Assembly: GCA_037176885.1 (NCBI GenBank)
Contig: JAWWNJ010000112.1
Span: forward strand, 744,001 to 808,000
From: Favolaschia claudopus
Lineage: Eukaryota > Basidiomycota > Agaricomycetes > Agaricales > Mycenaceae
DNA length: 64,000 nucleotides
Direction: 5' to 3'
Every line of letters starts with the position of its first letter. Position 1 is the first letter of the stretch. The notes beneath the pieces are model-generated. The model searched no databases and was not told the DNA's origin. It saw only the letters and a program-made list of their open reading frames with translations. Of the stretch, positions 1-64,000 are shown one piece after another. The position numbers and the translations under genes were made by a program.

Positions 1-855
1 AGATTTTGTGAGTTGCGGCAAAAATAAGTCTCCTTGCATCTAGTTCTGCATCCTGATATTGTTTGAAGGGCAATGTTTCATACGGCAAGTGAACCTGAAT
101 CTCAATTCAACGTCAATTAAATGTGCACTGAAGCGATGCCCGCGCTCCATCCGGGATTTGGTACCATATTTCCTATTCAACATTTCTTTTGCTGATATCT
201 CGGCAGCGATTCCAACTGAACCTAACGGAGGTAACCATACCATTGGTTTTACCAAGGCTGCAGCGAGCAAGGAAGCTCATATGCAAACCCTTCGCGTCAC
301 CAAAGCTCTTGCACACACTGGTCTTCGAGCCCTCAGAGACGCCGAATTCTTCAAACAGGCAAGCAACGCCCACAACTCAATAGCATTGTTGGACCTGATA
401 GTTATGATTGTGACAGGTCAAAGAATCTTTCAAGCTCTGAGAACAATGTTTTGTCGATACACTTGATGTGTTCATGAATATGGTACAATTCAGTTAATGC
501 ATCGTCCGAAATACCCGCAAAACATGCCGTTCCCATGGGCTTCAGGTTGAGATCTAGGTTCCCCGGAACTTTCCGTTGGGATTGCGGTAAGTGTGGGAGA
601 TTTTGTTTGAATGATATCCTATGCCCTTCCATTTCCCATTCATACGAGCTTCCAATGATCGCCTTGTCAAGGCACTATGCCACTATTCCAAGAAGCAGGG
701 GAACAACAGTCTCGCTTGTTGAAATAAAATTCACCAAGCCGCGTCAATCGGTGCGTCTCACTTGCGATACAAAGATACATATGTAATTAACGCAACAAAA
801 ATCAAGCTCATTAAGGATATCCAGATATGTCTATGGGTGTTCGTTAGCCCGCTCC
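1..855. other. No supported gene
   Basis: Only short open frames are visible on both strands, the longest being 135 codons at 59-466 (+). I recognise no domain and can build no convincing spliced model. The stretch may hold the 3' end or UTR of a gene lying to the left, or intergenic DNA downstream of the DnaJ-like gene. Confidence 0.4.
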
Positions 856-2937
856 TAGTGAGCTGGCGGCGCGGCTTTCTCATTCTCCGCCTTCTCTTTC
901 TCCAATTTCTCCTGATCCTGCCGAATCATCTGCTCCCGCCGCGCCTTCGCGGCTCGCGTCGATGTTTGTTTAGACTTTGGAAGTGCTGCTTCCGCGACCA
1001 TTCTGACATGGTTTTGGTGGTAATGAAGGAATCTATGGGCGAAACTCTCACCTTTCTAACTCCCGTCGCTCCTCGTCGGATTCGTCTGGAACTGTGGACT
1101 TGAAGATGGCACCGGTTATGAGCAAAGCCTTCGCTCTGTTATACAGCACGACATCTGAGGCTTCAGGGTCCTTCAGCACATTGTCGACCACCTGAAGACA
1201 AGATGAGATCTCGGAGGGTATTACATCGAATCTCTCACCCCTCGTAAGACCTGGACGACCTCTAACCGTGCACCCCTCCACGAAGCTAGCATGATCTGGA
1301 ACCATGATGCGCATTAGAACGAGGACGAGGAGGGATCATACCTTGCCTGTTACATCCATTTCAAGGGCTCGCAATTCCTCTTCACCGAGTTCCCCTTTGG
1401 CTTGTTGCCTCTCCATTTCCTGTTCGACTGATCAGTGTGGAGTACGAACAGAAAATTTGGAAAACGCACAAGCATGAGATCTCGTACACTCAGCCTGGCA
1501 CATGCTTGAATCAGCTGAGACTTGATCACCATAATTCAATGGGACGCACGCGCTGCCGATCACACCGAACACGTCCTTGACCAAATCTGTTTTCTCTTTC
1601 AGCCGCGAAAAAAATCCTGGTCTGTGCGTCATGAGTCTCTTGTGATCAAATATGTGGGTGATACGTACATGCCCAACATTTTCTTTGACTTCATAAATGA
1701 ACTCGCTTTCATCATGTACACGTTTCCAATCGCATGCAAAAGCTGAACGCGGCTGCCTTGAGACGGGCTGATCAAAAGGCAACAAGCGACGCACCTCAAC
1801 CCCAAAACTTTCCAGTTTGAGATCATCTGCTTCTCGCTTCATCTTCTTCTCGAAGGCTTGGGTCTCAGGGTCGTCTTTGTCTCCGGGATTCTTGGCTTCA
1901 ACGAAGGGTCGTAGCCGCTCAATCATTTTGGTGGTGAGCATGGCTACTCGGGCTTCCATAACCTTCTGGCGCTCTTTATCCTGTTCACGGAGTTTTTCTT
2001 TCTGCTCCTGCGTCATTTTGTTGCGCTTTCTGTCTTTCGCGTTGGGCGGCGAGGGTGAGTCTGCTTCTGAATGCATAGTAATGCTTGCCGGGGTCGATGT
2101 TGGTGTGGACACATTCTGATTAGCTGGAGGTGATGTTGGGGGAGTAGTTGGACCGTTTGCAGGTGTAGCTGGGCCGGATGACAGTGGGGTGCGATTCGCA
2201 GCGCCGATTGGGGTCGACGCCCCTTCATTCATAGCTTTCTCCATCTCAGCCCTCTCTTCGTCAGTCATCATCGTTGATGCCGTCGCAGTCATATCTTTCA
2301 TGATGGAGATTTCCCCAATCTGGAAAAAACACAGCGTCCAGCATTGTAGCGCGAAAATGATGGGGAAACGCACATAATCCACAAAACGTTCTCCACCGAA
2401 AACGTTTGCAAAGAATCCGGCGGCATCTTCCATGTTCATCGTACCCTCTTTGTCCACCATCGATTTTCCATGCTTGTCGTAGGTTGCTCGGTCATTCTTT
2501 TATGGGTCCATGATGTCAGAGAAAGTTGGACGCTGAAAGCTCGGCACTCACAGGATTCGATAGAACTTGATACGCTTTACTGGTGAACGGTGAATTTGGG
2601 CGATACTATATGCGAGTCGGCCGACCTTATGTCCTTGAACTAACTAGCCTTCAGTAATTTCGAGAAGCAATTTAGGTTTGGCACACAAACCTTCTCTTCT
2701 GCATCTGCCGACTTGTTCTTGTCGGGATGATACTGAGAGGGAGTATCAGCTACAGGTGCACGTATTTTCAGGCATCGAACGGATTACACCTTCATCGCCT
2801 GCCTCCGGTACGCCTTCTTGAGTTCAGTATCATCTGCGTCCACAGCTACGCCAAGCTTGGGTAATTCTGGTCAGAGTCAGCGATTATGGTGGGTCGATAC
2901 ACACTAAATCATAGTATTCTGTTTCGACCGGCGCCAT
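856..2937 (-). CDS. DnaJ-X domain co-chaperone (Caj1/Djp1-like)
   Basis: Type II J-domain protein that would stimulate Hsp70 ATPase activity. Exon 1 starts at the ATG at 2935-2937 and encodes about 11 residues ending YYDL; after an intron the next exon continues with LGV, giving the classic YYDLLGV start of a J domain. The HPDK signature follows in a further exon (about 2700-2735). The long exon at 1432-2460 holds a Ser/Thr/Pro linker (residues like TPTSTPAS) and then a Lys/Glu-rich helix starting the DnaJ-X domain. The 3' exons carry VVDNVLKD and NRAKALLITGAIFKS, strongly DnaJ-X-like, and a charged helical tail ending AAPPAH. Caj1 and Djp1 of yeast have this layout; Djp1 acts in peroxisomal import. 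Exon borders other than the first are approximate. Confidence 0.85.
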
Positions 2938-3163
2938 GGGTGGTCGAGAGGGTGTTAGTTGTGAAAAGACAAAAGACGCGGATCGAACGCGCAGAAGAAG
3001 AGAAACAAAATAGGCAAGATGGCGGTGTCAATCGCAATCACGTCAGCGGCATCTTGACAACACCTCTTGCCGAAGCACGGAAAGTAGGTTCAGGTAACGG
3101 ATTGACATAGGTTTACAGTACATTTACAGCAGGAATATCAACAAAAAAGGAACAAAGAAAAGT

Positions 3164-5135
3164 TCAGAAGTCGCTGACAAGTTCTGCCAAGTTGGCCTTT
3201 TTCCATCGCGCTTCTGTGACCAAAAATGCGTCCGGCAGGTCGAAATCTGGCTTCTGGCAAACCATATGTGCAAGAGCCTTTGCCGACAAGTATGCGTGAA
3301 CCATGCCTTCGCCAGTGAACCCGGCACAAATCCATTCCCCGGCTGGCGAAGCGAATGTTGTGCTCGACTTTTCTTCCGAAATTGATTTCTTCGTCAGAGG
3401 GGCTTGTCGGCGAGTGATCTTCTCAGGTAGTCTACCAACCCAAGGTACACCATCCGCCGAGACACCCAGAATACCGGTCCACAGTTTCTTGATCCGACCA
3501 GCTTCGATTTCTTCACTAGGATCGCGCCTGCTCTGCAGGTCTCTCCCCTCAGCACCCCACCCCCCAAAATACTGACTGAGGGCCCCACCAAGATATGCCG
3601 CAGTGGCCATATCCCAGCTGCTATCGTCGGCGACCCCAATGTCCTTGAGTACACCCCCGCCACTTAATTCACCGCGAGCAAGACCGCCTCCGAACATGAA
3701 TTCAGCGGCCGTTGGATCATAATAAGCAGGACTCGGCGGGGGTTGCTGCGTCAAATAGTCGTAAATGCCGTCTCCATGCATAACCCAACTGCGTGTTCCC
3801 AACCAAGAAGATTTAGGGGGTATAGCTGGCTCGGTCAGTGTTAGCACGGAGTCGTTCGGATTGGCTTGTGGTGTTGTCTTCACTGGTCGCTGAAGAATCG
3901 CTTGTCCGAGGCCAACGCCTGGTCGCTGTGCACTCATATGGCCACGGGCCGGTACAACTCGTTTCCGCATTTGAGGCAAAAGGTGCGAGACCCTAAAGTA
4001 TCTCAAAAACATAGAATCTGTTATAAAGATCGAACTTACCACGCGTTGGTCGCATGAATGACGTGCCGCGCTCGCACTGTTCCTCTGCTCGTCGACACGG
4101 TATAGAATGAGTGATCACCTTCAGAGGTGACAGAAAGGCAGGGAGTCCGAGTAAATAAGTGGAAGCTGTGATAATGTGGACATGAGCGATGAAACGACAT
4201 GGAACAAGCACAGACTTCTTTGGATGCCTCTCAAGAAGTCGGGACAGTACACCAGTTACAAGACGATAGGGATGGACCGCACCAGCTGTAGTAGATATAG
4301 CCCCCACCGCTCTTGGTGAGAGTTGCAATAACTGCGAGCGCCACGCGATCACTGAACTGCGACGTTAGGGATGTACAGATAGGTACCTTGACACAGTCCT
4401 CCACATTCACGATCCTCCACATTTTGCGTTGTTCAGAAAGATCATGAAGGTACAGATCCAGATTCTCCAGCGCCGCATCGAAAGTCTCTTGGTCGAAAAA
4501 GACGTCAAATGTCTCGACTTCCCGACACTGGCTGTCCTCGAGAATGTCTTCCTCTTCGCATACATGTATGAGCGCTACGCACGAATTCCGACATCAGTAA
4601 CCGCATTCAGTATGAGGTAGAAGATCGGCTACCAGAAAGATGAGCCAATCTGAATTCAATTACTCTTTTGGCCATTTCGGGACCAAGTCTCTTCCTCACT
4701 ACAGGGTAGTCGTGATAAAGCACCGGAGTGATATGGCCTCCATTCCTGCGAGCAGGTTAGAAGGCATAGAAATTTGATCAACAACAAAGACGAAAAAACA
4801 CACCGTCCTGTCGCTCCTGAGCAGGTATCGCGAGCTTCGAGCATCACGACTTGCGGGACATTCTCCGATTCCTGCTTGAAACCCAGCACGGTTCGCGCAA
4901 ACGCTGTCCCCGCAATACCACTGCCAATGATGACTATATCAGCATAAGCTGGAAGCGCGTCTGAACTTCCATGTTGCGCTAAAGGCGAGGGAGGGATTGC
5001 CCAATACGGAACTGAAGGGTTCGGTACAGGAATCCCAGGAGATTGTTCAATACGCTTGTTGAGTTCGTCGTATACCGCAACGATCCCACGGAAAGACCTC
5101 AAAGCCAAACGAAAACGCGAGAGAGTGCCGCCCAT
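3164..5135 (-). CDS. FAD-dependent oxidoreductase, DAO family
   Basis: Flavin-linked oxidase or dehydrogenase of the D-amino-acid oxidase / glycine oxidase fold, acting on an unknown amine or amino acid. The first exon (4656-5135) has the dinucleotide-binding motif IIGSGIAGTAFA near residue 70, followed by the second-strand acidic residue in MLEARDTCSGATG. A middle exon near 4330 encodes LSPRAVGAISTTAGAVHPYRLV, a typical DAO substrate-domain segment. The last exon (3164 to about 3950) has GVSADGVPWVGRLPE and WICAGFTGEGMVHAYLSAKALA, matching the C-terminal FAD-binding block (GHGMV-type) of the family. At least four introns interrupt it. No signal peptide is evident. The gene runs tandem to its neighbours on the minus strand with about 230 bp to the DnaJ gene start. 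Internal exon borders were not fully resolved. Confidence 0.8.
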
Positions 5136-5462
5136 CGTTGTTCGGAGAGCAGGTCAAGTTCAAATTGTCATGCCTAGATATCCGGCAGTGCCGCGTCACC
5201 GAAATTTCAGACTCTCGCGGAACTTCGAGATAACATTATTAGCTTGAGCTTGGCCCGTGTGGAAGCGTCAACGTGAAAGGAAGGAAACAACCTGATCCCC
5301 CCAGATTTTTGCCGCCCAGAAATAAGCGCTCCGCATGGTTGTGGACTGAGTCTTGAGGGGATGCCGTAAATTCCATTCAACCTTACTTGAAGTTAGAGTT
5401 GTATGACACCAAACCACACGAAAACAATGACATGCGGCGTTCATTTCGCTTTAACCTACACC

Positions 5463-7425
5463 CTACTTGAACCTAGTTAAGATATTACGAAGAGGAACCG
5501 GCATCCGAGTTTTCTGCGTCTGAGTCTGCGCCTCACTGGCACTGGCAATCCCAGCAGCCATAGTAGACCCACGTCTCAGTACATTTTCGTTGAGAGTCCA
5601 CCGCGCCTTATTAGGCGTCTGTGCAGCGCGGGGAGGCTCGCTTGAAACGCTCGGTTTATTCTCCTTCTCCTTCGAGCCATTCAAGTTGGCAGAAGAGAAC
5701 ACACGGCTAAGAGAGTGCCGGTTGGTTGGCACAGGTTTTCTAGGCGAGCTTTTCGCAGATGGCTTTGTAGTAGGTCGCGGGTTAGACGGTTCCGCGTTAT
5801 GTGATGCAGCCGTTTTCGCCTGTTTGAGAGTACGAGTGAATGTGGATGTAGGTTTGGGAGCCGGAGACCGATAAAGAGGGGCGGGGATGGTAGGGCGCAC
5901 TGTGTGGGACTGAGGTCTAGGAGGAAGCGGTCGCTTGCTGGGAAGAGTAGACGGGAGTGATCGACGGGGGCGCGGGTCCACGACGGGTGCATCCTCAGGC
6001 GGCTCTGCCCTCTCATTAGGCAAGGAAGCAAAGCGAACACTTTTGGAACTCTTCAAAATGCTCCGTACGCTTCTTGGCTGCACTGGGCAGGGCGGGAGGG
6101 GAGTCGACGGAGGAGGTGTCAAAGGTGAGGGACTCCGTGTGTGCGATTTGACCGGGAGGAGACTATCTTTGAGCGACTCTGCGGCGTAATCGACCATGTC
6201 CGGTCGAAGAGGCTTTTTGACAAATTCCGAGTCGAAAGGTTGCGGCTGGTACGCATCCAGGAACCCGTCTGCGAATGCCCATTCATCATCTTCGCCGTCT
6301 GCCTCAACTTGCTGTCCAGGGTCAAGCGGAACACACTGCGATCTCAAACTGGTGACCATTTGGTGTAGATCCATAGAGGGACGATTAGGATGTGATGCAA
6401 ATTCAAACTGGGGAGAATAGGTTGAAGGGGAGCCTAGGAATGCAGTCGGCATGCTGGGGTATTCGTTTGCGGTAGACGACGGCTTGAGTGACAATGGAGG
6501 TAGCATCTTCTTTCCTCGGCGGGCCGCTAATGCAAGAGGAGCATTCGCATTCGGCACCAGATTCCCAGATGATTCCAGCGAGACAGGTAGCGAGAAATGA
6601 GAATTCGAAACAATCAGGGAAGGCGGCGGCGGCAAGTTCGCGGGACGTTCCGCAATTTTCGGTGCGTCTTGCCCTTTGAAGAACGAGTTTAGGTTTCGAA
6701 GCTCGGATATCATATCTGCGACACCAGGCTCCATTGACGAGGACGAGGCCTGGAGGGACATACGAGTGGGTCTGCCGCCAGAGTTCAGGATGATTTCGCG
6801 TTCAAACACCAGTGCGTTTCGATTGAGGGATTTACGAGAGGCATTCGGACGACAAGTAACTGGTGGGATTGGAACCGTTGGCTCTATGGGCTCAGGCGTG
6901 GTTCTGCGTCTTGCGGAAGCCATTTTCGTTTTGAATACGTGTGGACTGTAGAGCGAGCCTTCCGACTTCCAAGCAGCAGGTTCAGCGTTGTCGATACCAC
7001 CCCACGGATTATGATCTTCGGAATCGACGGCGACACCATTCTGTGTAAATTTGCTGTTAGCGAGCCCACAAAATTCGAAACAAGCAAACACTTACGAGCC
7101 ACGTCTCGACGAGTAGCTTTTCCTTGAGCATGGTGCGGAGTCGCGGAGGGGTGGGTGAGGTAAGAGTAGCTCTACCGCGGTTGACATGGCGCACAGAGGA
7201 GCGGCGAGACATGGTGGGACCGTCTTGATGTCCGATAATAGTAGCGAGCGGTACCATGCAGCCTGCGGGAAGGGGTGGGGTAGATGAATTGGACGAAGAG
7301 AGCGAAGAGAGTGTGAGGGATTCAGAGAGTAGTGGATCTTGGTTGAGATGAAGGCTGAGACGCAGGGAAGCGGCGGACGCGCCGGAAGGTAGGACTGAGC
7401 GAGATGGAGCGGAGGAGAAAGTCAT
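5463..7425 (-). CDS. Ser/Pro-rich low-complexity protein of unknown function
   Basis: A 635-residue protein from two exons, 7096-7425 and 5463-7040, joined in frame across a canonical GTAAGT...CAG intron (7041-7095). Nearly the whole sequence is Ser-, Pro- and Arg-rich and predicted disordered, with repeated Pro tracts such as LTPPPSTPLPPCP and several basic clusters (KMASARRRT, SSPRKPV). No enzymatic domain, signal peptide or membrane segment is visible. The most ordered part is around the intron (KEKLLVETWLNGVAV...DNPWGG region), which may be a short conserved fungal motif. It could be a cytoskeletal or nuclear scaffold, but nothing in the sequence decides this. Its start lies about 210 bp from the divergent MYND gene, so the two may share a promoter. 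Confidence 0.75.
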
Positions 7426-7638
7426 GGCGAGGACAAAGGAGTGAAGATACTATGCAATAGTGGCCCAGACTGACGGTAGCTTGCAAAGCGCGTCTTCCAG
7501 AAAAGGCAATCGATCAAACGCTTTGACGCGTCTCAAAATACAATAGAATAGAAGGTGCAGCTTGTTCTCATTCGTCTACCACTCTATTCCCCCGACCAGC
7601 AAGACGCGCAAATTTCTGGTACTAAAAGAACAACAGAC

Positions 7639-9319
7639 ATGGGGTATATCGGCAAAGAAGAAACCAATTTAGACTACCAGATCCGCATAAGTAGCAAACG
7701 AGGAATGGGAACGAATCAAGAACGACGAAGCGCCGCGTTTTTCGATTTGTCCACCTCCCGGGAAAGCTCATTGCAACGTCTGTAGGTCGACGGAAAATGT
7801 TGGTAGTTTCAATGACCGAACTTTGGACGAGCTGCTCAACCACCGGAATAGCCCAAGCTTTGTTCAGTGTGCAAGCTGGTGTATTTTTGCTCGCCGGAAT
7901 GCTTCAAGAAAGCTTGGAAGGTCCACAAACTTGTCTGCCCCGGGCTCCAGGTACATTGACACTCCAGTTTCCGATGATCGCGATAATCATTAGATTGGAC
8001 CACAGCGGGACGCAGAAGTGATCCCATTATACAATGAAGTTCTCAACCAATTCCCATGGACAGACATAGGATACAACGATGTGGGCTTTTTCTCGGAGCT
8101 CTTTGTTTTGGCCCGGTTCGGTCTGCTTGGAACAAGTCGTCAGAAAGTAGGGTACTGGGCAGCATACCCAAGAGCTCAGACTTCAACAGAACTGCTGGAC
8201 GCGCCATGAAACAGGTTGAGTGAGGAACAAGGATGGCAGTTGGCCAAAAAGTTCATCCCCACACTGGCATTGCAGAACTCGGACAAATGCCCGAGTTTCC
8301 CTCCGAAGTTTGAGAGCAATTGGACCTCGTATTACGAGTGGCGCGGGCTACCAATCGAGTCTCCAGCGGCTATGCTTCTGCATTGGCCGTTGTCCGTGTA
8401 CGCATGCCTGAAAGAGCTCGATCTGGGGCCCCAAATCGCCACCGGTCCACGACAGAAGTTGACCGTGTTCTACGTGGGTGCTCGGGTATGGTGCATATGC
8501 AGTCTTGTGTTCCTATTTCACTCATGAGTATTCCCCCTAGGAGGAAGTACATTACATACCGGTGTAAGTGGATATCATTTTGCCCTCTGAACACAGATTG
8601 ATCTAGAAGTGATTAGCTTTGGAGAGCTTGCATTGCTCTACCCAAACGCCGACTTGGATCTTGTCATGTTCGGAGAGACAACGAAGCAGAGCGTAGAGCG
8701 AGCGAAAGCTCGTGGACTCGCAAAAGCGGATCGGCCGTGTGTATTCGAATACACGGCACCCGAAGCCTGCGGGGCCGGTACAGTCCGCGTCTTCATTGAT
8801 TCAAATCCGTCGTATACGTACTACCGTCCGTCTCGCGAGCGTTCTGAGCACCCAGATGCGATTGTTGGCTTGAACGCAGGACTTGGGTCATACGTATCTT
8901 GGCAGCACGTCCTCTTGGGCTCGATGGAATTCGACATCCCATTCGCCATAACTGACTATGCCTTGGCCTGCCTCATCAACTCGGAGACCACGATGAATGT
9001 GTTGTACTAGGCGCTGACATCGACATTGCCCACTCCAAAGGGCGAGATGATTGCTGTACAAGTACGTTTATCGGTTCCGTCCACGTGAAGTTAAGACTGA
9101 TATTGTCGAAAGGCAACCATGAAGAAAGTCTTGAAAGAATCACAAATCGCAGACGTCGAGAAAGTGGCCACAGCGCTCAAACGAGAACGTCCTGGAAAGC
9201 TGAACATGTTCATGCAGCCGATAAGCAAACGGATGGACTTGTCGAGAATCTGCCCTGGGTCCCGGAATGCATGTATCCAGGTATTGACTCCCGGAAAGCG
9301 ACGAGATAGTCTGGTATGA
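7639..9319 (+). CDS. MYND zinc finger protein with MSS51-type C-terminal domain
   Basis: The N-terminal MYND finger is assembled from two exons: CNVC (about 7771-7782) and, after a 53-nt intron (7799-7851, donor GTTGGT), CSVC, YFCSPEC and WKVHKLVC. This gives the full C4-C2HC MYND pattern. The rest resembles the C-terminal domain of Mss51-like proteins (translational regulation or assembly of mitochondrial Cox1 in yeast; fungal paralogues largely uncharacterised), including VGLNAGLGSYVSWQ and the closing NACIQVLTPG block. An in-frame TGA at 8207 is removed by a good intron (donor in GGGTACTG, acceptor GAAACAG). A second in-frame TAG at 9008-9010 is discussed in the findings. The exact start is uncertain: the ATG at 7639 is the only one nearby, but its splice into the MYND frame is ambiguous. 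Confidence 0.7.
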
Positions 9320-9764
9320 TAGTGTACATGGTAGTTGAGATCAAAAGCCGAATAAAAGTTTACGTGATCCGACAGAACTTTGCTTTCGCTCTCAGCCAAC
9401 TCAGCGCTCAATTTTCTGGTGCTCCGTCCTCCTCTCCCTCCTTCCTTCTTGCTTCCTACCACAACTTGGAATTGGATCTGAAAGAGACATCGTAGGGATT
9501 CGTGAGTGGGCGTCCAATCGTTTTATGAAGGATGAGAATATTCGAGACATTTGCACGTCAGTCGGACGAGTCGGCGCTTGCGCTGTTCATGGAGGACGTT
9601 AACCACGCATTTACTGACCTTTTTCGCGTTATCGGACCCCTTTCTCTTGTGCTAACCGCGTTTTCAGTACCTTCCTGGTGAACCGCAGCAGCTCGGCCCA
9701 GCCAAGATGTCTGTCCTTCAAATTTTTTTCTAATCAAACTTCACTGAATACCAGATTCCAGTAC

Positions 9765-12690
9765 ATGTCTTCCGGGATAACTGGGGAAGCACGCACTCCA
9801 TTAACGTCTTCCCCAGTAGTCAATGGAGGATCCAACGTCCCTCTCGTTCCAACCAACACCGTTACAACCGCCACCGGTCTAACTGTCCGGACGCGAATTG
9901 ATCCCGTCCTCACCGTCGATGATGTCGTGCGACAACTCTGCATAAACCTTAAGGTTAAAGACTCGCCGTCGAATTATGCTTTACGGGATGAGGCGGACGA
10001 GTTGGTCACTAATGATAATCTGAGGCGGAAGATCAAGACCAAGGTCAATCTCAAGTGCGTTCCTTGTCTCTGCTTTTTTAGCTGTTGGTGAGGTTTCACG
10101 CTGCTCAGACTTGTGAACGCACCTGCGCGCGAAGCAAGAGAGACTGCAGAAAAGTTGAAACTCCGGGACGATGCGACTACCCTCAAGATGACTCTGTTCA
10201 CTTTACAGAAATACATAAGAGTACGTTGCGAAGCTGTTCACCTCCGACGGATTCTCAATGCACATCTAGGAGGAACAATTCGCGCAATCGTTCATCAACT
10301 GTTCAGGACTGACCGACTTGATTGATATTATTTTTGGCGCGCACGGCAACACGCTCGCTGTTCGTATTTCTTGAACATCTGCTCTTGGCTTCACGGACTC
10401 AACGCGTCTCTAGTATGCGTTAACAGCCATGCAGAATTTGATGGAATTGGACTATGGCTGGTCAACTCTAGACGACGCCTTCATTTTTCAAGTGGTCCAA
10501 ATCCTATCTTCGCCCCAATCCCTCATCAACGTCTGCCGTCCCGCCACGGCAATCCTCAAGAAATTAGTAGAGGCCGATCCGACGAGTGCACCAGGAACTC
10601 AGCTGGCTGCAAGTTCCAGTCGGGGCCCACCGATACTTCCCCCAGATTCCGTCTACCGATACGGATTCTCTGTCGTGTTTGAACAGATGCGAAAGGGGGT
10701 TGGGTTTCTGGAGACTGTCATCAGTCGACTGGGAAGCGCTGACACGGCAATGGCTCAGCATAGGTGCGTACTCGAATTTAATTTATTGCTCGTAAAATTG
10801 AAATGCTACAACAGTATGATGCTGATCAATTCCCTGCTCTCTCATGCAAGTGATACTCGGTGGGAAGAGTTCATCGCAGAACTGGAAAAACTCAACGTAC
10901 GAAAGGCTGTTGTGGTAAGGCGAATTTCTTCCAAGTTTTCGATGTCTCATGTCTTCGTAGAGATTGATGTCGTCCCACACAATCGAGGATCTAACATCAT
11001 CCATTCTCGACTTCCAAGCCAATTTCATACGAGTGACCTATCGCAAGAAGACGACGCTCATCGAGGAAACGGAACCCTCTCACGCTGCTATTCTCCAGGC
11101 GATCTGGACTAACAGCAAGTTGACTGAGTCGGTCGATGAGACTGGACAGCTTCTCAGATGGAGGTTGCTAGGATTCGATACCGAGAACCTCGAGCAGGAG
11201 TTCAATGACGTTGGGGTGCTCGGTTTGGAATGTCTGGTACGTTCTTTAATTGCGTGCTAATCTGTTGTTTCAACGTTGACTACAGAGTAAATTCATCGAT
11301 ATGGATCCGGATTTCCCGAAGGTCAGTTCTACAATACATACACTGCATACTGAAAGCGTTGTCGGATAAAGATTATCCAAGAGCAGCTTAGCAGGCCCCC
11401 AGCACGAAGGTGCCCTGTTGCTAAAGCGTCTAATGAGGTTGTTGAAATGTTATCGGAACATTGGGCAATTTTTGCTCCAGGATGTCCGTCTGCCACTAGT
11501 TGCACTGGTTCCGTGCCGTGTGCTAATATCTGTCTCCCTAGATTCAACGTCAACCACCTTCCAACCCTTCTTCCTCGACTTTTACAAAGTTCATTCACTT
11601 GCAACCCACTTTTTCATCCGAATGTGGGGCGATAGCGGCGCCGCCTCTGGTGACTTCTCCCGCGTTTCTGCTCTCGTTCGTAGCCAGTATGCCTCTTCCC
11701 TTTTCCGTTCGTTTCATTCAGAAAGTAATTTCTTGTCCCAGAGCCAAAGTCGCGCTACGCAGCGAAAATGTCCGGCCTTGGCATGAGGTTGAGCACGACT
11801 TTACTGAGTGCGAATACCGGCGCGTTCGGGAGAGGCAAATGAAAGAGCTCGAGCAGGACGATGACCTACTGAGCAAAGTTCCGGTTAGGTTGGCGTTTTT
11901 TTTTTCCTTTTTCAATAGTTGCTCATCAAAATCTCAGGAATCTGCGAGCCAAGTTGTACAAAGAGTCCTTCGAATTTGTACGGCAGCAACGGATACAATG
12001 TTTGATGCAAGGCGCATGGTTCGTCAACGCTCTTCCTCCGAATTCAACTGGGTCTAGAGACTCGACGCGGCGACCAAGTCGACCTTGGCGGTTCATGCGA
12101 TTGGTGAGGGATAATGGCGGTTACTTTCAGTGTGTCGTGTCGCTCACGATAACGCTGTAGGATCCCGGGCTCAAATACCTTCACTATGTAGACAGTGCTT
12201 TGAAATTCGCTGTCCGAAGTGGTCTAGAAGATTTGCCTGATCGGATTGAGGTGGCTGCCATCAGCGAGATAGCCACTGGCACATGTGCAGCCCCTCCTCA
12301 TGTCTTACGCGACCAGAGCGACCTGCCGCCTACCTTCCCTCCAGTAGCATCACCGTTGTCGTTTTCCTTGCTCAGTGCGCATGAAGGTTCGCTAGCGGAT
12401 CAAATTGCACCCGACCAGTCTCGTTGGGCGGACTGGACGGATGGGCTGAACATGCTTCGGCGAGACGGAGGACATGTCTCGTCCAAAGAAACGGCTGGTT
12501 TCGTGCAGGCTTTGACGGAGATTGGCCTGAAAATCAAGCTCCTTGGTCAGTCGGGTCAATGTTTATTATTTTTCGTCAAACGCTCATGCTTGCCCCAGAT
12601 TTGTCTGGCGAGATGGTGGAACTTCCCAGTGGACTGATTGCTGGGCCGCCTCCGTCCAATACAGATTTCTTCTTCTCGGATTTAATGTGA
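9765..12690 (+). CDS. ELMO/CED-12 domain protein
   Basis: Fungal homologue of ELMO/CED-12, in animals the partner of DOCK proteins in a bipartite Rac GEF controlling actin and polarity. About ten exons join into one frame. An N-terminal region (VDDVVRQLCINL, YALRDE) is followed by an armadillo-like helical segment (GLTDLIDIIF, ALTAMQNLMELDYGW), then the ELMO core (MDPDFPK, FDTENLEQEF) near residues 330-420. A C-terminal PH-like part precedes the end SNTDFFFSDLM. Introns are short with clear GT-AG ends; the last joins KLL to DLSGEM in phase 1. An upstream in-frame ATG at 9678 is an alternative start; the ATG at 9765 (MSSGITGE) is preferred because upstream codons look non-coding. The gene is convergent with GRC3, with 106 bp between the ends. 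Confidence 0.82.
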
Positions 12691-12796
12691 GCTCGTATAC
12701 TCATGTAACTGTTATCTGTACAATCATCTGTGGACCACTGTATTCGTATCAAATGGCTGCACTAATGGAAACCTGCCCTTTTTTTCATGTACAGAA

Positions 12797-15142
12797 TCAC
12801 ATCTGACCTTTACGCATCAAGTTTCTACGCACGCGACGTCGTTCGCCCCCGAGACCCTCTCCCTTGCCCCACTGTAGGTAAGGTACCTTGCCCTTCTCGA
12901 CACCCGCAACGTCGCGTTCCATGTCGGTCCGGAAATCCAGCATCTCCCATATGGGCAATTCCATCTCCCCTTTGACCACGACCCGACACTTGGCGAGTAA
13001 GTGTGCAGGCAACGGAGTGAGGATGTGAAGATGTGAAGACGAAGGAGACACGGCACGGATGAGGGCAACGCCATGACACATAGATGTCGATGGGGAGGGT
13101 GCCTCGGCGCCTTGGATGTACGGGACTGACGGGAGACCTGACTCTTCGTCTGAGGTGGAGGCCATGTTTGCATCGAGAGACCCTGGCTCGTAAGCCACAA
13201 GCCCCACCAGGCCGCCGTTGAGAACTCGCGTGATTTCCGAAGAAACGACATCCTCAGCACCTGCTCCGACCAGAACAATCCTGTCAAAAGCCAGATCCCA
13301 ATCAACTTCATATGGCGGTTGAGCGCACATGGGAAGGGCGGTATTCCACGTTGTAGCTGTGACCTGCTCCAATATTCCCGGCGCCGTTCGGGGGAAAACG
13401 GCGTGAAAGTAGGAAACAAGAGCGATGGATCGATGGTCGGAGGCAGAGTAGTTGGTGGATAGTATGGAAGACGGGATAGGCTGTAGTCGATGTATTTTGA
13501 AGTCCCGGGCCTGTGTATCAGGAGAGACACCAAAGGACTGTTCAGACGAGGAGAACGTCTCGAAAAGAGGTGCTTCGACCTCGAATATATCTGTAGGCTG
13601 TACTAGGTCTTCGATTTTGCGTGTCAAGTCGGCACCAAGACCTTTTGTCCAACCCATGGTATTCACGACGAGAGGAATAACATTGGATATATGAGAATCT
13701 CCATTGTTGTCAGCAGCCGACTGCACCTCAAGCTGATAAGTTTCCAGAAGTGACTGGATAGAGGCAAGGTAGTGGGACGGTGACGATCGTGGGCTGGTTG
13801 CTCCCAGGTAATGTGCGAAATTTGGGAGAGTAGGATGCGTAAATGGGGGACCTGAAGAGGAATAAAACTTAGAACGGCTCGTGCAAGTAGGGGTGAGAGT
13901 TGGTACCAAATACAGGGCGTTCGATAACATTCAGTGCAACCATGCCGCCAGGCGTAAATTCGGACTGACCCAAATCACATTCTAAAAAGGCAACTCTGCG
14001 ATAGCGACACAGGAGACGATTCAACAATGTACGAGCGAATGTACTCTTTCCCGAATTTTTATGGCCCTTGACGAGATAAACGCCTGTGTCGGAGGGAGAC
14101 AGCGAGTTGAACGCAGTCTCCCAACTAGAGGGTAAGATGAAAGGTTGAACATCTCGACTTGGTTCAGTAAGCTGCACACAATTATCGTCAGTTTCTTTGA
14201 CAGCATCGAAGCAGAGTGAATTACGAGGTGAACCCCGGGAAGCCGAATCACGGGATTAGTGTCTGCATCCTGGAATCGAGAACGCCTGAATACAGTGTCG
14301 AATGTGCGGCATATTCGGCCTAGACCCTCCACGCCGCCATCCAAGGGCTGCAATACCACGACAGTATCGTAGTGCTCGAACGCGGATTTCAACCGCGGCG
14401 CAACCGCAGAGCCAAGAGAAAGGGGCAACTTCTCGTTCAAAGCTTCGATTATAGGTATTGGCGACGACCGGGGGGCATAGACGCGATGCGGCCTCACGTT
14501 GGGAGCAACCCGTACACCGTAAATAGAGACCGCGCCTTGCAAGACAGTGAACATATACGCGCCAAAGAAACCGACAGTCTGCCCCGGAGACAAACCTATC
14601 AAGGATGCCGCATCCCCTGATAAACCGAAGGCGGATAATTCTTCGGGTTCAAGGGAGTATACATTTTGGTCCGCAACAGCACGAAAGGTCGTATTGACTT
14701 GTGGCCGCAAAGATACACCAGCGACAGGGGTAGTAGGCACAGGAATATCATCCTCTTCGTCGGAGGAGTCGTTCATCGGTGCGCTGGGTGACCATGCACG
14801 ATTTCCAAACACTTTTGTCACGGCTCTTGTTATGTGGGCTGGAGGTGGATCCGATTCAGATTGCTCCTCATCGTCGGTGTCGACGATGATAACGTTTTCC
14901 GCATCTTGTAGTAGATCTGAATCTACTTCAAAATAACGCGCTTTTTTTAATTCTGCCTCGCGTTTTTTCTTGCGTTTCCTGGACGAATTTGGAGCTTGAG
15001 AGCTGGATTTCCTTTTGGACGAAGGGCGCGAAGGAGTTGGGAGCTGTTCTGGAGAAGAAGGTAGAGCAGGAGGTTCGGGAGGAGGTGTAGGAACTGCGCT
15101 AGCGGCTTGGGCTGCTTTGCGCACCTGGATCGCGCTCAACAT
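12797..15142 (-). CDS. GRC3: Polynucleotide 5'-hydroxyl-kinase Grc3 (Clp1/NOL9 family)
   Basis: Nuclear/nucleolar RNA 5'-kinase that in yeast works with the Las1 nuclease to process ITS2 of pre-rRNA. Three exons (15142-14225, 14171-13907, 13851-12797) add to exactly 745 codons plus stop with canonical introns. The first 130 residues are a disordered basic tail with an NLS-like SRKRKKKREAELKK and acidic patches. Next comes the N-terminal beta domain (LSPGQTVGFFG). Exon 2 carries the Walker A motif GHKNSGKST and the FLECDLGQSEFTPGG segment typical of the Clp1-type P-loop kinases. VVNTMGWTKGLGADL is another family block, and the C-terminal domain follows. Length is as expected for the family. 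No broken motif was noticed. Confidence 0.9.
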
Positions 15143-15420
15143 GGAAATTTCCTGACTTTTTGATGCGATTGATGATCGGCCGCGAAAAGCCGGACATTCC
15201 GCGCCGGAAAATCACTCAGTGCTGGACTCAGGCATTGGCTTCCAGCAAGTTTCGGATGCAATGGAATATATGCAGAGTATTTATTGTTTTATTGAAAATT
15301 GCGTATTATGTATTACATTGTCCTGGGTCAATTTGTGCCTGAATCCATCCTACCTTGTGCCATTTCATGTTGCATAGAGACTAAGTAAGTATTCCAACCC
15401 TCCACGCTGTTTAGCGGAAA

Positions 15421-18400
15421 TCAGCTTCTTGGCTTGAGGAGGAAAAGAATCAGGACGCACTCGTATCCCGCCGGTGCCGTAGACCACATGTCCATGTCGC
15501 CATGGTGTGGATGCATTTCCGTCTGGTGGGCGGAGACATGGCCATGAACAAGGTCGGAATTACTATGGATACTCATATTGCTGGGTATTCGATGCAGTGT
15601 GCGACCGCTGTCCGGATAGTCATCCGCTCGGACATAAAGCGCCGCCGCCCTATGAGGTGGGGAAGTGAAGCTAGCCGTCATCTGTTCGTAGAAAGTTTCA
15701 GACATGGGGAAGGGTGACGGTCCCGCTGAGCTAGGGACAGTGAAACGCTGCGGGGTATGATGCACGGGGACAGACGGCTCCGGGGGTTGCATGTGTATGG
15801 ACCTTCGCCGTGAATCATGGATATCTGAGACGAGTGTCGGATCGTGGCGATACCAGTCCCTGTTCGCACTCGGGGGATGCGATAAGGCAATCCGACTATC
15901 GTCTGGTAGACTATGTTGAGGATGGTTCTGAATCAGAGGCTGTGGCGCGCTCAGAGGTGTGTGAGATGTTGCGTGGGGGAACTCGCTTGGGTTCATCGAA
16001 GGCACAAATATGGGAGGTTGAATCGGTGGGGTGGATAATGGTGCGTTCCGTGCAGAAGGGGGCGGGGAAGCTGATGATAACGGGGGTTGGGGCGGTATGT
16101 ATATCTCCAACGGCCGGCCATGATGCAAAGTGCCTGATAACGGTGTTTCTGGCCCTGGTGCAGATGGACGAAAGCGGGGAGGATCATCTCCATGCATGGC
16201 CATCGCAAACTTGTCTGGACTGTGCAACGAAGTACCAGAAAGAGGAGTCTTTTGATAATATGATGGAGACGAATGTTGAGGCTGAGGAAGAAACTGGGTA
16301 TTGATAGCGGGGACATCCGTAGGAAGAGGGCGGCGACCTGCAATTGGCCTGTTAGCAGGATGGGCCGTGCCGGAACCAACAGCCACATATTCAGAGCTAT
16401 TGGCGCTGGATTGACGGAGTGCCTCTCGAATAGGAGCACTCCCACTAGGACCGGCAATACTCTCCGAGTGGCGACGAGCGGCAGCCACAGATTTCGGTTC
16501 CTCAGCTCCACGCTCTCTTTTGTTCTTCGCGTTCGCTGCCGTTGGTAACGGAAGCTCGCCAATACTGGCCAGGTCGTATAACAGATCCCACAATCGACCA
16601 GCCGACTTCCATCTACAAACGAATCAATAACATTGTTGCAAGGCTTTAGAACACTCGGAGGACATACCGAGCCTCACAAATCTGAAGGACCTGCATGCAT
16701 CGGTGAACTTCGGCCATTTCCTGACGCGCGTCCGCGGACAAACTGGGGCCACCTCGCAAAGCACCCCAGATGTTGAGCAGTAGTACCAAGCCAGCGGTGA
16801 AAACCGCTACCTGTGATGGCACATCAGACGAGAACGAGAGGAACGAAGTGGGCTGCACCTGTGATAGCGGTACAGGCTTCTCCCCGAGCCTTTGACGATG
16901 GAAATCCGCAACATGAATCAGAGAACGTGCTGCATTCAAGCAGATCCCTAACGAACGAAATACTCGTAGGTTGTTGCTCGATGAGTCCTTGAGATTTGTT
17001 AAAGGCTGCGACCGGCTGGGACTTGGGAGGTAGGCTCGATGAATGAGAACCCTTTGTTCTATCAGCTGGTCGTTCCTGGCGAAAATTGAACTTGACTCAC
17101 TGTAACTCGTAATAACTACAGTACAGAGATGCAGATTGCTCGAAGAATTCGAGATTCTCATGCTTAGGGTTCCAGCGCACTGGTAGCCAAATGCCCGCGT
17201 GAGCATGAGAAACAATGTCAGGAACGTTAACGACGTACGATGATCGGGCAGTTCGTTGACCCACTTGTCTAATGCCGAATCGAGTTCTGTGATAATGTGG
17301 CGTTCCCATTCGCTGTCATCCCCATTGCTCAGACCGAACAGATATTTGGATTTGTTGATGGCATACTTCAACGTACATTCAACAACGATCCGATAAAGAA
17401 ACACAAGTAGACATACGACAGTTCGCAGAGCGAATGAGCAGACCTGACAAAGTCGGAGATGCGCTATGAAGGCCGAGATCCGTGAGGGTTTGCCCTTGGG
17501 TTGCTGGAACGCCTGGGCCGGATCCGGCGTCTCCCAATATTCATCGTCAACGTCGAGTGGAAAATCAAGATCGAAGCTGTGGGAAGATGAGAACGACACT
17601 AGTCTGGTCGGGAGCACTCACTCTTCGTCTTGAATGGCGCAAGGGCGGCCGAGATCCTTTGATAATACTCTGTCCAGATAGACGAGAACCCTGATATGCG
17701 TGTATTCAATAGTATTCAACAGAAATAGAGAAAAACTACGAACCAAAATGCCCGCTTCCACAGTTCATCCTCCGCGGTCCAGGGGAGAGTGGGATCTTTC
17801 CGCCGATGAGCACCCACATCTTGTGCCATCCGAATACCAACCGACACAGCGGTCCAGCCGGCCTGTGGCCAAGCTGTGCCATGTAAAAACAGTACAAGTA
17901 GCTATATAACTCATAGTCAAGTCGAGTAGCTTGAACAGGGGAATTATTATACGAACTGCACTAAACTGCAGGTCATAAAGACATGCTGTTGGACCGAGCG
18001 GGTCGCGCATCAATTGCAACTGCTGGAACCACCGCCACCCACATGAATGTGGGTTGTCGGTGCCGTCAAGAAGGACACGCGGGTCAGAGCTAAAACGTGA
18101 ACCAATGGCACAAACGAGGAGATATGTGGCCGCAAAACCATCGTTGGTCAGATGAAGACCAGCAGCGACGTCCCTTGCGAACGTTGGATAATGAAGAAGG
18201 GGTAGAAGTAAATTTACATGGCTGAAAAAGAGATCGACAAGTTGAACTTGGAGGTCGGGGGGAGGGAAAGAATATTGCGGCGGTCGTGTGGGATCGGGGG
18301 ACTGTTATAATCATCTCAGCTAGTCGATTCTTGCCATATCAGAATACGTACAGGACGGGAAGCCCAGAATTCCTCGTGACGTTGTGTATTTGGCGGTTCA

Positions 18401-19133
18401 GCTTCGTTCTTGATGTTGAGCGCCGTCTGGAGCAGCATTGCACCACTGGAGCGGCCAAAGAAACGAGGATCGGAATCGGTATTCAGTGACAACTGCTGTA
18501 GATTCTCGATAAGACTGAATTGGGCTCGCTCGTCGTCCTCAACCGGAGAGCTAAGACTCGGAATGGCGGAACCTGACAGCGCTTTCTCCAAGTCGGCGGC
18601 AGGAAGGAGCTGGCAAATTTATGTGAAGACTTGTAGACGGAGGAGCAAGGTTGAAGGAAGTACAGTTTGCAAGAGTTGCTCTAATTTTTGAACACGAGCT
18701 GCCATGCTGTCGATATACCTACCTCAATCATCAAAAAAGACAATCCAGAGCGGCGAGAGTCGATCCTACCCCTTGGAAGGCCCTCGTTTCTGTCCAATTT
18801 AGGAACAACATCACCGCCGATGCAAAGTGAACACATACTTTCGAGGTTTCCACATATGTGCATTCCAAGTTATACCCGTTGCAATTCGAACATTTCGGAC
18901 CCGATATATCAGGTCCATCGCCTGTGAGCCACGGACAGAAGCCTTGTTAGTCTCGTCTCGGCGGCCGCAAAGGAGCATCAAATTTACACCGAACTGTCGC
19001 GAGATTAGTTCAAGAACGTCAACGGCGATCCCGACCCACTCTTTTTTTTGCGGCAGACATCACACGCTCTATTCCGCTGGATACGACGCTTCTTGGAGTG
19101 TCCTCCAGCGTCCTGCTCATCGTTGGAGGACAT
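15421..19133 (-). CDS. Zn(II)2Cys6 transcription factor with fungal_trans domain
   Basis: Sequence-specific nuclear regulator. It starts at the ATG at 19131-19133 (MSSNDEQDAGG) with a basic run KKRRIQRNRACDVCRKKK. The cluster is completed only by splicing through a 6-nt exon (18988-18993) and then DGPDISGPKCSNCN. The fungal_trans domain spans about 18250-16650: LVDLFFSHVNLLLPLLHYPTF, FAATYLLVCAIGSRFS, GWRWFQQLQLMRDP and the exon with SFDLDFPLDVDDEYWE are hallmark blocks. The C-terminal 350 residues (15421 to about 16590) are Pro/Ser/His-rich and disordered, likely an activation or cofactor region. Many short introns are present and some borders are approximate; the last 11 codons could instead be intron. 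Target genes are unknown. Confidence 0.85.
18988..18993 (-). other. 6-nt micro-exon of the Zn2Cys6 regulator
   Basis: The hexamer TTCGGT (minus strand) lies between two canonical introns of 46 nt (18994-19039, GTGGGT...ACAG) and 66 nt (18922-18987, GTAAAT...ACAG, branch-like GACTAACA). Exon 1 ends AAG A and exon 3 begins GCGATGG, so inclusion gives KKK-IRC-DGPD, exactly the Zn2Cys6 consensus with its third cysteine. Skipping it gives KKKSDGPD and destroys the cluster while keeping the frame. Confidence 0.8.
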
Positions 19134-19603
19134 GGAGCGTCTTGCCGGGCCGGCATATGTTTTCGCGCGCGCGTCAAAATGCGGATGCGGATCCCGGGTG
19201 CAGTTGCGGCTCCGCCCTATGTTGCTGGTGCGAGATTGCCATACGAGACGACGGAGCAGAGAGGAAGGAATCTGGCAGGAAGAGAGAGAGGTTGGTGGAT
19301 TGAAGTCAACATGATACGACGCGCCAAAACTCTAAAAGATCCGAATCTGTCATCGCCTTTCGCTTCAGTTCAAATCGTTCGATAGATTTTTCTTTGTCCT
19401 CACTCGGCGGCAACTGTCCTATATCATCTATTCTGAGATCGTCGACCTGAACGTCGATCAGCGAGCCTGAGCACGGAATACCTCTCAATTCCTTTGCCGA
19501 GGTCAGTCTGAAGCAACGTGATTTCGAATTCAAGAATTGCCGACCAATTCGAAGAATCTGAGGTTCTCGACAACACTCATCTCGGTCTCTGGCTCCGTTC
19601 ATA
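19134..19603. promoter_or_regulatory. Divergent promoter region between regulator and hydrolase
   Basis: About 470 bp separate the start of the Zn2Cys6 regulator (-) from the start of the alpha/beta hydrolase (+), so this stretch must hold both promoters and 5' UTRs. A 98-codon open frame on the minus strand (19306-19602) shows no recognisable features and is not called. No clear TATA box was assigned. It is possible but unproven that the regulator controls its neighbour. Confidence 0.4.
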
Positions 19604-20968
19604 ATGAAGTCTCAGCTGTTCATCTCAGAGCCTACTTCCCTATGTCCATTCCGTGTAGAGGGAGTGCAATACCTCCCTGCTTCACCTTGCGAAGATGGCT
19701 TCACGCTGGTGTTCTTCCATGCCATGAATTTGCACAAGGTACAGAGATCGAACGTATGTATTTCCGAGAGTCGGCGACGAACAACCTATCAAATAGGAAA
19801 CCTATGAGCCCATGGTGGACCTCCTTCTTGAGCGGAGCAACAACATACGAGACGTTTGGTGTATAGGTTGGCCAGTAGTTTCATACTGAGGCGTGCACTA
19901 ATCATGCTGAGCAAGATAACCCAAACCACGGACGGAGTGCATCATTAAACCAAACGCTCCTCGAGACTCCCCAGTATCACAAATATTGCAAGTGGATTCT
20001 GTAATTCAATAGATTGACCGTTCACTTCGCTCAGGGTCCGCCACTGAATATACTCGAGCGGTATATTCCTTTCTCTCTTCCCCCGTTCATGGTGTAGACT
20101 TTTGTTCCCGATGGCTCGTGGGGCTCGCGCATTCATCCTCTGTCGCTGTTCTGTGTGTCCATTAACACCTACCAGTCCTTCAACATACTGAAATTCGTCA
20201 GGATGAAACTCATCGGAGACAGCGAATATTCGTCTCCTTCAGGAACCAGATTGAAGTTCACCTCCCTCATCCTCCTCGACCCCGCACTTCTACCTCCCGA
20301 ATTCCCATCTACCACTGTTCTCACGAAACTATTCGGCCACTTGGCAAAGACAAAACGCGACAAATGGTCTGATCGAGAAGCAGCACATAAATACCTCGCT
20401 GCACATCCAGCATTCAAAACATGGGACCCTCGGGCCATACGCTTATTTGTGGTCTGTCCACTTCCTTTTCCCGTTTTACACCATTGTTATTGAAGCCGTC
20501 AAAGGAGTGTGCCCTGCGCGAGAGTGGATCTGGCTCTGGGGTGGTGCTATCATGCACTAAAGCCCAGGAAGTTGCGTTCTACTTGAACCCCGATGAGGAT
20601 TACAAGGAGCGCCCTGTGCAAATATTCCGCGAGCTTATCCAGCGGAACGAGCTTCCTATCCATATAATAGTCTGTCTAAATGACGAGTTCAAGTATGCGT
20701 CGTTTCGACCACTTCGTTGATTTTTGCCTAATCTCGTTGTGCAGGGGCCAGGCACGTCCCTCCAAGGATTTTCAGATAGAGCAGATCAAGTCTACGACCC
20801 GAGGAAGCGTCCAAATATTAGATCGCGGCGGACACATGGTCAGCTCGTTTTCCTTGCCAAATTTCAAATCACAAATGTTTCGGTCAGTTTCCGCAAGTCG
20901 AGCCTGCTCTTTGTGCAGACGCCATCCACCAAGCCCTTGCGTCAACAGAGACCAGGGCAAGACTATAA
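19604..20968 (+). CDS. Alpha/beta hydrolase fold protein
   Basis: Predicted hydrolase of unknown substrate. Exon 1 (MKSQLF...) contains the oxyanion-region motif VFFHAMNLHK; the next exons give VWCIDNPNHGRS, typical of the NxxHGxS region. The nucleophile elbow is in WLVGLAHSSSVAVL, where serine replaces the usual final glycine of GxSxG. LILLDPALLPPEF, SDREAAHKYLAAHPAFKTW and the catalytic-histidine block LDRGGHM follow, then LCADAIHQALAS to the stop at 20966-20968. Six or so short introns are needed. The join between the NPNHG exon (ending KYCKWIL) and the SATEYTRA exon could not be made in frame with a canonical intron, so either an unusual junction or a disabling change lies near 20000-20040. 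The gene converges with the amidohydrolase, only 45 bp apart. Confidence 0.68.
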
Positions 20969-21013
20969 GAAATGATGTTTCGATCCACTCAGAATTTCAT
21001 TTATATCGATTAT

Positions 21014-24000
21014 CTAATCCGCATTGATTGGAGGCAAGACCTGTTTTCTACCCTTCACAGGCCACACTTCCTCCATCGAGGCAGCGTCCCAGAACCTCCC
21101 TCCGCGGGCAACAAAGAGGAGGTCCCGCGTTTGAGAGATGTCTCCGCCCAAGAGATCCACACCTGGCGGGTAGACGATTAGATCGGCAAGTTTTCCCTTC
21201 GACAGCGAGCCAATGGAGTCAAAGAGTCCCAGTGTGACAGCAGCATCAGAAGTGGCCGCTCGAAGGGTCTATAACCACAGTTTATCAGGTCTTAGATCTG
21301 TTTGCAACATCAAAACAAACCTCATAGTTCGTCAAGCCTCCTTGCTGACTGAACTTCATCTCGGCGTGATAGTTCAGGCCGTACGGGTTCTCTCCGTGAG
21401 CACCAATATGAGTCTTAAGACCCTTATGCACCATTTTGGCTACCGACTCTGAGGTGTTGAAGAACTGATAGGCTGAAAGCAATTTTATGAGTGCCAGGTC
21501 GTTTCGGACTGTTATTCCGATGCTCACAATGTTTCGGCCGAGCTGTGGTTTCTGAGAGCAGATTCAGGTTTGAATGCGGGACAAGCGAGCGTAGTCTGAG
21601 TGGTGCTGTATAAGTAAAGTATAGATTCGAGAAAGTTTGTAGCGCACTTGGCATTGTTGGGAATGTCTTCCGTGGCCCAGACCAGCTGCTCACCCCATCC
21701 GCCTCCATAATTTACGATGTGGGTGGGCGTGTAGCCTGTTCCGCTCTCAGCGAAGAGCGTCAGCACATCGTCGTAGAGCACTGGGACTGGCAATGCGTGT
21801 TCGACAGTTGTCATCCCTGTGATAAAGAATTCGAGCTGGCGAATGGTAGATTTTTTGTAGGACTTACCGTCGATGATATATGTCAAATCCCAATCATAGT
21901 TCATCCCACCTTCCGGCACACATAGCATCGTCAAGTTCTTAGCTGCCTTTAACAGTCGTTGACGAGAAGCCCTATAAACCACCCGTCAGCTCAATTCACA
22001 TCAAACCACGCAGCCACTGACCTAATAGGCAAGTTATAATTCTTATACGATATGCTGCCAATTCCGCCTTCCACTCTGAGCCTTAGAAGCGCCGAGTATG
22101 CTTCATCGTTGTCAGCGATGTCTTGGTGGAGGCCGTGGTATCCAGCGCCGTAGATGACGTCTCCGGTAGAAAATATACGTGAGCCGACGAACTGCCCGCT
22201 TTCTAGTCTGCTTCGCTCCACGAATCCGTCGACGGTCGAAGAGCTTGGGCTATAACGGCTGATCAATATATGCCAAGGAAAAAGTGGGAATATACGAATA
22301 CTTGTGTAAGGTCGTAACACCATAAGCCAAGAACGCCTGCAACTCCCACGAAGCAGAGGGATGGATCCCACCAAAGTTGTTCCCTGTAGGGTAGAGTAGC
22401 ATTCCGTCAACACGGAACCGTTCAAACGAGGGTCAAGTTCTACACCCACAATGCGCATGAACGTCAATAAATCCCGGTATCACGTACCCGCCTTGCGCAT
22501 TGATCGCTGTCACCCCAGCCGTCTGCACGAAACTTCCCTGCGAAGCTACGCTCTCAATCACCCCGCCCCGGATTTTGACCACGCCCTCGCGGATGAAATC
22601 CACCTCGGGGTTGCCAGTTTCCATAGTCAGAACCGTGGCGTTGAAGATGACGAATACGTCTGAGTTCAAGTTGGCGTCGTGCAGATTTTGGTTCATGGCG
22701 GCAGCGGCAGCATGTTCCTTGAGGCGCGCGATGTCCGTAGAATGCTCAACGACAACCTCTTGATATTCAACGTGGTCTTTGACGCACGCGATACCAAAAG
22801 TAGTTGAATCGCTCTTGATATCAGAGCTGCAGTTGCTCAATCTTGATACCTCGATTGAGTGCAAATACGGGCCTGAGGAAGTTCAGACTTCTCGTCAAAG
22901 AAAAAACCCTCAGGGAGAATAATGTTTACCCAAAAACCAAAACAACTTCTTCCCGTCCGCACTCCAGGTAACATCATGCCCACCATCCAAACTCACACGC
23001 GTAAGCCCGGCAGTGGCGTTCGCGGGCTTCGCCCAAACCCCTTCATCTTGCTTAATATCCTTGCCAGAGACGTAGTACACTTGATACCCCTCAACGAACG
23101 CGATGCCCGCGCTCGAGTACCTCTTATCCTTATCGGAACCAGAGGCAACGGACTTGGCAGCGTGCGGCGAGCTGACAGCGAGCTCCGTCGCCATTCGTCC
23201 GGACGAAACAGGCAGATGCGCGTACGTTCCCTCTACGCCGGACGGCCCGGATTCCAAGTCGATGACATACGCACGCTGGGATTGTTGAACCAAAAGCTTG
23301 TTGTTCTTCTCGATGAAGCGCATAGTGAGTTTCTCTGACGGCGAGATTTCGGACGGGATGAAGCGGGTATTCTTCATCTCAACCTTTCCGTCGCCCCTGG
23401 GGAGCGTGAGGTCGCCGATATACAAACCCGCTCCGGCAGTAGCAATTATCTCTCCAGTGGCACTGTCCCCGCCGCTCTTGAGGAACGCGACGCGGCGGTG
23501 ACGACCCGAGGATTCAGATACGACGGCGGAGTAGTACCGGCCAAGAGGTAAGCCCCCGACTTCGTGCGCCTTTCCGGCTGCGAGGTCGGCAATTTCGAAT
23601 GTGGTGAACTTGGTGTTGGACCATCGCGCGTGGATGATCATGTCGTCGCCGGGAACCCATTCCGGGGAGTAGTACGGCGCGGTTTCGTGCAGTACCGGAA
23701 CGCGGATTGCTGACTTTTTCTTGCCGCCGATGGGTTGCACGTAGGTCACGCCGGCAGCCTGGAACACCACGCGTTCACCTTCTTTATCGGCACGCAACTC
23801 CTTCAACGCAGTCACCCGTTGGGTCTCAGCGGTCTCAGCGCCGACCAAATCAAACGACCCGGTCACGGTCTCCGCCAGATGCTTCTCGATGTGAGCCTTG
23901 AAACGGATGGGTGAAGGCTGACGAGAGGGGTCGGCGATACGTTCGCCGTGGACGTTGGTGATAGTAGGGACGACGTAGATTTGGCCGGCGGCCCAGATGA

Positions 24001-25555
24001 TGACGGCGTGACCCGAAGGGGTGAAGGAGAAAGAGGGGTAGGTGCCCATGGGGGCCGAGATGGTGGAGAGGTCGAAGGTGAGGCCATCCCAGATGTGGTG
24101 GATTGAGCCGGTGTGGAGGTCCCTGTAAGTGATAGGTATGTTAGCTGGACGATTGCAAGGTATGCATTGATATGAATGATGCATACTTGAATACAAGGAG
24201 TTCATGATCGCGGTCCCGACGCACAAAAGCTAAGGTGCGGCCGTCGGGCGATAGCTCAGGACGGCTTGCTCCACCTGGAGACGCGGAGACCAGAGTTTCG
24301 GTCTTCTGCGTCGTGATATTGTACGAAAATATCGAGTATATGCCGGAGTGAACGTCTGCGAACTCCATTCAGAGCCAGCTTTCAAAACCCATATACTAGA
24401 AACGGGTACCTTTGCTGTAAGAAAATTCGCTCTCGTCGCGCACATTCTTGCTGAATATGACGCTGTCCTCCCCGTACCAGATAAACTGTTCTGGGCCTAT
24501 TTGTTGTTCCCCGTATTGCTCGTTTGTCCATCCGCGAGGAAGGGTACGCCCGAGAACCCGCTTGCCACTTCCAACCTCGATGGTTTTGGTGTCGCCTGGC
24601 TTTGGTACAGTATATTCCCAGCCTTCACCGGCGCCGAGGGACCTAGTGCTGGTGTACCATTTGGTAGCAATAATTCGGTCAGGGTTGGAGGGATGGAAGC
24701 GTGGCTCCGAAACGAAGCGAAAGGTTTCGTTGGTGACGCGCTGAGCTGCGCGAAGGTGTCAGGAAGGCATCGGAGCAATAAGAGTTGGCGCGAACCGTCA
24801 TGGCGGCCCTCACGAATCAACCGATTGACGCGTCTTTCTTCGGTTTCTTTCACACCGAGAGATAGCAAGTGTGCGTCGTGAACCTTGGAAGCCAAGGCTT
24901 GCTTGAGCAAGACAGAACCCGCACCATTAGTCGGCCTGAGATCGGCAGCCGCGCAACCAGACCAAGGTTTAACCCAGATATTTTCGACCCCAAGGCCCGC
25001 GTCGCTTTTGAATGCAATGCGGTCACCATTGGGAGAGAAAGCGGGGTTAGCGTCATGTGGGACACCAAGTAGAATTGGACGCGCGGTCGCTGCTGCGCCG
25101 CCCGCCGCAGCTCTTGATACTTCGGCGCCGGGAATGCAATAGAGATCACCGAGCATGTCGAAGACGACGTCGCCCTCTGGGCTCACGTCGAGACGGAGCC
25201 ATGTCCCCTCTGTTACGTCGTACCCAAGGGTGCGAGGGTACGCGTAATCAGTAGAGATATCCCAGGGGGTTTGTTCTCGGTAGGGCCAGACTGAATGGGA
25301 ATGAGCGGAAGAATTTCAAGGAAGTGGTAGCGACCAACCATCGTCTTTCCATTCAGGGTCAGCAGTTAGAGGTTTGGGGACGTTGGTAAAGCCAGATTGA
25401 CGAATGAAGGGTAGGGAAGTAGATAATATGGCGGCAGCAGAGAGCAGGAGGAGGAATTTGAGTGCTTTGACTGAACGGCCTCTGGCTTGAGGGGCCGCTC
25501 CAGTGTATGGTGGAGGGAATTGAGAATGGGCAGGGACGGCGCGCTTGGTGTCCAT
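21014..25555 (-). CDS. Membrane-anchored beta-propeller/amidohydrolase fusion protein
   Basis: Large multi-exon protein starting MDTKRAVPAHSQ. A hydrophobic segment near residues 33-55 (ALKFLLLLSAAAILSTSLPF) is a likely signal anchor. Next come TolB/PD40-type beta-propeller repeats (DVSPEGDVVFDMLGDLY, NPAFSPNGDRIAFKSD, ELSPDGRTLAFVRRD, SPEWVPGDDMIIHARW). The C-terminal half (from about 22870 down) is a metal-dependent amidohydrolase: VFVIFNATVLTME, GGYVIPGFIDVHAH with the metal-binding HxH, the MTTVEHALP histidine, GLKTHIGAHGENPYG, and the closing LGLFDSIGSLSKGKLADLIVY with the typical GxLxxGKxADL motif. The family architecture (propeller plus prolidase-like hydrolase) is seen in bacteria and fungi; the substrate is unknown. 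The stop is at 21014-21016 after LPPINAD. Orientation to the membrane and exon borders are inferred. Confidence 0.8.
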
Positions 25556-27099
25556 GGTGGGAGGACGTAAGAACGCGTCGCGTCAGGACATGGATGATTC
25601 GCCGCGGCGAAGGGTGCATAAGTAATCGATTTTTGCTTAACCTTTAGGTTAGGCTACTTTAGACGGGCTTGGATTTGTGGCATCAAAACAAATAAGAACC
25701 AAATAACTGATCGGGTCATTCTTGTCATGTCAGCTTTCGGCGCTGTCTCCGTTCCAACAATCAATCCGAGACGGCTGTGATCAACTCTGACTAACTCGGA
25801 ACATTTCCGTCAACTTGACAGCTCCCTATATCAACGTCAACCTCCTTGGGGTGCTGGCCTTCCAAGTACTTGCGCTCACTCTCAATGCAAGCCACACCAA
25901 CACATCTCGTTAATGGCCATACGGCCACCGCACTACAGTCCTCCGAAATACATTCGCGAATCTCCGCACACTATGCTCGTTCTCTGGGGCTCCTTGTCTC
26001 CTCTCATGTCCCCAGCCTCTTTGTCTCTCTATCTGCAATGGCGTCCGTCACCGGCTCAAATTCTCCCTTCTTCACCCATCACCCATTCGCTATCCGTGTC
26101 GCGGAGAACTTACCCGCCGACATTATGTTGGCAAGTGACTGGAGTACAATCTGTCGAGCTGCGGCCTGGAACGGCGGTGTTGTTTTTGCAACGGGAACTT
26201 ATGAGGCTGCATTCAATCTTCTTCCCGGTATGTGTCTATTTCATCTATTCCTACCTCATCCACTCCTTGCCGCTCCCTATCCGTCTCGCTCCGCCTCTCT
26301 CGCATTGCGAGACCACCCCGTCTCGTTTTCCTGTTTTCTTGTAACACAAGCTAACTCGAGACCTAGCCCAACGAAGCATCGCAGAACACATGCGTGCTGT
26401 ACCTGGTACAATGGATATGCCAGCTCCGCCTCCCGCTGTCCTCCCCATCCAGCCAGCTGCATCTTCTGCGATGCAGGCCCAGTTACATGTATCACAGTCC
26501 GAAATTAGCACGTATCGTAGTCTTCGTGGATCCGTGATACGGCCACAGTTCAACGTTCAACGTTCAATGTTCATGCAAAGCAAAAAGATGTTCAACCCAC
26601 TGTCGAGCGATGTGTTCATGATGTCGTTCAAAACAGCACAGAACAGAGGTTGCAAAGTTCAGAACCATTCGTTCAAGGCGCTGAATACCTTCGAGATGAT
26701 GGTCACCAATCACTTCCTGCGCCTTCACTAGAAACTGACCCATTTGTTCAGCTCAGTCTGGATGAGAAACATTCAGTTGTTCATTTTCTTGTCCGTCACC
26801 AGCAGATCAACTGTGCTTGCATTGAGAAATATGGCTGCACGCCACGAAAATATGTCCAGATTAAGCACGGAACGTAAGGAGAAGAAGGGTGCAACTTTGC
26901 AGACCGAATTTGAACATCATCGATGTACCAAGGCATGTCTAATACTCAAATCCGAAGCGACGCGCGCAGGCATGACCTCTACAGTTGTCGTGACCGCCAC
27001 TGAACTCCAGGAATCGTCACTCATTCTCAAACTCCGCTCCGGCTTGCCAGGCAAGAGAAAAGCAGCGGCAACCCGAGGAGGCCCCAGAAAACGCCAGAA
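25556..27099. other. Unassigned region upstream of the Helitron remnant
   Basis: This holds an open frame of 220 codons at 25846-26508 (+) and fragments at 26390-27268 (+) with a basic stretch GKRKAAATRGGPRKRQK. None resembles a known family. Frames change several times, so it is probably the decayed 5' part of the Helitron gene plus the promoter of the amidohydrolase. I could not place the 5' terminus of the Helitron. Confidence 0.35.
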
Positions 27100-28000
27100 G
27101 ATGGCTGGCGGAAATATTGATGTTCGTAGTTTTCCGGTAATACTTTCTCAAGCCGAAAAGGATCAGATTATACGGGAATTTCGAGAGAGCACCAGTAATA
27201 TGGCTCTGAAGCGATATGAAATGTTCGTTTTTGCGGCAAGCTTGAGCTTGGTTCCGAGGTCAAGATGAAACCTGCAGCGGATCTCAATATTTCTCTGCTC
27301 GAAAAGGCAGTACAACAACTGCGTGGAAATCATTCCCAACCATGCATCGAATCTTTCAAACGCTCCTCTCTGATCAACAATTCAACTTAGGTGCTTTGCC
27401 ATCTTTGCAATCTCTCTGTGACCAACAATGTGTTTCGAAGTCTTCCGCTCCGCAGTTATGCCAATGGTCTCTGGATAGGTGAAGTGCCTCCCGAATTGCA
27501 AGATCTGACATTTCTTGAAGAACAATGTATTGCGCGTGCACGAGCCACAAGATGCATGTACAAGATCAACCTCGGACCCACTGGCCAACTTGCTGCGCGC
27601 GGCAACGTCTGTATCTTACCACAGGACACCAGTTCTTTCCTCCACGCAATGCCAGCTCCCTTGTTCAAGCTTCGAGATGAAATTTGTGTTGTACTTGTTG
27701 GATCACCAGACACGGAAGTTACTCAGGATACCTTGAGAAAATCACCCCTTCTAGTGCGCCGCGCACACATACGGAGAGCATTATTTTGGTTGATAGAGAA
27801 CAATCCATTATACTCGGATCTGGATAAGAAATCAGTTGTTGAGAACCTTGAGGAATATCCCGAGTATGACTGCCCGCTCGCAGTGAAAGAATTTGTTCGC
27901 ACCAACTCTGCCAGTAACCAAGGATCATCGTACACAACTTATTCTGACCAAGCTAACTCACACCTATTTGAAGCGGCAGAAACATTCGAACTTACCTCAA
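27100..28000 (+). pseudogene. Helitron-type Rep/helicase gene, N-terminal part (DUF6570-like)
   Basis: Frames at 27100-27230 (REFRESTSNMALKRYE) and 27391-28000 (VLCHLCNL, ANGLWIGEVPPELQDLTFLEEQ, KSPLLVRRAHIRRALFWL) match the domain found N-terminal of the Rep domain in many Helitron proteins: a cysteine pair, then a GLWIGxVPxEL block and a conserved LLVRR helix. The two frames are separated by a putative intron ending CTTAG near 27390. It is interrupted at 28000 by an inverted-repeat element and resumes at 29593. Because the ORF is broken here and again at 30823 it is called a pseudogene. Confidence 0.65.
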
Positions 28001-29592
28001 CATCAGGAAAAATCCGACCCCATATATAGACCAACATAGTCAATGTAGTCGGCATAGTCCTGTCGTTTACCCCCTGTTATATAGCGCACCATAGCTGCCC
28101 CTCGACAGTATGTATGTCGCTGTAGTTGATATAGTTACAGTCGGCGCAATGTAGTCCTGTAGTCTTGTAGCAGAATAGGCAATATAGCTTGTTGTCGCAC
28201 AATATATTGTCATCGGAAGGGCTCATGCTCATGAACATATGATACAACGAAAGCAACATGATATTATTAACCAGATACAATGCGTACTGGGCGAGCTAAT
28301 GATGTCCATCTGACGACTCACGCACCTTCGACCCGCAAATCCTTCTGTTGTGTTATATTCGTTCCGGCCGCCACAGGAAGGTAGTGGAGATTGCCGACAC
28401 CGGTCCTGAGGTTTGAGCAGGTAACACTGACGACTAGCGAGTTATTGTTAGCAAAATAGATATAACTGAGAGGGACATGGGCACGCACCCAAACAGAGAT
28501 CGAGAAAGAAAATCGGCAAGCGGCAACGAAGTCTGGATACAACAGAATGGGAGAGGATAAATCTTGAATGAGAACCTTGAAAACAGTCTACATCTTGAAT
28601 GATAGGCTTCGAAGAACATCGCTTGAATCAACAGTCTTGAATTCGGAATCGGTGAAGTTGGACAACGCGAGAGCTTGAGTTCCAGAAGCTTCCGGCTTGA
28701 TAAGGCTTGATAGTTGTTAAGCAGCTTGGATGGTATGGGTCGGAGACTAGACTTGTATTTGAGGAGCGGGGTCGTGCTTGAGATCTGGTTAGAGGTGAAT
28801 TGAGGGCGAACGCAAAGCCATTTGTTTCGAGTTAAAGAGAGGTGAGAATCTTGCTGATCAATGTGGCATTGAAGCGTTGAGACTTTGAGAAGAATGTGGT
28901 GGAAGCGGGCAGCGAGGGTGAGGCAAGGAGAGGCGGGGAGAGGGATGGATGGTGGTGGAGTGGTGGTGGGAAGAGAAAGAGAGTGGCCATCAAAATCAAC
29001 CATCGACTGCGGAACACGTGTCGCGCACGGACCCTGATGCCAAGACTTTCGGACTTGGTCGTTTCCGTCGTTTTTTCCCTGTCCCCATCCTTCTGCTCTT
29101 CCCTGTTCGTTGCCGTCGTATCTCCCCTACTGAACCAACCGAACCTTGAATTTGACTCAAGCCTTCAATGCTTTAAACATACCAGATTGACAAGCCGCCT
29201 ATCTCTCAGCTCTGTACGCATCGCCGCCGACGATTTCCGAATTGGAGAAGTTTCGATGTAGTCGGAGTCGGGTGGGAGGTAGTTGATTTTGAATGAAAGA
29301 TGCATGTCTACCACATATTCTCCGTACAATGTTTGTGAGTCCTATCATCGTACTTCCTGCGGAAGTTCTATACCTGTTACTGTAGATTGTGTTGCTGTTG
29401 TAGACTTTGGTGTTGTCAATAGTGGGCTGTATTGCCGTGCAGACATGGTACATAGCGACCCATAGCGGCTCCCTGGAGCAACATCGGCCATGTAGCACAA
29501 TATATTTCCCTCCGAAGCTATATCGACTACGAGCACTACAGCGAGCAATATACCCACGCTGGCAGCTACGGCCCGAGGAGTTTTTCCTGATG
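28001..29592. mobile_element. 1,592-bp non-autonomous TIR element inside the Helitron gene
   Basis: The ends form a perfect 12-bp inverted repeat: CATCAGGAAAAA at 28001-28012 and its reverse complement TTTTTCCTGATG at 29581-29592. The flanks are ...CTCAA and AACC..., consistent with a 2-bp AA duplication. Removing the element plus one AA joins the upstream frame (FELTST) to the downstream frame (TLIDVDN) without a shift. No transposase-like protein is encoded; internal open frames are short. An imperfect AATGTAGTC-type repeat is seen near 28040-28170. The superfamily is undetermined: the ends do not match common hAT, Tc1 or CACTA termini. Confidence 0.7.
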
Positions 29593-30823
29593 AACCACAC
29601 TGATCGATGTAGATAATCTTCAATCGACTTACAAGCAACGGAAACTTCAAGCGCTTCATCGGCTTAAGAAACAGGAAACAGAATTCGTCAAGTTTCCTTC
29701 TGGGAGTACTCCATTACACACCTCGAGGAATCCCCGTGTGTTCGGATGGCTATGGCCGACTCTGTTCCCATATGGTGTTGGCATGCCTGAGAACAACGAA
29801 CTTAAGTCGTCGCCGGATTTCAAATTCCGCAATGTCGACACTTTACCGCATGTTCAACATTTGCTATGTATTGCCGATAAACGGTTCCAGATTCACAAGT
29901 CCTTCATATTTGTCATGAGCAACATCATTCAGCGTCGTCAATCCTCTTTCAACTCGAGACTGGCCGTCAATCGCTCCTGGTTCCCTGTGATTCAACAGTT
30001 ACTGCCCAAAGTTGACACAAAATCGATGGAAACATATCAAACAAAAATCGAAACGAACCCATTCGCAAAGCCCGAATCTGAAGGCGAAAAGGCAGCGGTT
30101 CAATTGATGAAATACCTGAACTATGTTTCGGATCATGTCCCTGGATCTGTAGGCGACGTTAACAAGATGAAACAGCAAGCGAAAAGTAAAGTGATATGTG
30201 AAGGCTTACCGCATGTTTTTGCAACAATCAATCTAGCAGATTCTCATAATCCTGTAGCTCAAGTCTTGGCCGGAAGAGAGATCAATTTAGACACGATTTT
30301 TCATGCGCTTGATTCGAGAAACGAAGGCAGTACTCGTGCTAAAGTTTTGGCTAGTAATCCAGTCGCCGGAGCAGAATTATTTCACTTGATGATAACAAAA
30401 TTCTTCGAAATAATTTTGGGGACAAAACGAGAGTCGGGTATAGGAATATTTGGCGAAGTTGAAGGTTGGTATGCAGTGATTGAAGCCCAAGTGCGCGGAA
30501 CACTGCACACTCATCTTTTGGCATGGCTGCGTGGTGCTCCAAAATCTCCGTTGGATATGAAAGAGAAACTTAATGCTGATCCGGAATTTAAACAGAAACT
30601 CACCGCTTGGTATGATGATATAATATGTCAAAGCTTTCCCAAAAACACAGTACCATATGTTCCAGCAGAGGGTATGCCAAAGCAGCTACCAGTCTTGAGC
30701 CGTCCTTTGGACCCAGATTCACCGCTTTATTCTCGAGAGAGAGATCAACATCATCGAAATCTATGCGAAAATACGGGACTCGTCCACGAGCACAATGCAA
30801 CCTGTTTCAAACACTTACCACGG
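29593..30823 (+). pseudogene. Helitron-type Rep/helicase gene, Rep (Helitron_like_N) part, truncated
   Basis: A continuous frame runs from the TIR element to the LTR of element A. It contains WLWPTLFPYGVGMPE (the LFPxLFPYG block), the long helical Helitron_like_N region, and VRGTLHTHLLAWLRG, whose H-T-H is the HUH metal-binding pair of rolling-circle initiators. The frame ends NATCFKHLPR, and the stop codon TGA is supplied by the first three bases of the inserted LTR at 30824. The tyrosine motif and the helicase domain are absent and should lie to the right of the nested insertions, outside this window. Confidence 0.85.
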
Positions 30824-32659
30824 TGAAACGGTGCGTGTAGGTGTAGGCGTGAAATATACCGAAATATAAAATCACAAAATCTAATCCAATACGACGTGTG
30901 TGTGTGTGTGTGTGTTCGGGGTGGCGGGAGCACGTATCGTCCCTCAGAATACTTGTGCAAGCTTCAATCAATCAAGGTCGCTACGTTTGAGCGGGACGAA
31001 CTACTAGATTGTCTAGCGAGAACGTAGCGGGCAAAACGATTCGCAGCGGGAGAAGCGAAGAGTCACTCTTTCTGAGACTTCGAAATGAGAAATTCTGAGT
31101 CTAGCGGGGAGGGTCTCCGTGCCAATAGAAAAGCGTCGCCCGGTAGTGGATCGTCAACCGGCAAGAAGCTTTCTGGATGACAACCGGCGGGCAGAAGGCG
31201 CGGCTCAGCGGGACGGGGTTCTTATACGACCGGCGCGGCTCTGGCGAGAAGCGGGGCTCTTATGTCGATGGCGCGGACACTAACAGTGACCCGGGCAGTT
31301 ACACCACTACGCGGCGGCGAGCTCGAACGGGGGTCTTGGTTATACCGCGGAACGGCTGGCACACGGGGCGTCGACGGCGCGGAATCAAGCTCGAACGGGG
31401 GTCTTGGTTATACCGCGGAACGGCGAGAAACGGGGCTTCGTATTTCAGGAGGGCTCGGGCTCAAAGGCTGGCGGGGCTCTCAAAGTTCTGGCGGCTCGGT
31501 ATGCCACAAGTCTTTCCGTATCACTCGAATCTCTCTCAGATATCAAGTCTAGTCTCTTTCAAAGTTCAATTCAAATTCTAGAGTCCGCTACAAACTGCCC
31601 TTGTCTACGGGTAGGTAATTGACTGAGTAACCAAAAGTACACCGGGAGATTAAATACATGCAGCGGGAGCAGAAACAACCAAATAAAATCATGATGAGAG
31701 AGTGTCAAAGAGTGATGCCGCGCCCGCTGGGAACCAATGGTATATTCAGGATTGCGAGTCGTGAGTGAAAAGACTGCCTCCCGGAGAAAGTCCATGCGGG
31801 CGGGTGGGTATCGCGCCTTATTGCAGTGCAATGGCGTGCTGGTTGCCATGTCTCCAAGGAGAGACACGAAATATCTTCTTCATAATGTCTGCTTGCCGCT
31901 GGTCGAGCAAAGGTCAAGTTCGCCCCCCGCCGTCCGTACTGGTGGCGGCTCGAGTGCGGTCAAGTTCTTTTAAGTTCTTCTGTCATCAGGAAAGAGGCTC
32001 CCGCTTGAAGCAGGGCAAGCCAATATAATCCAAAGGTTCGCCACTCGCCGAGAGACTCCCCGATATCAACGGTATTTGACACCGGCATCGTCGGTTGGTC
32101 TCCCCGCTAGTGAACCCGAGGCAGCCGATGCTCCCCGGTTGATCCAGTCCACTCGTCGGCTAGCCGGGTACTCGGCGATAAGCCCGCTGCTCGTGTAGGA
32201 TCAAGTCTTCCTTGATCTGGCCCTCCTGTGAGGTCTTGTTCGACCCGCCGAAGGTGATGTTCCCGGCGGCATGTCCCCGCCAGTACTAATGAGTTCGTCT
32301 GTCCGTCCGTCTGATTCGTTCTATGGTGGGTCGGCGGTTTAGCGCCTAACTTCAGGGTTTTGGTAATTCCTCTTGGTGGCCTCCGGCACCTTAAGGCAAC
32401 GGTTTCCCGCTACGCTCTCGGCCCAACAGTAGTAGTAGTTGAAGTCAGAGTCCCGTTCCCATGTTTAGGGAAAACGTCGCTAAGCTCCCGCTACCAGATG
32501 ATGATGTCCCGCTGGCTTATCGGCCATCCTAAGCAATAAGATACTACCCTCGAGGTAGAGTATATCTTCTGTAATCCTAGCCTCACTTCCTCCCGCTGAT
32601 AGGTACAGAAATCGATAAATTTCTGTGGTTTCACGCGTAGCCGCTGAGCGGCCCTATCA
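30824..32659 (-). repeat. 3' LTR of element A (1,836 bp)
   Basis: Begins TGAAAC and ends TATCA, so it has TG...CA ends, and is followed at once by the pyrimidine complement of the polypurine tract. Positions 30824-31816 match 49053-50045 with a constant offset of 18,229. Contains a (TG)n run at about 30897-30914, two direct copies of a 36-bp unit (31321-31356 and 31389-31424) in a longer degenerate repeat field, and many AGCGGG/CCCGCT hexamers. Open frames inside it (for example 31177-31581) recur in the other LTR and are not called as genes. Confidence 0.85.
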
Positions 32660-32695
32660 TCTCCCCCTTTCTAGATTTCAACTCTCCCGAGTTGA
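32660..32695 (-). promoter_or_regulatory. Polypurine tract and tetraloop hairpin, copy 1 of element A
   Basis: On the minus strand AAAGGGGGAGA abuts the LTR start TGATAG, the expected primer site for plus-strand DNA synthesis. Next to it is a perfect hairpin, TCAACTC (32678-32684), loop TCCC (32685-32688), GAGTTGA (32689-32695), whose loop reads GGGA in the element's RNA. The same module recurs at 39872-39910 and in element B. Confidence 0.75.
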
Positions 32696-33179
32696 CGGTG
32701 GGTGTTCCGCCCGCTGAGCGACTTGTCATCTTTCAGAGGAAGGGGACTTCAAGACCATCTCGTCTTGAAACGATTTCTGATAAACGCTGGCGACCCGCCA
32801 GCGAGGCCCGACGATCCCGCCAGTTCCCTTCTGTATTCCATTCCAGAATCAGCCCTCTGGCTTCCCGAAACTCTCTTTCGACCTATTTTTAGGCCGACCC
32901 TGCAAGGCCATTCAATTCGAACCTTATCCTTCGCCGCGGCGCTCGGACTTCGTCAATCGTCATCGGGAATGCATTGACTTCCCGATTGGGAAGTACATCA
33001 GCTTCTTTTCATTATATCCAAACTTTATCGTTGTAGGTCCCTGCTTCCACCTTTCTAGGCCCGCAGCCGCAGTCTGACTCAGATTTTTCGCTCTCACGGC
33101 GGCGCTTCTCTATTCAAATGTTTTTCTCTGAGGTTTTTCAGAGAATCCCATCAAGAATTTCGAGCTCCGCCGCTCGACG

Positions 33180-33187
33180 TATAAAAG
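33180..33187 (+). promoter_or_regulatory. TATA box of antisense gene A1
   Basis: TATAAAAG lies 176 bp upstream of the A1 start codon, downstream of the LTR and hairpin. Similar TATA-like boxes precede A4 (TATTTAAG, 39068-39075), A5 (TATAAG, 40092-40097), B2 (TATAAATT, 55586-55593) and B3 (TATTTAAA, 57873-57880), which supports independent plus-strand transcription units inside the retroelements. Confidence 0.5.
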
Positions 33188-33362
33188 AGCCAGAGGTTTT
33201 GTCGAGGTTCCCATCAAATTTTCCTCTGTTCATCCTGTTTTCTTCTATTTTCAACTTCTTTTATCCCAAGCCCGCCAACGTATTGACGTGAGCCTTCCCC
33301 GCCAATCGTCTTTGAGACTTTTTACTGAGTTTAGGACTCATGTTGGATGTTTCACACCCAGC

Positions 33363-36300
33363 ATGACCTCCGCTGCCGCTCCTGCTCCCGCCAAGGACTG
33401 GTACCGTGCCCTCCGCCGCCTTTCGAGTGACGAGTTCCGCGACCTCAAGCAAATCGCTATCCCCGCTGTGGCCAAGCAGCAAGACTCCGCCAACCTTTTC
33501 AGGTTCCTCAACAACATCCGGGCTATTATGGTAGGTCCCCGCTGCTGCTAGTCGGCGGCGGCTCCCTCTGATCGTCCGTTTTCTTTAGACAGACTCGCGG
33601 GCCAGGCTGGGCGATCTTCGCGGCTGCCCGCCGTGGCTGATCGCCCTCCACTATTCCCTTCGGACCGCTGTGAACCTCGCCGACCCGGGCCAAGACTACC
33701 CCCAGCTCAGGGAGATGCTGTTGACAAGATCGGAGATCCTCCACTTCGGCTGCCCGGTGAGCAACTTGTTCTCTTTCTTTCTAGTTCTTGGCTGACCCGT
33801 CCGCTCGTTGTTGCAGGACACATATTTGCGTGACTTTACGGACGTCAACGCGTCAAAGCAGCTGCCCGGCGTACCCTCGCTCGCCCCGCCCGCAGCGCCT
33901 CCTCAGACGCCTAAGGTCACTCCAGTATCTGACCACCCAGCGGGGTCCAAGTCGCGGAAGCCAGTCCCCGCCAAGGCGTCTTCGTCGTCCTCCTTGCAGG
34001 GTCCAGCGCAACCCGGCCCTTCTGCGTCCACCAAGTCCAACAAGGTAAGTCGAGTATGCCAGATCCACCGCCGGGCCCGAACTAAACTGGTTCTGATTTT
34101 TCAGGGCGGCGGCGGGCCTCGTTACGGTGCCATCCCCAAGGAAGTCCCTCAAGTCGTTATCATCACGCCGGCGCCCGCAAGCGGTCCGAAGCGCAAAGCC
34201 CCCGATACCCCCGCTGAGGACGAAGAGCCTAAAGGCAAGAAGGGCAAGGTAAGCCCCGCTGCCAGTAAAGCCCCTTTGTTTCTCGACTCAGGCCTTTTCA
34301 CTAGCCCGCCAAGGCACCGGCTTCGGAAGGTATCTTCAATATTTATCAGTTCCTTTGCGAACATAACGAACGCGCCCGCTCAGGCCACGACTCCGACATC
34401 GAGGTGATCGAGACCAAGGACGCCCCCAAGGCCCCGGTGGCTAGTTCGAGCCGTAAAGGTACCGTCCCCGAGCTAACCGTTCTTTCCTTAACTTTCTTAT
34501 TCCTACCAACAGCCGCCCCCGCTACCAAGACCGTCAAGACCGGCACGAAGACGCCGCTCCCCATTTCTGCTTCGGTGGCGGTTAGGGACGTGTCAGAGGC
34601 CATGCTCATCCAGAGCATCCTTCGCTCGGAGGACATCGTCCCCGTCAAGACCAAGATAAGTTTTCTTTCTTTGTTTCCCCCTTGTAGCCGCTAGGCTGAC
34701 TTCTTTGCTTACAGCGGGGTTGCCCACAGTCAGACTTTGAACCTGCGCTCTCACCCCCGCCGTAACCGTCTGCCAGAAGAAGCCGGCTTCGTCCAGCCCA
34801 ACAAGGGCGTTCTCCACCAATTTCTCAGCATGCTGCCGGCCGCCATTCGCGAAGACCTTCCCTTCGACGAGGAAACCAACCGCTATGTCATCACAGACGA
34901 TTGGATTCGCCAAATGCTGAACTTGTCGCGCCCGCAGGTGAGTTCTCTTAGCCACTCTCCCGCTAACTCAACTTGACGCCTTTCATTCCAGGTCGGCCCC
35001 CGATGCACCAACTGCCTCAGTTTCGGCAGTACTTGTGTCATCGAGGGCACTCCCGCCATGTGTCGCGGCTGCCGCCAGAAGAAAACGACCAACAGCTGCT
35101 CGCTGCTCATGAGCGGTGAAGTCTTGGGCGCGCTAGGACCCGAGGTCCTTCGTTACGCTGACATGTCCAACGCGGGTGAGTTTTCCAAATTTCTTGGTTC
35201 CCGCCTGGACCTCTTTCTAATAATCTTTCAATTCCAAGGTTGGAAGGAGAAGATGGAGAACGCGATGGCCCTTGGCCGTGTTGCCGCCGACGCCAATACC
35301 GCCGCTATTCGTGCCAACTCGGAGTACCAGTACGGTCTCCTTCAACTCCTTCTGGTGATCCTCAAGACCCGCCGCTCGCTGACTTACGAGGAGTTCTTGG
35401 ATCGGTTTGCCGGGGACGACGAGGCTGAGTGCGACTTCCTCATGGAAGTCACGCTCAAGTTGGCGATGGCTCAATCGCTGACCGCCGAGTCCGACCTTCA
35501 CCGTGGTTGGGTTTGGCACGCGGTCTCTTACGACGATCTCCGCTCCCCGCTGCCGACTCCCTTCAAGTCTGCCTGGGATTTCTACAAAGCCGTCGACAAT
35601 CGCGAGCTCAATGACCACTACGGCTTCTTCCTCATCCCCGCCCTTGCCGACAAAGAGGGCAAGGCGCAGTGGGTCGAAGTCAAAGTGAGTTTCACCATTT
35701 CTAATCCTTTCTAGTTCTAATTCGTCAACACCCGCCAGGCCGACGACTGCCTCGACGTCCTTTTGGACGACAAGAAGTTGCCAGCGGGCGTGTCGGACGT
35801 GAAACTGCGCAATCGCCTCGCCCGTGAACTTCAGCAGTTCGAAGGCCTCACAGTTCCCGAGAAGACCGCCGACGGGCGGCCCCACCCCTTCAAAGTTCTT
35901 CGCGATACGCCCGGATTTTTGGGCAAGCTCAAGAAGCTCGGCCAGGTGACCGACATTCCCGATGTCGCAGAGCCAAAGCCCGCTCCCGCCAAGAAGAAAT
36001 CTCGCAAGAACAAGAAGGTGCCGGTCAGCAAGCCCACCGTCGAGTCCGACGGGGAATACGAGCCGCCGGTCGAGGCTCCCGCCCCCAAGACTCCAACCGC
36101 AGCTTCCGAGGTCGAGGAGGAGGACGAAGACTCTGAAGAGTCAACCGACCGTGAGTGACTTTAGCACTCCTCTTTCTTTCAATTACTTATTTCTCTTTCT
36201 AGCTGAAGACCGCTTCCCGCCAGCCCCTGAAATGTCTGCCAAGAGGGCCGGGAAGCAAAAAGCCGTAGAGCCCGTCGACAGTGCCGGCGAGGAGGAAGCT

Positions 36301-36426
36301 GACCAGGATGCCGCCGGCGAAGACGACGTCCCCGAATCGGGCATCATCGACTTGGGAGAGGAGGATGACATGGCCCCTAGTTCTTGGGGAATGCCGCCGC
36401 CTCCGTTCGATGGCGCAGCGTCTTGA
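33363..36426 (+). CDS. Antisense auxiliary gene A1: large six-cysteine cluster protein
   Basis: Starts MTSAAAPAPAKDW and runs through about eleven exons to FDGAAS at 36426. The first exons (33363-33530, 33589-33756, 33817-34044, 34105-34248) fit exactly in frame with GT-AG introns. Layout: helical N-terminus, Ala/Pro/Ser-rich basic linker (SGPKRKAPDTP, KGKKGK), then the exon 34992-35175 with CTNC...C...CRGC...C (spacing CX2CX6CX8CX2CX8C), an all-helical region (residues of exon from 35239), a Lys-rich patch PAKKKSRKNKK and an acidic tail. The cysteine spacing fits the Zn2Cys6 rule, though the first loop lacks the usual basic residues. One junction at 34655/34656 has AAG|ATAAGT instead of GTAAGT, so either the donor is mutated or the model is wrong there. 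Function unknown; a DNA-binding nuclear protein is inferred. Confidence 0.72.
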
Positions 36427-37241
36427 AGGTAAGGCCCCCCACCTACTCTCTTTTCGTCCGTCTCACTGACTACTTCATAGCTTGTCGGCGGCCACCTTCT
36501 TCAGTCGGGCGGGGAGGTAAATCTCCCCCTTTCTTAATCCTTTCTCTTCAATTCCTGACAAGTGCTTTTCCCGCCAGAAGATTGTTTCATCGTGGGGGCC
36601 GAGCGGCCCCCAAAAATATATTATTCGCTAAACGTATCGCAGGGTCCGGGTCCCTTCAACCCGATTGCAAATGGTTTCGTGTGCGCGGTGCAGCCTGGCA
36701 GAACATTCGGTTCTGCCCGCTGCACCCTTCAAAAATAAAAATATTCTTTCCATAGTATATAGCAGCATGTGCCGGCCAAAGAGCCGATGAAATAAAAGCT
36801 TTTGAATTGCGCTGCTCTTTCTTGTGTGAAAATCTTTAAGTTCCTTCTGAGTTTCTGAGTCAAGTCCCCGCCGCGAGCTTTCTTAAGTATTGAGTTAAGA
36901 GTCCGAGCTAGGGAATTTCGACAAAGTACCGCGCCCGTCGGCTGGATACGACTTAGAGAGCGGGTTGAACACAGAACGTCAAGTTTTTCAACATGCCGAG
37001 CGGCATCAACGCTTATCACCGTTCTTCATCTTCTAGCGGGGATTGCCCGCGGCTTCTCTTCTGACTATCAGCGGCTGTCCTCGGGCTCCACCGGGTGGCT
37101 AGTTCCTCATTCCTCCCGCTGGTCTCGTAAGAGTGATAACGTAGAGTAGGACTGGCCCGGCGGCCCGAGCTGCCCGCTACCGTACTTGTATAGTTGATAG
37201 GGGTAGATAGCCAATCAAACCATCTTTTTCCTTCAATCGTC
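36427..37241. other. Spacer between A1 and A2 with a further pyrimidine tract
   Basis: No coding region is supported. At 36513-36533 an inverted repeat GGGGAGGTAAATCTCCCC contains another copy of the CTCCCCCTTTC tract seen next to the LTR, here with no separate tetraloop hairpin. The rest is the probable 3' UTR of A1 and the promoter of A2 (a weak TATAGTT near 37188). Confidence 0.45.
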
Positions 37242-37984
37242 ATGCCTCAGCCCATAGGTGAAGTCTTAATCGACTACCATTGCTTCCCGGTGGTCAGTCA
37301 AGACTTTGTGCGCAAGATCTATACTGTGGTAGGCTGTCCTCGCCACATTTCTGCGCCAAGTCCGACCAGCCGCTAGCCAAATCTCGTCTGCACGCCTTGC
37401 AGTGACGCCGGCGAAGACTGTGAATTTCTTCACTGGGGCTCAAAGTGCACTCGGTGCCGGGAGGCGAAGGTCCCTAAATGCCTGTTCGCCGGGGTGGATT
37501 GGTTCAAATATACCTATCCGTCTTCGACCTTTCCGACACTTTTCATCTATCGCAGCGGTAAGTCCTGCCGCTCTTCGAATTCTCATCTTCCTTATTCTAT
37601 TCAGGCGGCACTTTGTACGACCTTGCATTCCTCGAACTCTGGTACCACTTGCGCCTCGGCGGCTTAAGCCCCGATATGTTTATAGGCTCGGTGGACGGTG
37701 AGCCCGCTGACTTCTTGCGTCGGCGGGAGGAATTTGCTGGCGACCTTCGTGACTGGGACATTGCTCACGACCTAAACCACGCCGCTCACTCCAGCCGGCG
37801 GCTGTATTTCTACAACATCCTATCTCGAGTTTTACGCGAGTGGCGTACCCAGGATCGCTCGATCCATGCCCAGTGCGACGTCGACGCAGCTATCCTGCTC
37901 CATGATATCAGGCGACGGGACTCTGATGTTCCGACCGTCGTGCCCTTGGCCCAAGGCACGCGCCGCCAGACCTTCGAGCGGTAA
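37242..37984 (+). CDS. Antisense auxiliary gene A2: small six-cysteine cluster protein
   Basis: Three exons, 37242-37328, 37377-37557 and 37605-37984, give exactly 215 codons plus stop with canonical GT-AG introns in phases 0 and 1. Exon 2 opens PNLVCTPC and carries CX2CX6CX8CX2CX7C with HWGSKC between the two halves. Exon 3 is helical and charged (LRDWDIAHDLNHAAH). No signal peptide or membrane segment. The same three-exon plan with the cluster in exon 2 is seen in A3, A4 and B3. I infer a small DNA- or RNA-binding protein encoded against the sense of the retroelement; no known family is recognised beyond the Zn2Cys6-like spacing. Confidence 0.75.
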
Positions 37985-38157
37985 CCCAGGCTAGTAGCTT
38001 TTCCCCGTTAGGGTCAAATAAATCTCTTTGCCCGGTCGCAAGCCGTTATCGTGATGTCTGATTCCTTCTGAGCTTTTTGGTCCGGCAGCCGGTGGTACTC
38101 ACCCGTCGGCTATAGGTTTTACTTATAGCGGCCGGTGCCCAGTGAGTCCTTCGAGCG

Positions 38158-38829
38158 ATGCCCGCCTTTTCTTTGGCAGCGACTTTTTACTCAGAACGCT
38201 TTAGGAGCTTCACCGGTCCCTCAGAGTACCAGCTCGTACTTCAAGCTCAGTTTGTGGGTCTTTCGTTCTTTCTCAGTGTTCTCCCGCTGACGGGTGCCTC
38301 TTCTTAGCCGGAGTATGAATGCCAGTGCTGCCTCAAGAACTACCGCCATTGCATCTGGATTCAGTGGGGTGAAGCCTGCCTCAGCTGCATGTTCATAGGC
38401 CGCGCCGCCTTGTGCTGCTACACTAAGAAGTCCGTCTGGCAGGCCGAGAACAGCCGTCGTCGCGACACTCTCCTAGCCTCTCGGCCAGGTAAGTCTGCTT
38501 TCTATCTTTATACCTCCCAGCGGGGGCCTTAGTGAATTTTAGCTCCCTCCGCCGGACGGATCGCTCAGTTTGACTGGTACGCCCGGGCTGCCGGTGCCCG
38601 ACTCGACGAGAAGAGGTACATTGACGTGCGTACTTGCACCATCCTCGCCGCCAGGTCCATGCTCGGCACCCTTGGGTTCGGCCAGCTACGCTTCTTGTAC
38701 GGACTGTGGTTTGACGCGAAGGGGGCGGGCGTACGAAAGGAAATTGTAGATCTCCTCCGGGATAGGTTAGACGCTGTAGCCCTCCAGTCCGGCGCAAGGC
38801 TCCCGCCCGTCATGTTCATCGGGCCGTAA
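38158..38829 (+). CDS. Antisense auxiliary gene A3: small six-cysteine cluster protein
   Basis: Exons 38158-38253, 38308-38488 and 38543-38829 give 187 codons plus stop; introns are canonical, phases 0 and 1. Exon 2 (181 nt, the same length as in A2) encodes PEYECQCC and the pattern CX2CX6CX8CX2CX8C with the QWGEAC core. Exon 3 is a helical domain (FDWYARAAGARLDEKRY, RKEIVDLLRDRLDAVAL). The exon-3 ending resembles that of A4 (VIRERLDVLANN), suggesting tandem duplication of an ancestral unit followed by strong divergence. Function unknown. Confidence 0.75.
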
Positions 38830-39112
38830 GCGTAGTAGGAAATATATTCCCACTGTCAAACGAACTTGCATCTTTAAAACTCTGTTTCAAGCTGCCCGAT
38901 TAGGAAGGCTTCTTAGAAACCAAAGCTTCCTCGTGTTTTTGCCCAGCGGGAGCTCAGCACCTCGTTGGATATTCCACATGTATTGCGGATCTTCCGGGAG
39001 CATCGGGTGCAATGAGTCCCGCTGTCGATCTTTCTGTTTCTGGGTCTCCCGCCAGGTCTCAGAGAGATATTTAAGCTGGCGGGAAGGTCCCATTTGCTTC
39101 AGTCGTCTACTC

Positions 39113-39741
39113 ATGTCTTTGCTGGAACATCCACTCTTCCCGAATGACCCCGTCGGCCCGCTCAGGGAGTACTATGTACGTTCCTGAACATTTTGCCTCG
39201 GGTAATTCCTCATCATTCGGCAGCCTGGCCGAGTATGCTCTGCGTGCCTCAACGCCCGTTCTCATTGCGAGTTTACTGAGTGGGGAGCGTCGTGCACCCG
39301 CTGTTACTTGCTGAAGCACAACTGCTCGTACACCCAGACCGCTGAGCTGGCCGATGAAATTGCTGCCCGCCGGCACCGTTTCAAAGAGGGTCCCGATCGT
39401 AAGTGACGACTTCTTTCTCATCTGTTGCGCCACAACTGATTCCCCGCTCGCTTCTAGCGGCTACGAAGGAACAGCTTGCTGCTTGGGATGTCCTTCACGA
39501 GGGGACCCTGGCGCAGTTCCCATTCTGGCAACAATACCATTCTGTAATCGTCGGGCGGAACGTCGCAGAGGCAGCCCAACGGCTGTCTTTTTACTTCGAG
39601 GCCCGCTTGGTTTTCCATCTTCTTCAGGAGGCCAAAACGGCTAATCTCCCGGCTGCGTATGTTGCTGTTATCCGCGAGCGGTTAGACGTTCTCGCCAATA
39701 ATCTTTTCCTGGATCTTCCGGCTAGGATGCGGGCAGTGTAG
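39113..39741 (+). CDS. Antisense auxiliary gene A4: small six-cysteine cluster protein
   Basis: Exons 39113-39175, 39224-39398 and 39458-39741 give 173 codons plus stop with canonical introns in phases 0 and 1. A TATTTAAG box lies 38 bp upstream of the ATG, so the leader is short. Exon 2 opens PGRVCSAC and carries the textbook spacing CX2CX6CX8CX2CX6C with TEWGASC in the middle. Exon 3 is helical (FPFWQQYHSVIVGRN, AAYVAVIRERLDVLAN). This is the cleanest example of the family in the window. Confidence 0.77.
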
Positions 39742-39871
39742 ATACAGGCACATGTACTTTCGGATAGTTCGTTCCGATAGCACACGCTCCCGCCCCATGT
39801 GAGGCCTTGGAAACATTTATTTCTTGGTAAAGATGTGCCCGCTGCCCTCAAATGACGTGCTAGGTGACCCA

Positions 39872-39910
39872 CCTCTCCCCCTTTCAGAAATCTCAACTGT
39901 CCCCAGTTGA
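39872..39910 (-). promoter_or_regulatory. Polypurine tract and tetraloop hairpin, copy 2 of element A
   Basis: CTCTCCCCCTTTC on the plus strand is followed by a perfect hairpin, TCAACTG (39893-39899), loop TCCC (39900-39903), CAGTTGA (39904-39910). Compared with copy 1 the loop-closing pair changed from C-G to G-C, a compensatory change. It sits about 250 bp upstream of gene A5. It could act as a central polypurine tract or as a promoter element for A5. Confidence 0.65.
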
Positions 39911-40161
39911 TCGATCAGAGGAAATTCAGGTTCCCCGGCAGCAAATTTTCGTGCCACGGAACGATCGGGTGCGTTTGAAATAATTTTCTGCGCCACCGGC
40001 GGGTGCATCTACCATAAATGGTAATCCAAGTTCGGCCGTTGACCAAATTTCGTCCAAATTATCCTTACGGCGTTAATTACGGCCGCTCGAGTATAAGAAG
40101 CAGCGGGCGGACGGGTATACCCCCCAGCCTCGTCTACTGTCTTTACTCTGCTTCCTCCAAA

Positions 40162-41402
40162 ATGTCTCAAAACGATTACAACACCGTCAAAGCCGATTTC
40201 CTCAAGGCTATGGACGTTGCCGCCAACCTCGTCAAGTACTCGCCGCCCGAGTCTCGTAAAAACCAGCTCAAGGACGTCGCCGAGATTCTCGTAAGAGCCG
40301 CCGGCTACATTGACCAGTCTCGTTTTGTTAACATTATTCTTTCGTTCGTAGGCGCGCCTTCCCCCGCTCATGCCTTTCATTTTGGAAGACAAGAGCGCGG
40401 TCCTTCGTGAGGCAATCTTCACCTCGCGTGAATATTACCACTCCTTGTACGACCCGGATGGTAAACGGGACGTGACCTTCCCCGCTGGGTACGATGCCCT
40501 GCGGCGGATCACCAAGGCCATTCACGAAGACCGCTCCAAGAAGGCGATCCCGCCCGTCTCCACCGTTTCTTCTTCCAAGGGGACCCGGGTCGGTTTCACT
40601 AACTTTTATTGTTGTGCCCACCATTGACTCACAATCATCCCCCGCTAGAAGAGTACTCGCGGGCGGTCTCAGGGTGAACCTGAGTCTGAGGACGAGGACG
40701 AAGGCACCGTTCGTGCTCCATCGCCCGCTCTCACCACCCTTGGTGCTGACGAGGTTCGTTCTTTCGTTTAACAACTGGCCTGTGTAGAGCTGACGATTGA
40801 CACTTCTATCATCGCCGTTGGGTGTTTGTTCACCCAGATGCTCGTTGACGATGAGCATGTCCCCGCTCCCAAGGCTCCCCCTACCGGTCCCAAGGCTAAA
40901 TCAGCCATGGCGGGCAAGAAGGGTGCGCGCGCTGTGAGTCGCACGTTATTTCTGCTTTAGCTTCTGTCATTTATTTCAATCTTTCAGCATAGCCCGGCCC
41001 CCGCTAAGAAGGGCAAGGGCAACAAGCGCGCCCGCATCGACAGCGTCCCGTTCCACGAGGACTCCTTCCTCACCCACGGTGAGTTTCCCGTCCATTGTCA
41101 GTGGTTTCCCGCTGAATGTTATTACAGCAACGGCTGAATTTTACGCTTCGGCACCCGCTTCAGGTGCTGTTGTCGACGAGGCCGCTAGCGTCGTTGAGAT
41201 GGGTACCGAGTTCATGAGCAACCACCTTGCCTTGCGCAAGCGGATGTATTTCATCATGGTCGAGCTGGCGGTCATCCACGAGAACCTTCGTAGTTCTCTG
41301 GCCCGGCGCGAGCAGCTCCTCGACGAAGGAGAGAAGATCTCGGCTCGCCTTCGCGACTTCCCCGAGTCTTCCTCTGCCGGCGTCGATGCTCATGTTCCCT
41401 GA
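40162..41402 (+). CDS. Antisense auxiliary gene A5: basic NKRAR protein
   Basis: Six exons (40162-40290, 40352-40588, 40649-40753, 40838-40933, 40988-41078, 41128-41402) add to exactly 310 codons plus stop. The N-terminal 120 residues are helical (DYNTVKADFLKAMDVAANL). The middle is disordered with acidic (EPESEDEDEG) and basic (KKGKGNKRARID) patches, a probable nuclear localisation signal. The last exon is a coiled-coil-like helix pair (ENLRSSLARREQLLDEGEKI). There is no cysteine cluster. The NKRAR motif followed by a phase-1 intron and a helical last exon is shared with B2 of element B, so the two are probably orthologous parts of the array. It is convergent with pol, with 222 bp between stop codons. 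Confidence 0.75.
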
Positions 41403-41624
41403 CTCGTTCCTAAGGAGCTCCCCCAGCGGGTCCCCCCTTCTTCAGAATACTCGGTACTGGCTCAATCGTTTCGGACACCTCACGGCTCATCCTTCTGCTG
41501 GCCGCCACACACTCCCCGGGTGCGCAACTTGTTCGCAGCGCACTGGCGGGAGATGCAGACAATACAATTACTCAAGGACTTCGAATCCCGTTTCAAAATG
41601 TAACGTAGATATCGTAGCAGTAAT

Positions 41625-44600
41625 TCATTTCCGCGCAGCGGCTTTCGTGGCAGAACGAGTCTTCCGTTTGAAAGGCAGCGGCTCATCCGTGTCAGGTTCC
41701 TCTTCCTCTTCTTCTTCCTCGGGCAAGGCCTCCTGCAGAGCCGGCTCTTCGTCAGCCGTCCCGCTGGGGGTTAACCTCACATTCCCGAATTGGAAGTCAT
41801 CTCCAGAATAACTGTCTTCCTCCTGGACCATCTTTTCTAGCGTCTCTGCCGAGAGGTCGATTAAGTCGTGAATGTCAGCGGGCAGCTTGATAGAGCGCCG
41901 CTGCTCGAAGGGGACCACTCTGAACTGAGCAATCTTCGATTGAAAGACAGAGCCGTCCATCTCCGCTACGATATAACTTCCACCTTTCGTACGCCGGATG
42001 ATAATTACTGGTCCCAGGTATCTGGCGGCCATCTTCGTATTCAGCGATTTCTCAACGGTCGTATTCCTGATGAGCACCAAGTCTCCCGGCTCGAAATGGT
42101 AATCTTCGATAGTATGTTTATGTGCTATCTCGTACCGGCGCAGATTCGCTCGTTTCTCGTCGGTGACCCGTTCCCTCATCTGTTCGACGTGAGTGGCGTG
42201 CTTAGCCAGAGCCTGGGCTCGATAGCCGATTAACTCAGCGGTCGTTAGAGTCCTGCCGGGCAGATGCACTAGCCAAGTCGCTTCTTCTATATCCAGCGGG
42301 AGGATTGGATGTGCGCCCGTTACCATAAAGTAGGGTGAACAACCCGTTCCTCGTCGAATAGTGACCCGGTCAGCCCACAACATCTGCGGGAAGAACCAGT
42401 ACCACTTGCTGGGATTCCCGCCAGTAGCTTTCCATAAGGATTGCCTCATCGAGAAGTGCCCATTTTCGACTTTCCCGTTGGCTTGAGAATTATACGGCGA
42501 AACTCTAATATTTCTTATGCCGTATTTAGACTCAAGGTAGGCTACGGCCGCTAGGAAGGCCGGCGCATTATCTGTCACCAGTTCCTCCGGGCAACCCCAC
42601 CTACAAATCACATCTTCAAGTAAGAACAAGGCCAGCGTTCTGGCATTCTCGTTCTTTATCGGCCGCGCTTCTATGTAGCTGCTGAGAGAGCAGCGGGCGT
42701 CGACAATTTTATTGAAGCCGTTGGAAGGAGTACCAACGACCATCACATCGACGTGTACCACCTGGAAGAGCGAAGGGGTATGGGTGACAACGGGCGGGAT
42801 CTTTAATAAAGTCCTTTGCCTCAATTGACACAATTCGCAAGTCTTAATGTACCAGGTGACATCCCGCTCCATCTCAGGCCACCAGAAACGCATTTCTATC
42901 AAGGATTTGGTAGCAAAGACGCCGCGATGAGCTAGGCTATCATGAGCCGCTCGCATCATATACATTCGGTGTTCTTTGTCTACCACCAACTGATGTGCGC
43001 TCCCCGTTGTGGATTTATGATAGAGTTTTCCATCTGCATCCTCGAAGAAGCCGGTGGCGAATCGTAGGAAAGCTTTGTATTCCTTGTCGTTCATGCCATC
43101 CGGGCGAGCCAGGGTGTTTCGTCGCCATTCCTTCATGAGGAGCAGCCGCTCGTCCGCTAGCTTCGCCGCTACAGATCGTTGGTCTTCAGGATACGGTTCC
43201 CGCTTCGTCGGGTCGTATTTCAATTCGAGGTCAGGGATCAGCGGCTCGCCTGCTGGCTTGTCGTCACCCTTTGACTGAGAGAAGACTTCGAAAACATATT
43301 CTCTACTAAGGCGGGTGTAAGCCCAGGCCTGTTCGGCGTCGTTTTCGAAGTCAGCGGCTGACTGAGCCTCGTCCCCTGCCAATTCAGCTACCATATATCC
43401 ACCTCGGGTGTCAATATCGTGCTTGAAATCCTCGAAATTCTTGAGAGGCGGCCAAGCACTACTTTCAGGATGAAGACCCGGCGGCTCGTTATTATCGAAC
43501 TCGTCTTCTGGATGATCATACTCTGGATCCCCCGGCTGAACACGCCGGCGGGAGAGCCCATCTGGCCCGAAAGTCTTGCCCGGTACATGCTTCAGAGTAA
43601 AATGAAACATTAAGATCTCCTCGATCCAGCGGTTGATCGTAGCGTTGGGTCCCATTCCCGGGTGATCCAACATGCCTTTGAGGTACTGAGCGTCGGTTTC
43701 GACGACCAGTTTGCGGCAGCCCAACAGCCAATATTGCATGTGGTCCAGCGCCCTCTTCAAGCCAAACAATTCCCGCTTGGGCTGAGAATACCTCGACTCT
43801 CGTTCATTCAAAGGTATGGAGCTGAAGCGGGCATAGTACCGCTTATTTAGGTCCAAAGGATCCCGCTGGTACACATGCACTCCAACTCCAAGGTACGACG
43901 TATCAACCGCCAGCACCACTTCGGTGTCCCATTCATATCTTATAGGTCTAAGCGCGGGACATTCTCGCAAAGCCTTCTTCAAAACTTTCATGCAGGCGTC
44001 TTGGGGCGGGCCCCACTCGAATATGACTTCTTTCCGGGTAAGCTTCTGAATCGGTTCAGCCTTGACCGTGTAGTCTTGGATGAACATCCTCATAACGCCC
44101 ACAGTTCCCAGAAAGGCTTTCACATCGTGGAAATCCTTCAGCGGGCCCCATCGCTCAATGACGCCGATTCTATCTTCATCCGGGCGCATGCCCTCGTATG
44201 AGCAGACATGGCCGACCACCTTAAAGGTTCCCCGGCAAACCTGCAACTTCTTCCCGCTTACAGTCGCCCCAGAATAGGCTAGCCGGGTAAGTACCCGGTT
44301 GCAGTCTACCAAGTGTAACCACACAAAGACCCTTATCAGCGGGTTCTCTGGGATGGTCTCGTACGTCCCGTCAGGCTTCTCATATCGAGTGAAGCCGCCG
44401 GCGACAGGCACGTCATCTATATACGGCCGGGTAACCGCAGGAATTTCATCTCGCAGGATGTAGGTTACGTCTTCGTGGAAGATCGGCACCGAGTTGGTCC
44501 AACCCTGCGGCAATCTTACCAATCGAAGCGCCCCAAACGGAGTTTGGAAGGTCGTGTAATCTCGAGATTCCGGGTCAATCAGCCGGTGGTTGTACCCAGA

Positions 44601-45713
44601 ATAAAGATCAAACGTGGACCCACAAGCCCTTCCTGCGAAATGTTCGGCTAGATCCGCGGCGCCGGGAGGCACCCCAGAGTGCGCAATGGTTACCGCGTTC
44701 AGCGGCTCCAACGAATGCACTAACCGAATCGACTTCTTATCACTCTTCAGAACTCCAAAGTACTTTGTGCGGTACGAGCCGTTGGACGGTTCGTAGATAT
44801 TGGCGTCGATACTCGCCCTAAGCACCTTGCAGACTTCTTCCAGCTGCCCCGGCGGGATGGGAATATTTCTTTCCACCCAGACCTTATGGTCTGCCTTCAC
44901 CGGGAACTTGACTGGCGGGAAGAAATCCGTCCTGAAAGTTCCTCGTTCACTGTCATCCCATGCTACCGTATTTTCGTGTATAGATAACATGTGATGAACC
45001 AGCTTCATCTCTTCATCATTCAGGAACCCATCATTATGCAGTTCGTCCACTACCGCTTTCCTTTCCGCTGTGTACCTCCCTACGGGAACGAACTCTGGCG
45101 GGTGAGGGTCTAGCGGGACGAGATTCTGCAGCGGATCCCCAACGATATTTCTTTCTATCCTGAACTCGGGAGGGAGCGGCTCGAGGACCGGCTTTACTTT
45201 CAGCGCTACCGGCTTATATTTCTTCGAGAACACCTCCTTCACCTCGACTTCAGGCGGGTGATCCTCGGGAACGATTTCCTCCATCAACACCACTTTCGTC
45301 TCGTTGTGTTCGAACCCGGGCACCACCCAGTCGGCGTAGTCACAGCACTGACAGCGTTCCCCTGCTGAATGTCGAGATCGCTCCTGTTTGAGCGATTCAA
45401 TATCGGCACCGGCTGTCATGAACACAGCGGCTGGGTCCTTCAGTTTCTCTCTGACTTTATCCGTTATATTAGCTACGATGGCTACATAGGATTCGCCGAC
45501 GTTCTTTCCTTCTGTCAGCTGCTCATTATATTCCTGAAATAGCTGAGCAGCGGGTTTGTCATCAACTTCTGGCATGGCAGCCGCTAGGTAGGCCATTTTC
45601 GTCTCGGCCATCGAAAACCCCTCTCCTCCAGATTTCATCAAAGCGCAAATTCTAGGAACATTATTCTCGTCCAGTTCTATCTGAACCGCTAACTCTCCTT
45701 GATGGTTAATCAA
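41625..45713 (-). CDS. pol: Element A pol: reverse transcriptase, RNase H, integrase
   Basis: Open frame of about 1,362 codons. RT: the fingers and palm run through LVHSLEPLNAVTIAHSG and the catalytic YIDDVP motif near residue 450. RNase H follows, with acidic residues in VLAVDTS, RELFGLKRAL and ETDAQYLKG. Integrase: HHCC zinc motif (HDSLAHRG ... CELCQ) and the DDE core VHVDVMV, VTDNAPAF and SPYNSQANGKVENGH. The tail is acidic (a run of Glu) and then basic (FKRKTRSATKAAARK); I see no chromodomain. The upstream end has no ATG: the frame is entered by a -1 shift from the protease frame. All catalytic residues appear intact. Confidence 0.92.
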   Translation of the reverse strand: MINHQGELAVQIELDENNVPRICALMKSGGEGFSMAETKMAYLAAAMPEVDDKPAAQLFQEYNEQLTEGKNVGESYVAIVANITDKVREKLKDPAAVFMTAGADIESLKQERSRHSAGERCQCCDYADWVVPGFEHNETKVVLMEEIVPEDHPPEVEVKEVFSKKYKPVALKVKPVLEPLPPEFRIERNIVGDPLQNLVPLDPHPPEFVPVGRYTAERKAVVDELHNDGFLNDEEMKLVHHMLSIHENTVAWDDSERGTFRTDFFPPVKFPVKADHKVWVERNIPIPPGQLEEVCKVLRASIDANIYEPSNGSYRTKYFGVLKSDKKSIRLVHSLEPLNAVTIAHSGVPPGAADLAEHFAGRACGSTFDLYSGYNHRLIDPESRDYTTFQTPFGALRLVRLPQGWTNSVPIFHEDVTYILRDEIPAVTRPYIDDVPVAGGFTRYEKPDGTYETIPENPLIRVFVWLHLVDCNRVLTRLAYSGATVSGKKLQVCRGTFKVVGHVCSYEGMRPDEDRIGVIERWGPLKDFHDVKAFLGTVGVMRMFIQDYTVKAEPIQKLTRKEVIFEWGPPQDACMKVLKKALRECPALRPIRYEWDTEVVLAVDTSYLGVGVHVYQRDPLDLNKRYYARFSSIPLNERESRYSQPKRELFGLKRALDHMQYWLLGCRKLVVETDAQYLKGMLDHPGMGPNATINRWIEEILMFHFTLKHVPGKTFGPDGLSRRRVQPGDPEYDHPEDEFDNNEPPGLHPESSAWPPLKNFEDFKHDIDTRGGYMVAELAGDEAQSAADFENDAEQAWAYTRLSREYVFEVFSQSKGDDKPAGEPLIPDLELKYDPTKREPYPEDQRSVAAKLADERLLLMKEWRRNTLARPDGMNDKEYKAFLRFATGFFEDADGKLYHKSTTGSAHQLVVDKEHRMYMMRAAHDSLAHRGVFATKSLIEMRFWWPEMERDVTWYIKTCELCQLRQRTLLKIPPVVTHTPSLFQVVHVDVMVVGTPSNGFNKIVDARCSLSSYIEARPIKNENARTLALFLLEDVICRWGCPEELVTDNAPAFLAAVAYLESKYGIRNIRVSPYNSQANGKVENGHFSMRQSLWKATGGNPSKWYWFFPQMLWADRVTIRRGTGCSPYFMVTGAHPILPLDIEEATWLVHLPGRTLTTAELIGYRAQALAKHATHVEQMRERVTDEKRANLRRYEIAHKHTIEDYHFEPGDLVLIRNTTVEKSLNTKMAARYLGPVIIIRRTKGGSYIVAEMDGSVFQSKIAQFRVVPFEQRRSIKLPADIHDLIDLSAETLEKMVQEEDSYSGDDFQFGNVRLTPSGTADEEPALQEALPEEEEEEEEPDTDEPLPFKRKTRSATKAAARK

Positions 45714-46873
45714 CTCCTCGAATTCTGAAAATTTTGTTCCTCTTCGCCGCTCGCCTGCGCAGCCGGTGGCGCATCGTTTTGTACGCGCCGCACCTGCCGC
45801 CGCTGACCTCTGGGGAAGGTAGGGACGACCACCCGCTTCGAAGTGGAGGGGTCGGTCAGAGTCAGGAACTGGTTCCCGTCAGAAGTATTTTTGATACCGC
45901 TGGCGGTCAGAATTTCGAAGGGCCGCCCCAGCAGCACTTTGTATGCCGGGTTCCGTATAACATGCACTTGTAGGTACACTGTCATATCGCCGAACCTGAA
46001 GGGGACGTTCCTCGCTAACCCGACTGACTTTTCGGTTTGCCCGTTGGCGCTCATCATGTGGATACAGTTATCGGGGTCCCAGCTGACTCCTAGCTCGGTG
46101 GCTACCGACAGGGCCATGGACACGATCTGTGATCCACCATCCAGAATGCATTCGACTTCGGCGGCTCCATGAATGAGCGGGAAGACCACTCTCAGGGCCG
46201 CTGATTCTCCAGCAGAAGCTTCGGAGATCGCGACGAAGATTTCTCTCACCGGCTCACCATCGGCTACCGACTGCCAATATTGCACCGCCGGGTCGACAGT
46301 AATGAGAGCCCCCGCTGGCATGAGCCCATCGGCCACAGTTGAGACCTGAACTAATGCTTCGTAAGGGAGGTCCTCCAAGGCTACGCTGGAGGACTCATCA
46401 TCTTCGTCGGCTTCTTTCTCTGCGTGGCTAATCAATTGCTCGAGGGTGACTCGAACAGCGGGCGAGACCCTCTTCTTCGAGAGCAACGCCTTAGCCTGAC
46501 GCAGCAACTTCGGGCTGAGGGCGAACAACCTCCCCAGCGGGAGTGCTATTTCCAGGTTTCCAAAGATCTCCTTTATCAAGGACTCGACCTCCTCATCTTC
46601 CTGGTCCTCTACGGGCGCCTTCAACTCGTAGTTCTTTTCGTTGGCCGCTGGCGGCACATTTCCCGCCGGCCGAACTCTAGGTTCGTTGGGCCTTTTAGCT
46701 GGCTTGACCGGGGGAACGTTCCTGTACGGAAGTTCCGGCGGCTGAGTGCCATTTTGTTCTTCTGTCTCCTCCCGCTCCTTTTCCTTGGTCTCCACGATCG
46801 CCGGCTGTGCTTCGACAGCGGGCTTTCGTATCGTCCTCGGTTTATAGGGCAACTTCGGCATCACAACTTCCAT
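45710..46873 (-). CDS. pro: Element A aspartic protease region
   Basis: 387 codons. An N-terminal low-complexity Lys/Glu/Pro region is followed by a retropepsin-like domain: VECILDGGSQIVSMAL holds the active-site aspartate in a D-G-G context rather than D-S/T-G, and YKVLLGRPFEI is the second conserved block. The frame differs from that of gag (which ends 86 nt upstream) and from that of pol, so how it is expressed after gag (reinitiation, splicing or shift) is not clear. The element B counterpart has the canonical DSGS. Confidence 0.82.
   Translation of the reverse strand: MEVVMPKLPYKPRTIRKPAVEAQPAIVETKEKEREETEEQNGTQPPELPYRNVPPVKPAKRPNEPRVRPAGNVPPAANEKNYELKAPVEDQEDEEVESLIKEIFGNLEIALPLGRLFALSPKLLRQAKALLSKKRVSPAVRVTLEQLISHAEKEADEDDESSSVALEDLPYEALVQVSTVADGLMPAGALITVDPAVQYWQSVADGEPVREIFVAISEASAGESAALRVVFPLIHGAAEVECILDGGSQIVSMALSVATELGVSWDPDNCIHMMSANGQTEKSVGLARNVPFRFGDMTVYLQVHVIRNPAYKVLLGRPFEILTASGIKNTSDGNQFLTLTDPSTSKRVVVPTFPRGQRRQVRRVQNDAPPAAQASGEEEQNFQNSRS
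45728..45734 (-). promoter_or_regulatory. Probable -1 frameshift heptamer between protease and pol of element A
   Basis: In the protease frame the minus strand reads CAA AAT TTT CAG, which contains the slippery pattern A AAT TTT. Slipping back one base continues as TCA GAA TTC GAG GAG into the pol frame, six codons before the protease stop. The corresponding junction of element B has only a run of five T (62990-62994) and a 40-nt frame overlap. Confidence 0.55.
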
Positions 46874-46959
46874 TTTCTTTCCTGCGGGCGGGCGTGCTTG
46901 TCGGCTCTCCGGGGGCTTATCCGCAGGGGGTTTCCCCTTGGCCCCCTTCCTCGAACTCT

Positions 46960-48513
46960 CTAAAAATGCTCACCTTCGACGCTGTTCCCCGTTCGGGAAG
47001 GACCAGCCCCGTTGGAAGAGCGAGAGTTCGCTGAGACAGCCGCCAGCAGAATCGCAACAGCGTTGGCGTCGAATTGCGGCGGGGGAGATTGGCTTTGATG
47101 AGCCACAAGGGGTGGTTGAACACCCCCTGATCCATGCGACTGGAGTTGCGTCACTTGCCGCTGGAGGTTTACTTGCTCAGCTCGCAAGGAAACCAATTCT
47201 TCTTCTCTCGGGTCATAGTAGAATTCCTCGTTCTGGCTGAACGCGGCTTGCGCGGCTTCCAGCTCCTGCTCGTCCATGTCAAGAACGGAGAGCTGAGCGA
47301 AGACAGACTGGTAGTTTTGCGCAGCGGCCGTGGGTTGGGCGGCCGGGCGGTACTCCTCTACCTGCTGCTTCTTGGACTTGTGCCCGTCTTTCGGGATTGG
47401 TATCCCATCGGGGAAACAGTCTCTGAACCCTACGACCTTCATCTTTCCACTCCCTATGTGGGCTTGCCGAATGAGACACTTATCTCTAAAGTGCCCGAAC
47501 TTGTCGCAATAAAGACACCCCTGATCCGCCAGGTTCCCTTTGAATTGCACGGTTGGCATTCGCGGGAAAGACTGGGAGTCAGCGGCGCCTGGGACTCTGC
47601 CCGGTAGGGACTTATAGAAGGATTCCAACTCGGCCATCCTCTTCTTGGTCGCGGCGTCGATCTCTTTTAATTGGGAGGTCTGGTTATCCAGCCGCTCCAT
47701 CATAGTGACGACCGACACCTTAATCGTCTCAAGAAGGGACTTGTTAGGGTCCTCCTCTTCTTTCTTTACCGTCACGTTTGGGTGAGGTAGTATGGATCGC
47801 CCGCTCGACGCCTTTCCAGACCCGCTGGAGGTCTTGGACTTGCTCGAGTAACCCCGGTCAGAGGCGCCAAAGAACTCAGAGTTAGCGGTCGAGCGTTTTG
47901 CGATCCTTTTGGCTTCAGTCATGACCTCGGCCAGCGTCCATGTGCGGACCTCTGGCTCGTCAGCATCATCCCCGGCAGCGGGAGGTTTCCGCTCGAGGTT
48001 CTCCAGAATCCGTTCCTTGAACTCAGGACTCAACTTGGAGAAGAACATCGGGAGAGCCTCCCGGTGCGAAATTAATTTCGAATCGAGAAGCTTGTTCGCC
48101 TCGACGTTCATGACGCGCATTAGGCGCATGAGTTCGTCTTCATCATCCCGGTCGATCCCCTCTTCCGTGAACTTACGAAGCTGCCGGTGCAATTTCTGCA
48201 CAGAGCCCTTCTTTTGGTCGACTACGGACGGGTAATTTTCCAGGATTTCTTTCTTAAAGTCGTCGAACTTCTTAGAATACGAGGCGAATTGCCGCCACTC
48301 CTCGGCGGTTGCCTGAGCAGTATAGCGGCAGACAAACTCGTTCTTCTTATCATCCGGCGTCTCATCTAATTCCATCATACGCTCCACATGGTCCAGGAAA
48401 CGAACAAGCTCCTCCGGCTCTTCCTCTTTGAAGAGCGGGGCGTTCCTGTCCCATGGTTCCGGCGCGCGCTTCTTTCCTCGAACGACAGGGTTGTTGTTGC
48501 CGTCGTCAGCCAT
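46960..48513 (-). CDS. gag: Element A Gag with CCHC zinc knuckle
   Basis: 517 codons starting MADDGNNNPVVRG. The helical retrotransposon-gag domain occupies the first 250 residues (ELVRFLDHVERMMEL, AEEWRQFASYSKKFDDFKKE). A linker with basic and serine runs leads to the zinc knuckle CLYCDKFGHFRDKC (CX2CX4HX4C) near residue 355, then a Gln-rich tail. It forms the particle shell and binds element RNA. It is preceded by the leader 48514-49052. Confidence 0.88.
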   Translation of the reverse strand: MADDGNNNPVVRGKKRAPEPWDRNAPLFKEEEPEELVRFLDHVERMMELDETPDDKKNEFVCRYTAQATAEEWRQFASYSKKFDDFKKEILENYPSVVDQKKGSVQKLHRQLRKFTEEGIDRDDEDELMRLMRVMNVEANKLLDSKLISHREALPMFFSKLSPEFKERILENLERKPPAAGDDADEPEVRTWTLAEVMTEAKRIAKRSTANSEFFGASDRGYSSKSKTSSGSGKASSGRSILPHPNVTVKKEEEDPNKSLLETIKVSVVTMMERLDNQTSQLKEIDAATKKRMAELESFYKSLPGRVPGAADSQSFPRMPTVQFKGNLADQGCLYCDKFGHFRDKCLIRQAHIGSGKMKVVGFRDCFPDGIPIPKDGHKSKKQQVEEYRPAAQPTAAAQNYQSVFAQLSVLDMDEQELEAAQAAFSQNEEFYYDPREEELVSLRAEQVNLQRQVTQLQSHGSGGVQPPLVAHQSQSPPPQFDANAVAILLAAVSANSRSSNGAGPSRTGNSVEGEHF

Positions 48514-49052
48514 CGGATTGTTTGAAGGGGTTGGTGAAGTGTTGAGTAGTGGTGAAGAGACAGACGAAAGAGTCGTTGACGACTGGGTAGCTGCACCGTC
48601 GGGCGTAACAGGTCTTGTGCCGGCGGTTGAGTTGAGGTTTGTTGTTCCAGCGGAGCAGAGGGGCTCAACGACTGGGTTTGGCGGGTACGATAAGCGTGAG
48701 CTTGGGTTCGTCCGCGCAGAGAATAGAGTTCCCGGGCAAGAGCAACAGGCGGGCGGGAAGGATCGTCAGTCTCGAGATCGAGAGCAGCGGCAGCGGCACG
48801 TAGGCTAGTGTTGGTTGACCGAGGTTTTGGTGGTGGTGCTCTAGCGGATCGTCCTTCTGAAGCCACGTCTCCTCCGAAACTAAATGGCAAAATCTTCTAT
48901 AGCGGGCCTGGAGCTATTGGCTCAACGGGCGGGTGTATATTCTATTCTCGAGTCAACCGGCGGATGGTTCGTGCTAGGTTATAGCAGCGTCCACAAGCGA
49001 TTTCTTTCGACTTGACACAAATAATCTGTCACCCCTCGCGGTGGGCTCCAGA
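48514..49052 (-). promoter_or_regulatory. Leader of element A with primer-binding site
   Basis: Untranslated leader between the 5' LTR and gag. Directly inside the LTR end (GTTTCA on the minus strand) and after two bases (TC) comes TGGAGCCCACCGCGAGGG (49033-49050 reversed), a primer-binding site candidate because it starts TGG as the complement of a tRNA 3' CCA. The priming tRNA was not identified. Confidence 0.65.
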
Positions 49053-50045
49053 TGAAACGGTGCGTGTAGGTGTAGGCGTGAAATATACCGAAATATAAAA
49101 TCACAAAATCTAATCCAATACGACGTGTGTGTGTGTGTGTGTGTTCGGGGTGGCGGGAGCACGTATCGTCCCTCAGAATACTTGTGCAAGCTTCAATCAA
49201 TCAAGGTCGCTACGTTTGAGCGGGACGAACTACTAGATTGTCTAGCGAGAACGTAGCGGGCAAAACGATTCGCAGCGGGAGAAGCGAAGAGTCACTCTTT
49301 CTGAGACTTCGAAATGAGAAATTCTGAGTCTAGCGGGGAGGGTCTCCGTGCCAATAGAAAAGCGTCGCCCGGTAGTGGATCGTCAACCGGCAAGAAGCTT
49401 TCTGGATGACAACCGGCGGGCAGAAGGCGCGGCTCAGCGGGACGGGGTTCTTATACGACCGGCGCGGCTCTGGCGAGAAGCGGGGCTCTTATGTCGATGG
49501 CGCGGACACTAACAGTGACCCGGGCAGTTACACCACTACGCGGCGGCGAGCTCGAACGGGGGTCTTGGTTATACCGCGGAACGGCTGGCACACGGGGCGT
49601 CGACGGCGCGGAATCAAGCTCGAACGGGGGTCTTGGTTATACCGCGGAACGGCGAGAAACGGGGCTTCGTATTTCAGGAGGGCTCGGGCTCAAAGGCTGG
49701 CGGGGCTCTCAAAGTTCTGGCGGCTCGGTATGCCACAAGTCTTTCCGTATCACTCGAATCTCTCTCAGATATCAAGTCTAGTCTCTTTCAAAGTTCAATT
49801 CAAATTCTAGAGTCCGCTACAAACTGCCCTTGTCTACGGGTAGGTAATTGACTGAGTAACCAAAAGTACACCGGGAGATTAAATACATGCAGCGGGAGCA
49901 GAAACAACCAAATAAAATCATGATGAGAGAGTGTCAAAGAGTGATGCCGCGCCCGCTGGGAACCAATGGTATATTCAGGATTGCGAGTCGTGAGTGAAAA
50001 GACTGCCTCCCGGAGAAAGTCCATGCGGGCGGGTGGGTATCGCGC
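49053..50045 (-). repeat. 5' LTR of element A, outer part removed by element B
   Basis: 993 bp corresponding to 30824-31816 of the 3' LTR with the same open frames, (TG)n run and 36-bp duplicated unit. It stops abruptly at CGCGC (50041-50045), where the TGTAAC terminus of element B begins. The missing 843 bp should follow element B to the right of this window. Confidence 0.85.
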
Positions 50046-51844
50046 TGTAACGCTGACACTTGAATATATCAACTGAAGTGCTAAATATAGCGCAGCAGAG
50101 AATCTACCACCCAAAATATATATATAACACAATCAACCAACACACACAACACTACAACACAAATATCTCCACAAGATACACTCAAATGTCTCTCGAAGAG
50201 TTCGTGGGGTTCGATCCGAAATCCAGATGTCACAGTGACGAGGATATAAGTCGACTTGCAAGTAAAAAACCTTGCACAAAACACGCTCTCACACACCGTA
50301 GATGGAAGTGATTCCGTCCGCGGACCTTTCCTAAAAATAGGAACTATAAACGGTAGGATACAAGATACCCAACGCAGTTGAATATCAGGGCGAGATTGAA
50401 ACAGTGGCCACAGACAGTTTCCGCGGCAGAATGCACAATTCTTATAGCGCCAGTTACGCTATAGACCTGAACCTCCAAATTCCAGGAACCTTTGACACTC
50501 CTTTATATAGCACAAGCCTTTCAGACGAGGACTAATCAGATCTCTTCCGGTTATGCGCCAGCAGTCCCAACGCAATGCTTCAGCAGATGGACAGTTCCAC
50601 TCTTCCTCAGACTCAGGGAGATACTAGTTCACTCTCGAGCACACGTATCCTTACAATGAGATAGGCAGTCCGCGGGCAGTAGAGGCAGGCAGTTCCTAGC
50701 ACACTAAAGCCACGACAAAGCTACTCGAAAGCAAAGCCTCCGCGGGTGAACACTCTCGAAACGATGCTTAGATTCACACTTGAACTGAACTTCAACACAA
50801 TTTCTATTAAGACAAACGAGTAGACAATATCTTTATATATGCCTCTACGTTGCTGCCTGAGTTCACCAACGCTGTCCAATAGACTGAGCGCGATGTCCTC
50901 CAGCTCAACGAGAAATACAGGTCCTTTTATACTAATGCCAAGAAATACATCACATAAATAGTACAGAGTAAGCAATGTCGATCCAATTGAGTAGAGAGAT
51001 GGTATATTGGTATTTGGGTGTCCCGGCGGACCTCCGGCAGCCTCTTGGCTTGTCGATCCAACGGTAGAAAGTCAGCAATTATGACTCCCACGGTTGAATC
51101 ACTGAATTGCGGAAGCCCGCGGAACGCCATCATTGGTGATCCCGTCAATCCGTCACTGGCGGCAACCCTTCCGGTGGTGCCATCAACACCTCTAATAACT
51201 CCTAAGACTATTCTTGGGACATTCCAATTCACTCGCAATATCACAGGCTCGTCTGTTGTCCAATTTATCAAGCCACCAAGTCATCCGCGCTGACTCCAAT
51301 ATAGAAATAGATTTCTAATGAAGTTGCCGCACTTGTTCGGCTTCAGCATCACATCATCAACTCTCCTGTCAAAGACCTCATGTCTTGCCATAACTCTGCC
51401 TTCTGATCCTAGCACCGGCATCTCCTGTATGAAATCCCTTTCCGCTGTTCCAGCTGTCTATTTATAGTCGGCAGCCCGCGGCATCTGTCTTTTGACTGAT
51501 GTTGACTCTGATAGCCCCCGCGGCGCCTCCTACATCCTTGTAGACCCTTGTCTAAGTCCGTAGTACACAAGTACTTGACTCTTCGTCACTCTTCTGAGGG
51601 TTCTGTTATGGAACAGATCCATAGTACTGCAGTAGGCTATTATTATAATGCCTTTCTCCTGTAATGGGTTTTACGGTCAACAGCTCGGAGCTCACTTTGA
51701 CCCTCCTTAGTGTCACCAACAGAGGTACTGACTTCCTATTGATAGTCGAGTAAGACTATAGTCGTGGCGGGTAGTTGGGTTGTTTAGGGCCGCACTTGAC
51801 TTAAAATAGCCAGATATAACGCGCAAAAATGGCCAGTCGTTACA
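50046..51844 (-). repeat. 3' LTR of element B (1,799 bp)
   Basis: Termini TGTAAC and GTTACA form a 6-bp inverted repeat with the expected TG...CA ends, and the pyrimidine complement of a polypurine tract follows directly. It carries seven CCGCGG hexamers and AT-rich stretches. No convincing coding region. The partner LTR is outside the window, so the ends rest on the terminal motif and the tract only. Confidence 0.75.
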
Positions 51845-51880
51845 TCTCCCCTTCACTAAATCTAGACCGTCCCCGGTCTA
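51845..51880 (-). promoter_or_regulatory. Polypurine tract and tetraloop hairpin, copy 1 of element B
   Basis: On the minus strand AAGGGGAGA abuts the LTR. The adjoining perfect hairpin is TAGACCG (51863-51869), loop TCCC (51870-51873), CGGTCTA (51874-51880). Stem bases differ almost completely from the element A copies, but pairing, stem length (7 bp), loop sequence and distance to the tract are kept. Confidence 0.75.
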
Positions 51881-52679
51881 TAGCCTGCACCAAAATCCGT
51901 GCTTATTTTTGGCTTTAAATCTAGTGGACCGCAAGGATGACAACTCCCGCGGACGTCTATTTTTAGACCAACTGCAAACTACTTTTCTGTCCCTTTTTCC
52001 TCGAGCGACTTGTTTTTAGTCAAGTCCTCCTGCACTACTCGCTAAGACGTTCCGTCTGTTAATTTAGACAGTTGCTTCCGCGGACGCCAATCATTACGGC
52101 ATATGACGTCATTGACACTTTCTGTCTGAAATTTTTCGGACAGGGGTTTTTCACCTCTTTTCCTTAAATTTTTCGACTCGGTCAAATTTTCGCCGTCCTG
52201 GACTTCGCCAACCCTAATCCTAAGTGCGTTTGCACTTCCGCTTTATCTAATCTGCACCTCCGACTTATCATTCGCCGCGGCCGCCTCTGCCCTGGCAATC
52301 AGCTTCAGGTTTTCATCAAACCTTAATACTGGCTTCTAATTACTGCGGCTGCGCCCTAGATTAACTTTCATCTTCTGTGCTTCCTTCTAGGTGAGTCACT
52401 GAGTTTTCAATTCAGTTCTCTGAAGGCGTGGCGACTTAGAGAAAATTTCTCTAAGTCCGCGCTGACTTATAGTTTGAGTGGGTGCGTCTCTTAGCGCCCA
52501 CTTCTTCCTTCCTTCCACCACCACCACACACAGTGTTTTACACCCTGTGGCTGTCTCCTTGGTTATCTACCTGGCCTTTCGACGCGCTCCTCGACGCCTA
52601 CGTCGCCGAGTAGCTCTCTACTTGGATTCTCTCTGCACCTCGTCTTTCACCTACACCCACTGGTGCTCGTCGCCGGTTG

Positions 52680-54586
52680 ATGCCCGTTAAGAAGGCCACT
52701 ACTGCACCCACTCGTCGCTCTACCCGCAAGATCACCATGGCTTCTACTAAGCGTCCGCGCAAGACTAAAGCCGGTGCTAAAGTGGGCCCTGGCCGTTCCT
52801 CCGTCGTCGTCCCCAAGGACGTCGAGCCAGACCTTCCCGAATCAGAAGAGTCAGCGGCGTCGACCCCAGAGCCCCCCGCGCCTTCTTCCTCTCGCAAAAT
52901 CAAGTCTCCACCCGCGGAGGAGCCTGTCGTCGTCGTTGCTGGGCCTTCGATTCGTTCAGCACTGTTTGAACCGCCGCCGCAGATCCCCTCTGACGATCCT
53001 TCTGCTGTTTTCTGGGCTCCATTCGACAATTCTTTCGCGCGCGACCTGATTCCGCTTTTTATCCACAAGCCGCCGCCGCCGTCGGTCGAGCAGGTCCGTA
53101 GTTTAGCGTTATTGACTCCAGTCCTCGTGCGTGAAGATCTCTTTCTTTGTCAACTAAATGCTCATTATCCTTTTTTAGTCCCCGTATCGTCGTGAACACC
53201 CCACCGTGCCTTTGAATGTCGAGGCATTCTTGTGGGCCCTCGCTCGCGCTGCTCGCCATATCGCCAAAACTATCCCCGACGTCGACGCCGCGGAGGAGTT
53301 GATCGCACTCTACCGCGATCTTCGTCCCTCCTCTGAAATCCAGGATACCATTCTCGCCGCGGACCCGCTAGGCAAGCATTACGGTGCGGGGTTCTGCGTC
53401 CCCAGCATTGTCACCGTGCCTACACGAAAGCCCCGGGCTCCCGTTTTCTCTGATAGCGAAGATTCAGACGCTGAGGAGCCGCCTGCGAAACGTCCGCGCA
53501 TGGCCATCTCTCCTTCACCTGGGCGCTCGCCGACTCCAGCTCCCGCGTCTGAGCGTTCTGCGACCCCAGTGGGGCCCGTCTTCGACATTACCACTCGCGC
53601 TCAGCTCATCAATATGTTCTTTGACATTCCCGAGACCGGTAAGTCTGGAGGTTCTGTTCTCTTCGTACAATGGCTCATCTTTGGTTTCTTTTATTCCAGG
53701 TATGCCTTCTCCAGCGCATATGAAGATCCCTACGTCCTACGTCCAGACGTCCCTGGTGCCGCCCATGCTGTCCAAGATCGCCTTTCCCTGTCTGAATTGC
53801 GTTCTCAACTACGCCGAATGCAGGCCCGTCGGGGGTCGTTCGTCCGTCTGCACTCGCTGCGCGGACCGCAAGCATCAGTGTTCTCACAACTGGACGCCTC
53901 TTGAATTCAAGCGGTTTGCTGAGTGCATGCGACCCTTCATCGCGGTAGCTCCCCACACCATCGCCGCCGCACTTCAGCGTCTTGTGCAGGCGTACGAGGA
54001 TGCTCAGTTCGCGAGTTTCGCCCACGTCCGTGCTCTCAACAATCTCCGCTTGCAAGCGCAAGATTCCGCCCTTACGATCTCCGGTGCGGAGCGTTCTCTC
54101 GCCGTCGAGCAGTTCAACGACTTCTTTGTGGATAAAGAAGGCGCGGACCTGGCTCGCGACTTTGTGGCGCACGTCTTGTCGCAGAAGCCGTTCTATGAGT
54201 TGGAACGAGACTTCGTTGCTCACGAGGCTACCTCCGGCGCAATCCCAGTAACGAACGCAGCGGGCGACATCGAGAGCTACACCTATCAACCCAAGTTCTC
54301 CGCTCGTCTCATCCCCGATTTGGATCTCCAGGGCGTCTTGAAGACGGTGGATCCTAAACTCGGTCCCGTCGCTTCTTTCGACGATCTTTCATCCGCGGGC
54401 CCTTCTTCGTCTAAGCTTGCCCCTGCAACTTCTACTCCTGCAGCCAAGCCATCCACCCCCCCGCCCACGTTTGGACCAGCGCCTTTGTTGGAGACTCCAG
54501 CTCCCAGTTCGTCAAAGGCTCGCCATGGGAAGGGAATCGCGACGCCCTCTTCGGTTGATAAGGGCAAGGGTGTTGACCGCAGCTGA
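52680..54586 (+). CDS. Antisense auxiliary gene B1: large six-cysteine cluster protein
   Basis: Exons 52680-53093, 53179-53638 and 53700-54586 give exactly 586 codons plus stop. The N-terminus is strongly basic (TRRSTRKITMASTKRPRKTK), followed by acidic/Pro-rich segments and a second basic patch PPAKRPRMAISP. The last exon opens with the cluster CLNC...C...CTRC...C (CX2CX6CX9CX2CX6C), then a helical domain (ECMRPFIAVAPHTIAAALQRLV). The tail is Ser/Thr/Pro-rich with SSKARHGKGIATPSS. Position next to the 3' LTR, size and layout match A1 of element A, although sequence similarity is low. A nuclear, probably nucleic-acid-binding role is inferred. Confidence 0.77.
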
Positions 54587-55646
54587 CTCTCGCGCTGCCT
54601 CGTCTGTTTCGGACTTTTTTGCAAATTTTTATCTACTTACGAATGTACTCGGACTGTCCTCTTCCAGTCCTTAAACAATCGAAGATATTTCTCTGTAGTG
54701 CTGTTGTCTCCAGCCGTATCGTAGACCAACTCCAAAAAAACAACCTTGTATATATCTAGACTCAGTAGCCATAGCTTAGTTTACTGTGTTTGTAAACCCG
54801 CTACCTTGAGTCCAATACACTAGCGCCCACTGGCGCCTATTGATGCTCTAATTCAACCGTGTGAATTCTTTGTAAGAATTTAGTCTTAAAGAAATCCACT
54901 AAGTCAACATCAACCGGCCATCATGCCGTGATCAATTCTTCGGAGATTGCCGAAGGCTGAATTTTGACCAAGTCCATCGTCAAATTCCTTCTTCAACTTT
55001 ATTGGAATCAGTCCAATTTCTCCTGTACTTCAATCAGAAGTCACACTTGACACTTAATTGACACTTTTCTTCAAGTCGTCAAAAAGTTTCCTCTAGCCAA
55101 CTCTTCTCTTTCAGTTTTCCGCGGGTCTATTTTTAGCACAGTCCAACTCTCTTTCATGTAAGTACCGCGGTGGGTACTCAAGGTAGAGTTCTGTACTCCC
55201 GCCTGTATATTCTACAAGTCTCTTGCTTAATAGAATACCCTCTATCATCCCTAACTGCCTCTTAAAATCGATCGTATAGGAACCGATCGACATTATTCAG
55301 CCTTAAAACTCTTCCGCAACTTGGCTTTTGCAACGCTCCAGCTCAAAATCGTCTAATTTTAGCAAAACGAAATTTCCCTGTCTCTTTATGGGTAAATTTG
55401 CAAGGCCCGCGGTGGCGCAATACCCTCCCGCGGTTGTCTGTTGCTCTATATTCTCCCCCTCACTAAAGAAAAAAGATGCGTCCTCGCATATTCAATTCAG
55501 TTAGAGGTGCAACCAACAGCCTTGGCTCGTTTTTCACGATCGTAGCCGGTCATTAACAATTTAACCAAGCTCTCCTAGTCAAAACTATAAATTGACTTCA
55601 GATCTCTGCTCATTTCTTCGTCGCCTACAGGCCTTCATCGCATGCC
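54587..55646. promoter_or_regulatory. Spacer B1-B2 with second polypurine/hairpin module and TATA box
   Basis: No gene is supported. At 55451-55489 the tract TTCTCCCCCTCACT is followed by hairpin ATGCG (55476-55480), loop TCCT (55481-55484), CGCAT (55485-55489), a shorter version of the module at 51845. TATAAATT at 55586-55593 precedes the B2 start by 54 bp. Four CCGCGG copies lie between 55130 and 55432. Confidence 0.6.
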
Positions 55647-57343
55647 ATGGCACCACGCTCTGCGCTCATCGAAGCGTCCAACCTTATCCTTGAAGCTGAA
55701 CGCGACTTTCAACGGGTCGTTGCCCTCAGAGACTCTCTCCCTGCGGCTGTCATTCACTCTACGCTCAGCACGTTCGCAGCCGCGGCGGTTCGTCCATATT
55801 TTTGCATGCCCAAACGCTTTCCGCGCTAACTCTGTCTATTTTTAGTCGGACTTCAAGTTGTTCGCTCAGTCCCTTCAGCACCCCTCCAACGAGAAGGTCG
55901 TCAATGCTCTTACTGCCGCCTCCAACGCTATGAGGGACGAGTACAAGATCTCCAAGTTCAAGATCCCTACTTCCCAGCTTGGCGCTATCGACCGCATGCT
56001 CAACAACTACCACAACGCCAAGAATAGCAAGCGCGACAAGGCCGCGGCAGCCATCAAGGGCCACCGTGCTAAGGCTCAAGTTCAACAGGTGCTTTCTCGT
56101 GTTCGTCGCATGCCTCCTGGTCCTGAACTGTCCTCTATAATGCAGGGTAAGTCTGTTGAAGTCATCGACGATTCCGGGGACGACGACTCCGCGGAGGAAG
56201 CTTCCGTCGCTGATCAGGTATTCCTCAGACGTTACGAAGATTATCTATGGTATTAACCAACTCCAGATGGATCTCGACAAGGACGAAGGTAGAATCAACC
56301 CTCTCTATATCGCTGCCATGGGAGCCAACTATCGCGCAGGAGGCTCCTCTTTGCCCCCTGGTCTCTCCTTCCAGAAGAATAGTGCGCCCAAGGTCAAGAA
56401 CGACACTGTGCGTCTATTTTTATCCCTCTGCACTTTCCTCTTCATTCACCCAGATTTCCGTTTGTTCGTCTTGCTCTTCTCACCAGCACGGCCAGGACAA
56501 CTGCCCTGTCAAACCCAAGGACGGTATCCCTGCCGGTAAGGCTCCTCAAGACGACGGCAAATCCGTGCGCATCATTGACGATCCCGTTCCAGAGGACATG
56601 TTCAAAAATGTTCGTAAAGTTCCTGTGCGTTCGCCTTTTCACTTTGTTCTATTTTTATAACATCGTTTTATTAGGGCAAAGGCCCCAAGGCGAAGAACTC
56701 CGACACATCTTCCACTTGTCCTGACGAGGACGAGAAGGTACGTAACCCATATCCCACGGTTGAATTCTCGCTTAACGTTCATCAATTGTTGTAGATGGCG
56801 CCCGCGGAACCACTTATGGTGCGTGAAATATTCGTCAACTCTGTTTCTCTGCTTAATTCTCGCTCATAGCCTGCTTTGTCGTTGAACCCTGTGTCCAACC
56901 GCAGCAACAAGCGTGCCCGTACCGAACCGGATGATGTCGACCTCGACTACGAGCCCAAAGTCCCTGGTACGAGTTCATCTTCTCCTTGATCTAATTTCGT
57001 CTAAATTTTATTATAGACTCCATGGACAAGGACCTCATCGCCATCATGCATCCGGACGATGTCAACAAGACCTGGAAGGTTTCTCAGAACCAACTCAAGC
57101 ACTTGGACGCGCAAGGTTTCAAGGCTCGGGAGCGCTACCTCCGCCGCAACATGGCCCTCGCTTCCTTCAAGTATCGCTACTGGCTTCGCGCCTACGAGGA
57201 GATGGATGACCAGCTCGAGCAGCTCATGAAGATCCATCATGCCGACAACGAGGATCCCATTATGCGCCCTGCTAGTTCCGCGGTATGTCTCTGCGTTTAT
57301 TTTTATAGCTCTCCAGTTAAACCTTTCCGCCTTCTAGACTTGA
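55647..57343 (+). CDS. Antisense auxiliary gene B2: basic NKRAR protein
   Basis: Ten exons (55647-55787, 55846-56088, 56146-56217, 56267-56407, 56487-56624, 56675-56737, 56795-56818, 56870-56966, 57017-57282, 57338-57343) add to 396 codons plus stop, all with GT-AG introns; the seventh is a 24-nt micro-exon (MAPAEPLM). The N-terminal part is helical (SDFKLFAQSLQHPSNEKVV). The middle is alternately acidic and basic and includes SNKRARTEPDD. The phase-1 intron after that exon leads to a long helical exon (RNMALASFKYRYWLRAYEEMDD, here in part). Same motif-intron-helix order as A5. The final two-codon exon is the least certain part. Confidence 0.72.
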
Positions 57344-57928
57344 TCGTCCTTCCGCGGCCTATATACCTATGTGCCTTCGCTCTTTAGACACATAAACCGT
57401 CGACTCTCAGTGTTCCCTATCGTATCGTCGTGCGTTCAACCGCACATATTTGCTGTTCAACCAGCAACTGTCCAAATCCCCGGGTGTCTCGTATATACTT
57501 AGCAGTGCTTGCAATACAATTGTTTTGTCAAGCCAACTTCGTCCGATTTCCCACAGTGTCTTGGACATCCCAGGAGTGGTAAGACTCTTTTTCCGCGCTC
57601 AGAATTCTAAAAATAGAACTCCAATCGTCCAGTTCTACCTCAACTTCTCAAGTACTTCAAGCCGCCGCGGAAGCCTTTTTGTGAACGACTCCATTGCCGT
57701 GACCGCCTACATGCTCCTTGAAGCCCTTATTCCACTGGATATTTTGCGTCTCTAAGTCTGGGCAAGCCTAGACTTCAAGTCTCACTCCTTTACTTTCCTC
57801 CGTCCCGCTTATGATCAATACAAAATCTGATTCAAATAATCACAGGCAAGACATCTCCTCAGCAGTGTTTACTATTTAAACAGTGCCTCATAGGAACGTC
57901 TTCTCCCATAATACTCTTTCCTCTTTGC
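57344..57928. other. Spacer between B2 and B3
   Basis: Probable 3' UTR of B2 and promoter of B3. TATTTAAA at 57873-57880 lies 48 bp before the B3 start codon. A CCGCGG copy is at 57665 and a TCTAAAAATAGA segment near 57605. No coding region is supported. Confidence 0.45.
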
Positions 57929-58672
57929 ATGAGCATCCACGGCTTAGACGACGAAGAGAACGACGACTACTACGATTATCTCTACGACAGCCCCGACGAA
58001 ATGGATCCTGCCGCAGTCCTCGCAGCCTTCGCACGCGATATTATAGTCCCGGTCAGCGAGATCCTTCCCAAGTTTCAAGCTGCCATCTATCTTATGGAAG
58101 ATAATAAGGTGCGTCCTTAGTACTTGTTACTTTCAACTTCGACTGATCTATTTTCATCACCAGCCGACTGAACAGTGCTCTTGCTGCGCCAAGAAACACA
58201 ACGTCGAGCCTTGCGCTCCTACTAGTTGGGGTCCTCCTTGCCACAACTGTCTTATTCAATTCCATCCTTGCGACTTCACCAGCAAGGACAAGATGATTGA
58301 GAGTTGGAAGAAGCGCGGAGGTCCTGGTGCGTCCATTTATAGATGTCCAGACTTATCCCTCGCTAATCCTCCCCTTCAGCTATCATCTTCGGTCGCAGCA
58401 CCGTCGACCTGGAGACCATGCTTAACCAGCTTGACGAAGCTTTCGCTTACCACCATGAGTTTTCCATCAAGGCTCGCAAGGCCCAGTTCATCAAAGCGGT
58501 CAACAAGATCGATGATCTTCATGAACTCGCCTACATGCGCAAGGAACTCATCCTTCACGGCTACGACAACTCCGCTCTCGGCTTCGTCGAGCTTCGTATG
58601 TCCAAGCTCCTTCCTCCTGGCATCTCCATTCACTCCGTCGAATCGCCTGACAAGTACGATCTCCCATTTTAA
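57929..58672 (+). CDS. Antisense auxiliary gene B3: small six-cysteine cluster protein
   Basis: Exons 57929-58108, 58164-58326 and 58380-58672 give 211 codons plus stop, with intron phases 0 and 1 as in A2-A4. Exon 1 is acidic (DDEENDDYYDYLYDSPDE). Exon 2 opens PTEQCSCC and carries CX2CX8CX8CX2CX6C with TSWGPPC in the centre. Exon 3 is helical (LNQLDEAFAYHHEFSIKARK). The first-half spacing is two residues longer than the Zn2Cys6 norm. It is convergent with pol, stop codons 56 bp apart. Confidence 0.76.
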
Positions 58673-58728
58673 TCCTTCCGCGGAGAAGTTCTAATTTAAG
58701 ATTACAGAGGCGCATACCACCACAATCT

Positions 58729-61700
58729 TTAATGCTTCCTGCGTTTGGACCGTCTAGGACCAACCGACTCTTTTGGCTCATCATCCGACTCTGCTTCATC
58801 ATCATCGTTCCCAGTCTCCGATTCTGAGGACTCAGCCTTTTCGAAGTCTTCAGGTGTTACCCTTATGTTTACTTTATCGAAGGCTAGATCCTTTATCTTC
58901 TTTGAGCTGCGCTCCTTTGTCTTTTCCCCTTCCGCGGGAATATCGTCCACTAGCTTTTCGAGTGTCTCCGTAGATACATCAATAAACTTTTGGATGTTGA
59001 GCGGAATTTGCATTCGGCGACGTGCTAAGTATGGAACCACACGCCCCGCGGCTATCCTGTCATGGAATAACGCGCCGTTCATTTCAGCTAGGATATACGC
59101 TCCTCCCTTGGTACGTCTTATAACAACCATTGGGCCAAGGTACCTCCCCTTCTGATCCATCTTAGAGTTCAGAGACTTCTCTACTTCAGTGTGGCGCACG
59201 AGAACCAGATCTCCCGGTTTGAAATCATAGTTCTTAATCGTATGTTCATTGTACCGTTCGAGTTTACGGACTTGAACCATTTTAGCATGATCTACCCGCT
59301 TCCTCATGTGTTCAACATGGGCTACGTGCTTTGCTAAAGCTCTGGCTCTTAGCCCTATCAGTTCCGCGGTCGTCAACACTCGACCTGGTATTTCAACCAA
59401 CCAAGTAGCTTCCTCAATATCCAACGGTAGAATTGGATGCGCTCCAGTGACCGCAAAATAAGGTGAACAACCTAATCCTTTTCTAACCGTAACTCTGTCT
59501 GACCAAAGCATAACATGGAAGAACCAGAACCATTTAGATGGGTTCTTGCCAGTCGCTTTGAACAATGCCTGACGCATTTGGAAGTGTCCACTTTCAATCT
59601 TCCCGTTCGCTTGAGAGTTGTATGGTGAAATCTGAATATTTGGTATTCCGTATTTCTGTTTCAACCATCCCACAGCTTTCTTGAACTGCCCCGCATTATC
59701 CGTTACAATCTGCTTTGGGCAACCCCAACGGCAAATGATTTCTTCAAATAGGAACATTCCAATTGCGTGAGCTGTGTCTCTCACAAGCGGTCTCGCTTCT
59801 AACCAAGAACTCAAAGAGTCTCTCGCATCAACAACTAGTCCACATTTATTGGACACTTGCCCCATTACCATTACATCGGTATGGATGACCTGAAATAGAC
59901 TTGGAGTATGGGTCAAAACTGGTGGGACTTTCAACAGTGTATGTTGTCGGTTTTGGCAAGCGTCGCAAGACGCAATGTACCAAAATACATCTGCTTCTAT
60001 TCCTGGCCACCAGAATCGCAGCGTAATCAATTCTCTAGTTGCATAACTTCCGCGGTGACCCAGACTGTCGTGAGCAGCCTTCATCATGTACATGCGGTGT
60101 TCCTTGTCAACAACTAATTGATTCGCAGTGCCAAAAGATTTCTTATACATCCTCCCCCCTTTCAAAAAGAAATGTGAGGCGAAGCGCATAAAACTTCTAT
60201 ACTCTGCATCATCATTCATTCCCGCGGGCCTTTTCATAGGGTCCGCTAGCCATTCCTTTACCAATGGTAATTTAGCATCACGCTTTTTCATCCAATCCGA
60301 CCGATGCTCTTCATCGTAAGGCTCTCGCTTCGACTCATCCCATTTCAATTCTAAATTTGGAATCAGAGGCTCCGTCATTAAAATATACTCAGGGATCTGC
60401 TTATTCTCCTTTGAGTACGCTTCTCTGCGTGCTCTCGCCAGATTAGCCTCAGTCATTCTGGCACTCTCGCAATCACGTTGGAAATCTTCCATACAAACTG
60501 CATCAACGTCCACAATCTCTGGCTGTTCCTCCTCCGACTGGAAATATCCACCTCTGGTATCAATCAGGTGTTTAAAGTCCTCGAATTCCAACGGCTGTGG
60601 GCCTTCCGCGGAAACGTCCTCATGGTCCTCGGGAGGTTCATTTTGGTCATAACCCTCTTCCGAATTTTTGAATTGTTCATCCCCAGGGAAAGGATCTCTC
60701 CTTGATAACCCGTCGGGTGCAAACTTTTCACCAGGGACATGCTTCAGCTTAAAATGGAACATCAAGATCTTTTCAATCCAGCGGTTAATCGTGGCGTTGG
60801 GGCCCATTCCAGGGTTTTTCAACATGCCCTTGATGTATAACGCGTCGGTTTCAACCACAAGCTTCCTTGCTCCGAAAATCCAATAATACATGGCCTCTAG
60901 AGCTCTCATCAACCCGTACAATTCTCGTTTAGGTTGCGAATAGTTCGCCTCGGTCTTCCCTAACGTTATACTCGCAAATCGTGCAAAGTATTTCTTCTTA
61001 GGATCATCTGGGTCTAGCTGGTAGATAATAATTCCCACAGCTCTCCATGAAGTATCCACTTGAATTACTATGTCCGAATCCCAGTCGTACCGCAGGGGTT
61101 TTAGAGCTGGGCAGTTTTTCAACCTTTCTCTAATTTTGGCCTGCGCCTCATCACAGTCCGCGGTCCATACAAAGGGAACGTCTTTCTTCGTTAACTCATT
61201 GATAGGTGCAACAATGTCGCCGTACCCTTCAATAAAGCTCCTCAGAACACCAACCGTGCCCAAGTACGCCTTCACTTGCGTGAAAGAGTCACAGGAACCC
61301 CAGTTATTAATAACGTCCACCCTTTTAGGATCAGGAATTCTTCCGCGGTAAGAGCAAATATGCCCTACAACTTCAAACTCATCCGCACAGAGGACCAACT
61401 TCTTCCCAGAAAAAGTTCCTCCTGCATAAGCCATTCTAGTCACAACTCGATTTAAATTCTCGAGGTGTTCCCAGATAAATCTTCTAATTCCAGGATTCGC
61501 AGCAATCCTTTCCCAGTCGCCATCTTTTGTCTCGTACCTCGTAGGTCCCCCGCGGACAGGTACATCGTCTATGTAAGGGATTGTTACATGCGGCATTTCA
61601 TCTCTCAAGATGGTACAAACGTCCTCGTGAAACACGGGAACAGAATTGGTCCATCCCATCGGTAATTTTACTAACCTCAGTGCCCCAAACGGCGTCTGGA

Positions 61701-62991
61701 AGGTCGTATAATCCCTTGAAGATTCCGCTAAGTCCCTGTTATCATATCCGACAAACATATCCAACGAAGCTCCGCACGCTCGACCAGCAAAATGTTCTGC
61801 TAGCTTCTCCGTGGCTGGAGGTACCCCAGAGTGTTGAATTGTAACCTCATTCAACCTCTCCAATGCGTGTACAATTCTCAATGACTTTCCATCTTTCTTT
61901 ATCACCGCAAAAATAGGTGACCTGTAGGACGAGTTGGATGGTTCATACACCCCAGCATCTAATTTCGACTTGATGATGCGGCAGAACTCTTCAAAATGTC
62001 CAGGTGGAATTGGAATTTGCGAGCATACCCATGGTGTATGTGGTACCACAGGCATATCAACGGGCGGAAAATATTCATGTTTGAATTGCCCTCGCTCATC
62101 CTCTTCCCAGGCGAAATGCTCGTTATGCAACATCATAAAATGATGAAGCAACTTCATCTCTTCAGGCAATAAGAACCCAGTGTTATGAGTCTTTTCAAAT
62201 GCCTCCATTCGCTCCGCGGTATATCTTCCTACTGGGTGAATCTCAGGAATATCCGTTTCTATTTTTGGCATATCCTTCAAAGGATCCCCCGTGATATTCC
62301 GCACAATCCTGAACTTCTCATCCACTTTTCCAAGGATAGGCTTAATCTTTTCCGCGACCGGTTTGTACTTCTTAGTAGCAAATACTCGCTGTTTTCCCAT
62401 AGAGATGCCCAAATTTCCAAAAATAAATTGCTCTCTTGGTACTTCCGGTACCGGTACTTCAAAATTCAGCTTCCCCTTCGCAGCAGGGCCTGTCTTAGCT
62501 CCCTCTGCCTTCGAAGTCTTCTTAGACTTCTTCTTCTTCTTTTTCTTCTTGTATTTTCGCTTTCTACGGTTCACTTTCGGCGCACGGTCCGCCGCCTCCG
62601 CGGAACTATTTTTATCATCATTCACGCGGGAATCTCGCTCCATGTAGGCAAACGCAGACTTAGCCGAGCTATCACCCGGATTAGGTGCATGCTTTCCACG
62701 GTTCGATTTTCTCGGGCTTCCCCGGCTTCCAGATTCCGTGAACAAGAAGACATCTGTGCCTTTATCTTTCTCTACCTGCCCCGCGTATTGATTCAACAAT
62801 ACACTAGCATTCTTATCTCCTGCAAATGCGTCCCTAGACGCCAATAAATATGCCATCGTCCTGTCATCCTGCGTAACAACATCCCCGTCTTTCGGTAAAC
62901 CATATCCTGTGCACACCAACTCCCCATGGTCGTTGTACTCAAACGCGGCCATTACTTCTCCCCCATCTTTGAGTTCCTCGAAGACTTGCAA
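58729..62991 (-). CDS. pol: Element B pol: reverse transcriptase, RNase H, integrase
   Basis: Open frame of about 1,420 codons without an ATG at its head, overlapping the protease frame by 40 nt, so a -1 shift is expected. A Lys-rich insertion (RKRKYKKKKKKKKSKK) lies near residue 150. RT has the YIDDVP catalytic box. RNase H has VIQVDTS, RELYGLMRAL and ETDALYIKG. Integrase has the HHCC zinc motif and IHTDVMV, VTDNAGQF and SPYNSQANGKIESGH. The C-terminus is acidic and then basic (GPRRSKRRKH) with no chromodomain. Strong similarity to element A pol throughout. No inactivating change was noticed. Confidence 0.92.
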   Translation of the reverse strand: MQVFEELKDGGEVMAAFEYNDHGELVCTGYGLPKDGDVVTQDDRTMAYLLASRDAFAGDKNASVLLNQYAGQVEKDKGTDVFLFTESGSRGSPRKSNRGKHAPNPGDSSAKSAFAYMERDSRVNDDKNSSAEAADRAPKVNRRKRKYKKKKKKKKSKKTSKAEGAKTGPAAKGKLNFEVPVPEVPREQFIFGNLGISMGKQRVFATKKYKPVAEKIKPILGKVDEKFRIVRNITGDPLKDMPKIETDIPEIHPVGRYTAERMEAFEKTHNTGFLLPEEMKLLHHFMMLHNEHFAWEEDERGQFKHEYFPPVDMPVVPHTPWVCSQIPIPPGHFEEFCRIIKSKLDAGVYEPSNSSYRSPIFAVIKKDGKSLRIVHALERLNEVTIQHSGVPPATEKLAEHFAGRACGASLDMFVGYDNRDLAESSRDYTTFQTPFGALRLVKLPMGWTNSVPVFHEDVCTILRDEMPHVTIPYIDDVPVRGGPTRYETKDGDWERIAANPGIRRFIWEHLENLNRVVTRMAYAGGTFSGKKLVLCADEFEVVGHICSYRGRIPDPKRVDVINNWGSCDSFTQVKAYLGTVGVLRSFIEGYGDIVAPINELTKKDVPFVWTADCDEAQAKIRERLKNCPALKPLRYDWDSDIVIQVDTSWRAVGIIIYQLDPDDPKKKYFARFASITLGKTEANYSQPKRELYGLMRALEAMYYWIFGARKLVVETDALYIKGMLKNPGMGPNATINRWIEKILMFHFKLKHVPGEKFAPDGLSRRDPFPGDEQFKNSEEGYDQNEPPEDHEDVSAEGPQPLEFEDFKHLIDTRGGYFQSEEEQPEIVDVDAVCMEDFQRDCESARMTEANLARARREAYSKENKQIPEYILMTEPLIPNLELKWDESKREPYDEEHRSDWMKKRDAKLPLVKEWLADPMKRPAGMNDDAEYRSFMRFASHFFLKGGRMYKKSFGTANQLVVDKEHRMYMMKAAHDSLGHRGSYATRELITLRFWWPGIEADVFWYIASCDACQNRQHTLLKVPPVLTHTPSLFQVIHTDVMVMGQVSNKCGLVVDARDSLSSWLEARPLVRDTAHAIGMFLFEEIICRWGCPKQIVTDNAGQFKKAVGWLKQKYGIPNIQISPYNSQANGKIESGHFQMRQALFKATGKNPSKWFWFFHVMLWSDRVTVRKGLGCSPYFAVTGAHPILPLDIEEATWLVEIPGRVLTTAELIGLRARALAKHVAHVEHMRKRVDHAKMVQVRKLERYNEHTIKNYDFKPGDLVLVRHTEVEKSLNSKMDQKGRYLGPMVVIRRTKGGAYILAEMNGALFHDRIAAGRVVPYLARRRMQIPLNIQKFIDVSTETLEKLVDDIPAEGEKTKERSSKKIKDLAFDKVNIRVTPEDFEKAESSESETGNDDDEAESDDEPKESVGPRRSKRRKH

Positions 62992-63953
62992 AAATCCGGT
63001 TTGGTCTCCGCGGGAGCTGTCTGGACTGGCTTTCCTGTGTCTCGATCTATCTTGACCCCCCTCTGAGAGGTTGCAAAGGTATTTTTGTTCCCTGTGCGCG
63101 GATCCGTAATTGTGATCTCGACCTCGCCGGTTCTCTTGCTCGCAAACACAGCTTCTGACAAAATTTCGAAGGGGCGTCCCAAAAGAACTTCATAAGGCAC
63201 CTCATCAATAATATGAACCTGAAGGTGCATCACTATCCCTTCAAAATTAAACGGCACATTTATAGCCAAGCCCAATGTGGACTGAATCTGGCTATTCGCA
63301 GCAACCATCTCACAGACTATATTTGTATTCCAAGTCAAACCAATTTCCTTGGCCAACTGAGCATTCATTGATACAATCTGCGAGCCGCTATCCGTAATGG
63401 CTTCCACATACTTGCCATTCACTGACGGATGAATGCATCTGAGCTTTGCAGAGGAGCCCGCGGCCGGGACTTTAACAGCTTTCGCTTTTTCTCCCTCTGG
63501 TAGAGACTCATAGTATTGAAGGACAGGGTCCCCACAAATAACGCTTCCCTCCGGTAAATCATGATCATTGGAGGTAACCAATTCAGGGAACGTGTCAAAC
63601 ATCAACACCGACACAGTCTTTCCATCATCATCTACAACTTCACAAGTGGTTGTCTCAACTCGAACGTTATCCTCTGCTTCACTCTCGTCATCCGCGGGGC
63701 TCTCAGAGTCTGAGTCTTCATCCTCAGGCACCCGTTGAACGACAAAATTGTGCACCTTGCTCGGAACAATATCACCAGAAGTAGTCTTCATGAGTTTGGC
63801 TTTGTTCTTCCGCGGACCCCCAATCTCAAGAGTTTTCCGGAGCATCTCGTTACTATCCAGCAATGTGCCTATTTTGACTGGTATCACAGTTTCCCGAATA
63901 GCGTCTGCGATCTCCGCGGTAGCTTTGTCTCGCCGCTGAGTATCTTTAGGCAC
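62952..63953 (-). CDS. pro: Element B aspartic protease region
   Basis: 333 codons. An acidic N-terminal segment (DEDSDSESPADDESEAED) is followed by a retropepsin-like domain with the canonical active site ITDSGSQIVSMN and the second block YEVLLGRPFEIL. It ends DFCKSSRNSKMGEK inside the start of the pol frame. The ATG at 63951-63953 may not be the true start, because gag lies just beyond the window edge and could be continuous with it. Confidence 0.82.
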   Translation of the reverse strand: MPKDTQRRDKATAEIADAIRETVIPVKIGTLLDSNEMLRKTLEIGGPRKNKAKLMKTTSGDIVPSKVHNFVVQRVPEDEDSDSESPADDESEAEDNVRVETTTCEVVDDDGKTVSVLMFDTFPELVTSNDHDLPEGSVICGDPVLQYYESLPEGEKAKAVKVPAAGSSAKLRCIHPSVNGKYVEAITDSGSQIVSMNAQLAKEIGLTWNTNIVCEMVAANSQIQSTLGLAINVPFNFEGIVMHLQVHIIDEVPYEVLLGRPFEILSEAVFASKRTGEVEITITDPRTGNKNTFATSQRGVKIDRDTGKPVQTAPAETKPDFCKSSRNSKMGEK

Positions 63954-64000
63954 TCTTGTTCTTCGTGAACCTGATGACCCTTGGCCATGTTGCTCCTCTG

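Follow-up and report, generated by a model that had tools for sequence, protein, structure and literature searches.

We show that two giant Ty3/gypsy retrotransposons of the wood-decay basidiomycete Favolaschia claudopus, here called A and B, carry arrays of intron-bearing genes on the strand opposite gag-pol, between pol and the 3' LTR. Copies of these arrays are found in insertions with their own target duplications, the large gene of each is under purifying selection, most of the predicted products share the spacing of a six-cysteine (Cys6) cluster, and A and B hold different short motifs, each in excess even in the pol codons and kept through sequence turnover. The window, i.e. the whole stretch of DNA that was analysed, comprises 64,000 nucleotides of contig JAWWNJ010000112.1 (assembly GCA_037176885.1, positions 744,001 to 808,000).

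A (about 20 kb) and B (about 18 kb) are recent elements with TG..CA LTRs, 4-bp target duplications and identical LTR pairs; B is inserted in the 5' LTR of A, which is the right-hand one in the orientation of the window, and its own 5' LTR, beyond the window, is identical to its 3' LTR (Table 1). Four insertions were read at both ends, namely A, B, an A-type element on contig C104 and a B-type element on contig C97, with target duplications ACGG (A), GCGC (B), GCGT and GCGA and with LTR pairs identical over the compared stretch. Array exons are present inside the C104 and C97 insertions, and a third element with such an array is described below. Pfam profiles of reverse transcriptase, RNase H and integrase match in pol of both elements, with the RVT_1 scores short of the curated threshold in each; the protease matches in A, which that scan covered, and the gag frames of both A and B contain a CCHC knuckle. 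From gag to integrase the domains follow one another in the order usual for Ty3/gypsy elements. The primer-binding site and the polypurine tract were called from position and sequence alone, without a tRNA match, and the sequence of the former region in A is also found just before the 5' LTR of B. The ratio of observed to expected CpG is 1.04 in A, 1.01 in B and 0.85 in the B LTR, and such values near 1 give no clear sign of methylation-driven decay that would need to be countered.

Table 1. Features of elements A and B, in positions of the window
Feature	Position	Strand	Details
A target duplication	30820-30823		ACGG
A 3' LTR	30824..32659	-	1836 bp; 22 RGCGGG sites
A polypurine tract region	32660..32675	-	by eye; adjoins LTR
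A1	33363..36426	+	11 exons, 831 aa; large protein, Cys6 cluster CX2CX6CX8CX2CX8C
A2	37242..37984	+	3 exons, 215 aa; small Cys6-cluster protein; introns phase 0, 1
A3	38158..38829	+	3 exons, 187 aa; small Cys6-cluster protein; introns phase 0, 1
A4	39113..39741	+	3 exons, 173 aa; small Cys6-cluster protein; introns phase 0, 1
A5	40162..41402	+	6 exons, 310 aa; charged, without Cys cluster
A pol	41628..45878	-	RT, RNase H, integrase H2C2
A aspartic protease frame	45713..46969	-
A gag frame	46963..48765	-	CCHC knuckle
A primer-binding site region	49035..49052	-	by position
A 5' LTR, first 993 bp	49053..50045	-	resumes past B at L009:4096
B 3' LTR	50046..51844	-	1799 bp; target duplication GCGC
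B1	52680..54586	+	exons 52680-53126, 53179-53638, 53700-54586; 597 aa; large protein, Cys6 cluster
B2	55647..57343	+	10 exons, 400 aa; without Cys cluster; last exon (6 nt) uncertain
B3	57929..58672	+	3 exons, 211 aa; small Cys6-cluster protein
B pol	58732..63189	-
B frames upstream of pol	62955..64000	-	extend to 66220, outside the window; CCHC knuckle in that part

Our models bear out the first-pass annotation, which had placed five plus-strand genes in A and three in B between pol and the 3' LTR. That annotation had also counted seven of the eight as closing in frame with GT-AG introns over three to ten exons; according to our analysis all eight close, A1 through an AT-AC intron (34656-34712, ATAAGT...TTAC), and the range of exons is right for A2-A5 and B1-B3 but is exceeded by A1. 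The AT-AC intron occupies its place in 6 of 6 scored copies, and at precisely this point the deposited proteins of the relatives P0001-P0005 differ from one another, with five different stretches; the first intron of B1 lies at 53127-53178. TATA-like boxes were rightly noted at several genes, in so far as such strings occur within 250 bp upstream of five start codons out of eight (A1, A4, A5, B2 and B3), a raw count taken without a chance control. A simple gene-finding model, trained on the genes of B and used with a threshold of 15, returned two genes above this value on the plus strand of the A block, A5 and the greater part of A1. The minus strand and the reversed sequence gave none, and the model missed the Cys-rich A2-A4. 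The likeness of the two arrays is looser than had been supposed. Gene order is not shared, since in A a large cluster gene is followed by three small ones and a non-cluster gene, and in B the large gene is followed by a non-cluster gene and a small one. Gene types are common as to the small cluster proteins and, weakly, the large ones, but A5 and B2 have no detectable similarity; a pair of introns in phase 0 and phase 1 is common to A2, A3, A4 and B3, whereas the 11 exons of A1 stand against three in B1.

The claim of the first pass that the array genes have long belonged to the element lineages is supported by many copies, by purifying selection and by the array of the third element. A1 and B1 are under purifying selection, with dN/dS of 0.08-0.11 at dS of 0.45-0.60 in A1 (6 copies) and of 0.10-0.13 in B1 (2 copies), i.e. 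about 0.1 and not near 1; values of B2 and B3 for copy C69 were left out, as this copy is too diverged to align. The last exon is without a stop in 122 of the 123 rows listed in the genome for A4 and in 75 of 76 for B3. The three introns of B2 that lie inside the query are kept in 40/40 scored copies (from 82 first-look candidates), and this persistence agrees with copying from RNA of the other strand: antisense genes keep their introns because the reverse-transcribed genomic RNA holds no spliceable versions of them. In the third, diverged element homologues of B1, B2 and B3 lie next to pol and follow one another as in B; segment by segment, the proteins are 28-49% identical. Protein searches, which need shared 5-residue words and for which about 8000 candidates were scored for A1 and B1, gave six records with A1 (residues 300-700) and four with B1 (residues 95-490 of a 586-aa model), all from F. 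claudopus, and none with A4; a scan of viral contigs was likewise negative.

Copy counts have to be read against the nature of the assembly, in which 86.8% of BUSCO genes are duplicated (PMC10905254) and both haplotypes are probably present; short-read RNA-seq was produced for its annotation (PMC10905254). The contig C364 holds the window locus again, as an allele or a near-duplicate, and was not counted as an independent copy. On C19, C66, C121 and C420 the A4 exon lies at equal offset; telomere targeting was considered and rejected, the first 600 bases being identical in all four and not telomere repeats, and the likeness is most simply assembly re-use, by which counts of identical copies are inflated.

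Zinc clusters of the Zn(II)2Cys6 type are spaced as CX2CX6CX5-12CX2CX6-8C. A Cys6 cluster is present in six of the eight antisense proteins and fits this spacing exactly in A1, A2, A3, A4 and B1 and nearly in B3, which has X8 for X6 between the second and third cysteines; the pattern occurs nowhere in positions 1-29000 and exactly six times in 29001-74000, always in antisense genes. Proteins of the Gal4/Leu3 type (PF00172) share this spacing, as well as CGG in the candidate sites, but unlike them the antisense proteins stay below the curated Zn_clus cut-off of 21 bits. In the window, three of the six Cys6 segments score about 13 bits and the other three give no match; in the third element the B1 segment scores 20.0 bits, the best value, and the B3 segment has no match, so that no Cys6 segment in either reaches the cut-off. 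Whole-protein scans of A2, A3, A4 and B3 gave no Zn_clus at E up to 1, and among four A1/B1 relatives (P0001, P0003, P0008 and P0009) P0009 alone matched, at E of 1. Also unlike these factors, the scanned A and B proteins and the A1/B1 relatives have no match to the fungal transcription factor middle domain. A5 has no Pfam match, and none at a curated cut-off was found in A2-A5, B2, B3 or the scanned relatives. Among solved structures LEU3 ranked best and LAC9 and PPR1 were also listed, with a best E of 0.37 that is not significant and four unrelated chains in the same list; structure models of the A1 and B1 families have pLDDT of 36 and 35, too low to be informative.

Each element is enriched for a hexamer of its own, RGCGGG in A (136 sites against 33 expected) and CCGCGG in B (47 against 4.1), and neither hexamer exceeds chance in the element of the other. 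The excess is present within the codons of pol, where A has 24 RGCGGG against 7.5 in codon shuffles and B has 12 CCGCGG against 0.9, none of 500 shuffles reaching the observed count in either. Among 2080 6-mers ranked in pol CCGCGG is first in B, and in A CAGCGG is first and AGCGGG second; few single-base variants are enriched. The hexamers occur in coding as well as in non-coding DNA, with the highest density of RGCGGG in A found in the LTR (12 per kb), and in A only 5 of 135 gaps between motifs are of 20 bp or less, the spacing being somewhat more even than random. LTR and array of the third element have the same density of CCGCGG as B, though only 1274 of 8685 bases align. A2, A3 and B3 show no excess over codon shuffles; neither does the gene of the third element that resembles B1, with 4 CCGCGG against 2.0 and a maximum of 6 in shuffles, and the B introns hold no CCGCGG in 748 bp. 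Both hexamers contain CGG, the triplet bound by Zn2Cys6 proteins.

We propose that the array is a heritable module, placed between pol and the 3' LTR, in which a large zinc-cluster (Zn2Cys6-like) protein is joined by one to three small ones and by a non-cluster partner. The zinc-cluster proteins may enter the nucleus and bind the dispersed CGG hexamer of their own element, RGCGGG in A and CCGCGG in B, and this binding would activate or un-silence their own family alone, much like the action of VANC proteins on VANDAL transposons. For these two lineages of giant gypsy elements we consider such an action an even chance; transcription of the array, zinc binding, DNA binding, the pairing of protein with motif and the activating or anti-silencing outcome are what we infer from the observations above. 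Somewhat short of even, in our judgement, is the wider suggestion of a self-addressing control, whereby the antisense, intron-bearing zinc-cluster array co-evolves with a family hexamer throughout the element, even in its gag-pol codons, and families are switched or shielded independently in one nucleus; the pairing of protein and motif has n=2 here, as two motif classes are seen in the clade. In VANDAL elements of Arabidopsis, according to the available part of the source (PMC5735166), a family-specific short motif is likewise piled up in the element that encodes its binding protein VANC. However, these are DNA transposons with motifs in tandem repeats, mainly non-coding, whereas the motifs of A and B are dispersed and lie also in gag-pol codons.

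The same observations may be read in other ways. The array proteins might serve the life cycle without binding the dispersed hexamers, for example in import into the nucleus, RNA export, assembly or the targeting of integration, along the lines suggested for plant antisense ORF proteins; a host factor would then recognise the hexamers, or a mutational bias would have produced them. It would be in line with this reading that protein-hexamer binding is a prediction, that the motif lies in coding and non-coding DNA, whereas VANC motifs are mainly non-coding in the accessible text of PMC5735166, and that A5 and B2 are without a Cys cluster; yet a general host bias does not explain why the hexamer differs between two elements of one genome, and the triplet of Zn2Cys6 proteins is in both words. 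We find this reading rather unlikely. The zinc proteins might as well be self-limiting repressors, which bind their own element and restrain its transcription or direct its silencing as a control of copy number. Motif and protein evidence is identical for activator and repressor, and the high motif density of the A LTR would suit the latter, but the many copies and the identity of the LTR pairs speak, though not decisively, for recent activity; we hold repression to be improbable.

Antisense transcripts could also act by themselves, regulating the genomic RNA as double-stranded RNA with it, which was proposed for plant antisense ORFs in the consulted portion of PMC7264820. As the sole role this is largely ruled out by codon-level selection and is very improbable, since dN/dS of about 0.1 in A1 and B1, intact frames and splice sites conserved in several copies indicate that the proteins are selected. 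Chance reading frames or one-off capture of a host gene would agree with the want of Pfam matches at curated cut-offs, but are ruled out by selection, by the many copies with open frames and by the homologous array of the third lineage, and we assign them practically no weight.

Reports of antisense genes in LTR retrotransposons go back to the 1990s, with no settled function for them (PMC7264820, in the part available to us). The multi-gene intron-bearing array is, as the first pass supposed, not a described class in the literature that could be searched; since, however, single antisense genes at this place are already published, as far as the accessible sources go, for plant elements and for Boty, the arrays of A and B are a strong new variant. 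In A and B the genes form an array and show clear selection at the protein level and a candidate DNA-binding motif; the element-wide hexamer that goes with them is new here and allows a direct and cheap binding test. If the pairing is true, LTR retrotransposons would possess a sequence-specific system of self-recognition and a readable record of a transposon protein co-evolving with its address.

The antisense ORFs of plant Retand, Grande and RIRE2 are described, in the available parts of PMC11963269 and PMC7264820, as lying between pol and the 3' LTR, conserved in their lineage and suspected of a nuclear or DNA-binding role, and the coding regions of A and B share with them position, opposite strand and lineage conservation. 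They differ in domains, which are TRP28 or others in the plant elements and Cys6 clusters in A and B, with no match to PF04195 (TRP28) in A2-A5, B2, B3 or the relatives P0001, P0003, P0008 and P0009. The genes of A and B bear introns, a word absent from PMC11963269 and PMC7264820, and an element-wide hexamer is present in A and B and not described for the plant elements in those portions. HTLV-1 HBZ and other retroviral antisense genes show that a retroelement can hold an antisense regulatory gene (PMC11963269, in the part seen), HBZ being a single gene in contrast to the array and likened to it by arrangement alone. A fungal counterpart is Boty of Botrytis cinerea, a gypsy element with the antisense gene brtn between pol and the 3' LTR (PMC7264820, same portion), which, set beside A and B by description only, has one named gene where these have an array.

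According to our counts, each of the two Ty3/gypsy elements, A and B, is marked by an element-wide CGG word of its own. Compared with a second-order Markov model (100 runs), RGCGGG occurs 136 times in A against 33 expected (run maximum 49; one LTR and the interior, 18.2 kb) and 9 times in B against 14, and CCGCGG occurs 47 times in B against 4.1 (run maximum 11; 16.3 kb) and 5 times in A against 9. Sites are found across LTRs, other non-coding DNA, antisense exons and gag-pol, with no CCGCGG in the 748 bp of B introns, and RGCGGG uses both strands of A (79 and 57). Few single-base variants are clearly enriched, mainly GGCGGG, itself part of RGCGGG, and AGCGGC (43 against 17). Spacing is somewhat evener than random: the coefficients of variation are 0.86 and 0.74, an evenness that uniform placement reaches in 4.5% and 2.7% of cases. 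Another word, AAAAATAG, is enriched in B as well, found 10 times where 0.6 are expected; three of the ten sites lie in introns.

The excess extends into coding sequence, as seen when synonymous codons are shuffled (500 shuffles per gene). The pol of A holds 24 hexamers against 7.5 in the shuffles and that of B 12 against 0.9; A1, the large Cys6-cluster gene of A, holds 22 against 11.3, and B1, the large one of B, 4 against 0.8 (earlier B1 model); for none of these four did any of the 500 shuffles attain the observed number. Gag of A (8 against 2.8; 4/500), its protease (9 against 4.7; 16/500), A4 (4 against 1.2; 12/500), A5 (8 against 4.6; 22/500) and B2 (4 against 1.3; 13/500) follow, and A2, A3 and B3 have no excess over codon shuffles. 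In a ranking of 2080 6-mers, CCGCGG leads in B pol, and CAGCGG and AGCGGG, in that order, take the top two places in A pol.

Relative to other 6-mers of equal GC content, hexamers are retained above control in all 16 comparisons for four A copies, some by narrow margins (0.82 against 0.78; 0.81 against 0.78), and two B copies give the same outcome in all four comparisons, where numbers are small. An A-type block on contig C60 keeps 32 of 47 hexamers (control 0.47-0.51); it and A have 51 sites each, 35 in common. On C69, compared with B over 6.4-6.5 kb at 66% identity, both sequences have 18 CCGCGG, and 5 of 12 alignable sites are common. In a third, diverged element with a B-like array, on C140, 1274 of 8685 bases of LTR and antisense block align with B, holding 3 of 26 B hexamers, and 28 CCGCGG are present in its own 8795 bases. 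The two pol sequences are 77% identical and share 3 sites, of 6 and 4; the third-element pol ORF has 4 hexamers against 0.4 in codon shuffles (0/500), but the B1-like gene there, with 4 against 2.0 (maximum 6), is not clearly above its shuffles. Density is kept while positions turn over, which we read as selection on the sites.

A six-frame scan for the Cys6 pattern gave no match in positions 1-29000 and six in 29001-74000, all within antisense genes. For three of these six segments Zn_clus is the sole Pfam match (E about 0.09) and the other three have no Pfam match; the B1 segment of the third element reaches Zn_clus at E 7e-4 (20.0 bits, cut-off 21), and its B3 segment has no Pfam match. Full-length A2, A3, A4 and B3 gave no Zn_clus up to E 1. 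A PDB sequence search with a limit of E 10 listed eight sequences: four Zn2Cys6 factors, namely two LEU3 entries, LAC9 and PPR1 (best E 0.37), and four unrelated ones. These similarities are consistent with, and short of proof for, a Zn2Cys6-like fold of the antisense Cys-cluster proteins.

Zn2Cys6 proteins bind CGG triplets. As two elements of one genome have two CGG words and differing zinc-cluster genes, the simplest reading would be that the predicted zinc-cluster proteins of each family recognise their own family's word. We propose that they may bind the hexamer of their own element, and that this binding would activate the element or protect it from silencing. Such an effect is likely by analogy with VANC (PMC5735166). 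The main alternative lies in the outcome: the zinc-cluster proteins may instead repress their own element.

The first-pass annotation had seven of eight antisense models closing in frame with GT-AG introns. In-frame closure holds for all eight, and the GT-AG rule fails for A1, which has an AT-AC intron (ATAAGT...TTAC), kept in all six scored copies (C57, C15, C153, C7, C16, C31). Five deposited relatives of A1 (P0001-P0005) have five differing stretches at this spot; elsewhere, by eye, A1 exon joins match P0001, and those of the corrected B1 model match the B1 relative P0008. The small Cys6-cluster genes A2, A3, A4 and B3 have two introns each, phase 0 then phase 1, either side of the cluster. 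All 40 copies scored, out of 82 first-look candidates, have the three introns that lie within the B2 query, as expected if reverse transcription copies the opposite strand only, which was the annotation's explanation for intron survival.

Further copies of array exons are numerous in this genome: among the matches listed (150 candidates scored for each exon), the last exon of A4 alone has at least 123, 122 of them without stop, with at least 4 more read through an intron, and that of B3 at least 76, 75 without stop, with at least 2 more, both counts being inflated by identical copies. Judged by sequence comparison, the array is old, because the third element (similar stretches on C155 and C447) has homologues of B1 (34% identity, E 3e-51), B2 (28-49%, E 5e-22) and B3 (42-46%, E 4e-34) beside pol, in unchanged order and orientation, in line with the earlier view of these genes as long-term parts of the lineage. 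The claim that A and B share gene types and intron phases stands in part: small zinc proteins match clearly (82% probability), large ones weakly, the phases of A2-A4 and B3 agree, and A5 and B2 do not match in protein comparison.

With the window copy as reference, dN/dS, the check proposed at first pass, points to purifying selection on the antisense genes. A1 gives 0.08, 0.09, 0.10, 0.10, 0.10 and 0.11 in six copies (dS 0.45-0.60); A2 gives 0.10-0.20, A3 0.03-0.22 and A4 0.15-0.22 in six, and A5 0.08-0.15 in five (A5 of C16 was fetched only in part), with A3-A5 resting on few differences and the values not independent, C7 and C153 being near-identical and C16 and C31 alike. For B1 the values are 0.13 and 0.10 (two copies), and for B2 and B3 they are 0.28 and 0.42 (one copy). 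The array of C57 is wholly intact in frame (frame-changing indels in 0 of 26 exons; intron dinucleotides kept in 20 of 21, the remaining one GT-AC); that of C31 is decayed, with 15 such exons, C15, C153 and C7 have at least one broken array gene each, and B1 of C133 has a frame-changing indel in one of three exons (earlier exon model). Pol gives 0.07 in C57 and 0.06 in C15, at dS of 0.047 and 0.091, far below the A1 dS of 0.45 and 0.54 in the same copies, which suggests that modules are exchanged by recombination. In the C60 block (L047) A1 has 43-84% identity by segment and the adjoining A2 is closer, 95% over the last exon, a sign of such exchange.

B sits within the right LTR of A, and the aligned stretches of each LTR pair are 100% identical. 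Target duplications are ACGG for A, GCGC for B, GCGT for an A-type copy on C104 and GCGA for a B-type copy on C97; ends were fetched for four copies besides A and B, one end only for C17 and C12. The LTR pairs of C104 and C97 differ at 0 of 1833 and 0 of 1779 compared positions, and both insertions contain array exons. By Pfam, the pol frames of A and B, 57% identical over an 1178-residue alignment, each contain RNase H and integrase, plus RT at a score under the curated cut-off. A also has an aspartic protease match, and a CCHC knuckle is present in the gag frame of each element.

Features and their coordinates (positions above 64000 continue the window numbering along the contig)
Feature	Position	Detail
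LTRs of A	30824-32659 and 49053-50045 (second resumes after B)	1836 bp
LTRs of B	50046-51844 and 66297-68095	1799 bp
AT-AC intron of A1	34656-34712	
ORF with Helitron helicase-like domain	29594-30826	adjoins A
Host-like gene, CLP1 P-loop and NOL9-type domains	12800-15211	minus strand
A-type LTR inside pol of A-type copy, C57 (L012/L013)	11560-13375 of joined stretch	apparently a solo LTR
Different transposon inserted in A1 copy, C175 (L014/L015)	3870-15000 of reversed stretch	

The window covers positions 744001-808000 of contig C112 of Favolaschia claudopus. The assembly (264.6 Mb, 460 contigs) probably contains both haplotypes, so copy counts are inflated; the genome paper reports a Falcon assembly of 265 Mb in which 86.8% of BUSCO genes are duplicated (PMC10905254). 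The starting sequence is identical in C19, C66, C121 and C420, probably an assembly effect that also inflates counts. Single antisense ORFs are already published in plant elements and Boty (PMC11963269 and PMC7264820); the listings and passages covered, thin on subscription papers, showed neither intron-bearing multi-gene antisense arrays nor element-wide hexamers in LTR elements, an absence that is no proof.

The transposon on C175 has a dispersed word of its own, GTGGCA/TGCCAC (62 against 6 expected), and its ORFs are reminiscent of KDZ-type DNA transposons.
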